Shown here: piece by piece, positions 1 through 64,000 of the stretch | Layout: the number at the start of each line of letters is the position of its first letter | How positions within the stretch are numbered: position 1 is the first letter of the stretch | Source: Lachnospiraceae bacterium | GTDB lineage: Bacteria > Bacillota > Clostridia > Lachnospirales > Lachnospiraceae | Assembly (NCBI GenBank): GCA_017622845.1 | Contig: JAGAQJ010000054.1 | Coordinates: 62,001-126,000 of the forward strand | DNA: 64,000 bases | Direction of reading: 5' to 3' | Program-made: the position numbers and the translations under genes | The notes under the pieces: generated by a model | The model's input: only the letters and a program-made list of their open reading frames with translations | What the model was told of the DNA's origin: nothing | The model's database searches: none

Positions 1-161
1 CCGGTATCTGTCCGTGATGCGCCTATTACTTTAATCTCCTCTTGAAACAGCGTGCTTAATGCCTCATTCAGCACAGACTCGATTGTCACCACATTGGGCT
101 GAAGCTGCCAGCCATGATAATTTGTACCGTCATAGGCTACGGTAAGCATGATTCTTTTCAT
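1..161 (-). CDS. truA: tRNA pseudouridine synthase A, N-terminal part (cut by window edge)
   Basis: Only the first 53 codons are inside the window. They read [19 protein letters not shown] and go on to GASRTDTG, the conserved TruA motif that carries the catalytic aspartate. TruA makes pseudouridine at positions 38-40 of the tRNA anticodon arm. The gene follows ecfT by about 65 bases on the same strand. The order ecfA1-ecfA2-ecfT-truA downstream of rplQ is the usual one in Firmicutes and supports the call. The rest of the gene lies before base 1. Confidence 0.93.
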
Positions 162-225
162 TGATTCGTCCTGTCTCCTGATTTTGATACTGATTCAGAT
201 TCCTTTGTACTATTCTTTCAGCCTT

Positions 226-1059
226 CTATACCAATTGAATAATTCCGCTGACCAGCAGCGGCATGAGCTTTCCTGCCGCAATCCCTAAAATCACATAGCA
301 TGCAACAATGGCATAGGCAATATAATCTCTCTTTTCATAATGAAGCGGCTTCATCTTTGTGCGGTTGTCACCGCCCCTGTAGCATCTTGCTTCCATAGCC
401 ATTGCCAAATCATTTGCGCGCCGGAATGCCGATATAAAGAGGGGAACGAGCAGAGGCACGAGACTTTTTGCCTTTTTTATCAGGTTTCCGCTCTCAAAGT
501 CCGCGCATCTTGCCAATTGTGCTTTCATGATTTTATCCGTTTCCTCCATTAAGATTGGAATAAATCTGAGTGCGATGGACATCATCATTGCAATCTCATG
601 TACCGGCACCTTTATTTTGTTGAGTGGTTTCAGCATTTTTTCCAAGCCGTCGGTAAGCTGATTGGGCGTTGTCGTCAGTGTCATCACCGAGGAGCCTATA
701 ATGAGAAATCCAAGTCTTATCGACAAGAAAACTGCCATGCGCAGTCCTTCTTTGGTAATTGTGAGCTTCCATACCGTTACAAGCGGCTCTCCCGGGGTCA
801 GAAACAGATTAAATATCACTGTAATCAGCAGGAGAAATACGATTGCTTTCATTCCCTTTACCATAAATTGAAACGGCACTTTGGACAGCTTAATCACCAA
901 TGCCAGAAACAGCGCCGCCACGGCATATCCCCATGCGCCCTGAAACACAAAAAGAGAAATAATAAAAATAATGGTTGTTCCAAGCTTCACTCTGGGATCA
1001 AGTTTATGTATCACAGAATCAGCCTGATAATACTGCCCTAATGTAATATCTCTAAGCAT
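226..1059 (-). CDS. ecfT: ECF transporter transmembrane component EcfT
   Basis: This 277-residue integral membrane protein is the shared coupling subunit of energy-coupling-factor vitamin and metal importers. It joins the two ATPases encoded just upstream to exchangeable substrate-binding S components. Hydrophobic segments are visible near residues 25-60, 65-90, 105-135 and 245-275. The cytoplasmic coupling region holds two Ala-Arg motifs (AQLARCADF and AMEARCYRGG) of the kind that dock into the ATPases. The start is preceded by an AGGTG element, and the gene begins 10 bases after ecfA2 ends. No S component is in the window, so the cargo cannot be named. Confidence 0.95.
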   Translation of the reverse strand: MLRDITLGQYYQADSVIHKLDPRVKLGTTIIFIISLFVFQGAWGYAVAALFLALVIKLSKVPFQFMVKGMKAIVFLLLITVIFNLFLTPGEPLVTVWKLTITKEGLRMAVFLSIRLGFLIIGSSVMTLTTTPNQLTDGLEKMLKPLNKIKVPVHEIAMMMSIALRFIPILMEETDKIMKAQLARCADFESGNLIKKAKSLVPLLVPLFISAFRRANDLAMAMEARCYRGGDNRTKMKPLHYEKRDYIAYAIVACYVILGIAAGKLMPLLVSGIIQLV

Positions 1060-1069
1060 AATTCATCAC

Positions 1070-1942
1070 CTATCTCCCCTTCCCCACTGCCGAAAGCCTT
1101 GCAAACCAGCTTTTAATTTCTTCTTTTGCTTTCTCAATTGTAGTTGCTTCATCGCTGACATCATATCCGTGATCCTGCAGATCCTTCATAATATATGTAA
1201 CCTGCGGTGCCGCAAGTCCGATCTGTTCAAGCTCCTGATAGTGCCTGAATACTTCCCTGGGCGCATCATCATACATCACGGAGCCTTTATTCATAACAAT
1301 AATTCTTTCAACATATTTTGCCACATCGTCCATACTGTGTGAGACGAGTATGACTGTCATTCCGGTTTCTTTTTTGAGTCTCGATATCTGATCCAGTATC
1401 TCATCGCGTCCCTTAGGGTCCAGTCCTGCTGTCGGTTCATCAAGCACAAGCACTTCCGGCTTCATGGCTAATACGCCTGCTATCGCAACACGTCTTTTTT
1501 GTCCTCCTGAAAGGTCAAAAGGAGACTGGTAAAAATACGCATCTTCAAGCCCTACCAGCTTTAATGCCTCATATGCCCTGAGTTCCACTTCCTTTTTCGA
1601 TAATCCAAGGTTTTTGGGTCCAAAGCATACATCTGCAAACACATCTGTCTCAAAAAGCTGATGCTCAGGATATTGAAATACCAGTCCTACCTTACTCCGA
1701 AGCATTTTCTTGTCAAAACCTTCTGCGTCAATATCTTCACCATTAAAATAAATGCTTCCCGAAGTTGCTTTCATCAGACCGTTAAGATGCTGTACCAGAG
1801 TAGACTTTCCGGAGCCTGTGTGCCCAATCAGCCCAATGAACTGCCCGTCAGGAATTACAAGACTGACATTTTTTAACGCAGTGACTGCCATAGCAGTATC
1901 CTGTCCATAAACATGGCTCACTTTATCCAATATGATCGGCAT
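1070..1942 (-). CDS. ecfA2: ECF transporter ATP-binding protein EcfA2
   Basis: This is the second of two tandem ABC ATPases (290 residues) that power group II ECF transporters. Walker A is GHTGSGKST near residue 40, the signature is LSGGQKRRV near 144, and Walker B is VLVLDEPTAGLD near 165, followed by the switch histidine in LVSHSMDD. All catalytic motifs are intact. A GGAGG sequence lies nine bases before the ATG. The neighbours ecfA1 (20 bases upstream) and ecfT (10 bases downstream) show one operon whose products form the ATPase heterodimer on the cytoplasmic face of the membrane. Confidence 0.96.
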   Translation of the reverse strand: MPIILDKVSHVYGQDTAMAVTALKNVSLVIPDGQFIGLIGHTGSGKSTLVQHLNGLMKATSGSIYFNGEDIDAEGFDKKMLRSKVGLVFQYPEHQLFETDVFADVCFGPKNLGLSKKEVELRAYEALKLVGLEDAYFYQSPFDLSGGQKRRVAIAGVLAMKPEVLVLDEPTAGLDPKGRDEILDQISRLKKETGMTVILVSHSMDDVAKYVERIIVMNKGSVMYDDAPREVFRHYQELEQIGLAAPQVTYIMKDLQDHGYDVSDEATTIEKAKEEIKSWFARLSAVGKGR

Positions 1943-1962
1943 ATATTCCGCCCTCCCTTACA

Positions 1963-2826
1963 TCATAGCATCTCTTTGATACAGGAATCCAGAGCTTCCC
2001 GAAATTCCTCTTTCGTAAGAATTCCCTTCGGAATGGGAAATCCTTCTTTTCTAAGCTCATGTGCCAGCAGTGTTACCTGCGGCACATCAAGTCTCAGCTC
2101 TTTTAAGCGCTCTACCTCGGAAAACACTTCTCTGGGCGTTCCCTGCAGGGTGACTTTTCCTTTATCCATCACATAAACCTTATCTGCGTAAATTACTTCT
2201 TCCATATAATGTGTAATCAAAATGACCGTGATGCGCTCCACATCGTTGAGCGCCCTGACTGCGCGGATAACCTCTTTGCGTCCTTTGGGGTCGAGCATCG
2301 CTGTCGGCTCGTCCAGGATAATACATTTGGGGTGCATGGCAATCACTCCCGCAATGGAAACGCGCTGCTTCTGTCCGCCCGAAAGCTTATTCGGTGAAAA
2401 TTTTCTGAATTCATACATTCCCACTGCCTTCAGGCTCTCTTCGACGCGTTCCCATATTTCTTCGGTAGGCACTCCCATATTTTCGGGTCCGAATCCTACG
2501 TCCTCCTCAACAATCTGTCCGATGATCTGATTATCCGGATTTTGAAATACCATTCCTGCCGTCTGGCGGATATCCCACACATACTCGTCCTTCTGTGTGT
2601 CCTTTCCGTCAACCCAGACCGTTCCCTCCGTAGGGTACAAGATTGCATTCATATGCTTTGCAAGTGTTGATTTTCCGGAGCCGTTATGCCCCAGTATCGC
2701 AACAAAATCACCCTGTTTGACATCAAGGCTCACATCATCAACCGCAGTTGTGACCCCCTCCACATTGCCTTCCTCGTCGCGCCGTATATATTCAAATATT
2801 AAATCCTTTATGTTTATTATATCCAT
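1963..2826 (-). CDS. ecfA1: ECF transporter ATP-binding protein EcfA1
   Basis: This is the first ABC ATPase of the ECF module, about 287 residues from the ATG at 2826. Walker A is GHNGSGKST, the signature LSGGQKQRV and Walker [13 protein letters not shown], with the switch histidine in [12 protein letters not shown] at 2835 directly abuts the stop codon of the upstream J-domain gene and would add three residues. I prefer the ATG because AGGTGG sits five bases before it, whereas the GTG has no good ribosome-binding site. The near-zero distance to the upstream gene suggests translational coupling. Confidence 0.95.
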
Positions 2827-2835
2827 ATCTGCCAC

Positions 2836-3549
2836 CTAATTGCTTCTGTCATCTTCCTGTAATTTCTGCTGCATAAATGCCTGATAAAGCTTTCTTCTCT
2901 GTAATGCTTCTTTCTGTTCCTTATCCAGGGCAATCTGCCTTTTGATTGTCTCTGCAAGCCAAATTGCCCTAATCTTTTCCAATGCCTCGTCCTCTTTGCT
3001 TTTCGCTGTGCCTGACATTCTGTCTGCATACTGCTTTCCATATAATTGTGTCTGCTGCTGATGCTTCTTATTCGTCTTATATTCCTCATCCCATTTCTGC
3101 AGCTTCTCCCGTTCTCTTTCCTTATCCTTCTGTCTCTGATAGCTTGCCTTTGCGTCTGCTGTGCTTGCATAAACCTTAGCCGGACGCGCGCTGGAAGGAT
3201 TTGCATACTGCTGGCCATACATAGCGGCATTGGCATATGCATGCATATTTTTAGCCATATCTGCGTGTGCATACATCATGCTGCCTGCCTGATAACTCTT
3301 GCTGCCATACTGCATGCTGTGATTGTTTTTTACAGCCTGTGCCGGAGAATAAGGATGGCTCATTAAATACTCATATGCCTTTTGCACCTTCAGATAATGC
3401 TCTTTTGTGTCCGAATCCGGATTTGCATCCGGGTGATACAGCTTAACCTTATACCGGTACGCTCGTTTAATCTGTTCGTCAGACGCATCTTCCCTGATTC
3501 CTAAATAAAAACATGCTTCTTTTCTTGTCATATTCCCATATTTATCCAT
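2836..3549 (-). CDS. J-domain (DnaJ-like) protein of unknown role
   Basis: The N-terminal 70 residues are a J domain with the diagnostic HPD triplet (YHPDANPDSD near residue 39), so the protein should stimulate an Hsp70 ATPase. The remaining 165 residues are rich in Gln, Lys, Arg, Ala and Tyr and look helical or coiled. There is no Gly/Phe linker or zinc-finger domain, so this is a class C J protein and not DnaJ itself. The gene sits between the rplQ terminator and ecfA1 and its stop codon abuts ecfA1. That suggests it is the first gene of the ecf-truA transcription unit. Its client is unknown. Confidence 0.8.
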   Translation of the reverse strand: MDKYGNMTRKEACFYLGIREDASDEQIKRAYRYKVKLYHPDANPDSDTKEHYLKVQKAYEYLMSHPYSPAQAVKNNHSMQYGSKSYQAGSMMYAHADMAKNMHAYANAAMYGQQYANPSSARPAKVYASTADAKASYQRQKDKEREREKLQKWDEEYKTNKKHQQQTQLYGKQYADRMSGTAKSKEDEALEKIRAIWLAETIKRQIALDKEQKEALQRRKLYQAFMQQKLQEDDRSN

Positions 3550-3627
3550 ATTACACCAGTTTCCTCTCAGTAATGCCTCTTACAGTCCGTGCACAAACTG
3601 CCGCATTATGTTTTCGTGCAGATGACC

Positions 3628-3667
3628 ATTCAGAAGTACGGGATTTATCACTCCTATATTTCTGAAT
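3628..3667 (-). promoter_or_regulatory. Leader hairpin upstream of the J-domain gene
   Basis: Perfect 8-base arms (ATTCAGAA at 3628-3635 and TTCTGAAT at 3660-3667) lie in the 200-base gap between the rplQ terminator and the J-domain start. This gap must hold the promoter of the ecf-truA unit, but I found no convincing -35/-10 pair. The role of the hairpin is unknown. Confidence 0.35.
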
Positions 3668-3761
3668 GATTACCAATCTATATCAAAAATATACCTGTAA
3701 CACTTTGGCAGCCTTGTCATGTGCCTCGCACGGCCGGAAGAAGGAGAATCTAAATGATGCT

Positions 3762-3787
3762 AAAAACGCTCCCAAAATATGGGAGCG
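3762..3787 (-). terminator. Intrinsic terminator of the ribosomal superoperon
   Basis: On the minus strand CGCTCCC, a seven-base loop and GGGAGCG are followed by five T. It lies 30 bases after the rplQ stop and is a textbook rho-independent terminator. It separates the ribosomal genes from the J-domain/ecf unit. Confidence 0.9.
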
Positions 3788-3816
3788 CATTTGCGTACAA
3801 GAATACGATTTATATG

Positions 3817-4359
3817 TTATACTAACTCAAGTACTACCTGCATAGCACCGTCGCCCTTACGCTGACCAATCTTGATGATTCTTGTGTAACCACCATTGCG
3901 TCCTGCATACTTTGGTGCAACTTCATCAAACAATTTTGCTACAAGGTCAATCTCCTTAGTATTCTTCTTTCTGCCGGCATTCTTTGTAGGAACTTCTGTA
4001 ACTGTGTAAAGTACCTTCAGCATCTGTCTTCTTGCATGAAGTCTTGAAGGCATATCCTTCTTAATTTCCTTCTCTACTTCATCATAAACAGTAACCTTCT
4101 TACCGTCCTTTACTTCCTTCACTCTTTTGCCATCTTTATCTTTTCTGGCAACCTTAGCTGTAACTTTGACCATCTCAAAATTATCCTTTTCCTTTACAGC
4201 TAATGCAATCAGACCCTCTGCAATTTTCTGAACTTCCTTAGCTCTTGCCTCTGTAGTGATGATTCTGCCGTCTTTGCTTGCAAGTAAAGCAGTAACCTGA
4301 CCTCTTAATAATGCCTTTCTCTGATTTGATGTTCTTCCGAGTTTTCTATAACCTGCCAT
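3817..4359 (-). CDS. rplQ: Large ribosomal subunit protein bL17 (extended form)
   Basis: The ends match bL17: [19 protein letters not shown] at the start and [20 protein letters not shown] near the end. At 180 residues it is much longer than the usual 115-130. The extra 50-60 residues are a Lys/Glu/Asp-rich stretch roughly between positions 65 and 135. The reading frame is clean and AAAGGAG precedes the ATG, so this is a real insertion and not an error. It is the last gene of the alpha operon, just before the terminator. Confidence 0.95.
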
Positions 4360-4390
4360 GATAGGCTCCTTTCATTGTGAGGAAACATCA

Positions 4391-4414
4391 CCTGCATGCA
4401 TTCTGATATGCAGG
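4391..4414. other. Hairpin in the rpoA-rplQ gap
   Basis: CCTGCAT (4391-4397) pairs with ATGCAGG (4408-4414) in the 194-base gap between rpoA and rplQ. There is no T tract, so it is not a standard terminator. It could mark mRNA processing or modulate rplQ expression. The remainder of the gap shows nothing recognisable. Confidence 0.35.
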
Positions 4415-4553
4415 CTACCCTCATTGGTGGAACAAATGACAACGCCTTTTGGACTTACTTATCAAATGTTAATTAATATTTCCATCTTTGAGCACAAATG
4501 TGAACGCTTTGGAATTACCACATCTGCATATATTAAGCTTAAACAGCCATCCC

Positions 4554-5519
4554 CTAGTCTTCCATCGGATTAAGCTGCAAGCCTAACTCCTTTAACTTTG
4601 CCAACACTTCGTCCAAAGACTTACGTCCCAGATTACGGACTTTCATCATGTCTTCTGACGTCTTATTTGTCAGCTCCTCTACTGTATTAATGCCTGCTCT
4701 CTTTAAGCAATTGTAAGAACGAACAGACAATTCCAGTTCATCAATGCTCATCTCAAGCACTTTTTCCTTCTCATCATCTTCCTTCTCAATCATAACTTCT
4801 GCATTCTTTGCATTCTCGGAAAGATTAATGAAAAGCTTTAAATGTTCACTCAGCACCTTGGCAGCAAGGCTCACTGCCTCGTCAGGAGCTAAGGTAGCAT
4901 CTGTGTAAACATCTAATGTCAGTTTGTCATAATCAGTAATCTGACCTACACGGGTATTTTCTACGGTAACATTTACTCGCTCTACAGGAGTATATATAGA
5001 ATCCACTGCAATGACACCGATTGGCAAATCTTCGCCCTTATTCTTATCAGCGCTGATATAGCCTCTACCCTTAGTGATATTTATTTCCATATAAAGCTTG
5101 CTGTCTTTACCGCCGTTTAATGTAGCGATGACCTGATCGGGATTCATAATCTCAATATCCTGATCAACCTGGATATCAGAAGCCCTGACAACACCTTCAC
5201 CTTCAAAATCTATAATTGCCTTCTTAACTTCATCAGTTTCGCAGTTGTTTTTTATCGCCAGGCTCTTGAGATTCATGATAATTTCAGTCACATCTTCCTT
5301 CACTCCGGGAATAGAACTGAACTCATGCAGAACGCCATCAATCTTAACCTGACTTACAGCTGCACCGGGTAGGGAAGCAAGCATAATTCTTCTAAGAGAA
5401 TTACCCAGTGTAATTCCATAACCTCTCTCTAAAGGCTCTACTATAAATTTACCGTACCTTTTGTCTTCAGAGATTTCTGCCACCTCAATATTGGGACTGT
5501 CAAAATCAAATGCCAACAC
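4554..5519 (-). CDS. rpoA: DNA-directed RNA polymerase subunit alpha
   Basis: The 321-residue alpha subunit starts [19 protein letters not shown] and has the assembly motif [20 protein letters not shown]. The C-terminal domain ([18 protein letters not shown], then [15 protein letters not shown]) contacts UP elements and activators. The start is the GTG at 5519, with AAAGGAGGG eight bases upstream. An in-frame ATG at 5588 would add 23 residues with no counterpart in the family and is rejected. It lies in the alpha operon between rpsD and rplQ. Confidence 0.97.
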
Positions 5520-5712
5520 TGTAAATACCCTCCTTTTATGAATGTGATGATGATAAAGTGCAACAATAGAAAGTACGCATATGCGCACTTCCTACTGCAA
5601 ATTGCAGCAGCCTAAGGCAGGCTCTCATAATCATATCACACAATGATCTGCACACATGCCTGAGCCGCTGCATCCAATTCCTATCTTCTGCTTATTCTGT
5701 TCACACCGCAAA

Positions 5713-6306
5713 TTACTTAGAATATAACTCGACGATAAGCATCTCATCAACAGGAACATCAATTACTTCTCTTGAAGGAAGCTCTTTGATAGTACCCTTA
5801 AAGTTCTCCTGATCAACATCCATCCATTCGGGAACTAATCTGCCGTTTGTAACCTCAGCGATATCCTTGTATCTCTGTAAGCTCTTGGACTTCTCTCTGA
5901 TTTCAATCACATCACCGACACTGATTAAGTATGAAGGTATATTGATACACTTTCCGTTTACCAATACATGCTTGTGGCCAACGATCTGTCTTGCTTCTTT
6001 TCTTGTTCTGGCAAATCCCATTCTGAAAATCACGCTGTCAAGTCTTCTCTCAAGAAGAATCATCAGGTTTTCACCGGTCATGCCCTTCATTCTGTCAGCT
6101 TTCTCATAATAATTACGGAAAGGCTTCTCAAGAACACCGTAGATAAACTTTGCCTTCTGCTTTTCTCTAAGCTGTAAGCCATACTCGCTCATCTTTTTGC
6201 CAGCTCTTGCAGACTTTCTTTTAGACTTCTTATCATATCCCAAAAATACAGGATCCAAATCAAGAGATCTGCATCTTTTAAGCACAGGAACTCTATTAAC
6301 TGCCAT
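5713..6306 (-). CDS. rpsD: Small ribosomal subunit protein uS4
   Basis: This 197-residue protein nucleates assembly of the 30S 5' domain. It has the S4 RNA-binding domain around residues 90-150 ([19 protein letters not shown], then [10 protein letters not shown]). Unlike in Bacillus, where rpsD stands alone, it sits inside the alpha operon between rpsK and rpoA. In enterobacteria S4 is the autoregulator of this operon by binding the rpsM leader. That makes the hairpin cluster upstream of rpsM in this window relevant. Confidence 0.97.
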
Positions 6307-6416
6307 GTTTTTATCCTCCTAAACTAACGGTCGCACAGCAACCGCACATAATGCATACAAAATGCCGCATTTTGATGCATACCTGCCACTATTCTTTTCT
6401 TATCCTGAAATATACA

Positions 6417-6812
6417 TTATACTCTGCGACGCTTTGGTGGGCGGCATCCATTATGCGGAACCGGAGTTACGTCCTTGATACTGGTTACTTCAAGTCCGCA
6501 TGCCTGAAGAGCACGAATAGCAGCTTCTCTGCCTGAACCCGGACCCTTAACCATAACATCTACAGATTTTAAACCATGTACTAAAGCTGCCTTAGTAGCT
6601 GTTTCTGCTGCCATCTGAGCAGCATATGGAGTAGATTTCTTTGAACCTCTAAATCCCAGACCGCCTGCACTTGCCCATGAAAGAGCGTTACCCTCATTGT
6701 CTGTCAATGTAACAATTGTATTGTTAAATGATGACTGGATATGTGCCTGTCCTCGTTCAACGTTTTTCTTTACGCGCTTTTTTGTTACTTTTTTTGCAAC
6801 CTTTTTAGCCAT
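6417..6812 (-). CDS. rpsK: Small ribosomal subunit protein uS11
   Basis: This 131-residue platform protein carries the family signature [16 protein letters not shown] and ends [19 protein letters not shown]. It binds 16S rRNA near the mRNA exit region. A basic N-terminal extension ([17 protein letters not shown]) is typical for Firmicutes. It lies between rpsM and rpsD in the alpha operon. Confidence 0.97.
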
Positions 6813-6908
6813 TTTAAACTAACCTACTTTCTCATTCAAACTTATTGTTCACAGCCCAAATATGAAATCACAGCTTTCATATTGGCAGTGTTGAGCACTT
6901 TGCTGAAA

Positions 6909-7277
6909 CTATTTCTTCTTATTTGCTACTGTTCTCTTAGGACCCTTTCTTGTTCTTGCGTTGGTCTTTGTCTTCTGACCACGAACAGGAAGTCCCTTTC
7001 TATGACGGATACCACGATAGCATCCGATTTCCTGCAATCTCTTGATGTTCAAAGCGATTTCACGTCTGAGGTCACCCTCAACCATGTAATCCTCATCAAT
7101 GACAGCGCTAATCTTCTTAACGTCATCGTCTGTCAAATCCCTGACACGGACATCAGGATTTACTCCTGCCTTCTCAAGGATTTTGTTGGAACTTACTCTA
7201 CCGATTCCATAGATGTAAGTTAATCCGATTTCTACACGTTTTTCTCTTGGTAAGTCAACACCAGCGATACGAGCCAT
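6909..7277 (-). CDS. rpsM: Small ribosomal subunit protein uS13
   Basis: This 122-residue 30S head protein starts [19 protein letters not shown] and contains the [13 protein letters not shown] motif near the C-terminus. The start at 7277 is set by GGAGG nine bases upstream. A longer in-frame reading from 7313 adds 12 unrelated residues. An unusually long, hairpin-rich gap separates it from rpmJ. Confidence 0.97.
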
Positions 7278-7594
7278 GTTAAAATTCCTCCATTTTGTTT
7301 CATGACAAAACACATGGTTTTGCCATTGATTAATAGTAAACTAATTGATTGGGGTAATGATTACCCGACCGGATATCAATCCGGTTTGTCCGATACTATC
7401 GGGGCAGAATTCAGTCTTGTTTTTTTCTGCCACTTTGGTTTTGCCAAAGTTTTTTACGCGAAACTTTTTCTCGGTATCAAGAAGTAAACACACAACAGCC
7501 CAATTGTCTGTTATATATTTATAGCATATATTCTCTATGACGGTTTCAAATATATGCCCCAGCCGCACATTCTCATACAGATTGTAAGGATAAA
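7278..7594 (-). ncRNA. Candidate structured leader between rpmJ and rpsM (five tandem hairpins)
   Basis: This 317-base gap is by far the longest inside the alpha part of the operon. Between 7352 and 7450 it holds five inverted repeats in a row. They are GGGTAAT/ATTACCC (7352-7366), ACCGGAT/ATCCGGT (7368-7385), CCGATA/TATCGG (7390-7402), GGCAGAA/TTCTGCC (7403-7431) and ACTTTGG/CCAAAGT (7432-7450). The first three have loops of one to four bases at DNA level. Small reading frames here have no homology I recognise. A cis-acting RNA that binds a ribosomal protein, perhaps S4, is my inference. Confidence 0.5.
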
Positions 7595-7708
7595 TTAACC
7601 CTGTCTCTGCTTGTGTTTAGGATTTTCACAGATAATTCTGATCTTTCCCTTTCTCTTGATTACTTTGCATTTCTCGCAAATAGGTTTTACTGATGATCTA
7701 ACTTTCAT
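7595..7708 (-). CDS. rpmJ: Large ribosomal subunit protein bL36
   Basis: A complete 37-residue protein, [19 protein letters not shown] then [17 protein letters not shown]. It has the zinc-ribbon ligands Cys11, Cys14, Cys27 and His32 (the zinc-containing form). AGGAGGG precedes the ATG. It lies between infA and rpsM as in most bacteria, and a strong promoter is just upstream. Confidence 0.97.
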
Positions 7709-7740
7709 GTTAAACCCTCCTTTCAAAAAGACCGTTTTAC

Positions 7741-7769
7741 ATTATAGCATGCAAGTACAATAAATGCAA
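7741..7769 (-). promoter_or_regulatory. Internal sigma-A promoter upstream of rpmJ
   Basis: On the minus strand the -35 TTGCAT (7764-7769), a 17-base spacer and the -10 TATAAT (7741-7746) form a near-consensus promoter. It sits in the infA-rpmJ gap and would start transcription near 7734. It would give the alpha operon (rpmJ, rpsM, rpsK, rpsD, rpoA, rplQ) its own input. Confidence 0.75.
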
Positions 7770-7807
7770 GCCCTATCCAAAAAAATTAATATTTCTGTTG
7801 CATATTT

Positions 7808-8026
7808 TTATTTATCTCTCCAGATAATCCTTCCCTTAGACAAGTCATATGGTGATAACTCTAATGTTACTTTGTCACCCGGAAGTATACGAATGAAATT
7901 CTGTCTTAACTTTCCGCTGATATGGGCAAGTACCCTGTGACCATTCTCCAGCTCCACCTGAAACATTGTATTGGGAAGCTTCTCAACTACTGTTCCTTCG
8001 ATTTCAATTACATCGGACTTTGACAT
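7808..8026 (-). CDS. infA: Translation initiation factor IF-1
   Basis: This 72-residue single OB-fold protein begins [19 protein letters not shown] and contains [19 protein letters not shown]. It binds the A site of the 30S subunit during initiation. AGGAGG lies eight bases before the ATG. It is between the KOW-protein gene and rpmJ. Confidence 0.97.
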
Positions 8027-8050
8027 TATTTTACCTCCTTAATGTCTGCT

Positions 8051-8293
8051 TTACATTCCTTTATTATATAACTTTATTAAGTACTTAATTTCTTCGTTTG
8101 TCACAGACGACATGTCTGTCTTCCGGTCAAAGTTTTTTATTATCTGTATATGCTTCTTATTCTTCTTCTTGGGACTGTCAAGCAGCCGGAGAATGCCGTC
8201 TGCCACATACACATAATCTTTTGTTTCCTCTATGATAAGGTAGATTTGCCCTTTATCATGTCCTGCCAGTGAATATGCCAAAAAACCTGTCAT
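8051..8293 (-). CDS. KOW-domain RNA-binding protein (L14e-like)
   Basis: This 80-residue protein has an N-terminal KOW-like segment (SLAGHDKGQIYLIIEETKD, then YVYVADGILRLL) followed by a basic tail. Clostridia often carry such a gene between map and infA, annotated as an L14e/L6e/L27e-like or KOW-domain protein. Its ribosomal or RNA partner is not established. It is 12 bases from map and 24 from infA, so it is co-transcribed with translation genes. Confidence 0.8.
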   Translation of the reverse strand: MTGFLAYSLAGHDKGQIYLIIEETKDYVYVADGILRLLDSPKKKNKKHIQIIKNFDRKTDMSSVTNEEIKYLIKLYNKGM

Positions 8294-8305
8294 TACGCAC
8301 CGCTC

Positions 8306-9058
8306 CTATATCAGAGTAAGAATTTCCGGCTCACCGTCTGTTATCAGAATCGTATTCTCATAATGTGCCGACAGGGAACCGTCTTCCGTGACAACCGTCC
8401 AGTCATCGTCCAGCCACTCAACATCACAGCGTCCCATATTAATCATCGGTTCTATAGCCAGAGTCATTCCTGCCTGAAGCTTCAGGCCTCTTCTCTTCTG
8501 CCTGAAATTGGGTATCTGGGGGTCCTCATGAAGGGAAGTCCCTATTCCATGTCCAACCAAATCTTCAACAATGCCATATCCAAACTGTGAGATATAATCA
8601 TCAATGGTATTGGATATATCGTGAAGATGATTGCCTGCCTTAGCTTTTTTAATCCCTTCAAAAAAGGAATTTCTTGTCTCATCAATCAGCTTCTGCGCCT
8701 CCGGACTAATCCGTCCGACGCCATGCGTTCTGGCTGCATCGGAGTGGTAGCCTTTATAAATCAGTCCGCAGTCAAGACTTACAATATCACCCTCCTGCAG
8801 GATTCTGTCTGCTCTGGGAATTCCATGTACTACTTCATCATTCACCGACACGCAGATTGATGCCGGATAACCATTGTAATGGAGAAAATTCGGTACGCAC
8901 CCCATACCTCTGATGAGTTTCTCGCCAAGCTGGTCAATATAAAGCGTGGATATTCCCGGCTCAATCGCCTGCCTAAGCTCCTCATGCACCCTGGCAAGAA
9001 GCCTGCATGATTCACGCATCAAATCAATCTCACGCTGTGACTTTATTGTAACGGCCAT
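8306..9058 (-). CDS. map: Methionine aminopeptidase, type I
   Basis: This 250-residue enzyme removes N-terminal Met from nascent proteins. The five metal ligands are visible: the two Asp in SLDCGLIYKGYHSDAARTHG, the His in VGHGIGTSLHEDP, the Glu in LAIEPMI and the Glu in HYENTILITDG. AAGGAG lies six bases before the ATG. It follows adk in the spc operon, as in most Firmicutes. Confidence 0.97.
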   Translation of the reverse strand: MAVTIKSQREIDLMRESCRLLARVHEELRQAIEPGISTLYIDQLGEKLIRGMGCVPNFLHYNGYPASICVSVNDEVVHGIPRADRILQEGDIVSLDCGLIYKGYHSDAARTHGVGRISPEAQKLIDETRNSFFEGIKKAKAGNHLHDISNTIDDYISQFGYGIVEDLVGHGIGTSLHEDPQIPNFRQKRRGLKLQAGMTLAIEPMINMGRCDVEWLDDDWTVVTEDGSLSAHYENTILITDGEPEILTLI

Positions 9059-9101
9059 CTCCTACTCCTTTGCACCATCATTCCAATTATACCAATATCT
9101 T

Positions 9102-9128
9102 GTAACGGTTCAGTACCTTCATCGTTAC
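9102..9128. repeat. Dispersed intergenic motif GTAACNGTTCAG, copy 1
   Basis: GTAACGGTTCAG followed by CCTTC and closing with CGTTAC, so the ends (GTAACG and CGTTAC) can pair. It lies between map and adk. A 28-base relative with the same layout is at 20533, and related copies are at 25153, 30517 and 41901. Confidence 0.55.
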
Positions 9129-9131
9129 AAA

Positions 9132-9169
9132 CATCAAGCCATGCAAAACCACTTCGTGGTGGCTTGATG
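9132..9169. other. Long hairpin in the adk-map gap
   Basis: Perfect 10-base arms CATCAAGCCA (9132-9141) and TGGCTTGATG (9160-9169) enclose a second stem (CCAC-TTC-GTGG). There is no T run on either side. It stands directly beside the dispersed motif copy at 9102, so the two may form one element in this 173-base gap. Confidence 0.5.
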
Positions 9170-9231
9170 CATCTCAACCACTACATTTTCTCACACACTC
9201 CGCAGCAAGTGCGTAGTGCTGTGCTGAATAA

Positions 9232-9870
9232 CTATAATATTTCTACAATTGCAGCAAATACATCTTTCATATCTGCGGTTCCGTCAACAGACTTTAATAC
9301 GCCCTTTGCAGAATAGAAATCAATCAAAGGCTGGGTCTGCTTATGATATACATCAAGACGGTTCTTTACTGTCTCAGGCTTATCGTCATCTCTGAGTATC
9401 AGCTCTGCATTGCACTTGTCGCAGATGCCTTCCTTCTTAGGCGGAATATGCTCAATATGATATGTTGCACCGCAGGTTACACATGCACGTCTGCCTGACA
9501 TTCTGTTAATAATATTCTCATCAGGTACATCGACATTAATCGCATAATCAATCTTATCGCCAAGCTCTGTAAGCGCTTTGTCAAGCACCTCTGCCTGTGG
9601 GATTGTTCTCGGGAATCCGTCAAGCACATATCCGTTCTTGCAGTCCTCCTGTGCAACTCTGTCCAGCAGAATCTTTACTGTAAGCTCATCGGGAACCAGA
9701 AGTCCCTGATCCATATACTTCTTAGCTTCCATGCCGAGCTCTGTGCCGTTCTTAATGTTTGCACGGAAGATATCTCCTGTGGAAATGTGGGGAATTGCAA
9801 ACTTTTCTGCAATCATTTTTGCCTGTGTACCCTTTCCTGCTCCCGGCGCGCCTAACATAATAATCTTCAT
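9232..9870 (-). CDS. adk: Adenylate kinase (zinc-type lid)
   Basis: This 212-residue enzyme interconverts ATP plus AMP and two ADP. The P-loop is [10 protein letters not shown] near residue 7. The lid carries two Cys pairs (CVTCG near 130 and CDKC near 150), the zinc-stabilised form found in many Firmicutes. AGGAGG lies seven bases before the ATG. It follows secY after a 223-base gap with strong secondary structure. Confidence 0.97.
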
Positions 9871-9913
9871 TTTGTTTCCTCCTTAAGATAAATTTTGTTT
9901 TGAATTTCGTATT

Positions 9914-10080
9914 CCAATAGTTTCAATTCAATTTGTCTCCTGCTCACCAATTGATTCTCGAAAAGCAGAAAATATACTCAATTCAAACTATTCTGCATAT
10001 CACTGACCGGTTATCTCCTTTACCGCCGGCTCCGCACATACTACAATGGATAGAAGCAAAGCGCATGCTTTGCTTCTATC
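9914..10080 (-). other. Structured secY-adk gap with a perfect 14-base stem
   Basis: GATAGAAGCAAAGC (10049-10062), four bases and the exact complement (10067-10080) form a very stable hairpin 14 bases after secY. A second, imperfect pairing links an AATAGTTT-containing arm near 9918 with AAACTATT near 9985. There is no T tract, so full termination is unlikely. Either structure could set the ratio of adk/map to secY or mark a processing site. Confidence 0.5.
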
Positions 10081-10093
10081 TGATTGTCTGCCA

Positions 10094-11407
10094 TTAATCA
10101 TTCAAAAAACCTTTGTAATTCCGTACCAGCATCTGTGACTCAATCTGCTTAATTGTCTCAAGCACAACGCTTACAATAATGATTAAGCTTGTTCCTCCAA
10201 AGGAAACAGATGCCTTAAATACACCATTGAAGAAGAACGGAACGACTGCCACAATCACAAGACCAACTGCTCCGATGAAAATAATTGCATTCAGAACCTT
10301 GCTCAGGTAATCGCTGGTCGGCTTTCCCGGTCTGATGCCCGGAATAAATCCGCCCTGCCGCTTCATATTGTTTGCAATCTCTAAAGGGTTGAAGGTTAAT
10401 GATGTATAAAAATAAGCAAAAAATACTGTCAATACAATATATACTAAAAGACCTATTGAATAAACAAGCTGATCCGGATTACACCAGTTATCCTGATTCA
10501 GACCGTTCAATATCTGTCTCCACACACCGTTTCCGCTGTATCCGACGAGTGTCGAAATAACTATCGGGAACTGCATTAAAGAAGATGCAAAGATAATGGG
10601 AATAACACCTGCGGTATTAACCTTTAATGGAAGGAAGGTCATCTGGCCTCCAACCATTTTATTTCCCTGAATCTTTTTCGCATACTGTACAGGAATCTTG
10701 CGCACGCCGCTATTTAAAATAACAACAAACACAATCATAGCTAAAATGATTGCGATGATGATAAGGGCGGCAACCACTGCCAAAGGGATTGATTTGCCTT
10801 TGCAGAACTGCTCATACAAATTGTTGAAATCATCCGGCAAGCGAGAGATGATGTTAATAACAAGCACAATTGAAATACCGTTACCAACACCTTTTTCCGT
10901 GATACGCTCACCAATCCACATAAGGAACGCACTGCCTGCTGTTAATACTGCAACTACCGTTATAACCTCCAGAGGACCATACTTCTGAAGCAATCCCTGA
11001 TTGCCAAACCCGATTGCCATAGCTGTACTTTCAATCAAGGCAAGGGCTACAGTAACATAACGTGTAATAGAAGCTATCTTCTTTCTTCCATCTTCTCCGT
11101 CCTTCTGCATCTCCTCAAGCTTTGGAATCGCTATAGTGAGGAGCTGCATAATGATGGAAGAAGTAATATACGGCGTAATATTCAATGCAAATACAGACAT
11201 TCTTGAGAAAGAACCTCCCGTAAATGCATCGAAAAAGCCAAATGCTCCGCCAGTCTGCGCTTCAAACCAGGAAGAAAAATAGTCTCTGTTCACACCGGGA
11301 ATGGGAAGCTGAGATCCAAAACGGATTACCACCAGCATAAGGAAGGTGAACAGTAACTTCTGTCTGATTTCCTTGATCTTAAACGCGTTCTTTAATGTAG
11401 AAAACAT
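10094..11407 (-). CDS. secY: Protein translocase subunit SecY
   Basis: This 437-residue channel subunit of the Sec translocon has about ten membrane segments, ending EIANNMKRQGGFIPGIRPGKPT and a short cytoplasmic tail. The N-terminal plug region follows RFGSQLPIPGVNRDYF. The start codon overlaps the rplO stop by one base (TAATG), which implies translational coupling. This is the usual position at the end of the spc operon. Confidence 0.97.
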   Translation of the reverse strand: MFSTLKNAFKIKEIRQKLLFTFLMLVVIRFGSQLPIPGVNRDYFSSWFEAQTGGAFGFFDAFTGGSFSRMSVFALNITPYITSSIIMQLLTIAIPKLEEMQKDGEDGRKKIASITRYVTVALALIESTAMAIGFGNQGLLQKYGPLEVITVVAVLTAGSAFLMWIGERITEKGVGNGISIVLVINIISRLPDDFNNLYEQFCKGKSIPLAVVAALIIIAIILAMIVFVVILNSGVRKIPVQYAKKIQGNKMVGGQMTFLPLKVNTAGVIPIIFASSLMQFPIVISTLVGYSGNGVWRQILNGLNQDNWCNPDQLVYSIGLLVYIVLTVFFAYFYTSLTFNPLEIANNMKRQGGFIPGIRPGKPTSDYLSKVLNAIIFIGAVGLVIVAVVPFFFNGVFKASVSFGGTSLIIIVSVVLETIKQIESQMLVRNYKGFLND

Positions 11408-11853
11408 TAGATCACCTCTGCTGTTCCACCAAGTGACTCAATCTTTTCCTTTGCAGATGCGCTGAATGCATTTGCCTGAACATTGAGCTTCTTAGTTAAT
11501 TCTCCTCTGCCTAAAATCTTTACGCCATCTCTAGGGTTTTTAACGATTCCGGTCTCAATTAATGTTTCGACTGATACAGTAGCGCCATCTTCAAAGCGCT
11601 CTAATACCTCAAGATTGATAGCAACGATTTCCTTGGAGTTTCTGTTATGAAAACCTCTCTTAGGAATACGTCTGTATAAAGGCATCTGACCACCTTCAAA
11701 GCCCGGTCTCGGAGCTCCGGAACGAGCCTTCTGTCCTTTATGGCCCTTACCGGCTGTCTTACCGTTTCCTGAACCGTGTCCACGACCTCTTCTAAAATTA
11801 TCGCTATGTTTAGAGCCCTCAGCAGGTCTTAAATTAGATAATTCTAAACTCAT
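11407..11853 (-). CDS. rplO: Large ribosomal subunit protein uL15
   Basis: This 148-residue protein starts [17 protein letters not shown] and has the Gly/Arg-rich extension [20 protein letters not shown] that threads into 23S rRNA. Its stop codon overlaps the secY start. It lies after rpmD in the spc operon. Confidence 0.97.
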
Positions 11854-11871
11854 TTTCTGACACCTCCTTAA

Positions 11872-12054
11872 CTATGCTTCTTCAACTTTTACTAAATGAT
11901 TTACTTTGCGGATCATACCTCTCGTTGCCTCGTTATCCGGAAGCTCTACTGTCTTGTGAAGCTTTGTTAATCCCATAGCCTCAACAGTTGCCTTATTCTT
12001 AGGAACAGCACCGATTGTCGATTTAACCAAAGTAACTTTTAATGTTTTTGCCAT
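11872..12054 (-). CDS. rpmD: Large ribosomal subunit protein uL30
   Basis: This 60-residue bacterial-length uL30 contains LVKSTIGAVPKNKATVEAMG and LHKTVELPDNEATRGMI. It sits 14 bases after rpsE and 18 before rplO, each with a GGAGG site, in the canonical spc order. Confidence 0.97.
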   Translation of the reverse strand: MAKTLKVTLVKSTIGAVPKNKATVEAMGLTKLHKTVELPDNEATRGMIRKVNHLVKVEEA

Positions 12055-12068
12055 CTTCGTCTACCTCC

Positions 12069-12578
12069 TTAAGCCATAATCTCGTCGATAGATTTACCGC
12101 GGTTTGCAGCTACCTGCTCCGGTGTCTTTAACTGTGAAAGACCGGCAATTGTAGAAAGTACGACGTTCTGCTTATTGTTAGAGCCTAAAGACTTTGTACG
12201 AATATTCTTAATACCTGCAAGTTCACATACTACACGGGCAGGACCGCCTGCGATAATACCTGTACCTTCAGGAGCCTTCTTCAACAAAACGCTTGAAGAA
12301 CCATAGCTTCCGATGAAATCATGTGTAATGGACTTATTTTCGTCAAGTGCAATGCTTACAAGGTTCTTGATTGCGTCTTCCTTTCCCTTACGAATCGCTT
12401 CAGGGATTTCTACGGCCTTACCAAGTCCGGCGCCTACGTGACCATTGCCGTCACCTACAACTACCAAAGCGGTAAAACGCATGTTACGTCCACCTTTAAC
12501 AGTCTTGGTTACTCTTTTGATAGTAACAACCTTATCTGTTAATTCAAGCTGACTAGCATCAATGATTGTACGTTTCAT
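12069..12578 (-). CDS. rpsE: Small ribosomal subunit protein uS5
   Basis: This 169-residue protein acts in translational accuracy. The N-terminal double-stranded-RNA-binding fold carries [20 protein letters not shown] and [19 protein letters not shown]. The C-terminal half contains [20 protein letters not shown]. It lies between rplR and rpmD. Confidence 0.97.
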
Positions 12579-12594
12579 GTGATTTTCTCCCTTC

Positions 12595-12963
12595 CTAGAA
12601 TACTAAGCCAGCTTCTCTTGCTGCCTCAGCTAAAGCTTCGATTTTTCCATGGTATAAAAAGCCGCCTCTGTCAAAAACTACTTCTGTAATACCTTTATCC
12701 ATTGCTCTCTTCGCAATTACTTTTCCTAAATATGCTGCTGCTTCAACATCATTGGTTTTCTTAAGCTCAGCCTTTACTTCCTTCTCTGTTGTAGAAGCTG
12801 CTACTAATGTGTTTCCAACTGTGTCGTCAATAATTTGAGCATACATATGATTATTGCTTCTGAATACTGCTAAACGTGGTCTTTCAGCCGTGCCGTTTAA
12901 ACGGTTACGTATTCTCATGTGTTTCTTTGCACGCAATTCTGCTCTTGATCTCTTACTAACCAT
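12595..12963 (-). CDS. rplR: Large ribosomal subunit protein uL18
   Basis: This 122-residue protein binds 5S rRNA. Family sequences are [19 protein letters not shown] and HMYAQIIDD near the start and [20 protein letters not shown] at the end. It lies between rplF and rpsE with short gaps. Confidence 0.97.
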
Positions 12964-12981
12964 TTTTTACGCCCTCCTTAT

Positions 12982-13524
12982 TTACTTCTTACCAGTCTTA
13001 CCAACTTTACGTCTGATTGTCTCATCAGCATACTTGATACCCTTGCCCTTGTATGGCTCAGGTCTTCTCTTATCTCTGATCTCAGCAGCGAATTGGCCAA
13101 CCTTTTCCTTGTCGATACCCTTTACGATGATAATGTTCGTACCATCAAGTACCGTCTCAATGCCTTCAGGATCAATCATCTCAACCGGATGAGAATATCC
13201 TAAGGATAATGTTAATTTATTTCCGGACTTAGCTGCTCTGTAACCCACACCGTTTACCTCGAGCTTCTTCTCATAACCTGCTGTCACACCGACAACCATG
13301 TTATTGATCAGAGTTCTTGTAAGACCATGCAAAGACTTCATCTTCTTTAAATCGTTTGGTCTTGTAACAGTTACCTCAGCGCCTTCCACCTTAATTTCCA
13401 TCTCAGACGGAAGCACTCTCTCAAGTGTTCCCTTAGGACCTTTTACAGTCACTTTGTTATTTTCTGCAACTTCTACAGTAACACCTGCAGGAATCGCGAT
13501 TGGCATTCTTCCTATACGTGACAT
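12982..13524 (-). CDS. rplF: Large ribosomal subunit protein uL6
   Basis: This 180-residue protein has two repeated alpha/beta domains. It starts [19 protein letters not shown] and ends with the signature [18 protein letters not shown]. It binds 23S rRNA near the factor-binding site. The gap before it (13525-13615) holds a short stem CTTCCA/TGGAAG. Confidence 0.97.
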
Positions 13525-13615
13525 GCCCGTACCTCCTAAAATATTTGCTAAAATTTATAATACCCGGAAAAACGGAACGTTCTTCCAGTCATAACTTTCC
13601 AATGGAAGTCATGAT

Positions 13616-14017
13616 TTACCATACAAATGCTAATACTTCGCCGCCGACCTGAAGTCTTCTGGCTTCCTTGTCCGTAACTACGCCCTGATTGGTAGAGATG
13701 ATTGCAATACCAAGTCCGCCGAGAACCCTTGGAAGCTCATCCTTACCTGCATAAATACGAAGACCCGGCTTAGAAATTCTCTTTAAGCCTGTAATAATCT
13801 TCTCATTCTTGTCTGCGCCATACTTTAATGTAATATGAATAGTCTTGAAAGAACCATCTTCTACAACATCATAAGCCTTAATATAGCCTTCATCTAAAAG
13901 AATCTGTGCAATAGCAAGTTTCATCTTTGATGAAGGAACATCTACTGTATCATGCTTTGCAGTGTTCGCATTACGAATTCTTGTAAGCATATCTGCAATA
14001 GGATCACTCATTGTCAT
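13616..14017 (-). CDS. rpsH: Small ribosomal subunit protein uS8
   Basis: This 133-residue protein starts [19 protein letters not shown] and ends [20 protein letters not shown] then [15 protein letters not shown]. The first ATG is chosen because AGGAGG lies eight bases before it. S8 is the autoregulator of the spc operon in E. coli. Whether that applies here is unknown. Confidence 0.97.
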
Positions 14018-14046
14018 TTCAGTTTCCTCCTTAATTATCTATCTCT

Positions 14047-14068
14047 GAAGAATGCGTCAGCATTCTTC
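14047..14068. other. Hairpin in the rpsH-rpsZ gap
   Basis: GAAGAATGC, a four-base loop and GCATTCTTC form a perfect stem. A second stem (GCGCTG/CAGCGT) lies at about 14091-14107. Neither has a T tract. They may be processing or attenuation points between rpsZ and rpsH. Confidence 0.4.
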
Positions 14069-14128
14069 GAAACGAAATTTGGTTTTTCTTAGGCGCTGTC
14101 CTTCAGCGTCCCAGAAAATCTTTTCGCT

Positions 14129-14314
14129 TTACCAGCTTGCTTTCTTCACACCGGGAATCTGACCTTTGTATGCTAACTCACGGAAGCAGATTCTGCAAAT
14201 TCCATATTTTCTTAAGTAAGCATGCGGACGGCCACAGATTCTGCAGCGACTGTATTCCTGTGTAGAGAACTTCGGATTACGCTGCTGTTTGATTTTCATT
14301 GCTGTTTTAGCCAT
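14129..14314 (-). CDS. rpsZ: Small ribosomal subunit protein uS14, zinc-binding type
   Basis: This short 61-residue uS14 has the zinc ribbon [20 protein letters not shown] (four Cys). This is the zinc-dependent C+ form, in contrast to the longer Cys-free type. It lies between rplE and rpsH as in other Firmicutes. Confidence 0.97.
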
Positions 14315-14331
14315 GAGAATTTACCTCCTTA

Positions 14332-14871
14332 TTATTTCGCAAAAGGCATGTTGAACTGTGTTAACAGCTCACGTGCTTCTTCGTCAGTCTTAGCAGTTGT
14401 TACAAAGATAACATCCATACCTCTTACCTTGTCAACCTTATCATACTCAATCTCAGGGAAGATAATCTGTTCCTTAATACCAAGTGCATAATTACCTCTG
14501 CCGTCAAATCCATTAGGATTTACACCTCTAAAGTCACGTACACGGGGAAGTGCAAGGTTTACAAGACGATCAAGGAACTCATACATTTTCTCACCGCGCA
14601 GGGTAACCTTGCAGCCGATAGCCATACCCTCACGAATTTTGAAGTTAGCCACAGCCTTCTTAGCCTTTGTGGTAACAGCCTTCTGTCCGGCAATTGTCTC
14701 AAGATCCTTTACTGCTGACTCTAACGCCTTTGCATTGTCCTTTGCCTCACCGACACCCATGTTGATAACGATTTTATCAAGCTTGGGAACTTCCATGATA
14801 TTCTTATATCCGAACTTCTTGATCATAGCATCTACGATCTCGTTTTTATATAAATCTTTCAGTCTACTCAC
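14332..14871 (-). CDS. rplE: Large ribosomal subunit protein uL5
   Basis: This 179-residue 5S-rRNA-binding protein of the central protuberance contains [19 protein letters not shown] and [20 protein letters not shown] and ends [17 protein letters not shown]. It lies between rplX and rpsZ. Confidence 0.97.
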
Positions 14872-14895
14872 CAGTCTAGTCCTCCTTTCCCAGAA

Positions 14896-15201
14896 TTAAT
14901 CAATAACCTCGCCTGTTGTCTTGGCGAAACGTACTTTCTTGTCTCCATCCATCTTAAAGCCGACTCTTGTAGCCTTGCCCTTGTGAAGATACATTACGTT
15001 TGAAATATCAATAGGAGCTTCTTTCTGGATAATGCCGCCATTCTGATTAGCAGCCGAAGGCTTGGCATGCTTTGTTACCATGTTAACGCCTTCTACTAAA
15101 ACCTTCGCTTTCTTTGCGTCAACAGATAAAACCTTGCCTTCTTTATCTTTATCTTTTCCAGCGATAACCTTAACTGTATCGCCCTTTTTAATCTTTAACA
15201 T
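14896..15201 (-). CDS. rplX: Large ribosomal subunit protein uL24
   Basis: This 101-residue assembly-initiator protein has an N-terminal KOW motif ([20 protein letters not shown]) and the downstream [14 protein letters not shown]. It lies between rplN and rplE in canonical order. Confidence 0.97.
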
Positions 15202-15213
15202 TCCGGCACCTCC

Positions 15214-15582
15214 TTATAATACTTCAGGAGCTAAGGAAACAATCTTCATAAACTGTTTCTCACGAAGCTCTCTTGCTACTGGTCCAAAAATACGTGTTCC
15301 TCTTGGAGTCTTATCATCTTTGATAATAACAGCAGCATTTTCGTCAAATTTAATATAAGAACCGTCCTTACGACGAGCGCCCTTTACAGAACGTACAACT
15401 ACAGCTTTCACTACATCGCCTTTTTTTACAACGCCGCCTGGTGTTGCATCTTTAACGCTGGCAACAATCACATCGCCGATGCTTGCATATCTTCTTGTAG
15501 AACCGCCCATAACTCTGATGCAGAGTAATTCTTTCGCACCGGTATTATCAGCGACCTTCAGTCTGCTTTCCTGTTGTATCAT
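15214..15582 (-). CDS. rplN: Large ribosomal subunit protein uL14
   Basis: This 122-residue protein starts [19 protein letters not shown] and contains [19 protein letters not shown] and [18 protein letters not shown]. It forms part of an intersubunit bridge and is highly conserved. It lies between rpsQ and rplX. Confidence 0.97.
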
Positions 15583-15625
15583 GCTTATTCTCCTTCCAAA
15601 ACCGCGCGCACGCGACTTTTAAAAT

Positions 15626-15886
15626 CTATTTTACTCTTTCAATAATCTCGACAAGTCTCCATCTCTTATCCTTTGATAAAGGTCTTGTCTCCATTACCTT
15701 AACTGTATCGCCAATGTTGCACTCGTTATTCTCATCATGCGCTTTGAGCTTGTAAGTTCTCTTAACGATTTTTCCGTAAAGAGGATGCTTAACATGATCT
15801 TCTACAGCAACTACGATAGTTTTCTGCATTTTATTGCTAACAACCTTGCCTGTACGTGTTTTTCTCAAATTTCTTTCCACGACCAT
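15626..15886 (-). CDS. rpsQ: Small ribosomal subunit protein uS17
   Basis: This 86-residue OB-fold protein contains [19 protein letters not shown] and [20 protein letters not shown]. It is an early 16S rRNA binder. It lies 6 bases after rpmC. Confidence 0.97.
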
Positions 15887-15892
15887 TTCCTC

Positions 15893-16102
15893 CTACTCTG
15901 CGTTTTTAAGATTTGCAGCTATTACAGTCTGAATTCTGGCAATGTTTCTTCTTACTTCTTTGATTCTTGCTGTATTATCTAACTGATTCGTTGCATTCTG
16001 AAATCTCAAATTGAAAAGTTCTTTCTTTGCAGCTACTAATTCCTGTGATAATTCTGCAGCTGATTTGGTCCTTAAATCTTCTACATACTTATTAGTTTTC
16101 AT
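15893..16102 (-). CDS. rpmC: Large ribosomal subunit protein uL29
   Basis: This 69-residue helical-hairpin protein near the peptide exit tunnel contains [20 protein letters not shown] and [17 protein letters not shown]. Its start overlaps the rplP end by 11 bases, so the two are translationally coupled. Confidence 0.97.
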
Positions 16103-16529
16103 TTACTGCACCGCCTTCCAAATCTGCTTTAGAAACGATCTTACATTTACAAGGAAGCTTGTGTGTTGCAAGACGTAACGCTTCTTTTGCTACATCCTCA
16201 GCTACTCCGCTGATCTCAAACATTACACGACCGGGCTTTACTACTGCTACCCAGTACTCCAGTGTTCCCTTACCTGAACCCATTCGAGTTTCAGCAGGCT
16301 TCGCTGTTACAGGCTTATCCGGGAAAATCTTAATCCATACCTTACCGCCACGCTTGATATAACGTGTCATGGCAATACGGGCTGCTTCTATCTGATTGGA
16401 CTTAATCCAGCATGGTTCCAATGCCACGATACCGTACTCACCATAAGTAATTGTGTTACCTCTCTGAGCCTTACCTGCCATTGTACCACGGAACTGTTTA
16501 CGACGCTTTACTCTTTTTGGCATTAACAT
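16092..16529 (-). CDS. rplP: Large ribosomal subunit protein uL16
   Basis: This 145-residue protein starts [19 protein letters not shown] and contains [19 protein letters not shown] and [16 protein letters not shown]-like sequence (here [20 protein letters not shown]). It lies near the peptidyl-transferase centre. It overlaps rpmC and touches the rpsC stop. Confidence 0.97.
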
Positions 16530-17185
16530 TATTTATCGCTCCCTTCCTTATTTCCCTTTGTAGGAAGTACTTCGCCCTTGTAGATCCAAACCTTTACGCC
16601 TAACTTGCCGTAGGTTGTATCTGCCTCAGCGAATCCATAATCAATATCTGCTCTAAGTGTCTGAAGAGGAATTGTACCCTCGCTGTAGAACTCTGTACGA
16701 GCCATATCTGCTCCACCAAGACGTCCTGAAACGGCTGTCTTAATACCCATAGCGCCGGCTTTCATGGTTCTGCTCATGCAGGACTTCATAGCACGTCTGA
16801 AGGATACACGGTTCTCAAGCTGCAATGCGATATTCTCAGCTACCAGCTGCGCATCTCTGTCCGGTCTCTTGATCTCCTTAATATCAACAAGCACATTCTT
16901 ACCTGTTAACTTCTGAAGCTCTTTCTTTGTTACCTCGATCTCTGCGCCGCCCTTACCGATAACAACGCCGGGCTTAGCTGTGAATACGATAACCTTTACT
17001 CTGTCAGATGCTCTCTCGATCTCAATCTTTGAAACACCTGCGCTAAATAACTTCTTCTTTAAAAACTTTCTGATATTATAATCTTCTACTAAACAGTCAG
17101 CGAAGTCTGCATCAGCATACCATTTTGAATCCCAATCTTTAATAACGCCGACTCTCAGTCCATGAGGATTAACTTTCTGTCCCAT
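16529..17185 (-). CDS. rpsC: Small ribosomal subunit protein uS3
   Basis: This 218-residue protein with a KH domain ([19 protein letters not shown]) lies at the mRNA entry site. The true N-terminus is [24 protein letters not shown] lies six bases before that ATG at 17185. A longer frame from 17209 adds eight residues and is rejected. Confidence 0.97.
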
Positions 17186-17195
17186 TTTCTTCCTC

Positions 17196-17591
17196 CTATC
17201 TCTCGTCAAGCACGATTGTAATGTGGCTCATTCTCTTCTCGATTCTATAAGCTCTGCCCTGTGCTCTTGGTCTTACTCTCTTCATTGTAGGTCCCTTATT
17301 TGCAAAACACTCTGCAATATAAAGGTTCTCAGCGTTCATACCGTTGTTGTTCTCAGCGTTAGCGATTGCTGACTCCAAAAGCTTCTTGATGATGCTGGAA
17401 GCATATCTTGGACTGTACTCTAAGATACCTAAAGCTGTCTGCACATCCTTGCCTCTGATAGCGTCTAATACGAAGCATGCCTTCTGAACAGACACTCTGG
17501 CATAAGAAAGCTTTGCTGAAGGTCTGGTCTCTTTATTCTCTGCATTTCTCTTTCTCTTATAACTTGTTCTGCTATACTTTTCTGTTGCCAT
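17196..17591 (-). CDS. rplV: Large ribosomal subunit protein uL22
   Basis: This 131-residue exit-tunnel protein contains [20 protein letters not shown] and [20 protein letters not shown]. The start [15 protein letters not shown] at 17591 follows GGAGG by seven bases. The residues before it (17609) are not conserved. Confidence 0.96.
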
Positions 17592-17613
17592 GGTTGAACC
17601 TCCTTTCAACTAA

Positions 17614-17895
17614 TTATCTAACCTTTGATTTCTTTTCGTCCTTGCCATGTCCTCTATAGGTTCTGGTTGCAACGAATTCACCAAGCTTATGTCCAACCAT
17701 ATCTTCTGTTACATATACAGGCACATGTTTTCTTCCGTCGTGAACTGCAATTGTGTGGCCTACAAATGAAGGGAAAATTGTAGAACGACGTGACCATGTT
17801 TTAATTACTGATTTGCTTCCTGACGCGTTCATCGCATCAACCTTCTTTAAAAGGCTTGCGTCTGCGAAAGGACCCTTTTTTAATGATCTAGCCAT
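17614..17895 (-). CDS. rpsS: Small ribosomal subunit protein uS19
   Basis: This 93-residue 30S-head protein starts [19 protein letters not shown] and contains [20 protein letters not shown]. It pairs with uS13. It lies between rplB and rplV. Confidence 0.97.
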
Positions 17896-17951
17896 TAGGT
17901 AATTCCTCCTTATAATCGATAAACTGTTATCTGATTGGAAAGCGATTATCC

Positions 17952-18794
17952 TTATTTAATCGCTTTTCCATCTCTTCTTCTTACAATAAGCTTGTCAGAA
18001 GCCTTCTTGCTCTTTCTGGTCTTTAAGCCAAGTGCAGGCTTGCCCCAAGGTGTAGATGGACCGGGACGTCCGATGCCGGTCTTACCTTCACCACCACCAT
18101 GCGGATGGTCATTCGGGTTCATAACGGAACCGCGAACGGTAGGTCTGATACCCATGTGACGCTTACGTCCTGCTTTACCGATTTTGATAAGGTTGTGATC
18201 ACCGTTTCCTACAACACCGATAGATGCTCTGCAAACGATAGGCACCATTCTCATTTCGCCGGAAGGAAGTCTGAGTGTTGCATACTTGCCCTCCTTAGCC
18301 ATTAACTGAGCGCTGTTTCCAGCAGAACGTACAAGCTGTCCGCCCTTGCCGGGATATAACTCAACATTGTGTACCATTGTACCAACAGGGATTTCAGAAA
18401 GCGGCAGACAGTTTCCAACTCTTATTTCTGCCTGCGGTCCGTTCATAACCTTCATGCCGTCTGTTAATCCTTCCGGTGCAAGGATATATGCCTTCTCGCC
18501 GTCTTCGTAGCAGATTAAAGCGATATTTGCCGTTCTGTTCGGATCATACTCAATGCCGATAACCTTTGCTGCGATACCGTCTTTATTTCTCTTAAAATCA
18601 ATAATTCTATATTTTTGTCTGTTTCCACCGCCATGGTGTCTGACTGTAATCTTACCCTGATTGTTACGTCCGGCGTTTTTCTTCTTGGAAACACAAAGAG
18701 ACTTTTCAGGAGTTGTCTTTGTAATCTCAGAGAAATCAGAACCGGTCATATTTCTTCTGGAAGGTGTATATGGGTTATATGTCTTAATTCCCAT
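17952..18794 (-). CDS. rplB: Large ribosomal subunit protein uL2
   Basis: This 280-residue protein is essential for subunit association and peptidyl transfer. It starts [20 protein letters not shown]. The catalytic-centre histidine region is present ([20 protein letters not shown]). It lies between rplW and rpsS. Confidence 0.97.
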
Positions 18795-18864
18795 TGTTAT
18801 TTCTCCTTTTCTATTTTATTATCACACTTGTTTGTGTATAGCTGCCAACCGCTCCAGCGTCATC

Positions 18865-19164
18865 TTATAAGCCAGAGAATATCTCGATATCCTTGCTGTC
18901 CTCTGTCAGCTGTACGATTGCCTTCTTAGTCTTGGCTGTCTTGCCGTAAACCATTCCGCGTCTCTTCTTCTTGCCGTCAAGGTTCATTGTGTTAACCTTT
19001 GCAACCTTTGTTCCCTCGAACATCTTCTCAACAGCTTCCTTAATCTGAGACTTATTTGCGTCTGTGTGAACTAAGAATGTATATTTCTTTTCGCCCATGC
19101 CAGCCATACTTTTCTCTGTAATAACCGGCTTAAGGATTACGTCATAATACTTAATGTCTGCCAT
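18865..19164 (-). CDS. rplW: Large ribosomal subunit protein uL23
   Basis: This 99-residue protein is the docking site for trigger factor and SRP at the tunnel exit. It starts [20 protein letters not shown] and contains the RNA-binding [19 protein letters not shown]. Its start overlaps the rplD stop by one base. Confidence 0.97.
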
Positions 19165-19784
19165 TATGCGTACACCTCCTCAATCGTCTTTGCAGCATCC
19201 TTTGTAAGGATTACCGTACCGCCCTTCATAACGTCATAAACATTAATCGTATTGGTTAATGCTGTCTGCACATTAGGAAGATTCTTTGCTGACATAACAA
19301 CCTTCTCATCATTATCATTGAGAACCACGTATGCCTTAGCTACATTTAAGTTATTCATAACAGCCTTAAAGTTCTTTGTCTTAATCTCATCAAACTTCAG
19401 CTCATCAATCACAATCAGCTTGTTCTCCTGAACTCTGCTGGTAAGCGCTGACTTTAATGCTGCTCTCTTTTCTTTCTTATTTAACTTGAAAGAGTAATCT
19501 CTTGGCACCGGGGCGAATACAACACCGCCGCCTGTCCACTGCGGAGCTCTTGTAGAACCCTGTCTTGCATGACCGGTTCCCTTTTGTCTCCAAGGTTTTC
19601 TTCCGCCGCCTGATACTTCAGAACGTGTCTTTGCCTTCTGAGTACCCTGACGCTTATTTGCAAGCTGCTGAACAACTGCCATGTGTACTAAGTGTTCATT
19701 TACTTCTACACCAAAGACAGCGTCGCTTAAGTCGATTGTCTCAACTTCCTTGCCTTCCATATTATAAACAGATACTTTTGCCAT
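19164..19784 (-). CDS. rplD: Large ribosomal subunit protein uL4
   Basis: This 206-residue protein has the extended loop [20 protein letters not shown] then [14 protein letters not shown] that lines the exit tunnel. In E. coli L4 represses its own operon by binding the S10 leader. A long structured leader exists here (20926-21173), but L4 control is only a possibility. Confidence 0.97.
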
Positions 19785-19828
19785 CTGTATGGTCCTCCTT
19801 TCGTCCGCTCAATCCGCGAACCACTTTA

Positions 19829-20512
19829 TTACGCATCTACTCTGGTAGTTTCCTTGAGTGTAACCAATGCTTTCTTAGGTCCCGGTACAGAGCCTTTAAC
19901 CAAAAGCAGGTTCTTCTCAGCATCAACTCTTACAACTTCAAGATTCTGGATTGTTACCTTTACGCAGCCCATATGTCCCGGCATACCCTTGCCCTTGAAT
20001 ACGCGGCTCGGTGATGAACAAGCACCGTTTGAACCCTGATGACGATGGAACTTGGAACCATGCGCCATCGGTCCTCTGTGCTGACCATGTCTCTTGATTG
20101 CGCCCTGGAATCCTTTTCCCTTAGAAACAGCAGATGCATCAACTTTATCGCCAACTGCAAAAATGTCAGCCTTAATCTCATTTCCTAATGCATACTCTTC
20201 TGCATTCTCAAACTTAAACTCTCTTAAAAATCTCTTGGAAGAAACGCCTGCCTTCTCAAAGTGGCCCTTGAGAGCCTTGTTAACGCCATGTCTGTGGATA
20301 ATTTCTTTCTTTCCGCTCTTATCCTTGTTAACAATCTTGTCCTTCTTGTCTACAAAACCAACCTGAACTGCCTTGTAGCCATCATTTTCCTCTGTCTTGA
20401 TCTGTGTTACTACACATGGACCAGCCTGAAGTACGGTTACAGGAATTAATGAACCGTCTTCATTGAAGATTTGAGTCATTCCGACTTTTGTAGCTAATAT
20501 AGCTTTCTTCAT
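19829..20512 (-). CDS. rplC: Large ribosomal subunit protein uL3
   Basis: This 227-residue protein starts [20 protein letters not shown] and contains [20 protein letters not shown] and the tip [22 protein letters not shown] lies seven bases before the ATG at 20512. A longer frame to 20557 runs through the dispersed motif copy at 20533 and is rejected. Confidence 0.97.
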
Positions 20513-20532
20513 TTCCTTACCTCCGTTTGTCC

Positions 20533-20560
20533 GTAACGGTTCAGATGCCTTCACCATTAC
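20533..20560. repeat. Dispersed intergenic motif GTAACNGTTCAG, copy 2
   Basis: GTAACGGTTCAG followed by GCCTTCACC and ATTAC, nearly the same 28-base layout as the copy at 9102. It lies in the rpsJ-rplC gap. Confidence 0.55.
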
Positions 20561-20607
20561 GTTTGTTCTACAGCGGAGCGAGTTTCCCGCTCATACTAGT
20601 AGAAGGC

Positions 20608-20925
20608 TTATTTGTTTTTCATTTTGATATCAATATAAACACCAGCCGGCATCTCTAATCTCTGTAATGCATCTACAGTCTTAGGTGTCGGTGTGATGAT
20701 ATCGATCAGTCTCTTATGCGTTCTCTGCTCGAACTGCTCTCTCGAATCCTTATACTTGTGAACCGCCCTGAGAATTGTTACAACCTCTTTCTTTGTAGGA
20801 AGGGGAACCGGTCCGCTCACCTGTGATCCGTTTTTCTTAACTGTTTCGATAATTTTTTTGGCAGATGCATCAACTAACTGATGATCATAAGCTTTTAATG
20901 TAATTCTCATTACCTGACTTGCCAT
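20608..20925 (-). CDS. rpsJ: Small ribosomal subunit protein uS10
   Basis: This 105-residue protein (also transcription factor NusE) starts [20 protein letters not shown] and contains [20 protein letters not shown]. It is the first gene of the superoperon. GGAGG lies about ten bases before the ATG at 20925. A longer frame to 20961 is upstream of this site and rejected. Confidence 0.97.
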
Positions 20926-21173
20926 AAAAAAAGTCGCCTCCTTTTCGCACTTTTTATTCATAAGTACGACAAGCGGTGACTGTACACTCCTCCGTGTGTG
21001 TCATGCTGTTTCCTTCGTCAGAGCGTATTTACTCCTCGTTTTTGTTGCATTCTCTCACATCATTACTTTGTACAGTGACTTGTCGCCAGTTTCCTAACTT
21101 GACATTCGCTCCGCGGAAAACCTGCTTTGAATAAAGCAGCAACCTCACGTTTCATCGCTATCATGTCACAGCA
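20926..21173 (-). promoter_or_regulatory. S10-operon 5' leader with long-range pairing
   Basis: About 250 untranslated bases separate the promoter from rpsJ. CGACAAG then ACTGTACA (20967-20986) pairs with TGTACAGT then CTTGTCG (21069-21085). This closes a long-range stem around a domain of about 80 bases. Nearer the 5' end is a CTGCTTT/AAAGCAG hairpin (21122-21139). A structured leader is known to regulate S10 operons in other bacteria. The ligand here is unknown. Confidence 0.65.
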
Positions 21174-21179
21174 ATTAGT

Positions 21180-21208
21180 AGTATATCGTAGCGATACTGC
21201 TTTTGCAA
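21180..21208 (-). promoter_or_regulatory. Sigma-A promoter of the ribosomal superoperon
   Basis: On the minus strand -35 TTGCAA (21203-21208), a 17-base spacer and -10 TATACT (21180-21185) form a strong promoter. Initiation should fall near 21173. T-rich DNA lies upstream on the plus strand (A-rich on the minus strand), as in UP elements. Confidence 0.85.
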
Positions 21209-21297
21209 GTATTTTTTGGTATTTTTATTGTTTTTTTTTGAATACAATATTGTCTTACCTTTTTCATCTGTAGAATCATGTTTCTTCCATATATAAT

Positions 21298-21341
21298 GAA
21301 AAACAAAAGCGCCTTTTGCAACGATTGAAAATGCGCTTTTG
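21298..21341 (-). terminator. Terminator of the chemoreceptor gene
   Basis: On the minus strand CAAAAGCGC and GCGCTTTTG form a stem followed by a T run. It lies 50 bases after the stop codon at 21391 and upstream of the S10 promoter, insulating the two units. Confidence 0.8.
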
Positions 21342-21390
21342 TCTCATTATCATTTTATTCCTGATAATTCTTATTTGTAAGGCATGATAA

Positions 21391-23085
21391 TTACTGTAAA
21401 ACAAACTGTCCAATCAGTTCATTCAGGGTAATTGCCTGTGCAGAAAGCTCTTCACTTGTTGCAGAGGATTCCTGTGCTGTTGCCGAATTGGACTGCACAA
21501 CCTCGGAAATCTGCGATACGCCCTGTTCCGCCTGGCTCATGGCATTTGCCTGTTCCTTTGCAAAGGTATTCGCGCCTCCGCATACTTCTGACAGCTGTTT
21601 AATCCCTTCAACTACCTTCTCAATAGATGCCGCCGCACTTTCTGCCGCGATATTTCCATGGGCAATCTCCTGCAGGGAGCCTTCAATCAAGTCTCTGGTA
21701 TCTACTGCAGCCTTCGTGCTTTGCTCCGCAAGCTGCCTAATCTGATCGGCAACAACGGAAAATCCGCGCCCTGCCTCGCCGGCTCTTGCCGCTTCGATAG
21801 ACGCATTCAGCGACAGCAGGTTGGTCTGGGAAGCGATATCTTCAATCTCGGAAATAATATTTCTGATTTTCTGTGAGGTTTCATTGATGCGGTTCATGGC
21901 GTCTACCATCGCCCTCATCTCCATCCGGCTGTTGTCAGCCTCGTCTGCATAGCCCTTTGCCTGATTATATGCGCCCTCCGCACTGCCTGCCAATGTATGT
22001 ATATTGGCAGTAATCGTTGTGATTGTTGCCTGAAGCTCTTCTACTGCGCCTGCCTGTTCCGTTGCGCCTTCTGCAAGGCTCTGCGATGCTTCGGCAAGAT
22101 TTTCCGCACCTGCGGAAACCTGTGCGGAAGCTTCCCCTATAGACCTGAGTGTTGAGGTCATCTGATCCCTCATCATGCGCATCGCATTGCGCAGCTTTTC
22201 AAAGTCTCCGGTATATTTGTCACCTGCATTAGACTTCACTGCATAATTTCCGCCTGCCATATCGCTGAGCAGCTCTCCCGCGTCATTGATAATCAGATTC
22301 AGGTTCTGCGCCATGTCGCTTGCTTCCTTAATCATTTCAGAAACTTCATCCTGTGTATTTACGCTTGGAAACGGCGAGGACAAATCGCCCCTTGCAAATG
22401 TTCTGAACCGTTCGTTCAGTGCATTCATAGGTTCTACAATTTCCCGGGCAATCCGCCTTCCAAGCCTTATGGCAAAGAACGCGGTAAATGCAATCACGGC
22501 TACAATCACAACAGCGCAGACAGCGCTCATGATCTTGAGAAGGTTGGAAAGAGAATCCCCCTCATCAACCTTGATGATAAGAAGCCCGCTAAGCTGTGCA
22601 TATATCTCATCATACAGCGGATCAAGCTCTTGTGTCGCCCGCCTCTGAGCCACCATGCTCTGTTCGCTGTCCTGCGATGTTCCTTTCTTAATAATCTCCG
22701 CATCCAGCGCCCAGTACTGATCCAGCATGTCTTCGACATTCTGATACAGCTGCTGTTCTTCCTCCGTTACCAGTGAATCTGCCATCTCAGCATAATATCC
22801 TTCAAAAGAAGACTTCTTTTGGTCATGAATCATATTTGCATTTTCTACCGCTTCTGCATCTTTATAGCCTATTGTAGCACGCGTTGCGGACCTTGTGTCT
22901 GCAAACACCACCATCGCCTTGCCGATATCGCCCTGTGAAAATCCATATTGAACCAACGCCTTTGAATACTGCGTCGACATGATAATCATGGCAGCCATTC
23001 CAATCAGCGCTGCCACTCCCGTAAGCGCTGTTACAACCAAGTACGACTTTCTCAGACGAGCGGAAATATTTAAATTTTCAAACAT
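21391..23085 (-). CDS. Methyl-accepting chemotaxis protein
   Basis: This is a 564-residue transmembrane chemoreceptor. Membrane helices are near residues 15-36 and 186-207. Between them is a helical extracellular domain of about 150 residues, like the four-helix-bundle MCP sensor. A HAMP domain follows, then the signalling domain with the conserved hairpin tip [28 protein letters not shown] precedes the ATG. It is a single-gene unit with its own promoter and terminator. The ligand is unknown. It implies the organism is motile or descends from a motile line. Confidence 0.95.
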
Positions 23086-23124
23086 ATCTTATCCTCCCTG
23101 TATACTTTGTGACATTATACTTGT

Positions 23125-23153
23125 ATTTTACTCTACTTACACTTTTTATTCAA
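23125..23153 (-). promoter_or_regulatory. Probable promoter of the chemoreceptor gene
   Basis: On the minus strand TTGAAT (23148-23153), 17 bases and TAAAAT (23125-23130) fit sigma-A. A TATAAT closer to the gene (23113-23118) is an alternative -10. No sigma-D chemotaxis promoter was recognised. The 316-base gap 23086-23401 also carries the divergent methyltransferase promoter and nothing else I can name. Confidence 0.5.
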
Positions 23154-23331
23154 TATCTTGACAAATCTTTTTTCGGTCCCGGAAATTTTTATCTCACTTA
23201 TGACTAATTATGGACTGCATTTCGGATTTTTTTAAGCAATTATTTTAAAAGCATTGATATTATCTGTAAACGATGGCAATATCTGACCCCCAAACGGTAA
23301 AATGCCCTGAAACCGGAATCACACACAGCCA

Positions 23332-23361
23332 TTGCAAAATCATGACAAACTATAGTATACT
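23332..23361 (+). promoter_or_regulatory. Probable promoter of the methyltransferase gene
   Basis: TTGCAA (23332-23337), 18 bases and TATACT (23356-23361) lie 41 bases before the ATG at 23402. Confidence 0.6.
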
Positions 23362-23401
23362 AAATTGTAATATTGTTGCAGACGGAAAGGATTTGTAAAT
23401 T

Positions 23402-24295
23402 ATGTGGATTGCAGACAATTGGAAAGATTATGAAGTGATAGATACCTCCTGTGGAGAAAAGCTTGAACGCTGGGGTTCATACACGCTGATAAGGCCTGAC
23501 CCACAGGTAATCTGGAACACGCCCAAAGAGGCACACGGCTGGACCAAGCCCAACGGACATTATCACAGAAGCTCTAAGGGCGGCGGCGAATGGGAGTTTT
23601 TTAAGCTTCCGCAGGAATGGAATATCGCATATGACGGCAAGAACAGGCTGAATCTCACATTCCGTCTGAAGCCTTTCAGCTTTAAGCATACAGGTCTTTT
23701 CCCTGAGCAGGCAGTCAATTGGGATTGGTTTTCTTCTATTATAAAGGAGGCTTTGCTGCAGAATCCCTCCCGTGAAATTAAAGTCCTGAATCTTTTTGCT
23801 TATACGGGCGGCGCTACGCTGAGCGCAGCAGCAGCAGGCGCCCATGTGACTCACGTAGATGCTTCCAAGGGCATGGTCGGCTGGGCAAAGGAAAATGCTG
23901 CTGCCTCCGGTCTGGCAGATGCCCCGATCCGTTGGCTTGTAGACGATTGTGTAAAATTTGTAGAGCGGGAAATCAGGCGCGGAAATACCTATGATGCGAT
24001 TATCATGGACCCTCCTTCTTATGGAAGGGGGCCAAAAGGTGAAATCTGGAAGATTGAGGATGCTGTCTTTCCTTTTATAGAGCTTACAACAAAGCTTCTT
24101 GCCGAAAAACCGCTTTTCTTTCTGATTAATTCATACACCACCGGTTTGCAGCCGGCAGTACTGACTTATATGCTTGAAACTGCAGTTGCATCAAAATTCG
24201 GCGGTCACGTTCGTTCTTCCGAAATCGGACTTCCTGTCTCCTCGAACGGACTTGTCCTTCCTTGCGGCGCAAGCGGACGGTGGACGCAGGAATAA
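23402..24295 (+). CDS. Class I SAM-dependent methyltransferase (RlmI/RlmK-like)
   Basis: This 297-residue protein has a Rossmann methyltransferase core. The SAM-binding motif I is VLNLFAYTGGATLSAAAAGA near residue 130, an acidic end-of-strand motif is HVDASKGMVGWAKENA, and the catalytic-type motif IV is IIMDPPSYGRGPKGE. Motif IV (DPPSY) and the layout resemble COG1092 23S-rRNA methyltransferases such as RlmI, but the N-terminal PUA domain is not evident. The substrate is therefore uncertain. It is a single-gene unit between its own promoter and a bidirectional terminator. Confidence 0.85.
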   Translation: MWIADNWKDYEVIDTSCGEKLERWGSYTLIRPDPQVIWNTPKEAHGWTKPNGHYHRSSKGGGEWEFFKLPQEWNIAYDGKNRLNLTFRLKPFSFKHTGLFPEQAVNWDWFSSIIKEALLQNPSREIKVLNLFAYTGGATLSAAAAGAHVTHVDASKGMVGWAKENAAASGLADAPIRWLVDDCVKFVEREIRRGNTYDAIIMDPPSYGRGPKGEIWKIEDAVFPFIELTTKLLAEKPLFFLINSYTTGLQPAVLTYMLETAVASKFGGHVRSSEIGLPVSSNGLVLPCGASGRWTQE

Positions 24296-24324
24296 AGACC
24301 TGCGCGCTGCTTTAAAATGCGGAT

Positions 24325-24378
24325 AAAAAACAGAGAGCAGACCGCTTTTCAAAGCAATCAGCTCTCTGTTTTATTTTT
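24325..24378. terminator. Bidirectional terminator
   Basis: AAAACAGAGAGC (24327-24338) pairs with GCTCTCTGTTTT (24361-24372), with T runs on both strands. It serves the methyltransferase gene on the plus strand and the convergent membrane-protein gene on the minus strand, whose stop codon lies at its edge. Confidence 0.9.
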
Positions 24379-24764
24379 TAATAATATGCTCCGGTTCCTG
24401 CCATCGCTGCAAAAATTCCTCCGAATGCAATTGTCATCACAATCACTAATACAATGCTAATCAGCATCCACACTAACATAGCCTTGAAGTAATTGGATTT
24501 GCTCTTCTTCGTATTGCTTCCGAATGCCCAGACAAACATCATAATGATGTTTACGCATGGAATACACATAATCAGTGTCGATATCATCCAGTCAGCAAAG
24601 CTTACAGGCTCTTCCAAATCACTGTTGTCAGGCTGATATGCCTGCTGGTAAGGCTGTTGATACGGCTGCTGGTAGTTCTGGTAAGGCTGCTGATACGGCT
24701 GCTGCTGGTACTGACCCTGTTCTCCATTTTGATTTCCTTGATTCATTAAATTATTGTTGTCCAT
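24378..24764 (-). CDS. Membrane protein with a Gln/Pro/Tyr-rich cytoplasmic N-terminus
   Basis: This 128-residue protein starts with about 45 residues made of near-repeats of QQPYQ. Two membrane segments follow near residues 58-80 and 93-120, joined by a short basic loop (SNTKKSKSNYFK). The domain type resembles small membrane proteins common in Lachnospiraceae, but I cannot name a function. The low-complexity tail could mediate self-association. It is the last gene before a bidirectional terminator and lies beyond a 457-base gap from its upstream neighbour. Confidence 0.7.
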   Translation of the reverse strand: MDNNNLMNQGNQNGEQGQYQQQPYQQPYQNYQQPYQQPYQQAYQPDNSDLEEPVSFADWMISTLIMCIPCVNIIMMFVWAFGSNTKKSKSNYFKAMLVWMLISIVLVIVMTIAFGGIFAAMAGTGAYY

Positions 24765-24959
24765 TGATATCTCCCTTCGATAATCCTTTGAGATGCACTC
24801 ACACCCTCATAAGTTTTATCATAACACAGGAAAATATCTTTCTGCAATACATATTGCAAAATTAGAAGTATATCAGCAGTTCAGCCGTATGGATTATTTT
24901 AATCAGGACGAAGGTCAGCAGTCCTATGCTGGTACAGGCAATCGGACTCCAAATGCGAA

Positions 24960-25094
24960 TTTTCTAATGGGTGATGCAAAAGTCATTGAAAATATGTCCG
25001 CGACCAGACTCTACGCGCCGTCCATGGACGCGTTTCGTCCTAAATCCGCGTCCGTGCGGATTTTCGCTGATGTATCGAATCACCCATAAGAAAA
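24960..25094. repeat. 135-base inverted-repeat element
   Basis: Arms of 16 bases, TTTTCTAATGGGTGAT (24960-24975) and ATCACCCATAAGAAAA (25079-25094), match with one mismatch. Inside are a 12-base palindrome CGTCCATGGACG (25019-25030) and a stem AAATCCGC/GCGGATTT (25042-25063). It could be a small transposable element without a gene, or a structured RNA. No coding sequence is evident. Confidence 0.55.
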
Positions 25095-25137
25095 TGTCAG
25101 CATTCTCCGCCAGCCTGTTCCGACATAGAACTGCCGT

Positions 25138-25204
25138 CCTTCTGTATACTGGCAACTGTTCAGCTTTATAGTTTCACTGAACAGTTATCAGTATACACAG
25201 AAGG
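25138..25204. repeat. 67-base hairpin element with the GTTCAG motif, copy 3
   Basis: The left arm 25138-25163 and the right arm 25177-25204 are complementary except for a two-base indel and two mismatches. The loop is about 13 bases. Each arm ends in AACTGTTCAG, the core of the dispersed motif. It lies 18 bases after the DUF2752 gene stop. Confidence 0.65.
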
Positions 25205-25221
25205 GAATATGGCAAAGGAGT

Positions 25222-25698
25222 TCAATGGTACCGTTCCATAACCCTGTGTATGATATTATCTCGATAGAAGACCATTGGCGGCTCCCCGGGAAAGCAGTTT
25301 ATCATTCTGTACACATATATCACAAGCGTTACGAGGCATACTGCTCCCAGCCAGTACATTGTTGTCTTTTTGCGCCTTCCGCGCACATACCGGTTCCAGC
25401 AGAACCAGACAATAAACAATATCCACATCGGCGCCGCCGGATTGAGTTTCATTCCCCGTTCAAAGCGTCCGGTAAGAATAAAAAAGACTGCTCTTGTCAT
25501 ACCGCAGCCTGCACATGGAAATCCTGTAAAAATAAGCTGCGGGCAGAAAGCGTGGAATACCTTTCTGACTATCACATTATATCCTGCCAGCAGGAGAATC
25601 GGGATTCGAAAAGCCTTGATATCCTGCCATATTCTGTTTAAAATTTCTCTCATGCTTTCAATTATTTTATCAGGCATTTTCTCCTCACACTGCTGCAA
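25222..25698 (-). CDS. DUF2752 membrane protein
   Basis: This 158-residue protein has the DUF2752 hallmark FCPQLIFTGFPCAGCGMTRA, a Cys-containing loop between membrane segments. Hydrophobic stretches are near residues 28-45, 85-105 and 118-135. The family is common in Firmicutes and Bacteroidetes and its function is unknown. It follows three zinc-ribbon/SPFH genes on the same strand and is the last gene before the inverted-repeat region. Confidence 0.85.
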   Translation of the reverse strand: MQQCEEKMPDKIIESMREILNRIWQDIKAFRIPILLLAGYNVIVRKVFHAFCPQLIFTGFPCAGCGMTRAVFFILTGRFERGMKLNPAAPMWILFIVWFCWNRYVRGRRKKTTMYWLGAVCLVTLVIYVYRMINCFPGEPPMVFYRDNIIHRVMERYH

Positions 25699-25863
25699 GG
25701 ATAAGAATCCGCAGAAAGATGATACTAATCCTTTTTTGCGTATTATGCTGCCTGTCAGTCATATGGCTGTTTTGCCCCTCTTGTTCATATCTCACTTAGT
25801 TTATAAACTCCGCATAGCTCATACGGCTGCGTATCCAATCTCTGTTTTCCTGCGTAACACCGT

Positions 25864-26205
25864 TCACCGTGCCATTCTGCATGCCGGCTGCCGGATTGGA
25901 TTATCCAAATCATCGTAATCATACATACTGTCCGTATCCTTCATGAGGTTCCATGACTCTGTTCTGGACCATGCCTCCCTGGTTGTAAATTCATCGAAGG
26001 TATTGATAATGCGCTCTCTGTAAGAGCTGTCAAATTCGTTTACGGACTGCTCAACCATTGACAAATCTATCTCATAACCCTTATCCGCAAGGTCCGCTGA
26101 GGGCTGCTCTTTCTCCTCTGCCGCTGCCTCAGCAAGATTCAATCCGCACCTTGTGCAGAATTTTGCATTTGCCTTGACTTCACTCTTACAATTTGGACAT
26201 ATCAT
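25864..26205 (-). CDS. Zinc-ribbon protein with an acidic tail
   Basis: From the ATG at 26205 (AGGAGG eight bases upstream) the protein has 113 residues. The zinc ribbon is MICPNCKSEVKANAKFCTRC (Cys3, 6, 17, 20). The rest is hydrophilic and acidic with no membrane segment. A longer frame to 26250 overlaps the upstream gene and lacks a ribosome-binding site. It is one of four zinc-ribbon genes in this cluster. Function unknown. Confidence 0.7.
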   Translation of the reverse strand: MICPNCKSEVKANAKFCTRCGLNLAEAAAEEKEQPSADLADKGYEIDLSMVEQSVNEFDSSYRERIINTFDEFTTREAWSRTESWNLMKDTDSMYDYDDLDNPIRQPACRMAR

Positions 26206-26225
26206 TTTTTCATCCTCCTGCGCGT

Positions 26226-26654
26226 CTAATGTATCAGCGGCGTGCCGCAATGACTGCAGAATCGATAGTTTTCTTTATTTGGGGCACCGCACTCACTGCA
26301 GTAAATCACGCCCTCTGAAACGGGCTGTGCAGAGGACGAAGCAGAAAACCTTTCCATTACGTTTCTGCATTTTCCCGTCACGCTTTCCTTAGCGCCGGGA
26401 AGCCATTTTTGAAATCTGTCATTTGCCGCTTTCGCCTTCTCTACCGCAATATCTTTTCCGGCATTTAATTTTTTAAGAACCTGTTCCGCTGTATCATTCT
26501 CTTTCTGTTCTCCCGAATGCGTCGGCATCATACCATATATATTCCCTGCTGCCAAGCCTGATACCGGAAGCTTATCTCCTATTTTCATGCCGCAGTTCTT
26601 GCAGAAGGCGGCTCCCTCCTTTAACTGCGTCCCACAATTTTTGCAAAAAGCCAT
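26226..26654 (-). CDS. Protein with zinc ribbons at both ends
   Basis: From the ATG at 26654 the protein has 142 residues. The N-terminal ribbon is FCKNCGTQLKEGAAFCKNCG and the C-terminal one is YCSECGAPNKENYRFCSHCG. Between them is a charged linker with no membrane segment. Paired zinc ribbons suggest a scaffold that binds protein or nucleic acid. It lies between the SPFH gene and the single-ribbon gene. Function unknown. Confidence 0.75.
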   Translation of the reverse strand: MAFCKNCGTQLKEGAAFCKNCGMKIGDKLPVSGLAAGNIYGMMPTHSGEQKENDTAEQVLKKLNAGKDIAVEKAKAANDRFQKWLPGAKESVTGKCRNVMERFSASSSAQPVSEGVIYCSECGAPNKENYRFCSHCGTPLIH

Positions 26655-26714
26655 TTTTATCACCTTGCCTTTCTCATTCATCGTATGAAGAAACTTCCAT
26701 GCATATTTCCCACA

Positions 26715-27800
26715 CTATATTCTGCTTAAAACTTCTGCCTTTTTCGTGTCATACTCACTCTGTTCAATCAATCCTGCATCCAGCAGTCTCTTTAGCTTCG
26801 TCAACGCTTCCATTGGGTCTTCTTCGGTCTTTTTCACCGCATCCTGGCTCATCGGCTGCATCACCTGCCCTGCCATGCCGCCAAAAATTCCGCCTGCCAT
26901 CATGCCCATGCCCAGTCCGGCACCCATGGTTCCAATTGCTCCGGCATTCGGATTATTGGAAAGGTTCGTTATAATATTAACCGCCTGCTGCTTCTCCCAG
27001 TTTGCACCGAGAGCATTCATGGCAGCCGCATCTCCTTTGGCTAAAATGCTTCTGCGCGTAGCCTCTACCTGCGCCTCATCGATGCTTTCATACTTGGATT
27101 TGTCTACATCCAGCGCAGATACGTTAAAATTATCGCATTTTAAGCCGTATTCTGACAATATTTCATCCAAAGCCGGCTCTATCGCCTGCGAAAATTCATC
27201 CAGTCTCGCATCCAATCCAATCAGCTCTGATTCCATCTGATTGATTTGTCCCGATATCACGGATTTAATCTTACTTTGAAATTCATGAACAAAATAATCA
27301 TTCATGCCTTCCTGTGTTTCAAAACGGATATTATTACCTATCAGCTTCTGCAGAAACATCACCGGGTTATCAACATGGAGCTTATACGAGCCGCGCGCAC
27401 GTATATCTGTTCTTACGCCCCACATTTTATCTCTCGCCTGTATCGGTGTCTCTGTTCCCCAGAACATTTCCTGGCTATGTGCCGTTCTCACGAAATAAAC
27501 AACACAATGAAAAGCACTGATTCCTCCTGTCGCTGCGTTACGCAGACGACTGATGAACGGATAATTCTGCGTGTCCAGTTTGTAGGTGCCATTCTCAAAG
27601 ACCTCCTCTACAGTTCCGCCATTCACAAAAACTGCCATCTCACCCGGCATGACAATTAATGTAGAGCGTGTATTAAAATCCTCCTCAGGCTGCCTCCAAA
27701 TCAGCAAATCTCCCGCACCCGAATTCTTAATGACCTCCGCAAAATGTTTTTTTCCGCCCACATATGCCGCTTCATTCGGATTTCTCCCAAATAAACCCAT
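26715..27800 (-). CDS. SPFH-domain protein, YdjI family, with C-terminal SHOCT
   Basis: This 361-residue protein starts MGLFGRNPNEAAYVGGKKHF, typical of the YdjI (COG4260, virion-core-like) branch of the SPFH/stomatin superfamily. The SPFH region covers about residues 30-240. A Gly/Met-rich segment (MGAGLGMGMMAGGIFGGMAG) follows near 290-310. The last 30 residues are a SHOCT-type helix pair (LTKLKRLLDAGLIEQSEYDT). In B. subtilis YdjI works with YdjG, YdjH and the PspA-like YdjF in envelope stress at the membrane. Here zinc-ribbon and membrane genes surround it, but there is no PspA gene in the window. Confidence 0.88.
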   Translation of the reverse strand: MGLFGRNPNEAAYVGGKKHFAEVIKNSGAGDLLIWRQPEEDFNTRSTLIVMPGEMAVFVNGGTVEEVFENGTYKLDTQNYPFISRLRNAATGGISAFHCVVYFVRTAHSQEMFWGTETPIQARDKMWGVRTDIRARGSYKLHVDNPVMFLQKLIGNNIRFETQEGMNDYFVHEFQSKIKSVISGQINQMESELIGLDARLDEFSQAIEPALDEILSEYGLKCDNFNVSALDVDKSKYESIDEAQVEATRRSILAKGDAAAMNALGANWEKQQAVNIITNLSNNPNAGAIGTMGAGLGMGMMAGGIFGGMAGQVMQPMSQDAVKKTEEDPMEALTKLKRLLDAGLIEQSEYDTKKAEVLSRI

Positions 27801-27825
27801 TGCACGTATCTCCTTTATTTATCCT

Positions 27826-28419
27826 CTAAAATCCTTCCGGTCTGTTCGTTCCAAGCAATTCAAACAATGCTGCCACATCTGTCTGCGACAGTCCGGCTTG
27901 TCTTGCCCCCGAAAGCTCCTCCCGATAATCCGGGCTAATTTTTAAGCCTTTCATTTGATAATAGTCATATTTTAAATAAGCAAGAAAATAATGGTAAATT
28001 CCTTTATTCTCTATCATGCATGCGGAATTTCCATACTCGATTGCCATATCAATTACTTTTTTCTGATGAAGAAACGGTCTTTTTCCCTTTAACAGGCATA
28101 CTGCCGTATATAAATATAAATCTGCATCATCGAAATTATCCTGAACTGCTTTTTCAAAAAACGGAAGCGCTTTATCATACAATTTCAGCTTCAAATAGCA
28201 AAAGGCTGCGGCTTTATTTGCCTCTGCATTATCCGGATCCTGCATAAGCTCCTTTCGATATGAATTTGCATACTTGTTAAGCTGCGGCGCCGCCATAGTG
28301 TATACACTTTGAATAGTTGTAATATGAACCGGACCATGACAATATTTACATACGGTATCACTGATATCCAATGGGGCTCCGCATCCCCTGCAGGTCATTT
28401 CATTCACAGAATATGCCAT
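27826..28419 (-). CDS. Zinc-ribbon protein with TPR-like helices
   Basis: This 197-residue protein has an N-terminal zinc ribbon (TCRGCGAPLDISDTVCKYCH, Cys10, 13, 24, 27). A TPR-like helical region follows (NAEANKAAAFCYLKLKLYDK, then ALPFFEKAVQ). Such a layout suits a protein-protein adaptor. It is 25 bases upstream of the SPFH gene and 14 after the four-helix membrane gene, so the three are probably co-transcribed. The exact function is unknown. Confidence 0.75.
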   Translation of the reverse strand: MAYSVNEMTCRGCGAPLDISDTVCKYCHGPVHITTIQSVYTMAAPQLNKYANSYRKELMQDPDNAEANKAAAFCYLKLKLYDKALPFFEKAVQDNFDDADLYLYTAVCLLKGKRPFLHQKKVIDMAIEYGNSACMIENKGIYHYFLAYLKYDYYQMKGLKISPDYREELSGARQAGLSQTDVAALFELLGTNRPEGF

Positions 28420-28433
28420 CTTTCATCTCTCCT

Positions 28434-29105
28434 TTATTTTCCTCTCAGCATATAGTTTCGCTCACCGGCTACTGCAATGATCCTTTGTATCAGCTCCGAG
28501 CATTCCTCTGTATTACCGGCGGCCGCCTCCTGCTCTAAAGCTCCAATCAGCCGAAGCACTGTAAGCTCGTGCTGTATTACAGCATCACTTGATTTTGCCG
28601 GACTTGCATGTATCACATCATACGCTTTCTCAAGCTGCTTATACAATTTCCTGTCAGAGGTATTATCCATCATCCCTTTGAGCCTGCTGCTGCCATCCAG
28701 GATATATTTTCTGTCAATGTTCTGCTGCTCTGTCCTTTTAACCGTTGCATCGTTTGCCATGAGTATTCTTGTAAAGAATAACAGATACACTGCCAGCAGG
28801 GCGATTTGTACCACTGCCTCTGCCTTCACAGAGTCCGGGGCTTCCAAAATAAACAGCAGACTGACAACAAAGTCCACGCCAAAGTAGACTTCCGAAATCA
28901 TATTCAGCGGTGTATCCAGTTCCGGGCTGCGCTGCCCGGCAAAACCAAATACAGCAGCCGCTGCATACGAAATATGTATAAATGCATAGCCCAGCCATTG
29001 TGCTGCGTTTCTCCGGGCTCCTCCTGAGAGGAAGAAGACAGCATTGAATAAAATCACAAAAAGCAGACTGCATAGAATACGCAATATTGTTTTTCTATGA
29101 ATCAT
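28434..29105 (-). CDS. Four-segment membrane protein with a helical cytoplasmic tail
   Basis: Of the 223 residues the first 115 contain about four hydrophobic segments (near 8-27, 37-57, 70-88 and 95-113). The remainder is a charged helical domain that ends in MLRGK. No enzyme motif is seen. Position and architecture recall YdjH, the membrane partner of YdjG/YdjI, but I recognise no sequence signature. A terminator at 29150-29192 separates it from the upstream zinc-ribbon gene, so it may depend on readthrough or its own promoter. Confidence 0.65.
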   Translation of the reverse strand: MIHRKTILRILCSLLFVILFNAVFFLSGGARRNAAQWLGYAFIHISYAAAAVFGFAGQRSPELDTPLNMISEVYFGVDFVVSLLFILEAPDSVKAEAVVQIALLAVYLLFFTRILMANDATVKRTEQQNIDRKYILDGSSRLKGMMDNTSDRKLYKQLEKAYDVIHASPAKSSDAVIQHELTVLRLIGALEQEAAAGNTEECSELIQRIIAVAGERNYMLRGK

Positions 29106-29149
29106 TCTGTTCGCATCTCCCTTCTGTTTTCCAAATCCTTCGTATAACC

Positions 29150-29192
29150 CGAAAAAGTCAGTTAGAATTTATTACGCCTAACCGACCTTTTG
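29150..29192 (-). terminator. Terminator or attenuator after the zinc-ribbon membrane gene
   Basis: On the minus strand an AAAAGGTCGGTTAG arm pairs imperfectly with CTAACTGAC and is followed by five T. It lies about ten bases after the stop at 29201, inside the cluster, so it probably reduces and does not abolish downstream expression. Confidence 0.6.
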
Positions 29193-29200
29193 CAGGAACC

Positions 29201-30178
29201 TTATGAATTTTTCTTATCGCGTATCAGACTACGCATTGCTGAAAACTGATTTTGAATAACTGATGTATTCATATCTGTTCTGAAGCTGGCATGAAGCGTA
29301 CAGCCTGACAGATAAAGCTCAAGCGACTCTCTTGCCTTATTGACAAAGCGCTTTTTGTTTGTGCTGTAAACCTTAAAGACACTCTGTGAGAAACGAATTC
29401 CTTCGATATCCTGATAAAATACTTCTTCTGTACGTTCATTGTAAATGAGGCCGGTAGAGATATCTAAATTACCTGTGTAAATCAATACCTGCTCCTCTGA
29501 AAAACGATATACTGATACTGACATCAGCATCGAACGCAGAATATCATCCTTACCAATACGAGATGCTTCATATGGGTCAAGCTCTGTTCCTTTTGTTTTT
29601 TTGCCAAACGGCCAAAGCCTCGCTAAAAGTGAAAGCCAGTATGAAAAAGAAAACAGACGGCCTAATGCTGACCTGCTTCCACCCAATTCCTTTGCAGCCT
29701 CAAAACTGCTGTCCGGCGAAGCGCCAAAGCCCACCAGGACAACCGGGTCTATCAGGTTTACCTGCTCCTCAATGACATTCAGTTTTTGAATTCCACGCTT
29801 AGACAATACGTCCGCATATGCATTCCATGCCATATCAACCTCGTTAACCCCTGCAGTGAACGAGCGAACCAATCCGACAATACCGATAATTAATATGGGA
29901 ATGCCAATAATAACCGTTACTAACACAGCGCCGATAATGATAAGCAGTATCCATTTACCGTAGCTGGCTCCTTCAAACCATTTCCGGATTTTCTTGGTGT
30001 TAAAGCCTTGGCTGACATCATAATCTCCGTTATCATCATGAAAGCTGTTTTGTGAATATGTTTTATGTACAGAACCAATTTCCATATTCACAGGAACTGC
30101 CGCCGGTGCCGGAGTGCCGCACATTTCACAAAATTTTGCTCCTTCCTCTAGTTGTGCTCCGCATTTCTGACAATTCAT
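29201..30178 (-). CDS. Zinc-ribbon membrane protein (YdjG-like architecture)
   Basis: This 325-residue protein starts with a zinc ribbon (NCQKCGAQLEEGAKFCEMCG, Cys3, 6, 17, 20). A linker of about 50 residues leads to a hydrophobic stretch near 75-105 (GKWILLIIIGAVLVTVIIGI then PILIIGIVGLV). The C-terminal 200 residues form a soluble domain. An N-terminal zinc ribbon joined to a membrane segment is the YdjG-type layout, but the C-terminal domain is not recognised. It is the first gene after the promoter at 30350-30378. Confidence 0.7.
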   Translation of the reverse strand: MNCQKCGAQLEEGAKFCEMCGTPAPAAVPVNMEIGSVHKTYSQNSFHDDNGDYDVSQGFNTKKIRKWFEGASYGKWILLIIIGAVLVTVIIGIPILIIGIVGLVRSFTAGVNEVDMAWNAYADVLSKRGIQKLNVIEEQVNLIDPVVLVGFGASPDSSFEAAKELGGSRSALGRLFSFSYWLSLLARLWPFGKKTKGTELDPYEASRIGKDDILRSMLMSVSVYRFSEEQVLIYTGNLDISTGLIYNERTEEVFYQDIEGIRFSQSVFKVYSTNKKRFVNKARESLELYLSGCTLHASFRTDMNTSVIQNQFSAMRSLIRDKKNS

Positions 30179-30306
30179 ATTTTTTCCTCCTCATAAAGTA
30201 AATGATTATTTATCAGATTAAGCAGTCAGAAAATATGTACCAATCCTCTGCGCTTAATTTTCATACAGACAACATTCCTCACAATCTCCGCCAATATTAT
30301 CGTTTT

Positions 30307-30335
30307 ATTCTCAAGAGGCATAAGTTTTTGAGAAT
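30307..30335 (-). promoter_or_regulatory. Hairpin at the start of the zinc-ribbon cluster transcript
   Basis: Perfect 8-base arms ATTCTCAA (30307-30314) and TTGAGAAT (30328-30335) lie just downstream of the -10 element. They could be an operator or a leader hairpin. Confidence 0.4.
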
Positions 30336-30349
30336 GAATATTTTTTAGA

Positions 30350-30378
30350 ATTTTACTATGAAATTGTCAGTGCGTCAA
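30350..30378 (-). promoter_or_regulatory. Sigma-A promoter of the zinc-ribbon/SPFH cluster
   Basis: On the minus strand TTGACG (30373-30378), 17 bases and TAAAAT (30350-30355) lie 170 bases before the ATG at 30178. The 364-base gap 30179-30542 also holds the downstream hairpin and the dispersed motif copy at 30517. I see no gene in it. Confidence 0.7.
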
Positions 30379-30516
30379 GAAAATTGTTAAATTTTTATAA
30401 ATTTTAGTGTGGTTTTTAAGCAAAAATTACACATGCCTGCAGACTTGTAAATGAAAAGGACGACAAAAACGTTATCAATTGCTTTTATACTAATCAGTAC
30501 GCGCTTTGATGTCAGT

Positions 30517-30533
30517 GTAACAGTTCAGCCTTT
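30517..30533. repeat. Dispersed intergenic motif GTAACNGTTCAG, copy 4
   Basis: GTAACAGTTCAGCCTTT lies 10 bases beyond the stop of the gene at 30543. Only one arm is seen here. Confidence 0.45.
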
Positions 30534-30542
30534 TATGCTTTC

Positions 30543-32153
30543 CTATTTTATTCCAATCTTATCAGAAGCATAGGCTCTTGACACATTAAACTTCCTTATT
30601 CCCAAAAATTCATCCAGATTATCCTGATATTGTTCTGCCCTGCGGTAGTATCCGCTGTCCTCATCACGGTAAAATTCCGGCGGAAGTGCAGCGACCGCAT
30701 CGAGAGAAAGTTCTTTGCGGAGATAATAATGATCGAATGCTGCGCCGTTCTCACCTGCCTTAATATTGCAGCCTGCTATCCAATAATCCGGATGCAGCGC
30801 GGAAAATACCAGCCATCCCACTGTCAGAACCATCAGCATATATCGGAAGAGCGAAAAGTTCGTATTGTAAATGTATGCAGTCACCCCTCCCATCACAATC
30901 GTTATCATCAGAAGCGCCCACAATACAAACAGCCTTAAAAAGGTAAGCTGATAGCTTGCAATATAGAGCAGCATGCGATATGCGCTTGATATGGTCATAA
31001 TGTAAGTGCAGCCGCAAATCATTGTCAGCAGAGTCCTTAAAAGCTTTGAGCTTTGAAAATATGCCAGCGTATAAAGTACTAAAATAATATTAAACAAGCA
31101 GACAAATACCAGTTCAAAAAATCCGTGTCTGGCGTAAGATGCATAGGTATATCCCTCAGGAAGGCTCATCTGTCTCAGAAACAGTCCGAAAATCTGTACT
31201 CCTGAAAAAATCACATAGATAACACAGATTATCAGATTTACCGTGATGGCAATATAAACATCCCAGTTTATTTTCTCTGTTTTTGCCATATCATCAATTT
31301 TCTTGATATTTTTTGCATCTGTATTGTAAGCAAGAATCCCATAGCTTACTGCAAATGCTGCTGCTGCCCAAAGCGCTACCCGAAATGCCTTCCATACACC
31401 CTCTGCCACATTAAAATCAGTGCAGAAGGAAAGCGTGTCGCACATCAGCTTGTAAAAGACGGCATCTGCACTTCCAAGCAATATCAAAAGGAGCATTACA
31501 ATCGGCATGCTGATAACAAGTCCGATACCCACAGAACAAAGAATACGTTTATTCCGGTCGTTATTTTTATTTTTCCCATTTGAAGCACGCTTTTGATATT
31601 TTACAGCAAGCAAATCCTCTATGGGAGCAAACACCCTGCAAATGCCGCCGAACAGCATGCAGGCGGTTCCTTTTATATATGCAGTTATCTTCCAGCCCGT
31701 AAGATTATGTACGGATTGCAGCAGTAAGACACTAAGCAGTACAAACATCAGCAGCTTATTGAAAAAGATTAATACCCCTGAGTCGGTAGTACAGTTTAAA
31801 GCACCTGCAACCAGGATTGCCGCCATTAAGAATTTGCTATTAATATGTTCTGCGGTATGATTGTCTTTCGCGTCGGCGGAGCTGTTCCCGGACTTTTTGA
31901 TAAAGCAGCCAAAAAACCAAAGGGTTCCGCCTGCGAAAAAAGGGTATGTGATACCTGATGCGTTGTGGTACAGGCAAAATGTGTAAAACAATGCATACAA
32001 AAAGCAGCCTGCCCCAAAGGTGTGAAACCGTTTTTCCTTTTTTCTCATCTCATTCATTTTTGCTTCCTGTGCCGCCAAATCACTGATTTTGGGTGCACTA
32101 ACCAAAGCCTGCTGGTTTGGCAGACCTGTCCCTATCATATTGTTGTTATCCAT
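30543..32153 (-). CDS. Polytopic membrane protein, DUF4153/DUF4173 type
   Basis: This 536-residue protein has about a dozen hydrophobic segments, beginning near residue 48 after a hydrophilic N-terminus. The stretch YTYASYARHGFFELVFVC matches the conserved YAR.GFFEL element I associate with DUF4153/DUF4173 proteins. No transport or enzyme motif is visible. It is downstream of the Xre-type regulator on the same strand (140 bases), with the DUF2975 gene before that. The three are a plausible operon. Function unknown. Confidence 0.75.
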   Translation of the reverse strand: MDNNNMIGTGLPNQQALVSAPKISDLAAQEAKMNEMRKKEKRFHTFGAGCFLYALFYTFCLYHNASGITYPFFAGGTLWFFGCFIKKSGNSSADAKDNHTAEHINSKFLMAAILVAGALNCTTDSGVLIFFNKLLMFVLLSVLLLQSVHNLTGWKITAYIKGTACMLFGGICRVFAPIEDLLAVKYQKRASNGKNKNNDRNKRILCSVGIGLVISMPIVMLLLILLGSADAVFYKLMCDTLSFCTDFNVAEGVWKAFRVALWAAAAFAVSYGILAYNTDAKNIKKIDDMAKTEKINWDVYIAITVNLIICVIYVIFSGVQIFGLFLRQMSLPEGYTYASYARHGFFELVFVCLFNIILVLYTLAYFQSSKLLRTLLTMICGCTYIMTISSAYRMLLYIASYQLTFLRLFVLWALLMITIVMGGVTAYIYNTNFSLFRYMLMVLTVGWLVFSALHPDYWIAGCNIKAGENGAAFDHYYLRKELSLDAVAALPPEFYRDEDSGYYRRAEQYQDNLDEFLGIRKFNVSRAYASDKIGIK

Positions 32154-32292
32154 CTTATTTTCCTTCCTTTTATTGAACCTTCATTTTGTTTCATCGCAGC
32201 ATGTCAATGTACGATGCAGATACATTCTTACTCTTTATTTTGTCAATCAATACGATTGCGTTTTTGCCCTTTGATGATAAATGCTCTATTTA

Positions 32293-32529
32293 TCATTTAT
32301 TTTCCGGTGTCTCGTCGGCTTCTTCCGTTTCCACATATTCCAAAATATCACCCGGCTGACACTGCAGAGCCTTACAGATTGCGTCAAGTGTGGACAATCG
32401 CACCGCCTTTGCCTTATTATTCTTTAAAATGGACAGATTTGCCAGTGTGATATCAACCTCTTTCGCAAGCTCTGTAAGTCCAACCTTTCTCTTTGCCATC
32501 ATTACATCAAGATTTATAATTATCGCCAT
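32293..32529 (-). CDS. Small Xre-family transcriptional regulator (YozG-like)
   Basis: This 78-residue protein is almost entirely a helix-turn-helix domain (VGLTELAKEVDITLANLSIL, then RLSTLDAICKALQCQPGDIL). The closing GDIL(E)Y is typical of small Cro/CI-like regulators that pair with DUF2975 membrane proteins. The acidic tail EADETPENK is variable. The partner DUF2975 gene is directly upstream. The stop codon overlaps a perfect 9-base stem (ATGATAAAT/ATTTATCAT, 32274-32296). Confidence 0.88.
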   Translation of the reverse strand: MAIIINLDVMMAKRKVGLTELAKEVDITLANLSILKNNKAKAVRLSTLDAICKALQCQPGDILEYVETEEADETPENK

Positions 32530-32634
32530 GATAACCTTGCCTTTCCTAAACTGCCTGTGCAGCCATGCTTCATTCGGGAGCCTTTGACTCTCTTTCGCTC
32601 ATTTTGTCTTCAACTCCGCAGTGTCACTCGAAAA

Positions 32635-32727
32635 TGCTTCGCATTTCCTCGTTCACGGGCTTCGCCCTATCCGTCTGTTGTCTGTCAAAATCGTCTGCTA
32701 GCAGCCGTTTTGACAGGCAACAGACGG
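32635..32727. other. Three tandem hairpins between the DUF2975 and Xre genes
   Basis: AAATGC-TTC-GCATTT (near 32632-32647), GGGC-TTC-GCCC (32656-32666) and a long stem at 32671-32727 stand in a row. The long stem joins CCGTCTGTTG plus CTGTCAAAA to the complementary arm ending CAACAGACGG. There is no T tract. It could set the expression ratio of the two genes or encode a small structured RNA. Confidence 0.55.
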
Positions 32728-32751
32728 CACTGCTCATTGCTTTCGTGGACA

Positions 32752-33216
32752 TTATATCGTAAGGTCATTCTCCAGTTTATACTCTACTGCTTTGTCAAAT
32801 ACAAAGGCAAGCACCTTGCTGAACAGACCTGCTATGACAAAAACCAATACAAGTATCAGCGTCGCGACTGTCATATAAAGTATTGTTCTCAGCAGACAGA
32901 TTGCCGCAATGACAAAGCTGTAGGTTCCCATTCTCTGTAAGCTTACAACATTTTCCTTGACAAAGCAGTCATCCCGCAAAACGGTTCGAAACATCTTTCT
33001 CAACTCGCCAAGAATCATAATTGCCAGTATTCCCAAAATAAAGTAAATGACCACAACCTCCGTGTAGTAAGCCTTAAAGTCTGCATAGTTCTGAAAGTCA
33101 AGAAACTTCATAATCCACTTCACCGACCAGGGCAGAGAAATGGTCACAGGTATTCCTGCAAAGTACATAAAATCCAGCAAATACTTTGTAAATATGATTA
33201 CTGTCTCCTTCTTCAT
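32752..33216 (-). CDS. DUF2975 membrane protein
   Basis: From the ATG at 33216 (GGAGG five bases upstream) the protein has 154 residues with about four membrane segments. The central RKMFRTVLRDDCFVKENV then SLQRMG is characteristic of DUF2975, where a short cytoplasmic loop follows the second segment. These proteins are encoded beside YozG-like regulators and are thought to control them, though the mechanism is unknown. The residues before 33216 lack a ribosome-binding site. Confidence 0.88.
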   Translation of the reverse strand: MKKETVIIFTKYLLDFMYFAGIPVTISLPWSVKWIMKFLDFQNYADFKAYYTEVVVIYFILGILAIMILGELRKMFRTVLRDDCFVKENVVSLQRMGTYSFVIAAICLLRTILYMTVATLILVLVFVIAGLFSKVLAFVFDKAVEYKLENDLTI

Positions 33217-33244
33217 ATTGTCCTCCATTCTGAAGTGTTCTTCT

Positions 33245-33281
33245 TAGAGCGTGTTTGAAAATAGTAAACTGTAACGCTCTA
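33245..33281. other. Leader hairpin before the DUF2975 gene
   Basis: TAGAGCGT (33245-33252) and ACGCTCTA (33274-33281) are perfect complements between the promoter and the gene. The remainder of the gap 33217-33524 shows only the palindromic promoter (33292-33327) and AT-rich DNA. Confidence 0.4.
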
Positions 33282-33291
33282 ATACATTTTA

Positions 33292-33327
33292 TGTTTTTAT
33301 GCTAGCATAAAAACAATTGAATTGCAA
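33292..33327 (-). promoter_or_regulatory. Promoter with a perfect 24-base palindrome (operator)
   Basis: On the minus strand -35 TTGCAA (33322-33327), a 17-base spacer and -10 TAGCAT (33299-33304) precede the DUF2975/Xre unit. The -10 lies within a perfect palindrome (33292-33315) with half-site TGTTTTTATGCT. A repressor bound here would block transcription. The Xre-type regulator of the same unit is the obvious candidate, which is an inference. Confidence 0.65.
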
Positions 33328-33524
33328 TATATTTTTATTGATTTTCAATAAATTTATATTAAGTTACAATAATAAAATGAAAGCATGGAGAGAAAATGTA
33401 CCGTAAAGTGAATTTTTAAATTCCAGTTTTTTTCCCCTCAAAAACGCACATCTGGAATTTACTCTTGCACATGGTTTTTGTTACAATCTCATATGGGTAT
33501 CTGTCTGTTGAAAAGGATTACCAT

Positions 33525-33770
33525 ATGAGTAAACATAATCAAAAACATTTAACCTTGTCCAACAGGACTTATATAGAACAGGAACTGTTACAAAAGAGTA
33601 CATTTTCTTCTATAGGTGAAGTCTTGCATAAAGATCCATCTACTATTTCAAAGGAAGTGAAACGATACTCTAAAACTGTTCCTGCTAAATACAGCTACAA
33701 ATCCAATCTTTGCAAACATTACAAAGATTGTGACTTAACGAGCAAAGAACTCAGATATCCTCGCTATTCA
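33525..33770 (+). pseudogene. IS30-family transposase, 5' fragment
   Basis: MSKHNQKHLTLSNRTYIEQE and SIGEVLHKDPSTISKEVKRY are the N-terminal helix-turn-helix region of IS30-family transposases. Similarity stops near residue 80, and the DDE catalytic core is absent. Just upstream an inverted repeat CTCATATGG/CCATATGAG (33486-33528) may be a remnant of the element end. The fragment is not expected to be active. Confidence 0.75.
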
Positions 33771-33805
33771 AGCCATTGCTCTTTTTATTGCAAAGGAAGC
33801 CTGCT

Positions 33806-33965
33806 GCCAACAAAGAACTCATAAAGGAATTTGTGGAATATACCATTATGATACGCCAGCCGGATTTTATTACAGAGGAAACAGTCCGCACTTCATTAGA
33901 AACAGTAAAAATGAAAAAAACAGCCCACTGTATCAAGAATTTTTTCTTATCACACATTTGTCCGG
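33806..33965 (+). pseudogene. GyrI-like domain protein fragment, frameshifted
   Basis: KELIKEFVEYTIMIRQPDFI then TEETVRTSLETVKMKK reads like the inner part of GyrI-like small-molecule-binding proteins. There PDFITEE is followed by a KKK-NPLY stretch. The continuation SPLYQEFFLITHLSG appears only in the +1 frame after 33920, so the gene is both truncated and frameshifted. It abuts the IS30 fragment. Confidence 0.45.
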
Positions 33966-34077
33966 CTTGTTTCCTCATCTTTCATCTTATGAATTTTCCC
34001 TATAAAATCAAGGTTTTTCATCGTTTTATGTTTTCATCCCGTTACGTCTCCATTCATGTTTTCTTTCGTTTTTGTCA

Positions 34078-34120
34078 CAAAAATTGTCACAGAATAATGA
34101 GATACCCTGTGACAATTTTA
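34078..34120 (-). terminator. Probable terminator after the lipoprotein/integrase remnant
   Basis: AAAATTGTCACAG (34080-34092) and CTGTGACAATTTT (34107-34119) are perfect 13-base complements. On the minus strand the stem runs into TTTTT. It would end transcripts from the lipoprotein gene at 35177. Confidence 0.7.
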
Positions 34121-34129
34121 CTGTAATAA

Positions 34130-34246
34130 CTATGAAATTTTAATCGTCTGAATAACAGCGTCCTGTTCTTTCTGTTTCTGTGCTGAAAGGTGTGCGTAAA
34201 CATCTGCTGTGACTGTCGTGCTTGCGTGCCTTAATACCGCACTACC
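34130..34246 (-). pseudogene. Tyrosine recombinase (integrase) C-terminal remnant
   Basis: The minus strand reads LRHASTTVTADVYAHLSAQK then QKEQDAVIQ and a stop. This is the C-terminal end of phage or transposon tyrosine integrases, including the His (LxHAS) and the catalytic Tyr (DVYAHLS). The rest of the gene is missing: the lipoprotein gene begins overlapping within a few bases. It is direct evidence of a lost mobile element. Confidence 0.75.
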
Positions 34247-35177
34247 ATGAAACAGGCATCTGTTTTATAACTCTCATTCCGTCAACATAATAGTTTGTCT
34301 TCTCTGCATCAGACATGGCTCCGGTGTCATTACCGCCATGTCTTTCGTTTAAAATAGCAATGCAGGCATTAAACGCATCCCAATAACCGGGCATTGCACC
34401 AACATGGTTTACACCGTCTGATAAGCAATAAAAATATACGTTGTCACCGCCTTCATCAATGACTGTATATAAGGGATACGGGCATTCTCCGCTACTACTG
34501 CTTGAAGCTGTTGTACTTGTATCAGAAGCTGTCGTGCCTGCGGTACTTTCTGCCTGTGTCTCAATCTTATTATCCACTAAGCAGCTGTCGATCACATACG
34601 CTGTGTTTCCGTCAAACTCAATGCGATACCACCCTGTTTCATTGCACTGCCCCGTAACAGTAACCTCTTGATTCATGGATAACGAACCGACCTTTTCCCC
34701 GTCTGTGTCGGGAAGATTTCTCACATTCACGGTAGACTTTGCGTACTTTGTAGCAGACATATCGTTAAAGGTGTATGTCAGCATTGTACCCTCTGCGGTT
34801 CTGGTGTCTGTTTCGTCGCAGTTGTCACAGGTTGCTGTCTCTGTTCCGTCCGCTGTGTAAGTTGCGTCCTCATTGTAGACATAGCTTGTGAAGCTGTGCC
34901 CCGTCGCCGGAATAGCTTCTGTGTAGCTGTCTCCACACTCACAGGTAAAGGTTTTTACCCCGTCTGTCTCACAGGTTGCTTCGGTTGTTATTTTCTCTGT
35001 ATAAGTGTGCTCATGAGGTGCTTCGGTGGATTCGGGGGTTGCAGCAGGCTCTGCTTCTGCAACGGTTGCTATTGCTTCTGTGCTTTCCGGTAAGTCAGCA
35101 GATGTGTTCCCACAACCTATGAGCAGAGTTGTTGCTGTTAATGCTAACATCAACCCTAGTATAAATTTTCTTTTCAT
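34242..35177 (-). CDS. SH3b-domain lipoprotein with Cys-rich repeats
   Basis: From the ATG at 35177 the protein has 311 residues. The signal peptide MKRKFILGLMLALTATTLL ends in the lipobox LIGC, so it should be a membrane-anchored surface lipoprotein. An acidic linker leads to a repeat of the type often found on Clostridial surface proteins (TEATCETDGVKTFTCECGDS, TATCDNCDETDT). An SH3b domain then follows (STVNVRNLPDTDGEKVGSLS, GWYRIEFDGNTAYV), suited to cell-wall binding. A Thr/Ser linker and an unrecognised C-terminal domain of about 80 residues complete it. The stop lies against an integrase remnant, so the C-terminus may have been altered by rearrangement. Confidence 0.8.
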   Translation of the reverse strand: MKRKFILGLMLALTATTLLIGCGNTSADLPESTEAIATVAEAEPAATPESTEAPHEHTYTEKITTEATCETDGVKTFTCECGDSYTEAIPATGHSFTSYVYNEDATYTADGTETATCDNCDETDTRTAEGTMLTYTFNDMSATKYAKSTVNVRNLPDTDGEKVGSLSMNQEVTVTGQCNETGWYRIEFDGNTAYVIDSCLVDNKIETQAESTAGTTASDTSTTASSSSSGECPYPLYTVIDEGGDNVYFYCLSDGVNHVGAMPGYWDAFNACIAILNERHGGNDTGAMSDAEKTNYYVDGMRVIKQMPVSW

Positions 35178-35323
35178 AGCCTTATCCTCGTCTTTCTTAT
35201 CGTAATTTCGTACACATTTTAACTTCCATATCATACCATTCATTCCACATTATTGCAATGTGTAACGCAATGCTTATTAATTGCACTTTATACACTATGC
35301 TTGTTTTACAGGAGGTGTTGTAT

Positions 35324-35521
35324 ATGGCTTTTCAATTAAAGCAAAACAAAAAGGAAACCGAAAACAAGACAATTCGTTTTCCAATTCCTCTTATCGAAAG
35401 AATAGACGAAGCACTGGAAAACCAAGACGTGACCTTTTCAAGTTTTGTATTACAAGCGTGCGAATATGCGTTAGATAACATGGATTCGCCAAAAAAAGTC
35501 CTAAAAGGATTTGATTATTGA
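35324..35521 (+). CDS. Small ribbon-helix-helix-like protein
   Basis: This 65-residue protein starts MAFQLKQNKKETENKTIRFP, with AGGAGG eight bases upstream. TIRFPIPLIERIDEALENQD then VTFSSFVLQACEYALDN fits a CopG/Arc-type ribbon-helix-helix fold (one beta strand, two helices) as in YlcI/YnfO-like proteins, often found on mobile elements. Its stop overlaps the end of the convergent Nudix gene by seven bases. DNA binding is likely but the target is unknown. Confidence 0.7.
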   Translation: MAFQLKQNKKETENKTIRFPIPLIERIDEALENQDVTFSSFVLQACEYALDNMDSPKKVLKGFDY

Positions 35522-36426
35522 TAAAACCTGTCCAGATTTCTCACAAATACTTTTGCCGGTCTGTGTCCGCCATTTTGCACTATCTGCTCCGTCTCAATCA
35601 CATAATCCGCAATTTTTCTTCTGAAGTTGGGCTTAATCAGCTCCTGTCCCGATATCAGCTCGACCGCCTCCTGTATATCCGTCAGCGTAAAGCGTTCGGG
35701 CATAAAATCAAACGCAAGCCTGATATCACTATCAAGCATACGTCTGATACGATTCCATACGCAGATGATAATCCTGGCATGGTCAAAGGCAATTCCCTGA
35801 GAATTTATAATATAATAGGAAACAATCTCATGGTAATCTCTGTACATAATCTGTTCCCGTACGACGGCATGCAGCGTAAGCTGCCCGTCTTTTGTCACAC
35901 CCTCCAAAAGCAGCTCATAATCCTTGATACAGGTAATCACGTCTCCCTGTTCCTGCTTATCCTCGGCAGCCTTTGTTATTGTGACGTCAAACCATGCTGT
36001 TTCTCCGGCATCTCCGCTCGCCGCAAGGTGTCCGTTTGCGATGTCGTCTTCATTGAGTATCGCCATAAAAGCCTGTGACACAATCCAGCCTCGTGGGTCC
36101 CTGCCATTGTCGCTGAACACATGGCAAAGCTCCAAATAAGCCTTATCTGTCCCTGTTTCCTCCTTCAGCTCGCGCCTTGCCGTTTCATAGATTGTCTCGC
36201 CTTTTTTCATAAAGCCTCCGGGAAGCGCCCACTCTCCTCGAAAGGGCTGCTCGGCACGCTTAATCAGCAGAAGCTTTAACTTTTTAGGCGGAAGCTTGCG
36301 GTAGTCCGGCTCTGCCGTGATTTTTCTGCCAATGGAAAACACAGCGATATCTGCCGCCAGAGATGGTCTGTCGTATTTGTTAATGTCATATTCTTCTAAA
36401 AATTTCTTTTCTTCTGTCCTATTCAT
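35515..36426 (-). CDS. nrtR: NrtR-type Nudix transcriptional regulator of NAD metabolism
   Basis: This 303-residue protein has an N-terminal Nudix domain with an intact box at residues 71-92 (GFMKKGETIYETARRELKEE then TG). It includes the metal-binding R85, E86, E89 and E90. The C-terminal third (near 210-300) fits the winged helix of NrtR regulators, with FTLTDIQEAVELISGQEL. NrtR proteins repress NAD genes and are released by ADP-ribose. The intact box means it may also hydrolyse ADP-ribose-like compounds. It ends the NAD operon, so autoregulation is likely. The gene name follows from architecture plus context. Confidence 0.8.
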   Translation of the reverse strand: MNRTEEKKFLEEYDINKYDRPSLAADIAVFSIGRKITAEPDYRKLPPKKLKLLLIKRAEQPFRGEWALPGGFMKKGETIYETARRELKEETGTDKAYLELCHVFSDNGRDPRGWIVSQAFMAILNEDDIANGHLAASGDAGETAWFDVTITKAAEDKQEQGDVITCIKDYELLLEGVTKDGQLTLHAVVREQIMYRDYHEIVSYYIINSQGIAFDHARIIICVWNRIRRMLDSDIRLAFDFMPERFTLTDIQEAVELISGQELIKPNFRRKIADYVIETEQIVQNGGHRPAKVFVRNLDRFYQ

Positions 36427-36454
36427 GTGATATTCTAATCCCCAATATTATATT

Positions 36455-36649
36455 TTAGTCCAGAAAGCATTTTTCATATCCGACAAGTACACTTTCTCCT
36501 GTCTCAACGATATGCTCAAGTACTGTGACAAATTGTTCCTGAGTCATTCCTGATGGCAGAATGTGGCTGCTTTCAATTCTTTTTCCCCAATTGCGTTCGT
36601 ATTGCCGCATCAATTCTTGTGCTCTTTTTACTGCTTCCTGATTTACCAC
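36455..36649 (-). CDS. Small protein of unknown function in the NAD operon
   Basis: With the GTG at 36649 (AAGGAG six bases upstream) the product has 64 residues: VVNQEAVKRAQELMRQYERN then a C-terminal part EQFVTVLEHIVETGESVLVG. An ATG at 36685 would add 12 residues but has no ribosome-binding site. It is helical, with no membrane segment and no family I recognise. It lies between nadE and the Nudix regulator. Confidence 0.6.
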   Translation of the reverse strand: MVNQEAVKRAQELMRQYERNWGKRIESSHILPSGMTQEQFVTVLEHIVETGESVLVGYEKCFLD

Positions 36650-36694
36650 CTTAGACTCCTTTTCATTTGAACAAAAACAAAGCAAATTGGACTT

Positions 36695-38647
36695 TCAATC
36701 CAAAAACTCCTCCGGTTCTACCTCAGCCGGAAGGCGTAAGTCGCCGCGCGGGCTTACAGAGACGGAGCCAACTTTTACGCCGTCAGGCATACAGTTTCTC
36801 TTGAACTGCTGTCTGAAAAATCTGGTGTAAAACACCTTCTGCCACTTTTTGATTTCCTCATCGCTGAACTGGTACACGCCGCTTTGTCTGACTGCTTCCT
36901 TACACAGGCAAAGAATTTCAGCAGGCGTCATGCCGTACCGCAGTGTGTAGTACATAAAAAAGTCGTGCAAAATATAAGAGCCTACCGTGTCCTCTGTCTT
37001 TTGTGCAATGGTTCCGTCTGCATTCGGCGGAAGAAGCTCCGGGCTCACCGGTGTATCAATGATGTCCTCAATCACCTTCTCCATTCCGGTAAATCCGTTT
37101 TCAGCCATATGATGGCCAATCTCATCGACAAGCGTGCGCACCAGGGTCTTCGGAATACTTGTATTGACGGCATACATGCTCATATGGTCGCCATTGTAGG
37201 TGCACCAGCCAAGAGCAAGCTCTGACAAATCTCCCGTACCAACAACAAATCCGCCTTCCTTGTTTGCCACGTCCATCAAAATCTGCGTGCGCTCTCTTGC
37301 CTGACAGTTTTCATAGGTGATATCATGCACACTCTCATCCTGTCCGATATCTTTAAAGTGCTGTCTCACCGAATCCACAATGCTAATCTCCCTGATATCA
37401 CAGCCAAGATATTTCATCAGCCCGATGGAATTGCCCTTTGTGCGGTCGGTTGTGCCAAAGCCCGGCATCGTAATTCCCGTCACCGTTGTTGACGGCAGTC
37501 CCAGATTTTTGACAGCCTGCGCTGATACCAATAGTGCTAAAGTTGAGTCAAGTCCGCCTGACACGCCGATTACAACGCACTTGCTTCTGGTTGTCTCGAT
37601 ACGCCTCTGCAGACCTGCAACCTGCATCTGAAAGATTTCAAGGCTTCTCTCCCTGCGGTTCTTTGATGGTACAAACGGCGTGATAGACACTTTTGCGAGA
37701 ATATCCTCTTTTGGCATAAGCGGCTTATCACATGTTACCTTGCGGTATGTCCGCTGCATATAATTACTTTTACATTCGGAAAACGTCTTGTTGGCGATTC
37801 TGTCATGCCGGATTTTCGTAAGGTTGAAATCCCGAATAATCACATTATCTTCAAAAGGCTTGCTCTCTCCAATCAGCTTACCATTTTCGTACATCAGGTT
37901 GTGTCCGCCAAATACCAAATCCGAGGTCGACTCGTATCTTCCGGCAGATACATAGATATAACCGCAGATGCAGCCTGCTGACGCTGCACCGATTAGGTTC
38001 CTTCTGTATTGCGCCTTGCCGATGACTTCATTGGAAGCGGAAAGATTGACAATAATCTCCGCACCGTTCAGGGCAAGGATTCTTCCCGGCGAAACAGGCG
38101 TCCATGCGTCCTCGCACACCTCGATACCGATGCATACCTTACGGTCTGTGCCTATATCTATCAAAATATTATTTCCAAAAACAGTTTGAAGCTTTTCCTG
38201 TCCGCAGCCAAGCTCAAGCTCTACTGCATCAAGTTCTCTGGCACAAAACCATCGTTTCTCATAAAACTCACCGTAGTTTGGAAGATATGTTTTCGGCACG
38301 ACTGCCGCAAGTCTGCCGTTTTGAATGACTGCCGCACAATTAAACAGCTCCCCATCCTTCTCAAACGGAAGACCCACAACAAGCGCCGCGCCGCTCTCAC
38401 CGTACTGCTTTGTCTGCGCAGCAAGCTTTCCCAAGCCTTTCAATGTGTTGTCCAAAAGATTTCTATTATTAAAAAGGTCAGCACAGGTATAGCCTGTCAG
38501 TGAAAGCTCCGGTGTTACAATCAAATCCGTCTTGTAAGCCAGCTCACCGTAAGCGTTCATAATCTCCTCACAGTTTTTGGAAACATTTCCAATATGAACC
38601 CGCGGTGTCACTGCCGCCGCCCTAAATAAATTCAATGCATTTTCCAT
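36695..38647 (-). CDS. nadE: Glutamine-dependent NAD(+) synthase
   Basis: This 650-residue two-domain enzyme makes NAD from nicotinate adenine dinucleotide, ATP and glutamine. The N-terminal nitrilase-type glutaminase (about residues 1-280) has its catalytic Cys in VCIGIEVCEDAW. The synthetase domain has the pyrophosphatase P-loop VSGGLDSTLAL near 365 and GTGDLSELALGW. AAGGAATGG precedes the ATG. Three 55-base tandem repeats lie just upstream. In the operon it takes the nicotinate route to completion. Confidence 0.96.
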   Translation of the reverse strand: MENALNLFRAAAVTPRVHIGNVSKNCEEIMNAYGELAYKTDLIVTPELSLTGYTCADLFNNRNLLDNTLKGLGKLAAQTKQYGESGAALVVGLPFEKDGELFNCAAVIQNGRLAAVVPKTYLPNYGEFYEKRWFCARELDAVELELGCGQEKLQTVFGNNILIDIGTDRKVCIGIEVCEDAWTPVSPGRILALNGAEIIVNLSASNEVIGKAQYRRNLIGAASAGCICGYIYVSAGRYESTSDLVFGGHNLMYENGKLIGESKPFEDNVIIRDFNLTKIRHDRIANKTFSECKSNYMQRTYRKVTCDKPLMPKEDILAKVSITPFVPSKNRRERSLEIFQMQVAGLQRRIETTRSKCVVIGVSGGLDSTLALLVSAQAVKNLGLPSTTVTGITMPGFGTTDRTKGNSIGLMKYLGCDIREISIVDSVRQHFKDIGQDESVHDITYENCQARERTQILMDVANKEGGFVVGTGDLSELALGWCTYNGDHMSMYAVNTSIPKTLVRTLVDEIGHHMAENGFTGMEKVIEDIIDTPVSPELLPPNADGTIAQKTEDTVGSYILHDFFMYYTLRYGMTPAEILCLCKEAVRQSGVYQFSDEEIKKWQKVFYTRFFRQQFKRNCMPDGVKVGSVSVSPRGDLRLPAEVEPEEFLD

Positions 38648-38665
38648 AATTTTTCCATTCCTTTT

Positions 38666-38818
38666 ATTCTTTCAAATCGTTACCATTCTGTCTTTCCGGC
38701 TCTGACTGCGTATATCATCTATTCTTTCAAATCGTTACCGCTTCGTCTTTCCGGCTCTGACTGCATATATCATCTATTCTTTCAAATCGTTACCATTCTG
38801 TCTTTCCGGCTCTGGCTG
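38666..38818 (-). repeat. 55-base tandem repeat, three copies, before nadE
   Basis: Copies begin at 38666, 38721 and 38776 with an exact 55-base period. The third is cut short at about 38818. Each holds ATTCTTTCAAATCGTTACC followed by TCTTTCCGGCTCTG. Copies 1 and 3 have ATTCTG where copy 2 has GCTTCG. In copy 3 ACCATTCTG also pairs with CAGAATGGT at 38818-38826. The period is not a multiple of three, so it is not coding. There are no spacers, so it is not CRISPR. Confidence 0.9.
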
Positions 38819-38839
38819 CAGAATGGTACAAAAGCGCCC

Positions 38840-40318
38840 TCAGCAGGCAAATCTACCATCATTTAACCGGTTTCGAATCTCTGCAAGGGACTGCTCTTTC
38901 ACAAGCTTACCGTCCTGAAATACCGTCTCAAGCATATTCTCTTTCCCCTCAAGGGTTTCGCTTGTATATTCATCTTCATAGGTAAGGTTCCCGTTTTCAT
39001 CACGGTATACGCGGCACAGTCCCTTCTGGCTTTTCTTGAAGCCGCCCTCCTTGGGATTCTTGAAAATCGGAATCGGTCTGCCGTCAACCTCGCAGTAAGT
39101 TGCCTTGATACAGGAACTAAAGGTATCCCTTGTAAAAGGCTTTAACTGATTCTCCTCCTCAATGCACTGCATACTGAAGCTTCCTACGCCGAGAGAAACA
39201 TTGCTGCATGCAAAACCATTTTCAATCAGAATCTTATAAATCGCCTCGCATCTTTGTATCGTGATGCTGTCGCCGTATATCGCTTTTACATGCGGGTCGA
39301 GAACCTTGTAGCCCTTTGCATTGACCGTACCGCCAAAGATTTCCCAAAGCTTAAATACAGTCTTTGTCACAACCTCAACACAGTCGCCGCTGTCTCCTCT
39401 CATCAGCATACAGCCATTATGCGCAAGAATCTCTTTTTTGAGCTGCGGGAGTACGTTGTCAATGATGTTCCAGTAATCGTATGAATCCAGCACTGCCGAA
39501 AAACTCGTATCAGGATATACCTCTGTAAGGAGTCTTCGAAGAAGTGTAATCTCATCGCCGTCCACCGCATAATTGCTGCACATCACAGAATGTTCGGTGC
39601 TGACAGCTCCAAAAGCAACCGGTTCCTTCGTACAGTCACAGCAATACATCTGCTCCAAAAATGGTATCACAGGAACGGTAGCCGTGTTCAAAAAGGACAG
39701 ACACCAGCCTGCACTTGATTTTACTGCGGATTGTAAGCACTCCTGCCCCCGGAAGGAAAAATCGCCTAAAGCTCTTGCCTTCGGAACCGTATCCTCCACA
39801 GAAATCGCATAATACTTGTTGACAATCTCACGATAGGTTGCGCCTACTGTCGCACTAATCATCGGATGCCACATTTCAGCGCTGATAAGGGATTCCAGCG
39901 CCTGCGGAAGCCACGCAAAATCAGGGTGCGTATTGCTGATTTCAAACATCGGCACATGCATGGGAACTCTGGTGCCCTCCGGCAGCGCTTTTATTTCAAT
40001 CGGAAGATATCCCAGATGATGAAGCTTTACAATCTTTTCTGTTCTGTAGGCTTTTTTGCCAAGTGCGGCTCCAAGCACTCTGTCATATTCGCCGACTACC
40101 TCTTCAAGCTCCTTGTCAAAAAATTCCTCATTGAAATATTCTATCAGATATGTTTTCACAAACGCCTGAAGACCGAACATAACTACATTATCCCACATTT
40201 TCACCCTGCTCATGCGCGGTGTGAAATAAGATACGGATTTCTCTATTTTTTCCGGCAGCATATCAGAATGCACTGCCTTATAAAAGTCAATCAGAAGCAT
40301 TGGATTCGTATTCTTCAT
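38840..40318 (-). CDS. NAMPT-like nicotinamide/nicotinate phosphoribosyltransferase
   Basis: This 492-residue protein has the length and fold landmarks of nicotinamide phosphoribosyltransferase (NadV/NAMPT). The phosphohistidine is H243 (AVSTEHSVM) and the phosphoribosyl-binding motif is RGDSGD (R307, D309), with the FSFRG motif near 190. By spacing from FSFRG, the aspartate that selects nicotinamide in human NAMPT (D219) corresponds to A213 here (NTATV). This suggests a changed preference, perhaps nicotinate. The PRPP-synthetase-like partner is 21 bases upstream. A product with ADP-ribosyl-pyrophosphate, as in phage Namat, is a further possibility. Confidence 0.85.
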   Translation of the reverse strand: MKNTNPMLLIDFYKAVHSDMLPEKIEKSVSYFTPRMSRVKMWDNVVMFGLQAFVKTYLIEYFNEEFFDKELEEVVGEYDRVLGAALGKKAYRTEKIVKLHHLGYLPIEIKALPEGTRVPMHVPMFEISNTHPDFAWLPQALESLISAEMWHPMISATVGATYREIVNKYYAISVEDTVPKARALGDFSFRGQECLQSAVKSSAGWCLSFLNTATVPVIPFLEQMYCCDCTKEPVAFGAVSTEHSVMCSNYAVDGDEITLLRRLLTEVYPDTSFSAVLDSYDYWNIIDNVLPQLKKEILAHNGCMLMRGDSGDCVEVVTKTVFKLWEIFGGTVNAKGYKVLDPHVKAIYGDSITIQRCEAIYKILIENGFACSNVSLGVGSFSMQCIEEENQLKPFTRDTFSSCIKATYCEVDGRPIPIFKNPKEGGFKKSQKGLCRVYRDENGNLTYEDEYTSETLEGKENMLETVFQDGKLVKEQSLAEIRNRLNDGRFAC

Positions 40319-40339
40319 TGATGTGACGCCTCCCTCTTT

Positions 40340-41155
40340 CTAATCCTCTAACGCAAATACTTTGATGCGCTCATTTCCCTGTTCTCTGAAAATGCTGTCA
40401 GTTGTATAAATCTGTCTTACTTTGTCGCATTCATAAAGCTTTCCCTGAAACACTGAGCTTTCGCAATGGCTTACGAACAAATCAATGTTTGCTGCCCCAA
40501 GCTCTGAAAGCGCTTTTGCAGCGTGTAAAAATGTTCCGCCGTAAGAGCAGATATCATCAACAATCAGCACATCACTTCCTGCAATCCAATCCGTCTCTCC
40601 TGCCACAGACAATCCTTTGATTTCTCCGCTGCTCCAGTCTCTTGTCTTGATGCCAAAGCAGTAAGGAAGCGGAATCATGCCGCTGTAACGCTTTCCTGCT
40701 CCTTCGTCGGGGTAAAACATCAATGGCTTTTTTCCGGTATCCTGTTCGATGGCGGCGATGACTCTTTCAATATATTTCTGCGGTGTGTACTGCTTTACCC
40801 TGTCAATGAGTGCAAGGCTTACATTGGAATGTGCATCGAAAACCCGAACCTCCGTAAATGAAAGACTGTTTATCAGCTCCGCAAAATATTTCAGCGTAAA
40901 TACATCTTCCGGATTTTTCACCCTGTCCTGTCTTGCATTCGGGATATAAGGCATATCCAGAATCAGATTGGAAAAGCCTGCTGCCCTGATATGCTTTGCC
41001 AGGAAATAAACTGCCAGCAACTCCTCATTATTTTCAAAGTTCCATTTTATGACAAGCGGTGCATTTTTATCTGCTGCATCAACGATTTCCTTTAATAAAA
41101 GGGTTCCGTCAGGAAAATGACTGATATTCACTTTTTGATTGTTTAATCGAATCAT
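40340..41155 (-). CDS. Divergent PRPP-synthetase-like protein
   Basis: From the ATG at 41155 (GAGG six bases upstream) the protein has 271 residues, shorter than canonical Prs (about 315). Kept features are the ATP-binding ARQDR, the FDAHS metal site, and the PRPP loop VDDICSYGGT. The usual DxGG loop reads YPDEGAGKR and the N-terminal half is divergent. Possible roles are PRPP supply for the adjacent transferase or, as for phage Adps, pyrophosphorylation of ADP-ribose. Sequence alone cannot decide. An ATG four codons upstream (41167) is the alternative start. Confidence 0.8.
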   Translation of the reverse strand: MIRLNNQKVNISHFPDGTLLLKEIVDAADKNAPLVIKWNFENNEELLAVYFLAKHIRAAGFSNLILDMPYIPNARQDRVKNPEDVFTLKYFAELINSLSFTEVRVFDAHSNVSLALIDRVKQYTPQKYIERVIAAIEQDTGKKPLMFYPDEGAGKRYSGMIPLPYCFGIKTRDWSSGEIKGLSVAGETDWIAGSDVLIVDDICSYGGTFLHAAKALSELGAANIDLFVSHCESSVFQGKLYECDKVRQIYTTDSIFREQGNERIKVFALED

Positions 41156-41269
41156 ATGACACCTCATTTCTGTGTATCAGAACGCGCTTCAAAATTGTTT
41201 TCCGTAAGCTGACAGCGCAGTCTCAAACACACGCTAACTTACATGATTGATACCTGTATTCCAAATCGT

Positions 41270-41785
41270 CTATACAATCTGAATCTGGCACATTTTCATG
41301 GCTTCGAGTGCATTCGCATGGCTTTGCGGAGTAACGCCCGCACAGCACTTCTCAATGACGCGAATCTCAACCTCCGGCAGATTTGCCTTGATTAACAGCG
41401 CATTGGATATGACACAGATGTCAGTACAAAGTCCTACAAGCGTAACCTGCTCCAGCTCCTGATTTTCCTTAAGGTATGCTGCCAGCTCCACGGAGCCAAA
41501 GGTAAGCTTATCAAATACTTTCATCTCATCTGTTTTCAAAACTTCAAGCTTCCTGTCAAGCTGCCAGCCGTCAGTGTCCTTGATGCAGTGCGGAACCGGA
41601 AGATTTTTGCCCTCCTGTGTTTCCATGTAATTTTCAAAATGGGTATCTCTGGTAAATACCACCTCTCCGTCAAAGGACTTCACTGCCTCTGCTACATTAT
41701 CCACAATGGCAGCAGCCTCCTTTGTTCCTAATGCTCCGTCAATAAAATCCTTCTGCATATCCACAACGACAAGTACTTTTTTCAT
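41270..41785 (-). CDS. pncA: Nicotinamidase-type cysteine hydrolase
   Basis: This 171-residue isochorismatase-fold protein has the catalytic triad Asp9 (VVVDMQKDF), Lys93 (FDKLTFGS) and Cys124 (LCTDICVIS). The likely metal ligands are Asp47, His49 and His66 (TRDTHF, PVPH). The metal site separates nicotinamidases from other family members. It should convert nicotinamide to nicotinate. It is the first gene after the NAD-operon promoter. Confidence 0.88.
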   Translation of the reverse strand: MKKVLVVVDMQKDFIDGALGTKEAAAIVDNVAEAVKSFDGEVVFTRDTHFENYMETQEGKNLPVPHCIKDTDGWQLDRKLEVLKTDEMKVFDKLTFGSVELAAYLKENQELEQVTLVGLCTDICVISNALLIKANLPEVEIRVIEKCCAGVTPQSHANALEAMKMCQIQIV

Positions 41786-41820
41786 ATCCTTTCCCTCACT
41801 TTTTCAAAACCTTGTTTTAA

Positions 41821-41843
41821 GTTATTATCAATTTGATAATAAC
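41821..41843 (-). promoter_or_regulatory. Palindromic operator of the NAD operon (candidate NrtR site)
   Basis: GTTATTATC, five bases and GATAATAAC form a perfect 9-base inverted repeat. It begins directly after the -10 element, so it covers the transcription start. The Nudix/winged-helix regulator of the same operon is the natural candidate to bind here. This is inferred from position and context. Confidence 0.7.
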
Positions 41844-41872
41844 AGTATAGCATCGTTTATTCTGTATGTCAA
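41844..41872 (-). promoter_or_regulatory. Consensus sigma-A promoter of the NAD operon
   Basis: On the minus strand -35 TTGACA (41867-41872), a 17-base spacer and -10 TATACT (41844-41849). The operator at 41821-41843 follows at once. Upstream of the -35, ACTACTTTTT pairs with AAAAAAGTAGT (41872-41901). Confidence 0.88.
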
Positions 41873-41900
41873 CTACTTTTTATCAAAACTAAAAAAAGTA

Positions 41901-42014
41901 GTAACCGTTCAGCCTTCTCACTGGTACGAAAACGATAGTCCAATTGCCTGTAAAACCAATATCAGCAATATCCTTCGTACGATTGGCAACATTGTTGGAA
42001 GGCTGAACAGTTAC
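41901..42014. repeat. 114-base inverted-repeat element with the GTTCAG motif, copy 5
   Basis: Terminal arms of 17 bases, GTAACCGTTCAGCCTTC (41901-41917) and GAAGGCTGAACAGTTAC (41998-42014), differ at one position. An inner pair GTACGAA/TTCGTAC (41924-41930 and 41974-41980) continues the pairing. It has the look of a miniature transposable element. It lies between the NAD promoter and the terminator of the glucan operon. Confidence 0.65.
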
Positions 42015-42024
42015 AAAAGTGGTC

Positions 42025-42069
42025 AAAAAATGCCCGAAAGTCTTTACAGTCAGACTTCGGGCATTTTTC
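42025..42069 (-). terminator. Terminator of the glucan-utilisation operon
   Basis: ATGCCCGAAAGTCT (42030-42043) pairs with AGACTTCGGGCAT (42052-42064) with one bulge. T tracts are present on both strands. It lies 22 bases after the beta-phosphoglucomutase stop. Confidence 0.88.
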
Positions 42070-42090
42070 TTTTATCTCTTTTATGCAATT

Positions 42091-42735
42091 TTACGCCAGC
42101 AGTTCATCCCAGTTATGTACATCATTTAACCCTCTTGCTGCATATGTCGCGCCAAGTTCCTGATAAAAAGGACCGACTCCGAGAGACTTCATGCCTGCTG
42201 CTTTGGCTGCCGTAATACCTGCTGCCGAATCCTCCACTACAAGGCATTCACTGCATGGAAGTTCGAGCTTTTGGGCAGCTACCAGAAATACCTCCGGGTC
42301 CGGCTTTGATTTTGTAATATCCAATCCGCAGCTCACCTGATCAATCCACTCCAAAAGACCTGTTTTTTCAAGAATGACAGGTGTATTCTTACTGACTGAC
42401 CCTACTCCTATCAAAATCCCCTTTTCTTTTAAAAATTTCAAAGTCTCCTTTACTCCCGAAAGCACGGCAGAATCAGTAAGCTCCTGCAAAAGCTCTTTAT
42501 AATAATTATTCTTTTTCTCTGCAAGCATTTCCTTTTCCTTTTCGGAATATACTGTATTCCCCTTACTCAATACAATTTCAAGAGATTCCATTCTGCTTAC
42601 TCCGCGCTGCTTCTCATTGTCCTCTTTTGTAAAATTTACGATCCCGAGCTCATCAGCCAGCTGCTTCCATGCCTGATAGTGCAATTCATCTGTCGAAACA
42701 AGAACACCGTCCAAATCAAAAATGACACCCTTCAT
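42091..42735 (-). CDS. pgmB: Beta-phosphoglucomutase
   Basis: This 214-residue HAD-superfamily enzyme converts beta-glucose-1-phosphate to glucose-6-phosphate. The nucleophile region is FDLDGVLVSTDELHYQAW, with the beta-PGM cap motif RGVSRMESLEIVL and the acidic motif VVEDSAAGITAAKAAGM. Inverting GH65 phosphorylases make exactly its substrate. Its start overlaps the GH65 stop by one base, which ties the two functions together. It is the last gene of the long operon from 53132. Confidence 0.95.
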   Translation of the reverse strand: MKGVIFDLDGVLVSTDELHYQAWKQLADELGIVNFTKEDNEKQRGVSRMESLEIVLSKGNTVYSEKEKEMLAEKKNNYYKELLQELTDSAVLSGVKETLKFLKEKGILIGVGSVSKNTPVILEKTGLLEWIDQVSCGLDITKSKPDPEVFLVAAQKLELPCSECLVVEDSAAGITAAKAAGMKSLGVGPFYQELGATYAARGLNDVHNWDELLA

Positions 42736-44936
42736 TACATTTCCTCCAATTCACATGATACTTTTCTAATCTCCGCATTTTCTTTTGTCTCTGTTATCTC
42801 ATATATCTGGTTTTGATATAAAATGCGGAATTTCAATTTCTCCCAAGACTCTGGAAGCTGCGGCACAGCTGTCACTTGTCCATCTGCAATTTTTACTCCG
42901 CCAAAGCCGTTTATTGCGGTCATATAAGCTCCGCCCGCAGCAGCCGGATGCGTTCCTCCGATATAGATATCTCCTGCCCATTCCTTACCGCCGCCCTTTA
43001 AATCAGCCTGCGCCGATTTTAAAAACAGAGGATATGCCTCCTGCGGTTTCCCACAGCTGCATGCCAAAATGCTATACATACATGCACTAAGCGATGAACC
43101 ATGTTCTGTCCGCGGTTCATAGTAGGACCAGTTTATCCATTTTTCCTCTGCCGTAAAGTCATCAGGAAACATCACCATCCATGTCACAACATCTGCCTGC
43201 TTTATGATCTGTGTATCGGAAGCCACGCCATATGCACCGCCCCAATATTCCTTTTCATTCAGAAGCCGGCTTCTCACTTTTTCTACTGTTGTGTCCTCCA
43301 GTTTCCGGTAGCCGTCAAACTGCGGAACAATTCCCTCTTTATCAGGTTTGGGAATATATATTTTCCTTGCATTGTCCTCAAAGCGCATTCGAATTTGTTC
43401 AATATCATATTCCTTAAGAGCTTCCGCCATCCTTTTATCCTTACTGCACTGTCTTAGCAATATACATGCCTGTTCAAAGGTATACTGCGCCATACGGTTT
43501 GTGTATCCATTGTTGTTTACCCTCTCGTGATATTCATCCGGTCCTATAACATCCCTGATCTCGTATACGTCCGTATGCACTTTCTGCAGCAGCAGTGAGT
43601 CATAGAATCTGGCACATTCAAGCACTGTTTCTGCACCGCCGTGATACAAAAGCTCACTGTCGCCCGTTCTGTTTACATACTTCATAATGCCATATACAAT
43701 CGCTGCTGATATATGTACCTGCTTATCCTTAAAATACGTCCGCATCGGGCGTCCCGTGAATACATCTGTAACATTGTAATCACTGCACGCGTCAAAGCCT
43801 CCTTCCTGAGACTCCCATGCATAAAAGGCTCCCTCATATCCATAGTGTCTTGCCTTTTCCTGCGCGCCGGGCAGCGTATCAATGCGATACTGCAGCAATG
43901 CTTTTGCCGCCTTGGGATGACTGTTTAAGAAAAAGTCCAGCATAAACATTTCCGTATCCCAAAATACGGCACCCTTATAGGTCTGACCGGATAGACCTCT
44001 TGCAGGTATGGACTGGCTCTTTGCATGAAAGGGCGCGATACTCAGCAGATGATAGAGAGAATAATTTAGTGCGCACTCTGCATCCTTATCCCCTGTTATT
44101 TCGACCTCACTGTTTTTCCAAAGCTCTTCCCAGCAGTCAATCTGTTTTTTTCTCATGAAGCTGTAACCCATATTTACTGATTCTGCAAGATCCTTTTTCG
44201 CATCTTCAAGCGGATCGCCACAATCATTTCCGGTATAGACAACAGCAAGCTTTTCCAAATATGCAAGCTTGTTCTTCCTACACTGAAAACAGATTTTACG
44301 CAGGAACTTTTTTTCTGATTTTTCATATGCCTGCTCACATATGCCATTCAGGACTCCATACTCCGCTACAACGACCTTCTCCTTTTTTTCATGGGTGACT
44401 GCCTGTACAACAAGTGTATTTTCATCCAAATTCATATTCACTTCATCGTAATGAGGGCCGTTAATGTCCCAAACGTCTGCATCAATTCCTGTATAAAGCT
44501 CTACTTCGGCATCATAATCAGAGGTAATATAATACATCATGCCAATCAGGTGTCTTTTTTCCATATGTGCAAAGTGCTCCGTTGTAATCGTCACCGTGCC
44601 CTGCGCCGTTTTAAATACAGTCTTTCTGTACACAAGGCCATGACGATAATCAAGACGCTGTTCGTGACATATCGTCTCACTTTGCGGAAGCACATATTTC
44701 ACACCATCCACACATAGAAACGTGTAAAGCGGATTTGGTGCATTGACCGGCTCTCTCCAGCCTTCTCCAACCTTATCATACAGCCCCGCAAGATTGATTG
44801 CGCAAAGCTGTTCCTTTCCGTATTCCTCTAAGGTTCCGCGTATTCCCATATAACCGTTGCCGCACAGAAAGCGATTGCCGTTTGCTGCAATTTCCTGCTG
44901 ATCAAATCCGGTCTTTTCAATTATCCAATTCTTCAT
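42735..44936 (-). CDS. Glycoside hydrolase family 65 disaccharide phosphorylase (second copy)
   Basis: From the ATG at 44936 (AGGAG eight bases upstream, after the previous stop) the protein has 733 residues: MKNWIIEKTGFDQQEIAANG. The general acid Glu lies in DVIGPDEYHERVNNNGYTN, and the phosphate-binding Ser pair in EHGSSLSACMYSILA. GH65 phosphorylases split alpha-glucobioses (maltose, trehalose, kojibiose, nigerose) with phosphate to beta-glucose-1-phosphate. In this locus an alpha-1,3 substrate is likely, but the sequence does not fix it. An ATG at 44984 overlaps the upstream gene and is rejected. Confidence 0.9.
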   Translation of the reverse strand: MKNWIIEKTGFDQQEIAANGNRFLCGNGYMGIRGTLEEYGKEQLCAINLAGLYDKVGEGWREPVNAPNPLYTFLCVDGVKYVLPQSETICHEQRLDYRHGLVYRKTVFKTAQGTVTITTEHFAHMEKRHLIGMMYYITSDYDAEVELYTGIDADVWDINGPHYDEVNMNLDENTLVVQAVTHEKKEKVVVAEYGVLNGICEQAYEKSEKKFLRKICFQCRKNKLAYLEKLAVVYTGNDCGDPLEDAKKDLAESVNMGYSFMRKKQIDCWEELWKNSEVEITGDKDAECALNYSLYHLLSIAPFHAKSQSIPARGLSGQTYKGAVFWDTEMFMLDFFLNSHPKAAKALLQYRIDTLPGAQEKARHYGYEGAFYAWESQEGGFDACSDYNVTDVFTGRPMRTYFKDKQVHISAAIVYGIMKYVNRTGDSELLYHGGAETVLECARFYDSLLLQKVHTDVYEIRDVIGPDEYHERVNNNGYTNRMAQYTFEQACILLRQCSKDKRMAEALKEYDIEQIRMRFEDNARKIYIPKPDKEGIVPQFDGYRKLEDTTVEKVRSRLLNEKEYWGGAYGVASDTQIIKQADVVTWMVMFPDDFTAEEKWINWSYYEPRTEHGSSLSACMYSILACSCGKPQEAYPLFLKSAQADLKGGGKEWAGDIYIGGTHPAAAGGAYMTAINGFGGVKIADGQVTAVPQLPESWEKLKFRILYQNQIYEITETKENAEIRKVSCELEEM

Positions 44937-44958
44937 AGTTCCATCTCCTGCAAGCACA

Positions 44959-47229
44959 CTACTTCCATTCCTTTGGAATTTCAATTGTCTCTGTCTGCTG
45001 TGTCAAAGCATAATCTTTTCCATATATTTTCAGCTCTAATCTGCTGCCCTCAAGCAGGCCTGCTTTTACGCAGTCCTTTTCAACCTGCACCTTCAAGACA
45101 CAATTTCTGCAGGTTATGCGAAACTGATATCCTTTCCAGCCTTGCGGAATTGTCGGCGATAATTCTAAGATGTCACCATCGCTTCTCATGCCGCCAAAGC
45201 CGTAAATAATATTCATCCACGCTGCCGCAATTGATGTAGTATGTAAGCCTTCATCACCATTTCTGTTGTAATTGTCCAAATCCATTCTCGTCGCAAACCG
45301 GAAGAAAGAGTATGCCTCCTCCTTTTTCTTGAGCTGCGAAGCCAGAATAGAATGTACGGAAGGGGAAAGTGAACTTTCATGAATACATCTTGGCTCATAG
45401 TATTCATAATTCACCTTCAGCTCCTCCTCGGAAAACATATGATTAAACATCAGCATAAACATAAGCACATCCGGCTGCTTGATCATATCATTTCTGTAAA
45501 TGCGGTCATACGACCAATGATGATATAATGGAAACTCCTCGACAGGAATCTTATCCACATCAACATGCGGCAATTTGAAAAATCCATCATGCTGCTCATA
45601 CAGCTTGTGCTCATCATCACGGGGAATCAGCATATGCTCTGCCTTTGTGTGCCAGTCAGCTATTTCTGACTCATCTATTGACAATTTATTTACAAGTTCT
45701 TTATATGCCTGCGCATCCTCCTTGCAAAGCTCCTCTAATGTATCAATTGTATACTTCATGGTAAATTTTCCCATAAAGTTAGTATAGCAGTTATGATTTA
45801 CCATCATCTGAAACTCGTCAGGCCCCATGACACAGTAGTAGCCATAGTACTTGCCATCAGCTGACCAGTCACCTCTTGTAGCGAGCATTCTGCTGATTTC
45901 CACAAGCATCTCTGCACCGTATTCTTTTAGGAAAGCCTTATCATTTGACATTTTCTCATAAAACCAAATGCCGTATGCGACTGCCGTAGATGCCTGAAGC
46001 TGCAGGCTTGCGTGCTGCCAAAGATTACAGCATTCTTTTCCACTGATTGTTGCAATCGGATAAAATGCTCCCCTGCAGTCCAAATCAGCCGCACGCTTCT
46101 TTGCCTCCTCCAGAGTTCTGTAACGAAACATCAGTAAATTTCTTGCCGCCTCTAAATTATTAAAGACAAAAAACGGCAGACAATAAGTCTCTGTGTCCCA
46201 AAATGCGTTGCCATTGTACGCCTCACCTGTAAGTCCCTTTGCTCCAATATTGTTTCCGGGATTGGCACCATGGTAGGTCTGCATCATTTGAAAAATGCAA
46301 AAGCGTATTCCCTGCTGATTTTCGTCATCACCGTCAATTACAATATCCGAATGCTCCCAGACATTTTTCCACCAGTCTGCTGTCTCATTTAACAGCTCCT
46401 CATATTCCGCATTTTCTATATGCTTTCTGTTCCCTTCAGCATCCTTCTTTTCATCATTCCATGTGATACGGATCACAGACACTGCTTCCTTTTCTTTTGC
46501 AGCTATAATAAGCTGTTTTCCTATCTTTTTTTCCTCCTCCTGATCCGAAACCGTGTAACTACCGTCGCACCAGATTCTACTTCCGGAATACAAATATTTG
46601 TGTGTGCCCACGGTCTCAGCCGCAATCTCAAAAAAGTCAGGCTCAGCATTCTTGTGCAATACCTTCCAGTAATTCTTCTTATGCATCTGATGAAGAATAC
46701 CAAAATCTGCTTCCATTTTAATCTCAATATTTCCACTATAGTTTAACGGCGTCAAGCGTATGCGCTGTACTCCGATATGCACCTGATTCATAGATAAAAA
46801 ACGCTCAAATACTGCCTTTGTTTTCTTTCCTGACTTTGTAGTCCACACAAAGCTTCTTGTCAGAAGTCCATTCTGCATATCCAGCACACGCTTGTAATCT
46901 TCAATTGATGAAACATATAAATCCAAATTTTCCGAATCTATCGTAATTCTGGTGCTAAGCCAGTTTACTGCATTTACCATAAACTCTGTCTCATTGACAA
47001 CACCCTTGTAGCCGTCTTCTCCAAGCTTAGCTCCGGCATATATTCCGTTAAAATAACTTCCGGTCAGGCCTTTTCCCGAATATCCCTCTTCAAAATATCC
47101 TCGCACTCCCATGTACTCATTTCCAAGTGAAAAAATGGACTCTGCTGCCTGATTGTGCTCTTTGTCAAAGCCTTCCTCAATAATCTTCCATGGATTAACC
47201 TTAAAATACTTATCTGCTATCTTTGCCAT
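44959..47229 (-). CDS. Glycoside hydrolase family 65 disaccharide phosphorylase (first copy)
   Basis: This 756-residue protein starts MAKIADKYFKVNPWKIIEEG. The catalytic acid is the Glu of MGPDEFQMMVNHNCYTN and the phosphate-binding motif is HESSLSPSVHSILAS. It shares family motifs with the next gene but differs greatly over most of its length, so the two are not a recent duplication. They probably act on different linkages or chain lengths. It lies 66 bases after the GH31 gene. Confidence 0.9.
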   Translation of the reverse strand: MAKIADKYFKVNPWKIIEEGFDKEHNQAAESIFSLGNEYMGVRGYFEEGYSGKGLTGSYFNGIYAGAKLGEDGYKGVVNETEFMVNAVNWLSTRITIDSENLDLYVSSIEDYKRVLDMQNGLLTRSFVWTTKSGKKTKAVFERFLSMNQVHIGVQRIRLTPLNYSGNIEIKMEADFGILHQMHKKNYWKVLHKNAEPDFFEIAAETVGTHKYLYSGSRIWCDGSYTVSDQEEEKKIGKQLIIAAKEKEAVSVIRITWNDEKKDAEGNRKHIENAEYEELLNETADWWKNVWEHSDIVIDGDDENQQGIRFCIFQMMQTYHGANPGNNIGAKGLTGEAYNGNAFWDTETYCLPFFVFNNLEAARNLLMFRYRTLEEAKKRAADLDCRGAFYPIATISGKECCNLWQHASLQLQASTAVAYGIWFYEKMSNDKAFLKEYGAEMLVEISRMLATRGDWSADGKYYGYYCVMGPDEFQMMVNHNCYTNFMGKFTMKYTIDTLEELCKEDAQAYKELVNKLSIDESEIADWHTKAEHMLIPRDDEHKLYEQHDGFFKLPHVDVDKIPVEEFPLYHHWSYDRIYRNDMIKQPDVLMFMLMFNHMFSEEELKVNYEYYEPRCIHESSLSPSVHSILASQLKKKEEAYSFFRFATRMDLDNYNRNGDEGLHTTSIAAAWMNIIYGFGGMRSDGDILELSPTIPQGWKGYQFRITCRNCVLKVQVEKDCVKAGLLEGSRLELKIYGKDYALTQQTETIEIPKEWK

Positions 47230-47295
47230 TGCTGTTACCTACACTTTCTACCAAGCTTATCCTTTCATTTTATTATCATGTTTGATATTGCTGTT

Positions 47296-49590
47296 TTATA
47301 ATGTAATGCTTATTTCATCCTGAATAGGCACTATCTGCTCTTTACCCTTATAAATGATGCGCAGTGACTTATAACCCTTTTTGTATCCATTTGCCATACA
47401 CTGCATATGAAATCTGCCGTTTGGCGCTATGGAAAAGTGATACAGATTGTACTCACCCTGTCTGTACTGAAAAGATTCTCCATCATCCTGATAATGATAA
47501 TAGTCACCGCTTCCCTGATATACACGCAATGTCAGCTCCGTTATCTCCTTTTCTCCGACATACTGCTGTACCGGGTAGTTTGGCAGAATGGTTCCTGCCT
47601 TCACATAAACAGGGCACGTATCAAGCGGAGCATCCTTTATAAAGTAACCGGGACCCTGTATCAGTTCTTCCGTGTCAAAATCAATCCAGTCTCCCTTCGG
47701 CAGATAAACCATTCTTTTTCTGCTGCCCTGTGTGGTTACCGGCGCTATAAGCATATTCTCACCAAGCATAAATTCATCATTTAGTTCCCATGTATCCGGA
47801 TCATTCTCATATGCAAGCACCAAAGGTCTCATGACCGGAATGCCTGTCTTTGCCATATCACAAAAGCAGTCATATATATATGGAAGAAGCTGATACCGAA
47901 GCTCCACATATTTTTTATAAATCCGGCAGACCTCTTCATCAAACTGCCACGGCTCCTGATATCTTCCGACCTTTGAAGAATGGTTTCTGCACATCGGAGA
48001 AAAACATCCAATCTGTATCCATCTGATTAAAAGCTCCGCAGTGGCATCAGAACCAAAGCCTCCAATATCCGTCCCTGCAAAGCCCATTCCGCTCATTCCG
48101 AGATTACACAGCTGCGGAACAACCATCTGCAAATGTGACCATATACTGTGATTATCACCCGTCCATGTGCAGGCATATCGCCAGCTTCCTGCATAGCAGG
48201 CTCTCGTTATCACAAAAGGGCGTCTCTTGTCATGCTTCTGCATTCCCTCATATGCCGCTTCTGACATCATATGTCCATATACATTATGCATCTGAGCATG
48301 GGTGCTCTTTGCCTCCTCATCACCAAAAACAATATCCGGGGGAATTTCTCCCGCAAAACCCGCAGGCTCATTCATGTCATTCCAAATTCCGCGGAAGCCA
48401 TAATCAACAAGCCTTTTTATCTTCTGCGACCACCACTGTCTTACCTGATATCTTCCAAAGTCCGGATAAACGGCTTCTCCCGGCCAGACAACGTTGGTAT
48501 AAATTTCTCCCTCCGGTGTTGTGGCAAAATAGTTCCCCTTTTTTCCCTCCTCGTATATGTCATATCCTTCTTCTGCCTTTACGCCCGGATCAAGAATCGC
48601 AACTGCCTTAAATCCTTTCTCTGCAAGAAGCTTCATAAGCTCCCTGGGTTCTCCGTATTTTTCTTTGTCAAACGTGAAAACCTTAAACTGCTCCATATAG
48701 TCGATGTCAAAATGAATAGCATCACATGGTATGTTGAACTGCCGCATCTTTTCGGCAATCTCCAAAATATCGCTTCTGCTCTCATAACCCCAGCGTGACT
48801 GGTGATATCCTAAAGTCCACATCTGCGGAACAGGCACCGTTCCCGTCATTTTTATATAGGCAGATATGATTTCTTTTATGCTCTTACCGGAATAAAAATA
48901 ATAATTCAAGTTGCCGCCGTCTGCCGCAAAGTAATAATAATCCGTGCTCTCCTGTCCGAAATCCCAGTATGAGTGGAAGGTATTGTCCATGAAAATTCCA
49001 TATGCACTGTCCGGCTGTTTTGCAATCATAAAGGGAATACTTTTATAAAGCGACTTAAAGCTGTCTACATGCGGCATCGGATTATCAGAATTCCATAGTT
49101 CATACGCATATCCTTTTTTATTCAGAAAGCCTGTCATATCGCCAAGTCCATAGAATGCTGCTGTATTCATCATTTCCTTTACGACTTCGATTTGATATTT
49201 ATCCTTTGATAAGGCCACCTTGTGACCTTCCTTCTTCATAAGTTCAGCCGATTCTTTACTTATCGTTATTCTGGGCATTCGTTTTCCCCGGTAATCCCTG
49301 CATAGGGCATTGCCGTTTCCATCATATACATCTATCTTAAAATCATCATATACCCATACCGTCAGAACATCTGTCTGTATCCTGACAGCATCTTCCTTCC
49401 GGGTAACATTTATATTCGTTTTTATTATTTTCTCATCTACTACTGCCTTCGACGGAATCCGATCCGCCCCAAAATCCGAATAAACATGAAAGACCCTCGG
49501 ATTTATGACTGTAATCTCTCCGCTCTGATATTCAAAATTTATTTTTATTTTCTGTCCTGTCTGTGTATATTCTATTATTTTCCCAAACAT
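47296..49590 (-). CDS. Glycoside hydrolase family 31 alpha-glucosidase
   Basis: This 764-residue retaining exo-acting enzyme has its catalytic nucleophile Asp in FRGIWNDMNEPAGF and the acid/base Asp in WTGDNHSIWSH. The N-terminal beta-sandwich, TIM barrel (HQSRWGYESRSDILEIAEKM onward) and C-terminal beta domains have normal length. There is no signal peptide, so it acts on imported sugars. GH31 members hydrolyse alpha-1,3, 1,4 or 1,6 bonds, and the locus suggests alpha-1,3. Confidence 0.93.
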   Translation of the reverse strand: MFGKIIEYTQTGQKIKINFEYQSGEITVINPRVFHVYSDFGADRIPSKAVVDEKIIKTNINVTRKEDAVRIQTDVLTVWVYDDFKIDVYDGNGNALCRDYRGKRMPRITISKESAELMKKEGHKVALSKDKYQIEVVKEMMNTAAFYGLGDMTGFLNKKGYAYELWNSDNPMPHVDSFKSLYKSIPFMIAKQPDSAYGIFMDNTFHSYWDFGQESTDYYYFAADGGNLNYYFYSGKSIKEIISAYIKMTGTVPVPQMWTLGYHQSRWGYESRSDILEIAEKMRQFNIPCDAIHFDIDYMEQFKVFTFDKEKYGEPRELMKLLAEKGFKAVAILDPGVKAEEGYDIYEEGKKGNYFATTPEGEIYTNVVWPGEAVYPDFGRYQVRQWWSQKIKRLVDYGFRGIWNDMNEPAGFAGEIPPDIVFGDEEAKSTHAQMHNVYGHMMSEAAYEGMQKHDKRRPFVITRACYAGSWRYACTWTGDNHSIWSHLQMVVPQLCNLGMSGMGFAGTDIGGFGSDATAELLIRWIQIGCFSPMCRNHSSKVGRYQEPWQFDEEVCRIYKKYVELRYQLLPYIYDCFCDMAKTGIPVMRPLVLAYENDPDTWELNDEFMLGENMLIAPVTTQGSRKRMVYLPKGDWIDFDTEELIQGPGYFIKDAPLDTCPVYVKAGTILPNYPVQQYVGEKEITELTLRVYQGSGDYYHYQDDGESFQYRQGEYNLYHFSIAPNGRFHMQCMANGYKKGYKSLRIIYKGKEQIVPIQDEISITL

Positions 49591-49612
49591 AAATAATCCC
49601 GCTTTTTATTAA

Positions 49613-49638
49613 TGCGGGCAGCTAAAAAACTGCCCGCA
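49613..49638 (-). other. Intercistronic hairpin after the binding-protein gene
   Basis: TGCGGGCAG, eight bases and CTGCCCGCA form a perfect stem 14 bases after the stop at 49652. It lacks a real T tract on the minus strand. Such stems behind a solute-binding-protein gene often stabilise the upstream mRNA or thin out readthrough. This is inferred here. Confidence 0.6.
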
Positions 49639-49651
49639 ATTATTTTATAGT

Positions 49652-51292
49652 TTACTGATTTGACTTATATGTGTTGTAAGCATCTGTCTGAATTTGGATG
49701 AAGTCCTCATAGCCCATCTGATTTAATGTATCAATATAGCTGTCCCACTGCTCTTCAATGCCGCCTTCTGTTACCCATGCTGCCTGATTAACACCTACAT
49801 AAGATGTAATATCTGAGAAGAGTGTTCCCAATGTCTCTACCTGCTCTGCTGAATAGCTGACATTTGGATATGCTTCCATTGCATACTGCTTCATGCTCTT
49901 ATCAAGCTCAAGCTTTGCTGCATCTCCGTTTTCACCTGCATAGGTTACCTTGTCATTAAAGCCTTCTCCTACATACTTAGGTCCAAAGTCACGAAGAGAA
50001 TTTACCCACGCATAGGTATCTGCTGACATGCCGTCCTTTGGTTCAAGTACTGTATAAGTGCCTGCTGCTTCGTCCTTCTCTACACCGATATCAAAAGCGC
50101 CGTAGAAGTTCTGGATAGAAGCATCCTCTGTGTAGAATTTGTCAACCCATGATAATAACTCGCCCGGATTTTCACAAGATGAAGTAACTACAAATTCATA
50201 TCTTGTGTAGTTATAATGTTCAGGGTCAGAAGCGATATACTGCTTTCCGTCCGGTCCCTTTAAAGCAGGCAATGCTTCATACTGGTCTGCATTTGCACCA
50301 AATGTAGCGTCCGCTGTCCAGCCCGGTGCACAGCCTATAATTGGTGTCTCGCTCATGAGCTTTGCATCTCTCATGGAAGTATCCTCTGTAAAAAGCTCCG
50401 GATCAATTAAGCCTTCTGCATAAGCTTCATGCATTGCTGCAATACCTGTCTTGTACTCTTCAGATACCGGGATAAATACAGGGTTGCCATCATCAAGAGT
50501 CATGGTATAGGTATTCTCACCACCAAGCCTTACTCCAAACGGCAGGCAGTAGAACATAACGGAATCTGCATTGCCGAGTCCATATGGAATTTCATCATTC
50601 GGATCACCGTTTCCGTTTGCATCCTGTTCCTTGAAAGCTCTGAGAACATCGACAAACTCATCATAGGTAGTCGGCATATCAAGTCCAAGATTGTCTAACC
50701 ACGTCTTATTGATAAACAACTGGTTTCCTACTATAGGTCTGCAGGGCTTCTTAGAGGGAAGTCCATAGATATGACCGTCTGCCGAGGTTGCAAGCGCTTT
50801 CATGGTAGGGTCAGACTCCATAATTTTTTTGAAGTTAGGCATGTACTCGTCAATGTAGTCATCCAATGCGATAAATGTACCCACATTTGTCAAAATATCT
50901 GTCTCTGAGAAGCAGATAGAGCCCATGAATGCGTCCGGTAAATCACCGCCTGCCAATAAAACTGCCTTGCGGTCTGCCCAGTCTGCATTGAGTATGGTGT
51001 CCCAATTAATATTAATCCCTGTCTCCTTTGCTGCCTCATCAGGAAATCCTATATGATAGTCCTCTCCCCAGTCAGCCCAGCGGACAGTTGCCACCTCATA
51101 GCTTCCTCCGCCTGCTGTATTATTATCTGCCGAAGCTGACCCATCATCTGTCTTTGTTTCTGTTGTATCTCCCTGTGAAGTAGCTGCTGCTGCATCATCT
51201 TTTGACGGTTCAGCCGAACTTCCGCAGCCGACAAGCGAAACTGCTGTCATTGCCATTGCCATTGCAAATGCCATTATTCTTTTTTTGCACAT
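49652..51292 (-). CDS. Extracellular solute-binding lipoprotein (LplA/LipO type), copy 1
   Basis: This 546-residue protein has a signal peptide and lipobox (VSLVGCGSS, Cys near 23), then a Ser/Asp/Thr linker and a large type 1 binding-protein fold. A Ca-site-like stretch FKEQDANGNGDPNDEIPYG is typical of long LplA-like proteins. AAGGAG lies eight bases before the ATG. It follows the two permease genes and should deliver gluco-oligosaccharides to them. It is a close paralogue of the protein at 61129-62766. Confidence 0.93.
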   Translation of the reverse strand: MCKKRIMAFAMAMAMTAVSLVGCGSSAEPSKDDAAAATSQGDTTETKTDDGSASADNNTAGGGSYEVATVRWADWGEDYHIGFPDEAAKETGININWDTILNADWADRKAVLLAGGDLPDAFMGSICFSETDILTNVGTFIALDDYIDEYMPNFKKIMESDPTMKALATSADGHIYGLPSKKPCRPIVGNQLFINKTWLDNLGLDMPTTYDEFVDVLRAFKEQDANGNGDPNDEIPYGLGNADSVMFYCLPFGVRLGGENTYTMTLDDGNPVFIPVSEEYKTGIAAMHEAYAEGLIDPELFTEDTSMRDAKLMSETPIIGCAPGWTADATFGANADQYEALPALKGPDGKQYIASDPEHYNYTRYEFVVTSSCENPGELLSWVDKFYTEDASIQNFYGAFDIGVEKDEAAGTYTVLEPKDGMSADTYAWVNSLRDFGPKYVGEGFNDKVTYAGENGDAAKLELDKSMKQYAMEAYPNVSYSAEQVETLGTLFSDITSYVGVNQAAWVTEGGIEEQWDSYIDTLNQMGYEDFIQIQTDAYNTYKSNQ

Positions 51293-51323
51293 AACTTTTT
51301 CTCCTTTTCTTTTTCGTTTACAT

Positions 51324-52211
51324 TTATTCCTTCACTGCGCCAATCATAACACCCTGATTAAAATACTTTTGTAAGAATGGGTATAAGCACATGATTGGGA
51401 GTGTTGAAATCACTATCGATGCATACTTCATCATGTCCGAAAGCTGCCTCAACTCCTGTGCCATCGTTCCTGTTGCCGCTCCCAGCAGCGACTGGTTTGC
51501 GATTAAAATTCTTCTAAGTAAAAGCTGGAGCGGCTGCAAATTTTCATTTTGAATGTAGATCAGGGCATTAAACCATGAGTTCCACAAGCCTACTGCCGTC
51601 CATAGACCAATTACTGCAAGCACTGCCTTGGAAAGCGGAAGTGCAAACTGGATAAAATACCGAAATGTTCCGCACCCGTCAATCTGGGCTGCCTCCCACA
51701 AGGTTTCAGGAAGCGATGATTTAAAAAATGTTCTTGCCACAATAATGTTGTAGGTTGATACGGAAAATGGAAGAACCATTACCCAAAAAGAGTTCAAAAG
51801 GCCAAAGCTTTTTACTACGAAGTAGGTAGGGATAAGTCCGCCGCTTACAAACATCGGAATGAGATAAAATATATTAATCCACTTCTTACCTGCCAAGTCT
51901 TTTCTTGACATGGCATATCCTGCCGGAATATTAACCGCAAGACCTATCAGCGTACCTACGAAGGTATAAATAATTGTATTTCTATAACTCGTCCAGAGCA
52001 TTCTTTGCTTGAATAATTCCTGATATCCTGACAAATCCAGTTTTTTAGGCCAAAGCCAGACCTCTCCGTTTGCTACGTCCGCCGGATTGCTGAAAGAAGC
52101 AATAATAACAAACCATAAAGGATAGACAACCAGTATGATCATAATCACAGCTATGATATAAAAAATAACATTAGCAACCGCATCCCGCGAAAGGGTTTTG
52201 TTTTTCTTCAT
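51324..52211 (-). CDS. ABC sugar permease, LplC type
   Basis: This 295-residue inner-membrane subunit has about six membrane segments. The coupling EAA motif is present (ETLWEAAQIDGCGTFRYFIQ). The C-terminus FNQGVMIGAVKE is characteristic of the LplC/YtcP group. It pairs with the LplB-type permease 12 bases upstream. No ATPase is encoded here, and such systems usually share a housekeeping MsmX-type ATPase from elsewhere. Confidence 0.95.
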   Translation of the reverse strand: MKKNKTLSRDAVANVIFYIIAVIMIILVVYPLWFVIIASFSNPADVANGEVWLWPKKLDLSGYQELFKQRMLWTSYRNTIIYTFVGTLIGLAVNIPAGYAMSRKDLAGKKWINIFYLIPMFVSGGLIPTYFVVKSFGLLNSFWVMVLPFSVSTYNIIVARTFFKSSLPETLWEAAQIDGCGTFRYFIQFALPLSKAVLAVIGLWTAVGLWNSWFNALIYIQNENLQPLQLLLRRILIANQSLLGAATGTMAQELRQLSDMMKYASIVISTLPIMCLYPFLQKYFNQGVMIGAVKE

Positions 52212-52223
52212 CTTTGTCCCCTC

Positions 52224-53132
52224 CTAAAATAAACTGGTATCTGTCGTTTTCTTTGCTATAAAATTGACAATCAGCAGTATAATAACGTTTACTACCGTGT
52301 TAAAAAGTCCTATGGCAGTTGACAGACTGTACTGCGAACTTTGAAGTCCGATCTTATATACATAAGTAGAAATAATTTCGCTTGCTGTTATATTCAATGT
52401 GTTTTGAAGCAGGAATACCTTTTCAAAGCCGATTCCGAGAATGTTTCCTGCACTCATAACAAGCAGAACAATGATAGTCGGCATGATTAACGGCAAGTCT
52501 ATATATCTTATCTTCTGCATTGTCGTAGCTCCGTCAATGGTAGCTGCCTCATAGTAGGTAGGATCAATGCTTGACAGTGCTGCCAGATAAATAATGCTGT
52601 TCCAGCCTAAATGCTGCCAAATGTCGCTCCATACATATACATGTTTGAATGCACCTGCACTTCCCATGAGATTCGGAGCCTCCTGCCCAAACAGCCTCAT
52701 GATATTGGCAATCAGTCCGTTGCTCGGCGACAGAATAATTAAAATCAGACCGCACATTACCATCGTAGAAATAAAATGAGGCAGATATGTAATTACCTGA
52801 AAGACCTTCTTGAACATTTTCGTTTTCATCTGATTGCACATCAGCGCAAGTGCAACCGGAAGCGGTGTTCCGACTACAAGTCCATACAGACTTAAAATCA
52901 ATGTATTTTTGATGGTTATCGGAAACTGATATGACTTGAAAAACTGTACAAAGTTTTTCATTCCCACCCATGGACTGTCTATCACTCCCAATGCCGGCGA
53001 ATATTTTTTAAACGCTATCACCAATCCTCCTAACGGTAAATAAGCGAAGCAAAAAAGCAATATTGCCGAAGGCAGAAGCAGCACATAAAGCGGTATGCTC
53101 TTTTTGATTGCTGTCACTTTTGTTTTTTTCAT
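52224..53132 (-). CDS. ABC sugar permease, LplB type
   Basis: This 302-residue permease has about six membrane segments and the coupling motif YYEAATIDGATTMQKIRYID. The C-terminal stretch TAIGLFNTVVNVIILLIVNF is typical of LplB. It is the first gene of the glucan operon, downstream of the operator-like repeats at 53217-53244. With LplC it forms the channel for imported oligosaccharides. Confidence 0.95.
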   Translation of the reverse strand: MKKTKVTAIKKSIPLYVLLLPSAILLFCFAYLPLGGLVIAFKKYSPALGVIDSPWVGMKNFVQFFKSYQFPITIKNTLILSLYGLVVGTPLPVALALMCNQMKTKMFKKVFQVITYLPHFISTMVMCGLILIILSPSNGLIANIMRLFGQEAPNLMGSAGAFKHVYVWSDIWQHLGWNSIIYLAALSSIDPTYYEAATIDGATTMQKIRYIDLPLIMPTIIVLLVMSAGNILGIGFEKVFLLQNTLNITASEIISTYVYKIGLQSSQYSLSTAIGLFNTVVNVIILLIVNFIAKKTTDTSLF

Positions 53133-53189
53133 AGTTTCTCCTTTCCTGAACTGTTGATGTTTTTTTGTATATCACCCTTGCTTTTCTTC

Positions 53190-53250
53190 ATCATAGCTTT
53201 TTTCTTTTTCCGTTGATAGCACTAATCCGTCACAAAAATAGCACTAATAA
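53190..53250 (-). promoter_or_regulatory. Glucan operon control region with 22-base-spaced direct repeats
   Basis: TAGCAC boxes at 53217-53222 and 53239-53244 are part of ATAGCACTAAT repeats exactly 22 bases apart. A -10 like TATGAT on the minus strand lies at 53190-53195, with no good -35, as expected for an activated promoter. The same pair occurs at 55098/55120 and 62820/62842. Confidence 0.7.
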
Positions 53251-53287
53251 TTACAATAAATGATATCTATTCATCGGGTCTGCACAT

Positions 53288-55024
53288 TTATGATAATCGA
53301 AATTTCTTCACTTCCCTGTCAAGCTCATCTGCAATTGCTTTATTTGTTTCTGCCTGCTCACCGATGTCGGAAACATTCCGGGTAATACTGACTGACATTT
53401 CCGTAACACGGTTTACACCCTTAGCGCTTTCCTCGACTGACATATTTACTCCTTCCATCACCTGACGGATATTGTCCATATTGCTCCTAAGCTGCTCTGA
53501 CTGACTGCGGAATAAGTCCATAATGCCATTGAGTTTGACTGCATCCGTATTATATTCTCCGCTTGTCCTGACAAGCTCTGCATATCCCTTCATAGCAGTC
53601 TCATCCATAAACTGCGCCATTTGTGCTGCTTCCTTTGCCAGCTCGTTGACTGCCTTCATAACATCTGTGCTCACACGCTGAATCTGTTCAGCGGCAACCG
53701 CCGAATCCAGCGCAAGCTTACCGATTTCGCTTGCAACAACTGCAAAGCCCCTGCCTGTTTCTCCTGCTCTTGCGGCTTCGATACTGGCATTTAACGACAG
53801 CAGATTGGTCTGTTTGGTTATGTTGATAATCCCCTCCGTCAGCTTGCTAATCTGTTCCACTGCTTTTGATTTTTCGATTTTTTCATATACCTCATTCGAG
53901 ATCGCCTGTGAGCGTTCCTTTGCATCCTGCTGCTCCCTGACTGCATCATCCTGGATTTGCTGTGCACGGTTTCTTATTTCCGCTGAAAGCTTACCGCCAT
54001 CTGCGGCATGTCCGTTGATCTGCCCTATAAATTCATATATTTCATTTACCGAGCTGTTCATTCCGCTTATTGACACAGCTGTTTCCTCCATAGCTGCATT
54101 CATCTCCTCCATGGTTGCCGAAACCTCCAACACATTCTCACGTGTATTTTTAAGGTGCTGCACCACATTTTCTGCTGAGTTGCTCAACCGCTTTGAATTG
54201 CCGGAGATATTCAGCATAATTCCTCTCATATAGGCAAGCAGTTCATTTACATGCCCCGCAATTGTCCCGACCTCATCTTTTGTATGAACCTGTATGGTAC
54301 GGGTAAGATCACCATTACTGTTTATGATGTCATAGATGCAGCTGTCAACATTTGACAGGTTTTTTGTAATCCTGCTGATGATGAAATGAAATAAGAGAAG
54401 TGCAAGAATAACGCACATAATTCCCACTATGGCAACTGACTTCATGGTTCTGCTCACGGCAGCTGCCACACTGTTGGCATTGTAATCACAGCCCATAACA
54501 GCGACCTGCTCACCCGCACGGTTAAGTATCGGAATATATACCGTAATCACAGCATTCTCCCCAGATTTTATAATTTGGCTGCTGTAAAGTACATTTCCAT
54601 CAAACGCACTTCTCAGGGTATTGTAATCCTTGTTATATTCTGTCCCTAAAGCCATATGATTTGCCTTGTTCATATCAAGCATGTAATATACCTTGGTCTT
54701 TTCATTCTCTTCCTCTATGCCGGAATACAGAATGTACATATTTACAACAGGCGCTCCTTCTATGATGGGGGCTATGGAATTTTTTACCGCATTATACGGA
54801 GCTGAGTCTTCTCCCTTTTCCGGAATCTTCTCAACAAGATTTCCGTCAATCTGCGCAGCAGTGCGGTCTGCTATGTACTCTGCCACCTGTCCTCCTGTCA
54901 AAATCATATCCTTTTCCATCTGGTATTTAAAAATAAGCGCCATACATACACAGATGCAGATAACTACCATAGTTGTAGGAAGTATAATCTTGACCTTAAT
55001 ACTTCTCTTTTTACTTTCCATCAT
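53288..55024 (-). CDS. Methyl-accepting chemotaxis protein of the glucan locus
   Basis: From the ATG at 55024 this receptor has 578 residues. Membrane segments are near residues 13-30 and 195-215. An extracellular domain of about 160 residues between them fits a Cache-like sensor. HAMP and a signalling domain with hairpin tip [20 protein letters not shown] follow. Both sites relative to GGAGG allow the ATG at 55021 as well. It sits between the transporter genes and the sensor kinase and has the locus operator upstream, so it may sense the glucan oligosaccharides, directly or through a binding protein. Confidence 0.93.
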
Positions 55025-55065
55025 CAAATCCTCCGTTACTTTTTTATCCTGTATTTTGATATCTG

Positions 55066-55134
55066 TTTTTAGGCTACTTTGTTTTTACCTTGCCCGATAG
55101 CACAATCCGGTTTTTTTATTAGTACAAATCCGCA
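55066..55134 (-). promoter_or_regulatory. Chemoreceptor/kinase intergenic control region with 22-base-spaced direct repeats
   Basis: TAGCAC (55098-55103) and TAGTAC (55120-55125) stand 22 bases apart, embedded in ATAGCACAATCCG and TTAGTACAAATCCG. They have the same orientation relative to the minus-strand chemoreceptor as in the other two promoters. A TAAAAA at 55066-55071 is a weak -10 for that gene. The site could also act on the divergent kinase promoter. Confidence 0.7.
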
Positions 55135-55151
55135 CTATATTTAGCCTTCGC

Positions 55152-55180
55152 TTCCAAATTGCGTTCTAATGTTCTATAAT
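55152..55180 (+). promoter_or_regulatory. Probable promoter of the sensor kinase/response regulator genes
   Basis: TTCCAA (55152-55157), 17 bases and TATAAT (55175-55180) lie 47 bases before the ATG at 55227. The direct repeats at 55098-55125 lie upstream of the -35. Confidence 0.6.
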
Positions 55181-55226
55181 AAGATAAATTCCTTAATTGC
55201 ATTTGCGTCAAAAGGAGGGGCATATC

Positions 55227-56921
55227 ATGAAGGACAAAATTTCCAAGAAAAGAAAATATTCCTATTCTCTGGCTGACAACTTGAAAATATTTATTTGGAT
55301 AGCCGCGTTTGTAATAACCATTAATCTGATAATAAGTGCCATCTCCCTTGTCAATATCAGACATCAAAACTTTGACACGATAGAAAACTCTGTCACTCTT
55401 TTTCAGCAGGAAACCTCTTCGCGCCTCAATGCAATACAGCATTTTTTGGAATGGACGATTGTAAAGGAGCTGCTTATTGAGTCGCTGGAAAGCACGACCA
55501 ATGATTATGAACAATATCTTTCTTTGGATTCTCTCCAAATCCGCATCGCTAACCACCAGTATACGACCGGCAATAAATTTAACTATTTTTTATATTTTCA
55601 GGGTCAAAATCAGTTTCTTAACGTTTCAAAACTGAACTTTACTTATGACGATTATTTAAAAATAAAAGATTTTATTATCCAATATTCATCTTCCGATAAA
55701 AGGCATCTGCTCTCGTGGCAGTTTACAGAAATTAACGGCTCAACCTATATGTATTACATAGTTAGCTACAGCAACCGTACACTAGCTACCTTTATCAATG
55801 TAAATGATTTATTTATGCCCTTAATGGATATGAATTTTGTAGAACAGGGAAAGCTTGTTATCACAGATAAGAATGAAAATATTATTTTTTCATCGGATGA
55901 GGAGCAAGAGCTCAAAGACTCTTCCTTTTACCACACACTTCATACTTTTTATGGAAATGATGGACATCTGCCTTATAATATATTGCTTTATACGGATAAT
56001 TTTCAAAATTACGGAAACCTGTTTCTCTTTCATTTGGTTGTCATTATAACCTCAACGGGAATCTGCCTTATTCTTTCTGTCTTGATTTTTAATATGTATA
56101 AAAAGGTTATTAAGCCGATACAGGCGTTTTCCGCAAATCTGGCAAGCATTAACCATGACAGCGAAAGCGTTCTGCTTGACTTGCAAAGCAATCGTATCCG
56201 CGAGCTGGAGCAGACGAATATACAATTTAAAAATCTCATTCGCGAGATAAAGCGGCTAAAGATTACCGTTTATGAAAAGGAGCTTGAAAAAAAGCACTTC
56301 GAGATTACCTTTTTGCAGCATCAGATTAAGCCGCATTTTTATTTAAACTGTCTGACTACAATCAACAGTATGGCTCAGCTTGAGGATTATAAGAATATTG
56401 AATCCATGGTTGTCTTTACCTCACGCTATCTGCGCTATCTGTTTCAGACAGACAAGGATTTCTTATGTATTGAATATGAGCTGGAGCATATCGAGGCATA
56501 CCTTGATATTCAGCAGCTTCGTCTTGGAACATTTTTCACCTATACCTGCACTATTGACGAGAATGACAAGAATGCGCTGATTCCTCCGCTGCTGCTGATT
56601 ACATTTATCGAGAATACAATAAAACACAACACTGCATCTGACGGCAGACTGCAGATACGGCTCGCGTTCGCACAACAACGACAGGGTGACGACCTATATC
56701 TGAAAATCGATATCAGTGATTCGGGGAAGGGCTTTCCTGACGATGTACTTGAACGCCTGTCTCTTTGCAAGAGCATTGACGGAGATGGTATTCCGCATGT
56801 AGGCATTGAAAATAGTATACAGCGGCTCAATCTGCTCTATGGCGGAAAGCACAAAATCCGTTTTTTTAATGAAGAGCAAGGCGGAGCACATATACAGTTA
56901 TTTATTCCGTATCAGATTTAG
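55227..56921 (+). CDS. Sensor histidine kinase, LytS/YesM family
   Basis: From the ATG at 55227 (AGGAGG eight bases upstream) the kinase has 564 residues. Membrane segments are near residues 20-40 and 270-292, with an extracellular sensing domain of about 220 residues. HAMP follows. The His-kinase motif is FLQHQIKPHFYLNCLTTINS with the phosphoacceptor His before FYLN. The ATPase has an N box (TFIENTIKHNT) and a G box (DSGKGFPDD). Family members pair with AraC-type response regulators to sense sugars, and such a gene is 12 bases downstream. Confidence 0.94.
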   Translation: MKDKISKKRKYSYSLADNLKIFIWIAAFVITINLIISAISLVNIRHQNFDTIENSVTLFQQETSSRLNAIQHFLEWTIVKELLIESLESTTNDYEQYLSLDSLQIRIANHQYTTGNKFNYFLYFQGQNQFLNVSKLNFTYDDYLKIKDFIIQYSSSDKRHLLSWQFTEINGSTYMYYIVSYSNRTLATFINVNDLFMPLMDMNFVEQGKLVITDKNENIIFSSDEEQELKDSSFYHTLHTFYGNDGHLPYNILLYTDNFQNYGNLFLFHLVVIITSTGICLILSVLIFNMYKKVIKPIQAFSANLASINHDSESVLLDLQSNRIRELEQTNIQFKNLIREIKRLKITVYEKELEKKHFEITFLQHQIKPHFYLNCLTTINSMAQLEDYKNIESMVVFTSRYLRYLFQTDKDFLCIEYELEHIEAYLDIQQLRLGTFFTYTCTIDENDKNALIPPLLLITFIENTIKHNTASDGRLQIRLAFAQQRQGDDLYLKIDISDSGKGFPDDVLERLSLCKSIDGDGIPHVGIENSIQRLNLLYGGKHKIRFFNEEQGGAHIQLFIPYQI

Positions 56922-56933
56922 GGAGGATTCAAT

Positions 56934-58505
56934 ATGAATGTATTACTTGTCGATGATGATCGTTTTGTGATTGCTTCACTTATGAAGGGTATTCATTGGG
57001 AGGAGCTTGGATTCGACGGTGTTTTTACTGCACAGAATATCACGGATGCCAAATCAATTATAAAGCAGAATTCTATAGATTTTTTATTAAGCGACATTGA
57101 TATGCCTAACGGAAACGGGCTTGACCTGCTTGCATGGATTCGGGAGCATCATAATGAAATGCCTGTTATATTTTTAACAAATTATGCTGACTTTTATTAC
57201 GCACAAAAGGCGATCAGCTTAAAGAGTTTTCACTACTTCTTAAAGCCGATCGAATTTGATAAGCTGACAAGTATTATAAAAGAAGTAACTGCCCAACTTA
57301 TGCAGCAGAACAATCAGCAGGAGAAAAACTGCGAAATATTCTGGCATGCTTTTCTGCATGACGAAATATCCGATATGAATGACTTAAACCAGTATTTTAT
57401 ATCGCATCATCTGCCCTATAGAGATACCGACTTTTTTATCCCTATCATGTTTGACCTGTTTCCATACTACTTTGGAGCAGATAATCAGCTTTGCAGCCAT
57501 TTTTCGGACAGAAATGAACAAAATGCCTATATGAAGTCTGTCTTTGAGGCAACCTTTATGGAGCAGCTTGCACCGTCTGATGTCTTTTTGATATACAATG
57601 AGGTTTCTGCGCGCTATTTAGCGATCTTTAGACAGGATACTGAGGAGGTTTCTCCGTTTTTCTCTATGAACTGTGAGCGCTTTATAGAAACCGTGTCCTC
57701 ACAGATGCAGTGTAATCTAAACTGTTTTGTGGGCATACCCTCGCGCATTGCTTCATTCCGCTCCGGTATGCGCAGTCTCCGCACTATGCTTGCAAACAGC
57801 CTTGACTGTAATGGAAAGGTTCTGCTGTTGTCATGCTATCAGCCTGCCGCTGAAAGCTATCCTGCCTGTAATGTCGAAACACTTGATCTTTACCTGCAGA
57901 CCGGCCAGTATTCTGCATTTATTGATTACTGCGAGCAATATCTGCACCGCCTGTCAAGCTGCCAAAGCCTGCATGCCGTATCGCTGAACAGCTTTCAGAT
58001 TGATGTGGTACAGATATTATATTCTTTTTTGCGAACCAAAGGAATCCTTGCCAATAAGCTTTTTCATGATGATACTTACCATATTCTATCCGTAAATGCT
58101 CCGAATTCCATTTTCGACATGAAACTGTATCTTCATTATATTATTCATATTACGCAGGATTATCTTGAGAAAACCACATCCGATAAATCCATCGCAAAGT
58201 CAATGCAGGATTATGTAGATCAGCACTATGCTGAAGATATCAGCCGCAGCAGTCTGACAGATATCTTTTACCTGGACCCTGATTATGCATCAAAGCTCTT
58301 TAAAAAAGAAACGGGAATTTCCTTTAAGAATTATATTATACAAAAGCGAATTGAGGTAGCTAAGAACTTACTCAGTACCACTGACCTGCCTATCAATATG
58401 GTGTCAGATAATGTTGGGTATGGAAATTATTCTTACTTTACAAGACTGTTCAAAAAAGTAACTGACATGACTCCGAATGAATATCGAAATGCACATGGAA
58501 TTTAA
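56934..58505 (+). CDS. AraC-type response regulator
   Basis: This 523-residue regulator has an N-terminal receiver domain with phosphoacceptor Asp54 (LLSDIDMPNGNG), Thr and Lys switch residues (FLTNYADF, FLKPIEF), and a middle region of about 300 residues. The C-terminal double helix-turn-helix is of AraC type (SLTDIFYLDPDYASKLFKKE, then VGYGNYSYFTRLFKKVTDMT). It is co-transcribed with the kinase. AraC proteins bind direct repeats one or two helical turns apart, which fits the 22-base repeats found at three promoters of this locus. Confidence 0.94.
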   Translation: MNVLLVDDDRFVIASLMKGIHWEELGFDGVFTAQNITDAKSIIKQNSIDFLLSDIDMPNGNGLDLLAWIREHHNEMPVIFLTNYADFYYAQKAISLKSFHYFLKPIEFDKLTSIIKEVTAQLMQQNNQQEKNCEIFWHAFLHDEISDMNDLNQYFISHHLPYRDTDFFIPIMFDLFPYYFGADNQLCSHFSDRNEQNAYMKSVFEATFMEQLAPSDVFLIYNEVSARYLAIFRQDTEEVSPFFSMNCERFIETVSSQMQCNLNCFVGIPSRIASFRSGMRSLRTMLANSLDCNGKVLLLSCYQPAAESYPACNVETLDLYLQTGQYSAFIDYCEQYLHRLSSCQSLHAVSLNSFQIDVVQILYSFLRTKGILANKLFHDDTYHILSVNAPNSIFDMKLYLHYIIHITQDYLEKTTSDKSIAKSMQDYVDQHYAEDISRSSLTDIFYLDPDYASKLFKKETGISFKNYIIQKRIEVAKNLLSTTDLPINMVSDNVGYGNYSYFTRLFKKVTDMTPNEYRNAHGI

Positions 58506-58518
58506 TCTTATATGTACT

Positions 58519-58562
58519 AAGAGCGTTGATTTGCCATCAAAGCAAATCAACGCTCTTTTTCT
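58519..58562 (+). terminator. Terminator after the response regulator gene
   Basis: AAGAGCGTTGATTTG (58519-58533) and CAAATCAACGCTCTT (58543-58557) are perfect 15-base complements followed by more T on the plus strand. It separates the regulator from the convergent GH87 gene. Confidence 0.9.
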
Positions 58563-58591
58563 TAATCAAAGGTTTTTTCTTATATCAAATT

Positions 58592-61102
58592 TTATTTGGA
58601 AGTCTTTTTCTTATGATAAATGACAGCTGCTCCTATTAAAATAATAATGACAGCTGCGATACCCACCCCATATCCTTTTGCTGTATGATAATCCTTTTCT
58701 TCACCTTCCTGAGCATCATGCTCCGTTGTCTTTTCAGTCGTTTGGCTACTCAAAGCCTCCATCTCTGCCTGCGCCTTCTCCTCAGCAGTCAGGACATTCA
58801 TTTTCTTTGACAGCTTATTGTTCTGCATGTCAGACTCGCCATAGCGTGCTGTATCATTCACCCAGACAGTAATCACATGTCTGCCAAGCACTGCCGGCCA
58901 TACATCCTTTCCTGTCGGTCCGCTGTTTGCTGTTATTGTCACACTCTCACCCGGCTCTATCTGCGTTTTATTCGTGTCTGACCATACGACGCAGATTCCA
59001 TCTACCTGAAATTGTGCTCCGTTTATGATTTCGGCCGGAGTCGCGCCATTTCCCTGATTGGTAATCACTGCTGAGAATACAATGTCATCCCCCTCTGCCG
59101 GAAGCTCAGGCTCCCACATGATATCTGTAACAACTATATCAGGAATTTCACAAGTATCAGGAGCGTCATCTGCTCCTTCAACGATTAATGGTGCCACTTT
59201 TTCTGATTTTAACACCTCTGCATTTGGATAAGGCGGTATCTGATAGCCGATATTTCCCTCATTGATCTCATCATTTATCTCAATCCCGTCCTCCTTGATA
59301 AGAAAATTGATGTTCGTATTTGCTATATTTCTTAAATACATCCTACTTATCGTAATCAGTGCATTACCGCCAAAGTTCATGACAGCTGCTCCTCTGTGAG
59401 CCACAGATATCTTGTCCGGTCTTTTTCCATCGACACCTGCACCATAGACATACAGGTCATTAAATACGATGTTAACAACATTGTCTCCGACTCTGACTCC
59501 GTCATGCTGCGCACTGTAAATATATGTATTGTCAAAGGTGATGTTTCTTACGCTTCCGATTACATCCACTGCACCAAGCTCACTGCCCCACGATTCATTG
59601 CTCGTTCCGCTGCTGATTATAATATTATTGGCAAAGTGAATATTCTTGGTATTGTTAAATTTATAGCCGGAAAATGTTGTATTTAAATGTATTCCTGAAG
59701 CCATAAAGCTGTCACGAATATAATTGTTATAAATTTCGTGCCCATCACCGCCATATATGGCAATTGCCCCTGCCCTCCATGAGAGGTCAATGGTATTGTA
59801 GCAAAATTTATTATTTCTGGCATCCTTAACCGACAAATAATCATTATTCCACACTGCCAAACCATCATCTCCATTATTTCTGATGGAACAGTTATACACT
59901 GACGAATTGCTCGTACCCTGGCAGAAGTTTACACCATCTGCAAAATTATTTCTGATACGGCAGTTTGCAATTATCAGATTGTCAGAGTAGTCTACCGGTG
60001 CATCATAGTCTGCGATCCAAAAGCCGCACTCAAAATGATCTTCCCAGATATCATGAATATAAGAATCATTTCCATAGGTTCCCATAAAACATTTATAAAT
60101 TGCCTGCTCCTCATAACGCGAACGGAGATTGGAATTGATATACATATTGCAGAACTCAATACTGTTTATCTTGCCATTTCCCACACCTGCTATCCCACCT
60201 GACTGCGGCTTATCGTTTGTAAACTGAATATTGGTATACCAGATTCCGGCTCCGGTGATTGTCATATCTGATGCTTCTAAAGACCATATCTGATTAATAT
60301 GATAGGTTCCGGCAGGGATATATACATCCTTTTGGTCTTCATTAGCAGCAGCAACGCAGGCTGTAATCGCCTCATAGTCGTCCTTTCCGTCGTCTGCAAC
60401 TGCTCCAAAGTCTGCAATAGAATAGGAATTAGAGGGCTGTTCTATCGGTGCAGCTGCCTCCTCAAGCTCAATAAAATCTACACCATAAATCAATCCGTTT
60501 GCGCCTGAACTTTGAATACGGATTTTATCGCCCGGCTCCAGCATCTCCTCTAACAGAAAATGCACCTCGTCAAAGGCAAAGCATGCTGTCCCTTTTCCCG
60601 GAGCATCCTTGGGACTTCCGTCCATATACTGCCACATATAATAAGAAGTTAAATCTACTGTCTTGACCTTACTGCCATTTACATAGACATCCAACGAGCC
60701 GTCCTGTCCCATTCCATCCGCGGTATCAGGCAGTGTAAACCGCATCGTAACTCCGTTTCCGGAAGTTTCTACTGTCCATTCAGCATAAGCGCCGTCACCT
60801 GGCAGATTTACATAGGACTGATTGGATGCCTGACTTGCTATTTCCTCCAAGTCCCAATCATAGGATGTCTTAAGCTCTGCCCCGCCTCCAAGTTCAGCTT
60901 CACATGAATCATATCTGATATAGGGCATATTTGCACCAATTGACATTGCATTATCATCCGCCTCGGGAATGGTAAGCTGAGCACTCTTTCCTGTTGCCTC
61001 CCTTGCATATATATCGAAAGACAATCCCGCAGCTAATAACGCAGCCGCCAGCACTCCGCCCGTTACCATATATAATCCTTTTGTTTTTTGAGTTTTTTTC
61101 AA
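58592..61102 (-). CDS. GH87 alpha-1,3-glucanase / mycodextranase, surface-anchored
   Basis: This is an 836-residue secreted enzyme. A signal-peptide-like helix (near 10-33) leads to a carbohydrate-binding beta-sandwich (about 60-215). A right-handed beta-helix follows (about 225-650). The pattern FADGVNFCQGTSNSSVYNC then NNGDDGLAVWNN matches GH87 enzymes such as Bacillus circulans alpha-1,3-glucanase. By that comparison D389, D412 and D413 are the catalytic acids. A CARDB-like domain (DIVVTDIMWEPELPAEGDDI) and a C-terminal membrane helix with KKKTSK tail follow, so the enzyme should stay on the cell surface. It would release nigero-oligosaccharides from alpha-1,3-glucan or nigeran. It is 26 bases after the second binding-protein gene. 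Confidence 0.85.
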   Translation of the reverse strand: MKKTQKTKGLYMVTGGVLAAALLAAGLSFDIYAREATGKSAQLTIPEADDNAMSIGANMPYIRYDSCEAELGGGAELKTSYDWDLEEIASQASNQSYVNLPGDGAYAEWTVETSGNGVTMRFTLPDTADGMGQDGSLDVYVNGSKVKTVDLTSYYMWQYMDGSPKDAPGKGTACFAFDEVHFLLEEMLEPGDKIRIQSSGANGLIYGVDFIELEEAAAPIEQPSNSYSIADFGAVADDGKDDYEAITACVAAANEDQKDVYIPAGTYHINQIWSLEASDMTITGAGIWYTNIQFTNDKPQSGGIAGVGNGKINSIEFCNMYINSNLRSRYEEQAIYKCFMGTYGNDSYIHDIWEDHFECGFWIADYDAPVDYSDNLIIANCRIRNNFADGVNFCQGTSNSSVYNCSIRNNGDDGLAVWNNDYLSVKDARNNKFCYNTIDLSWRAGAIAIYGGDGHEIYNNYIRDSFMASGIHLNTTFSGYKFNNTKNIHFANNIIISSGTSNESWGSELGAVDVIGSVRNITFDNTYIYSAQHDGVRVGDNVVNIVFNDLYVYGAGVDGKRPDKISVAHRGAAVMNFGGNALITISRMYLRNIANTNINFLIKEDGIEINDEINEGNIGYQIPPYPNAEVLKSEKVAPLIVEGADDAPDTCEIPDIVVTDIMWEPELPAEGDDIVFSAVITNQGNGATPAEIINGAQFQVDGICVVWSDTNKTQIEPGESVTITANSGPTGKDVWPAVLGRHVITVWVNDTARYGESDMQNNKLSKKMNVLTAEEKAQAEMEALSSQTTEKTTEHDAQEGEEKDYHTAKGYGVGIAAVIIILIGAAVIYHKKKTSK

Positions 61103-61128
61103 CTACCGTTTCCTCCCGACATCACTTA

Positions 61129-62766
61129 TTAGTTTGTCATATAGGTATTGTATGCATCTGTCTGAATTTTCATAAAGTCCTCATAGCCCATTTGATATAA
61201 GGTGTCGATATAGCCGTCCCATTGCTCTTCAATACCGCCCTCTGTTACCCATGCTGCCTGATTTATCCCTATGTAGGATGCAATATCAAAATACAAGGTC
61301 TCCAATTTGTCTAACTGTTCTACCGTATAGCTGACATTTGGATATGCTTTTACTGCATACTTTTTCATGCTCTTGTCAAGCTCAAGCTTTGACGCATCCC
61401 CATTTTCTTCCACATAAGTCACCTTATCATTAAATCCGTCTGCTACATACTTTGGTCCAAAGTCACGAAGTGAATTTACCCATGCATAGATATCTGCTGA
61501 CATGCCCTCTTTGGGTCCAAGCACTGTATATGTTCCTGTTTCTTCATCTTTCTCTACCCCTATGCCAAACGAGCCATAGAAGTTTTGAATCGATGCATCC
61601 TCTGTATAGAACTGATCAATCCACGATAGCAGCTTTCCCGGATTTTTGCAGGAGGAGGTGACGACAAATTCATATCTCGAATAGTTCCAATGCTCCGGAT
61701 CAGAGGAAATATACTGTTTTCCATCCGGTCCTTTTAATGCCGGCAGTGCAGTATACTGGTCTGCATTTGCGCCAAAGGTCGAGTCAGCTGTCCAGCCTGG
61801 TGCGCAGCCGATAACTGGTGTCGTATTCATCAGCTTTGCATCCCGCATAGAATCATCCTGTATAAACAGCTCTGAGTCAATCAGCCCTTCTGCATAGCAT
61901 TTCTGCATTGCCTCAATACCTGTCTTATACTCCTCAGATGTTGGTATAAAAACCGGCTTACCATCCTTTACAGTCATTGAATAGGTGCCGTCGCCTCCGG
62001 GTGTCACTCCAAACGGCAGACAAAAAAACATGACGGAATCTGCATAGCCCTCTCCATAGGGAATTTCATCGTTGGGATCGCCATTTCCGTTTGCATCCTG
62101 CTCTTTAAAGGCTCTCAGCACATCCACAAACTCATCATATGTAGTCGGCATATCCAGTCCGAGATTATCCAGCCATGTCTTATTAATGAACATCTGGTTT
62201 GCTACAGTAGGTCTGCAAGGCTTCTTGGACGGCAGCCCATATATATGACCATCTGCCGAAGCTGCCAGCGCTTTCATTGTCGGATCAGACTCTAAAATCT
62301 TTTTGAAATTAGGCATATATTCATCAATGTAATCATCCAGTGCAATAAAAATATCTGGATTTGTCAATATATCGGTTTCCGAAAAGCATATGGAACCCAT
62401 AAATGCATCCGGAAGCTCGCCGTCCGCCAGCAAAACAGACTTTCGGTCACCCCAGTCTGCATTCTGTATTGTATTCCAGGTAATACTTATTCCCATCTCA
62501 GCCGCCGCAGCATCAGGGAAGCCTGTATGGTAGTCCTCACCCCAATCCGCCCAGCGTACTGTTGCCACCTCATAGTTTTCATCCGCAGTACTTTTTTCTG
62601 ATGTTGTCATATCATTACCTATTCCCACTGTTTTTCCATGCAGGTTCTCTTTATCTGCCGCACCGCTTTCCTTTGCATCAGACAGAGACTTCCCACATCC
62701 TTCCAGTAAACCAGCTGTCAACACAGCTGCCATCAACAACAGGGTAACTGCTCTTCTCCTATGCAT
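61129..62766 (-). CDS. Extracellular solute-binding lipoprotein (LplA/LipO type), copy 2
   Basis: This 545-residue lipoprotein has the lipobox LLEGCGKS (Cys near 24) and a binding domain that shares long identical stretches with the protein at 49652-51292 (for example FKEQDANGNGDPNDEIPYG and DLDNLGLDMPTTYDEF-like segments). The linkers after the Cys are unrelated. The two genes therefore come from a duplication in which one copy joined the GH87 gene. No permease lies nearby, so it probably feeds the LplB/LplC pair of the main operon. Transcription would start at the operator-bearing promoter upstream. Confidence 0.93.
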   Translation of the reverse strand: MHRRRAVTLLLMAAVLTAGLLEGCGKSLSDAKESGAADKENLHGKTVGIGNDMTTSEKSTADENYEVATVRWADWGEDYHTGFPDAAAAEMGISITWNTIQNADWGDRKSVLLADGELPDAFMGSICFSETDILTNPDIFIALDDYIDEYMPNFKKILESDPTMKALAASADGHIYGLPSKKPCRPTVANQMFINKTWLDNLGLDMPTTYDEFVDVLRAFKEQDANGNGDPNDEIPYGEGYADSVMFFCLPFGVTPGGDGTYSMTVKDGKPVFIPTSEEYKTGIEAMQKCYAEGLIDSELFIQDDSMRDAKLMNTTPVIGCAPGWTADSTFGANADQYTALPALKGPDGKQYISSDPEHWNYSRYEFVVTSSCKNPGKLLSWIDQFYTEDASIQNFYGSFGIGVEKDEETGTYTVLGPKEGMSADIYAWVNSLRDFGPKYVADGFNDKVTYVEENGDASKLELDKSMKKYAVKAYPNVSYTVEQLDKLETLYFDIASYIGINQAAWVTEGGIEEQWDGYIDTLYQMGYEDFMKIQTDAYNTYMTN

Positions 62767-62787
62767 ACGATTCCTCCTATATTTCCA

Positions 62788-62855
62788 TTTATAGCTTACT
62801 TTTTTTCTATACTATGTGATAGCACAATTTCGCTTTTTTATTAGTACTTATCCGC
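62788..62855 (-). promoter_or_regulatory. GH87 operon control region with 22-base-spaced direct repeats
   Basis: TAGCAC (62820-62825) and TAGTAC (62842-62847) are exactly 22 bases apart, with ATCCGCAC after the second box as at 55128-55135. A TATAAA on the minus strand (62788-62793) is a plausible -10, and the proximal box would touch the -35 position, as for an AraC-type activator. Confidence 0.72.
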
Positions 62856-62871
62856 ACTTTTACTAAATAAT

Positions 62872-64000
62872 CTAAATGAGGAAAGAACTCTCATCCAATG
62901 ACTTTTTTAACGCCGCTGCAACCAGCAGACTTGTAATCAGCTCGGCGGCAGGAAATGCCAGCCACACGCCATTCATGCCAAACAGGAAGGACAGCACAAA
63001 TGCGCATACAATAATCGCCGCAAAACCTCTTGTAACGGACGCGATAAACGCCCATTTTGCCGACTCAACAGCACTTAGAATACCTGTTCCTACGATATTA
63101 AAGCCTGCAAAAAGAAAGCCTGTAAAATACAGCCGCAGACCTGTCACGGCATACGCGGTAAGCTCTGTGTTGTTTTCATGATTAAATACTGCTGTCACCG
63201 GTTCTGCAAACACATCAATCAATGCGATAATCATGACTGCAAGCACCAGCGCTGTGCTGATACTCATTTTGATTATCTTTCCGACGGATGCTTTCTTACC
63301 CTTGCCATAGTAGTCGCTCAACAGCGGCTGCGAACCCTGCGAAACTCCGTTGAATACTGCCACAGCAACCAGTGACGTATTTGCCACTACTCCGTATGCA
63401 GCCACGCCTGTATTTCCTGCAAGCTTCAGGATAGTCATGTTGAATACTACTGTCGTCACACCGGAGGAAATCTCCCCTACAAAAGCCGACACGCCTAACT
63501 GACATGCTGACAGCAGCTTTTTGGCAGACGGCATCGCCCACCGGAACTTGATGGTACTCCTTTTGGATAAGAGATGGGTACAGCATATCATCACGCCAAG
63601 CACAGGAGAAAGCGCCGTTGCAAGCGCAGCTCCCTGCATTCCAAGCTTCAACGGAAACATCAGTACATAGTCAAAGATAATATTGAAAATACTGCTGCAA
63701 AGCGTCGCCGTCATCGCAACAGACGGCGCACCGTCATTTCTGACAAAAGCGTTGCAGATATGATTCCACATGAAAAATGGTGCAAACAGCATAAAGATTC
63801 CTGTGTAGCCTTTTCCGACGGAAACGATTCTGTCATCACCGCCAAGCAGCGCCACGATTTCTCCCGGAATCAGTGCACCCATCAGCATGAACACTGCTCC
63901 GATTATGAGCGCCCATAGAATTGCATTGGAAAAATAGGTGTCAGCGCTTTTGTCGTTTCTTGCCCTCAGCACCTTAAAGCGGATTGCCGAGCCTACTCCC
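62872..64000 (-). CDS. MATE-family multidrug/metabolite exporter (5' end beyond window)
   Basis: At least 375 residues are visible. The frame stays open to base 64000 and reads GVGSAIRFKVLRARNDKSAD at the window edge, a MATE sequence close to the N-terminal domain. About nine or ten membrane segments are present, with the internal repeat of the MATE fold (GVAAYGVVANTSLVAVAVFN then GVSQGSQPLLSDYYGKGK). The GTG at 63972 is not the true start. It would expel drugs or metabolites using a cation gradient. It is transcribed towards the GH87 operon and has no visible link to it. Confidence 0.9.
   Translation of the reverse strand, partial: GVGSAIRFKVLRARNDKSADTYFSNAILWALIIGAVFMLMGALIPGEIVALLGGDDRIVSVGKGYTGIFMLFAPFFMWNHICNAFVRNDGAPSVAMTATLCSSIFNIIFDYVLMFPLKLGMQGAALATALSPVLGVMICCTHLLSKRSTIKFRWAMPSAKKLLSACQLGVSAFVGEISSGVTTVVFNMTILKLAGNTGVAAYGVVANTSLVAVAVFNGVSQGSQPLLSDYYGKGKKASVGKIIKMSISTALVLAVMIIALIDVFAEPVTAVFNHENNTELTAYAVTGLRLYFTGFLFAGFNIVGTGILSAVESAKWAFIASVTRGFAAIIVCAFVLSFLFGMNGVWLAFPAAELITSLLVAAALKKSLDESSFLI

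Follow-up and report, generated by a model that had tools for sequence, protein, structure and literature searches.

The 64,000-nt window analysed here (the whole stretch of DNA, from a Lachnospiraceae bacterium) very probably carries a system for the utilisation of alpha-1,3-glucan, as judged from its sequence. Alpha-1,3-glucan is a tough sugar polymer found in fungal walls and dental plaque. Single parts of the system are known from other bacteria; their assembly with a switch and a sensor of its own is a new variation on them. All genes lie within 42091-62766, every one is an intact open reading frame (ORF) at the place listed below, and the ORF list and profile searches bear out the family named for each in the initial annotation, the binding proteins excepted. 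The features are as follows.

42091..42735, minus strand: beta-phosphoglucomutase (beta-PGM; TIGR01990 equivalog, 231.5 bits, cut-off 189.4)
42735..44936, minus strand: GH65B, predicted nigerose phosphorylase (PF03632; start corrected from 44984)
44959..47229, minus strand: GH65A, predicted alpha-1,3-oligoglucan phosphorylase (PF03632; best PDB match 6w0p)
47296..49590, minus strand: GH31 alpha-glucosidase, no signal peptide seen (PF01055, 403 bits)
49652..51292, minus strand: SBP1, lipoprotein solute-binding protein of the transporter operon (lipobox LVGC by eye; 5g5y, 204 bits)
51324..52211, minus strand: LplC-type permease (PF00528)
52224..53132, minus strand: LplB-type permease (PF00528)
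53217..53244, minus strand: direct repeat GTRCTA-N16-GTRCTA, some 85 bases ahead of lplB
53288..55027, minus strand: methyl-accepting chemotaxis protein (PF00015, 93.5 bits)
55098..55125, minus strand: direct repeat GTRCTA-N16-GTRCTA, some 70 bases ahead of the gene for the chemoreceptor, in the gap between it and the kinase gene
55227..56921, plus strand: sensor histidine kinase (PF06580, PF02518; start corrected from 55197)
56934..58505, plus strand: response regulator with AraC HTH (PF00072, PF12833)
58592..61102, minus strand: GH87 alpha-1,3-glucanase (CatAgl_D1, D2) that has a CARDB domain, a hydrophobic N-terminus and a hydrophobic anchor at its C-terminus
61129..62766, minus strand: SBP2, second solute-binding lipoprotein, 75% identical to SBP1 and 26 bases before GH87
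62820..62847, minus strand: direct repeat GTRCTA-N16-GTRCTA, some 54 bases ahead of SBP2

Read by eye, the more likely starts are ATG 44936 for GH65B, which is preceded by AGGAG, and ATG 55227 for the kinase. We take the PF06580 kinase to be of the YesM/LytS type, and the AraC-type response regulator is presumably YesN-like.

Hydrolases and phosphorylases of the locus

The GH87 protein matches the D1 (PF22815, 142.5 bits) and D2 (PF22816, 80.5 bits) domains, each with a cut-off of 27, and its closest solved chain is 5zru (571 bits), the alpha-1,3-glucanase Agl-KA. By alignment, with chain numbering mapped by hand, its residues D389, D412 and D413 are the equivalents of Agl-KA D1067, D1090 and D1091, whose replacement by Ala or Asn is reported to nearly abolish activity (PMC6814745). 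Its hydropathy profile has a hydrophobic N-terminus and a C-terminal hydrophobic stretch, which we read as an anchor.

The nearest solved chains of the GH31 protein are alpha-glucosidase-type GH31s. LlGH31_u1 (7wj9), highly specific for alpha-1,3 bonds of the nigerose type, scores just 119.5 bits, as against 584.8 for the GH31 of the related locus L082, and assignment of the window protein as an alpha-1,3-glucosidase of this type was rejected. Among its high-scoring matches are 6jr6 (414 bits), which we take for FjDex31A, an enzyme active on dextran, and 3n04 (356 bits), which presumably prefers isomaltose. Elsewhere in the genome, on contig C4, a GH31_u1 homologue lies within another transporter locus, alongside a chemoreceptor-like gene and one that by eye resembles the alpha-amylase family.

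Two other substrates have to be weighed against these matches. The GH87 family contains mycodextranases as well as mutanases (PMC13421300), and a GH31 nearer to ordinary alpha-glucosidases than to the alpha-1,3-specific LlGH31_u1 would suit nigeran, the alternating alpha-1,3/alpha-1,4 glucan, if the GH87 were a mycodextranase cutting alpha-1,4 bonds and the GH31 split those that remain. However, the GH87 is far nearer to Agl-KA than to any other solved chain (145 bits or less, with no mycodextranase sequence among those compared), and it is 54-58% identical to the GH87 of three Prevotella loci (L098, L099, L102), the genus of PmGH87, reported as a mutanase (PMC13421300). The sequence favours the Agl-KA type over a mycodextranase, and a nigeran locus seems improbable to us. 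Somewhat better placed, if still unlikely, is a locus for mixed alpha-1,3/alpha-1,6 glucan (alternan, branched dextran or cyclic nigerosyl-nigerose), in which the GH31 would be an alpha-1,6 glucosidase and the GH87 would cut the alpha-1,3 stretches. The scores against 6jr6 and 3n04 are in line with it, and both linkages occur in S. mutans glucan, but endo-dextranase and GH13 isomaltase are absent among the ORFs of the locus; moreover, this reading overlaps with alpha-1,3-glucan utilisation, because natural mutan has alpha-1,6 branches.

The best PDB match of GH65A is 6w0p (709 bits), and that of GH65B is the glucosylglycerol phosphorylase 4ktp (490 bits), with kojibiose phosphorylase next (371). 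At the specificity positions (64, 392, 394, 402, 416 and 585 of CsKP), the tested alpha-1,3-oligoglucan phosphorylase ChGP has FAITQA and GH65A has F-A-I-N-Q-S, so that four of six agree (F, A, I and Q at 64, 392, 394 and 416, two of them after hand-shifted alignment gaps); the departures are N at 402, where the alignment is ambiguous, and S at 585. GH65B reads E-E-Q-S-Y-A, with E, E, Q and A constant in all eight aligned rows. Both proteins retain the GPDE, SSLS and GxH stretches (469, 619 and, as GLH, 661 in GH65A; 465, 614 and, as GTH, 661 in GH65B, in corrected numbering), of which we take the Glu of GPDE to be the catalytic acid and the other two also to be functional in GH65. We infer the split between nigerose and oligoglucan phosphorolysis from these motifs and from the tandem arrangement in other Lachnoclostridium phytofermentans genomes.

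GH65 and GH31 enzymes are often maltose-active, and the nearest PDB chain labels include kojibiose and maltose phosphorylase, as an ordinary maltose/starch or kojibiose locus that merely includes a GH87 would lead one to expect. Nevertheless, both GH65 motifs are unlike KV[MF]NES of maltose phosphorylases and EEAPxx of kojibiose phosphorylases (positions 394 and 402 are Q and S in GH65B, and GH65A differs at all four positions), and the GH65s co-occur strongly with GH87 (see below). On these two grounds we dismissed both readings as very improbable.

Distribution of the genes and related loci

Among 397 genomes of the family, GH87 is found in nine, the GH65A clade (at least 54% identity) in ten, and both in seven (hypergeometric P of about 1.5e-11, or 4.5e-10 without the window's own genome, neither corrected for relatedness). 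The two GH87 carriers without the clade (G215 and G402) have GH87 proteins 38% and 34% identical to that of the window, and three genomes (G061, G277 and G391) carry GH65A without GH87. In 20 GH87-bearing Bacillota genomes, which we chose from 80 GH87 loci, a GH65B homologue (46-68% identical) is always present. Another GH65 lies directly upstream of it in 18, confirmed as GH65A type in 16 (59-69% identical over the available part) and present just as pieces in G441 and G450. In G442 the two GH65 genes sit on different contigs; G449 lacks a confirmed GH65A, its nearest other GH65 being 4.3 kb off. Homologues of beta-PGM follow the GH65 pair in several genomes.

Of the chosen 20, which are draft genomes whose contigs were matched by length, seven have GH65B and GH87 on the same contig and 13 on separate ones. 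GH65A and/or GH65B occurs in the fetched GH87 flank of six of the 80 loci (L082, L088, L089, L090, L104 and L117), with no homologue of either in the fetched flank of the other 74; 61 of the 80 span 21.5 kb or more. Twelve GH87 regions from nine genomes (eight of the family sample plus G024 of the genus, whose region is a broken fragment) contain no SBP, GH65 or beta-PGM homologue at 1e-10, and the GH87 region of G242 has distant LplB/LplC homologues (34%). A second member of the genus, G019, keeps the transporter, regulators, promoter motif, GH65B and beta-PGM and has no GH87 or GH65A match. Enzyme type, catalytic residues, GH65 motifs, GH87 co-occurrence and repeated clustering together support, as a prediction, the earlier proposal that the locus takes alpha-1,3-glucan from the surface to glycolysis.

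Neither binding protein matches any family in Pfam or NCBIfam at 0.001. SBP1, the only one tested against the PDB, matches solute-binding proteins including AlgQ1/AlgQ2, with 5g5y the best; its identity to SBP2 extends over the aligned protein. In the tree of these proteins, which bears on the origin of the duplicate, five of six inner branches are open and long branches are present. The permeases are closely similar in other loci (LplC 91% identical in L082 and 89% in L075, LplB 90% and 85%). The ORFs of the locus include no ATPase gene for the ABC importer, and the genome's one OB_MalK ATPase match is on contig C4; contrary to the earlier claim, the locus is therefore not self-contained.

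The further claim that no described locus holds all of these parts has to be narrowed. In L. phytofermentans a GH87 lies near a nigerose phosphorylase, in a cluster that also holds a GH31 and ABC genes; in strain ISDg it comprises Cphy_1874, GH87, the GH31_u1 Cphy_1877, ABC genes and LacI, and a role in nigerose degradation was proposed for it (PMC9061262). The window likewise groups GH87, GH65 and GH31 with an ABC importer. Where the ISDg cluster has LacI regulators and GH31_u1, however, the window has a kinase and an AraC-type response regulator, with no LacI-type regulator in the locus, and the text on that cluster mentions neither a chemoreceptor nor a second binding protein nor a tandem pair of GH65 genes (PMC9061262). 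Two-component control, two binding proteins, a chemoreceptor and a predicted dedicated regulon set the window locus apart from the L. phytofermentans cluster. Titles and abstracts, with subscription journals thinly covered, yielded no experimentally characterised GH87 locus with phosphorylases from Clostridia.

Two different GH65 genes also stand side by side in Cphy_3313 (nigerose phosphorylase) and Cphy_3314 (alpha-1,3-oligoglucan phosphorylase), adjacent by locus tag (PMC8950772). L. phytofermentans KNHs2131 carries a GH65A-GH65B pair arranged as in the window, but its binding protein is of the SBP_bac_1 type, its permeases are distant (23-29% identity), a LacI-like gene lies on the opposite strand, and its GH87 is on a contig separate from the pair. 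Locus L082 (Lachnospiraceae MAG Mgla_MAG_25-bin_14) has RR-HK-GH87-LplB-LplC-SBP-GH65A in one stretch, with proteins 59-91% identical and the same repeat before lplB. Unlike the window, it has one binding protein and, in place of the window GH31, a GH31_u1 (585 bits to 7wj9); its fetched 21.7 kb hold no chemoreceptor, GH65B or beta-PGM, and a GH65A-GH65B pair lies elsewhere in its genome. The putative PUL of Prevotella melaninogenica (PmGH87, GH97, GH99) similarly has genes for surface capture and import beside that of a GH87 mutanase, but is a Bacteroidota SusCD-type system of hydrolases, for which no GH65 or GH31 is mentioned in the account consulted (PMC13421300).

Promoter repeat and proposed mechanism

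The shared promoter motifs noted in the initial annotation take the form GTRCTA-N16-GTRCTA, each copy preceding a promoter region of the locus. The 64-kb window holds three exact copies, against a mean of 0.00 over 100 shuffles, and still three with one mismatch (chance mean 0.39, three of 100 shuffles reaching three), although the pattern was derived from these same promoters and the shuffle figure is post hoc. These three are the only matches in the whole 3.6-Mb genome (reversed-pattern control, 0). Over 38 genomes of the genus the repeat is not enriched (19 matches versus 58 for the reversed control), and a lone match elsewhere therefore means little. It also precedes lplB in G019, as in L082, and the regulators are conserved in L082 and G019 (kinase 59% and 60% identical, response regulator 66% and 69%); the chemoreceptor has a 62% identical counterpart in the G019 locus. 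The three repeats are predicted to mark a dedicated regulon.

In the pathway that we propose, the secreted and membrane-anchored GH87 would cut mutan or fungal-wall pseudonigeran to nigero-oligosaccharides, which SBP1 and SBP2 would capture and LplBC import, with energy from a shared ATPase whose gene lies elsewhere. Once in the cytoplasm, oligosaccharides of at least three units would be phosphorolysed by GH65A down to nigerose, and nigerose by GH65B, both enzymes yielding beta-glucose 1-phosphate for conversion by beta-PGM to glucose 6-phosphate, while the GH31 may hydrolyse short ends or bonds of another type (alpha-1,4 or alpha-1,6). The kinase would sense a sugar-derived signal, and the AraC-type regulator would act at three promoters by binding GTRCTA sites that are paired at a spacing of 22 bases, with the probable units SBP2-GH87, the chemoreceptor, and LplB-LplC-SBP1-GH31-GH65A-GH65B-betaPGM, so turning on digestion, uptake and chemotaxis jointly.

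A more speculative extension, which we put forward tentatively and regard as possible rather than likely, is that of a feed-and-seek module, in which one two-component system runs the surface mutanase, importer and chemoreceptor, and SBP2 hands alpha-1,3-oligosaccharides to the chemoreceptor or kinase. Here SBP2 would be produced along with the mutanase rather than the importer. Of three loci, the window and G019 have both a second binding protein and the chemoreceptor, and the 21.7 kb read of L082 has neither. If this were true, cells would climb gradients of fragments that they themselves release.

Surface, import and phosphorolysis steps are joined in this compact locus, the ATPase apart, with digestion, uptake and chemotaxis tied to one predicted switch. 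It may be a source of a mutanase and of nigerose-making phosphorylases, and it offers a test case for how Lachnospiraceae could use alpha-1,3-glucan of fungal walls or plaque.

Gene content and enzymes of the locus

The genes initially annotated between 42091 and 62766 are all intact ORFs, and their families are confirmed by Pfam and NCBIfam: two GH65 proteins, a GH31 protein, two BPD_transp_1 permeases, a chemoreceptor (MCP), a PF06580-type histidine kinase (HK), a response regulator (RR) with an AraC-type domain, a beta-phosphoglucomutase (beta-PGM; TIGR01990, 231.5 bits against a cut-off of 189.4) and a GH87 protein with D1, D2 and also CARDB domains. At a threshold of 0.001 neither of the solute-binding lipoproteins SBP1 and SBP2 (75% identity) has a Pfam or NCBIfam hit; in the PDB, SBP1 matches solute-binding proteins (5g5y at 204 bits, with AlgQ1/AlgQ2 lower in the list). 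From upstream motifs found by eye, the more likely starts are ATG 44936 for GH65B (AGGAG) and ATG 55227 for the kinase (AAGGAGG). The locus cannot be called self-contained, as a transporter ATPase gene is absent from it; the genome's single OB_MalK match is on contig C4. CheW-domain matches in five places indicate that the genome has chemotaxis genes, so the chemoreceptor can have partners.

The closest solved relative of the GH87 protein is the alpha-1,3-glucanase Agl-KA (5zru, 571 bits), with the remaining listed chains at 145 bits or less. Mutation showed D1067, D1090 and D1091 of Agl-KA to be required (PMC6814745). Their aligned equivalents, D389, D412 and D413, are invariant in all seven GH87 rows (the window and six relatives). 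A C-terminal membrane anchor is suggested by a hydrophobic segment at residues 810-828 and the lysine-rich tail that comes after it.

In the PDB, GH65A is closest to 6w0p, at 709 bits, and then to maltose phosphorylase, at 467 bits; GH65B scores 490 bits against glucosylglycerol phosphorylase and 371 bits against kojibiose phosphorylase, its nearest chains. At the six GH65 specificity positions of De Beul et al. (PMC8537180), FAITQA is the motif of a tested alpha-1,3-oligoglucan phosphorylase, KV[MF]NES that of maltose phosphorylases and EEAPxx that of kojibiose phosphorylases. GH65A carries F-A-I-N-Q-S (position 402 being ambiguous) and GH65B carries E-E-Q-S-Y-A. In alignments of eight rows each, window included, A, I and Q of GH65A are invariant, F is found in seven, and 402 and 585 vary; E, E, Q and A of GH65B are invariant, S is found in seven, and 416 is Y or F. 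A review table (PMC8950772) assigns nigerose phosphorylase activity to Cphy_3313 and alpha-1,3-oligoglucan phosphorylase activity to Cphy_3314. In L. phytofermentans KNHs2131 (G164) the genes run in the order binding protein, two permeases, GH65A, GH65B, a LacI-like gene (identified by eye, on the opposite strand) and beta-PGM; the GH65 coordinates are identical in the genome of locus L083. From motif and gene order we infer Cphy_3314 to be the counterpart of GH65A and Cphy_3313 that of GH65B.

The suggestion that no such locus had been described holds only in part. A GH65 nigerose phosphorylase near GH87, with GH31, ABC genes and LacI, is known in L. phytofermentans from the account in PMC9061262. 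Compared with that cluster, the window has two-component control instead of LacI, an Lpl-type importer with two binding proteins, a chemoreceptor, both GH65 types within the GH87 locus, and a different GH31.

Directly beside the locus are NAD salvage genes. A scan of 10 ORFs from the first 30 kb gave RNA polymerase alpha, SecY and ribosomal protein L2, a combination typical of ribosomal protein gene clusters, and in addition CbiQ and ABC ATPase genes:

226-1942, CbiQ and ABC ATPase genes
4554-5588, RNA polymerase alpha
10094-11407, SecY
17952-18794, ribosomal protein L2
35515-41785, NAD salvage genes: NrtR-like regulator, NAD synthase, nicotinate/nicotinamide phosphoribosyltransferase, PRPP-synthase-like and isochorismatase-family (nicotinamidase-type)

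The promoter repeat

Shared promoter motifs, as first proposed, are borne out: GTRCTA-N16-GTRCTA (22-base period) lies upstream of lplB, the chemoreceptor gene and SBP2-GH87. These are its only occurrences in the 3.6-Mb genome, where the reversed-pattern control gives 0 matches. Across the genus it is found 19 times, in 14 of 38 genomes, and seven of the 19 are runs of GTGCTA-like repeats; the reversed control gives 58 matches, so that the pattern taken by itself is not rare. What counts as the signal is that a single locus has a site at each of three promoter regions and that the repeat recurs in related loci. One of three matches in G019, a genome of the same genus, precedes the lplB start on contig C412, near homologues of MCP (62%), HK (60%) and RR (69%), while another falls within an ORF by coordinates. 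The repeat also precedes lplB in the Lachnospiraceae MAG locus L082, and a Prevotella locus (L099) has two overlapping matches. Half-sites two helical turns apart would fit binding by an AraC-type dimer.

Distribution of GH87 and the GH65 pair

The window's genome has a single GH87 match, and among the 38 genomes of its genus it alone has an intact full-length GH87 and is also the only one with a member of the GH65A clade (identity of at least 54%; next matches at most 40%). Other GH87 matches in the genus are a broken fragment in G024 and short weak matches in three more genomes. Among 397 genomes of the family, 9 have GH87 and 10 have the GH65A clade, with an overlap of 7 (hypergeometric P ~1.5e-11; with the window's genome left out, 4.5e-10; uncorrected for relatedness).

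We picked 20 loci from 80 named GH87 loci, all from labelled Bacillota groups and none from Paenibacillus. All 20 genomes encode a GH65B homologue (46-68% identity), which in 18 is immediately preceded, on its own strand, by a second GH65 match. Over the fetched part, 16 of these 18 matches show 59-69% identity to GH65A; those in G441 and G450 are seen as pieces only. The exceptions to the pair are G442 (separate contigs) and G449 (nearest other GH65 4.3 kb off, GH65A type unconfirmed). With contigs paired by their length, GH65B shares a contig with a GH87 match in 7 of the 20 genomes and is on a different contig in 13. GH65A and/or GH65B fall inside the fetched GH87 flank at 6 of the 80 loci (both flanks being nearly full at 61), so close linkage is the exception.

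Related loci, GH31 and GH28-like proteins

The closest relative, L082, has a continuous run of RR, HK, GH87, LplB, LplC, SBP and GH65A genes whose products share 59-91% identity with the window proteins. The GH31 that follows GH65A scores 585 bits against LlGH31_u1 (7wj9), an enzyme whose kcat/Km, relative to nigerose, is 13% with kojibiose and 2.1% with maltose (PMC9061262); we regard this GH31_u1 type as independent support for an alpha-1,3 substrate. The window GH31, at only 119.5 bits, is of another type. Contig C4 of the window's genome has a GH31_u1 homologue (L243/L244) that scores 607 bits against the L082 enzyme. It lies in another two-component/Lpl/chemoreceptor-type locus, and the contig also holds the OB_MalK-type match. 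More distant Lpl loci of the genus (L077 and L078, in G006 and G007; binding protein 44%, permeases 58-60% identical) have GH31_u1-type genes 43% and 40% identical to the L082 enzyme. The L082 genome also has GH65A and GH65B as a pair, together with a beta-PGM-like gene (49%), on contig C20 (L215), apart from the GH87 locus; two alpha-1,3 systems may therefore coexist in this organism.

A sister locus in G019 (L075 and L264) is spread over two contigs and has a window-like transporter, two binding proteins, MCP, HK, RR, the promoter repeat, GH65B and beta-PGM. Contig C257 carries lplB, lplC, two SBP genes, GH65B and beta-PGM. Over its first 43 bases lplB is identical on C257 and C412. The last 31 bases of L075, at the end of C257, resemble the remnant of a Nextera-type sequencing adapter, which may explain the split. 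No GH87 or GH65A match was found in the sister locus; GH28-like genes are present. GH28-like beta-helix proteins adjoin GH65B/beta-PGM genes in several genomes, including this GH87-less locus:

L075, 736-2172 and 5147-6685
L088, 2024-3646
L104, 3130-4755
L169, 7370-8992
L266, 18513-20000
also L090, L092 and L205

These proteins match PF00295 weakly, most have an N-terminal hydrophobic segment, and the PNGDG and WDD aspartates are conserved; sequence comparison with the PDB yields polygalacturonase-like chains only (best 31 bits). The GH28-like protein could be an uncharacterised alpha-glucan enzyme that takes the place of GH87.
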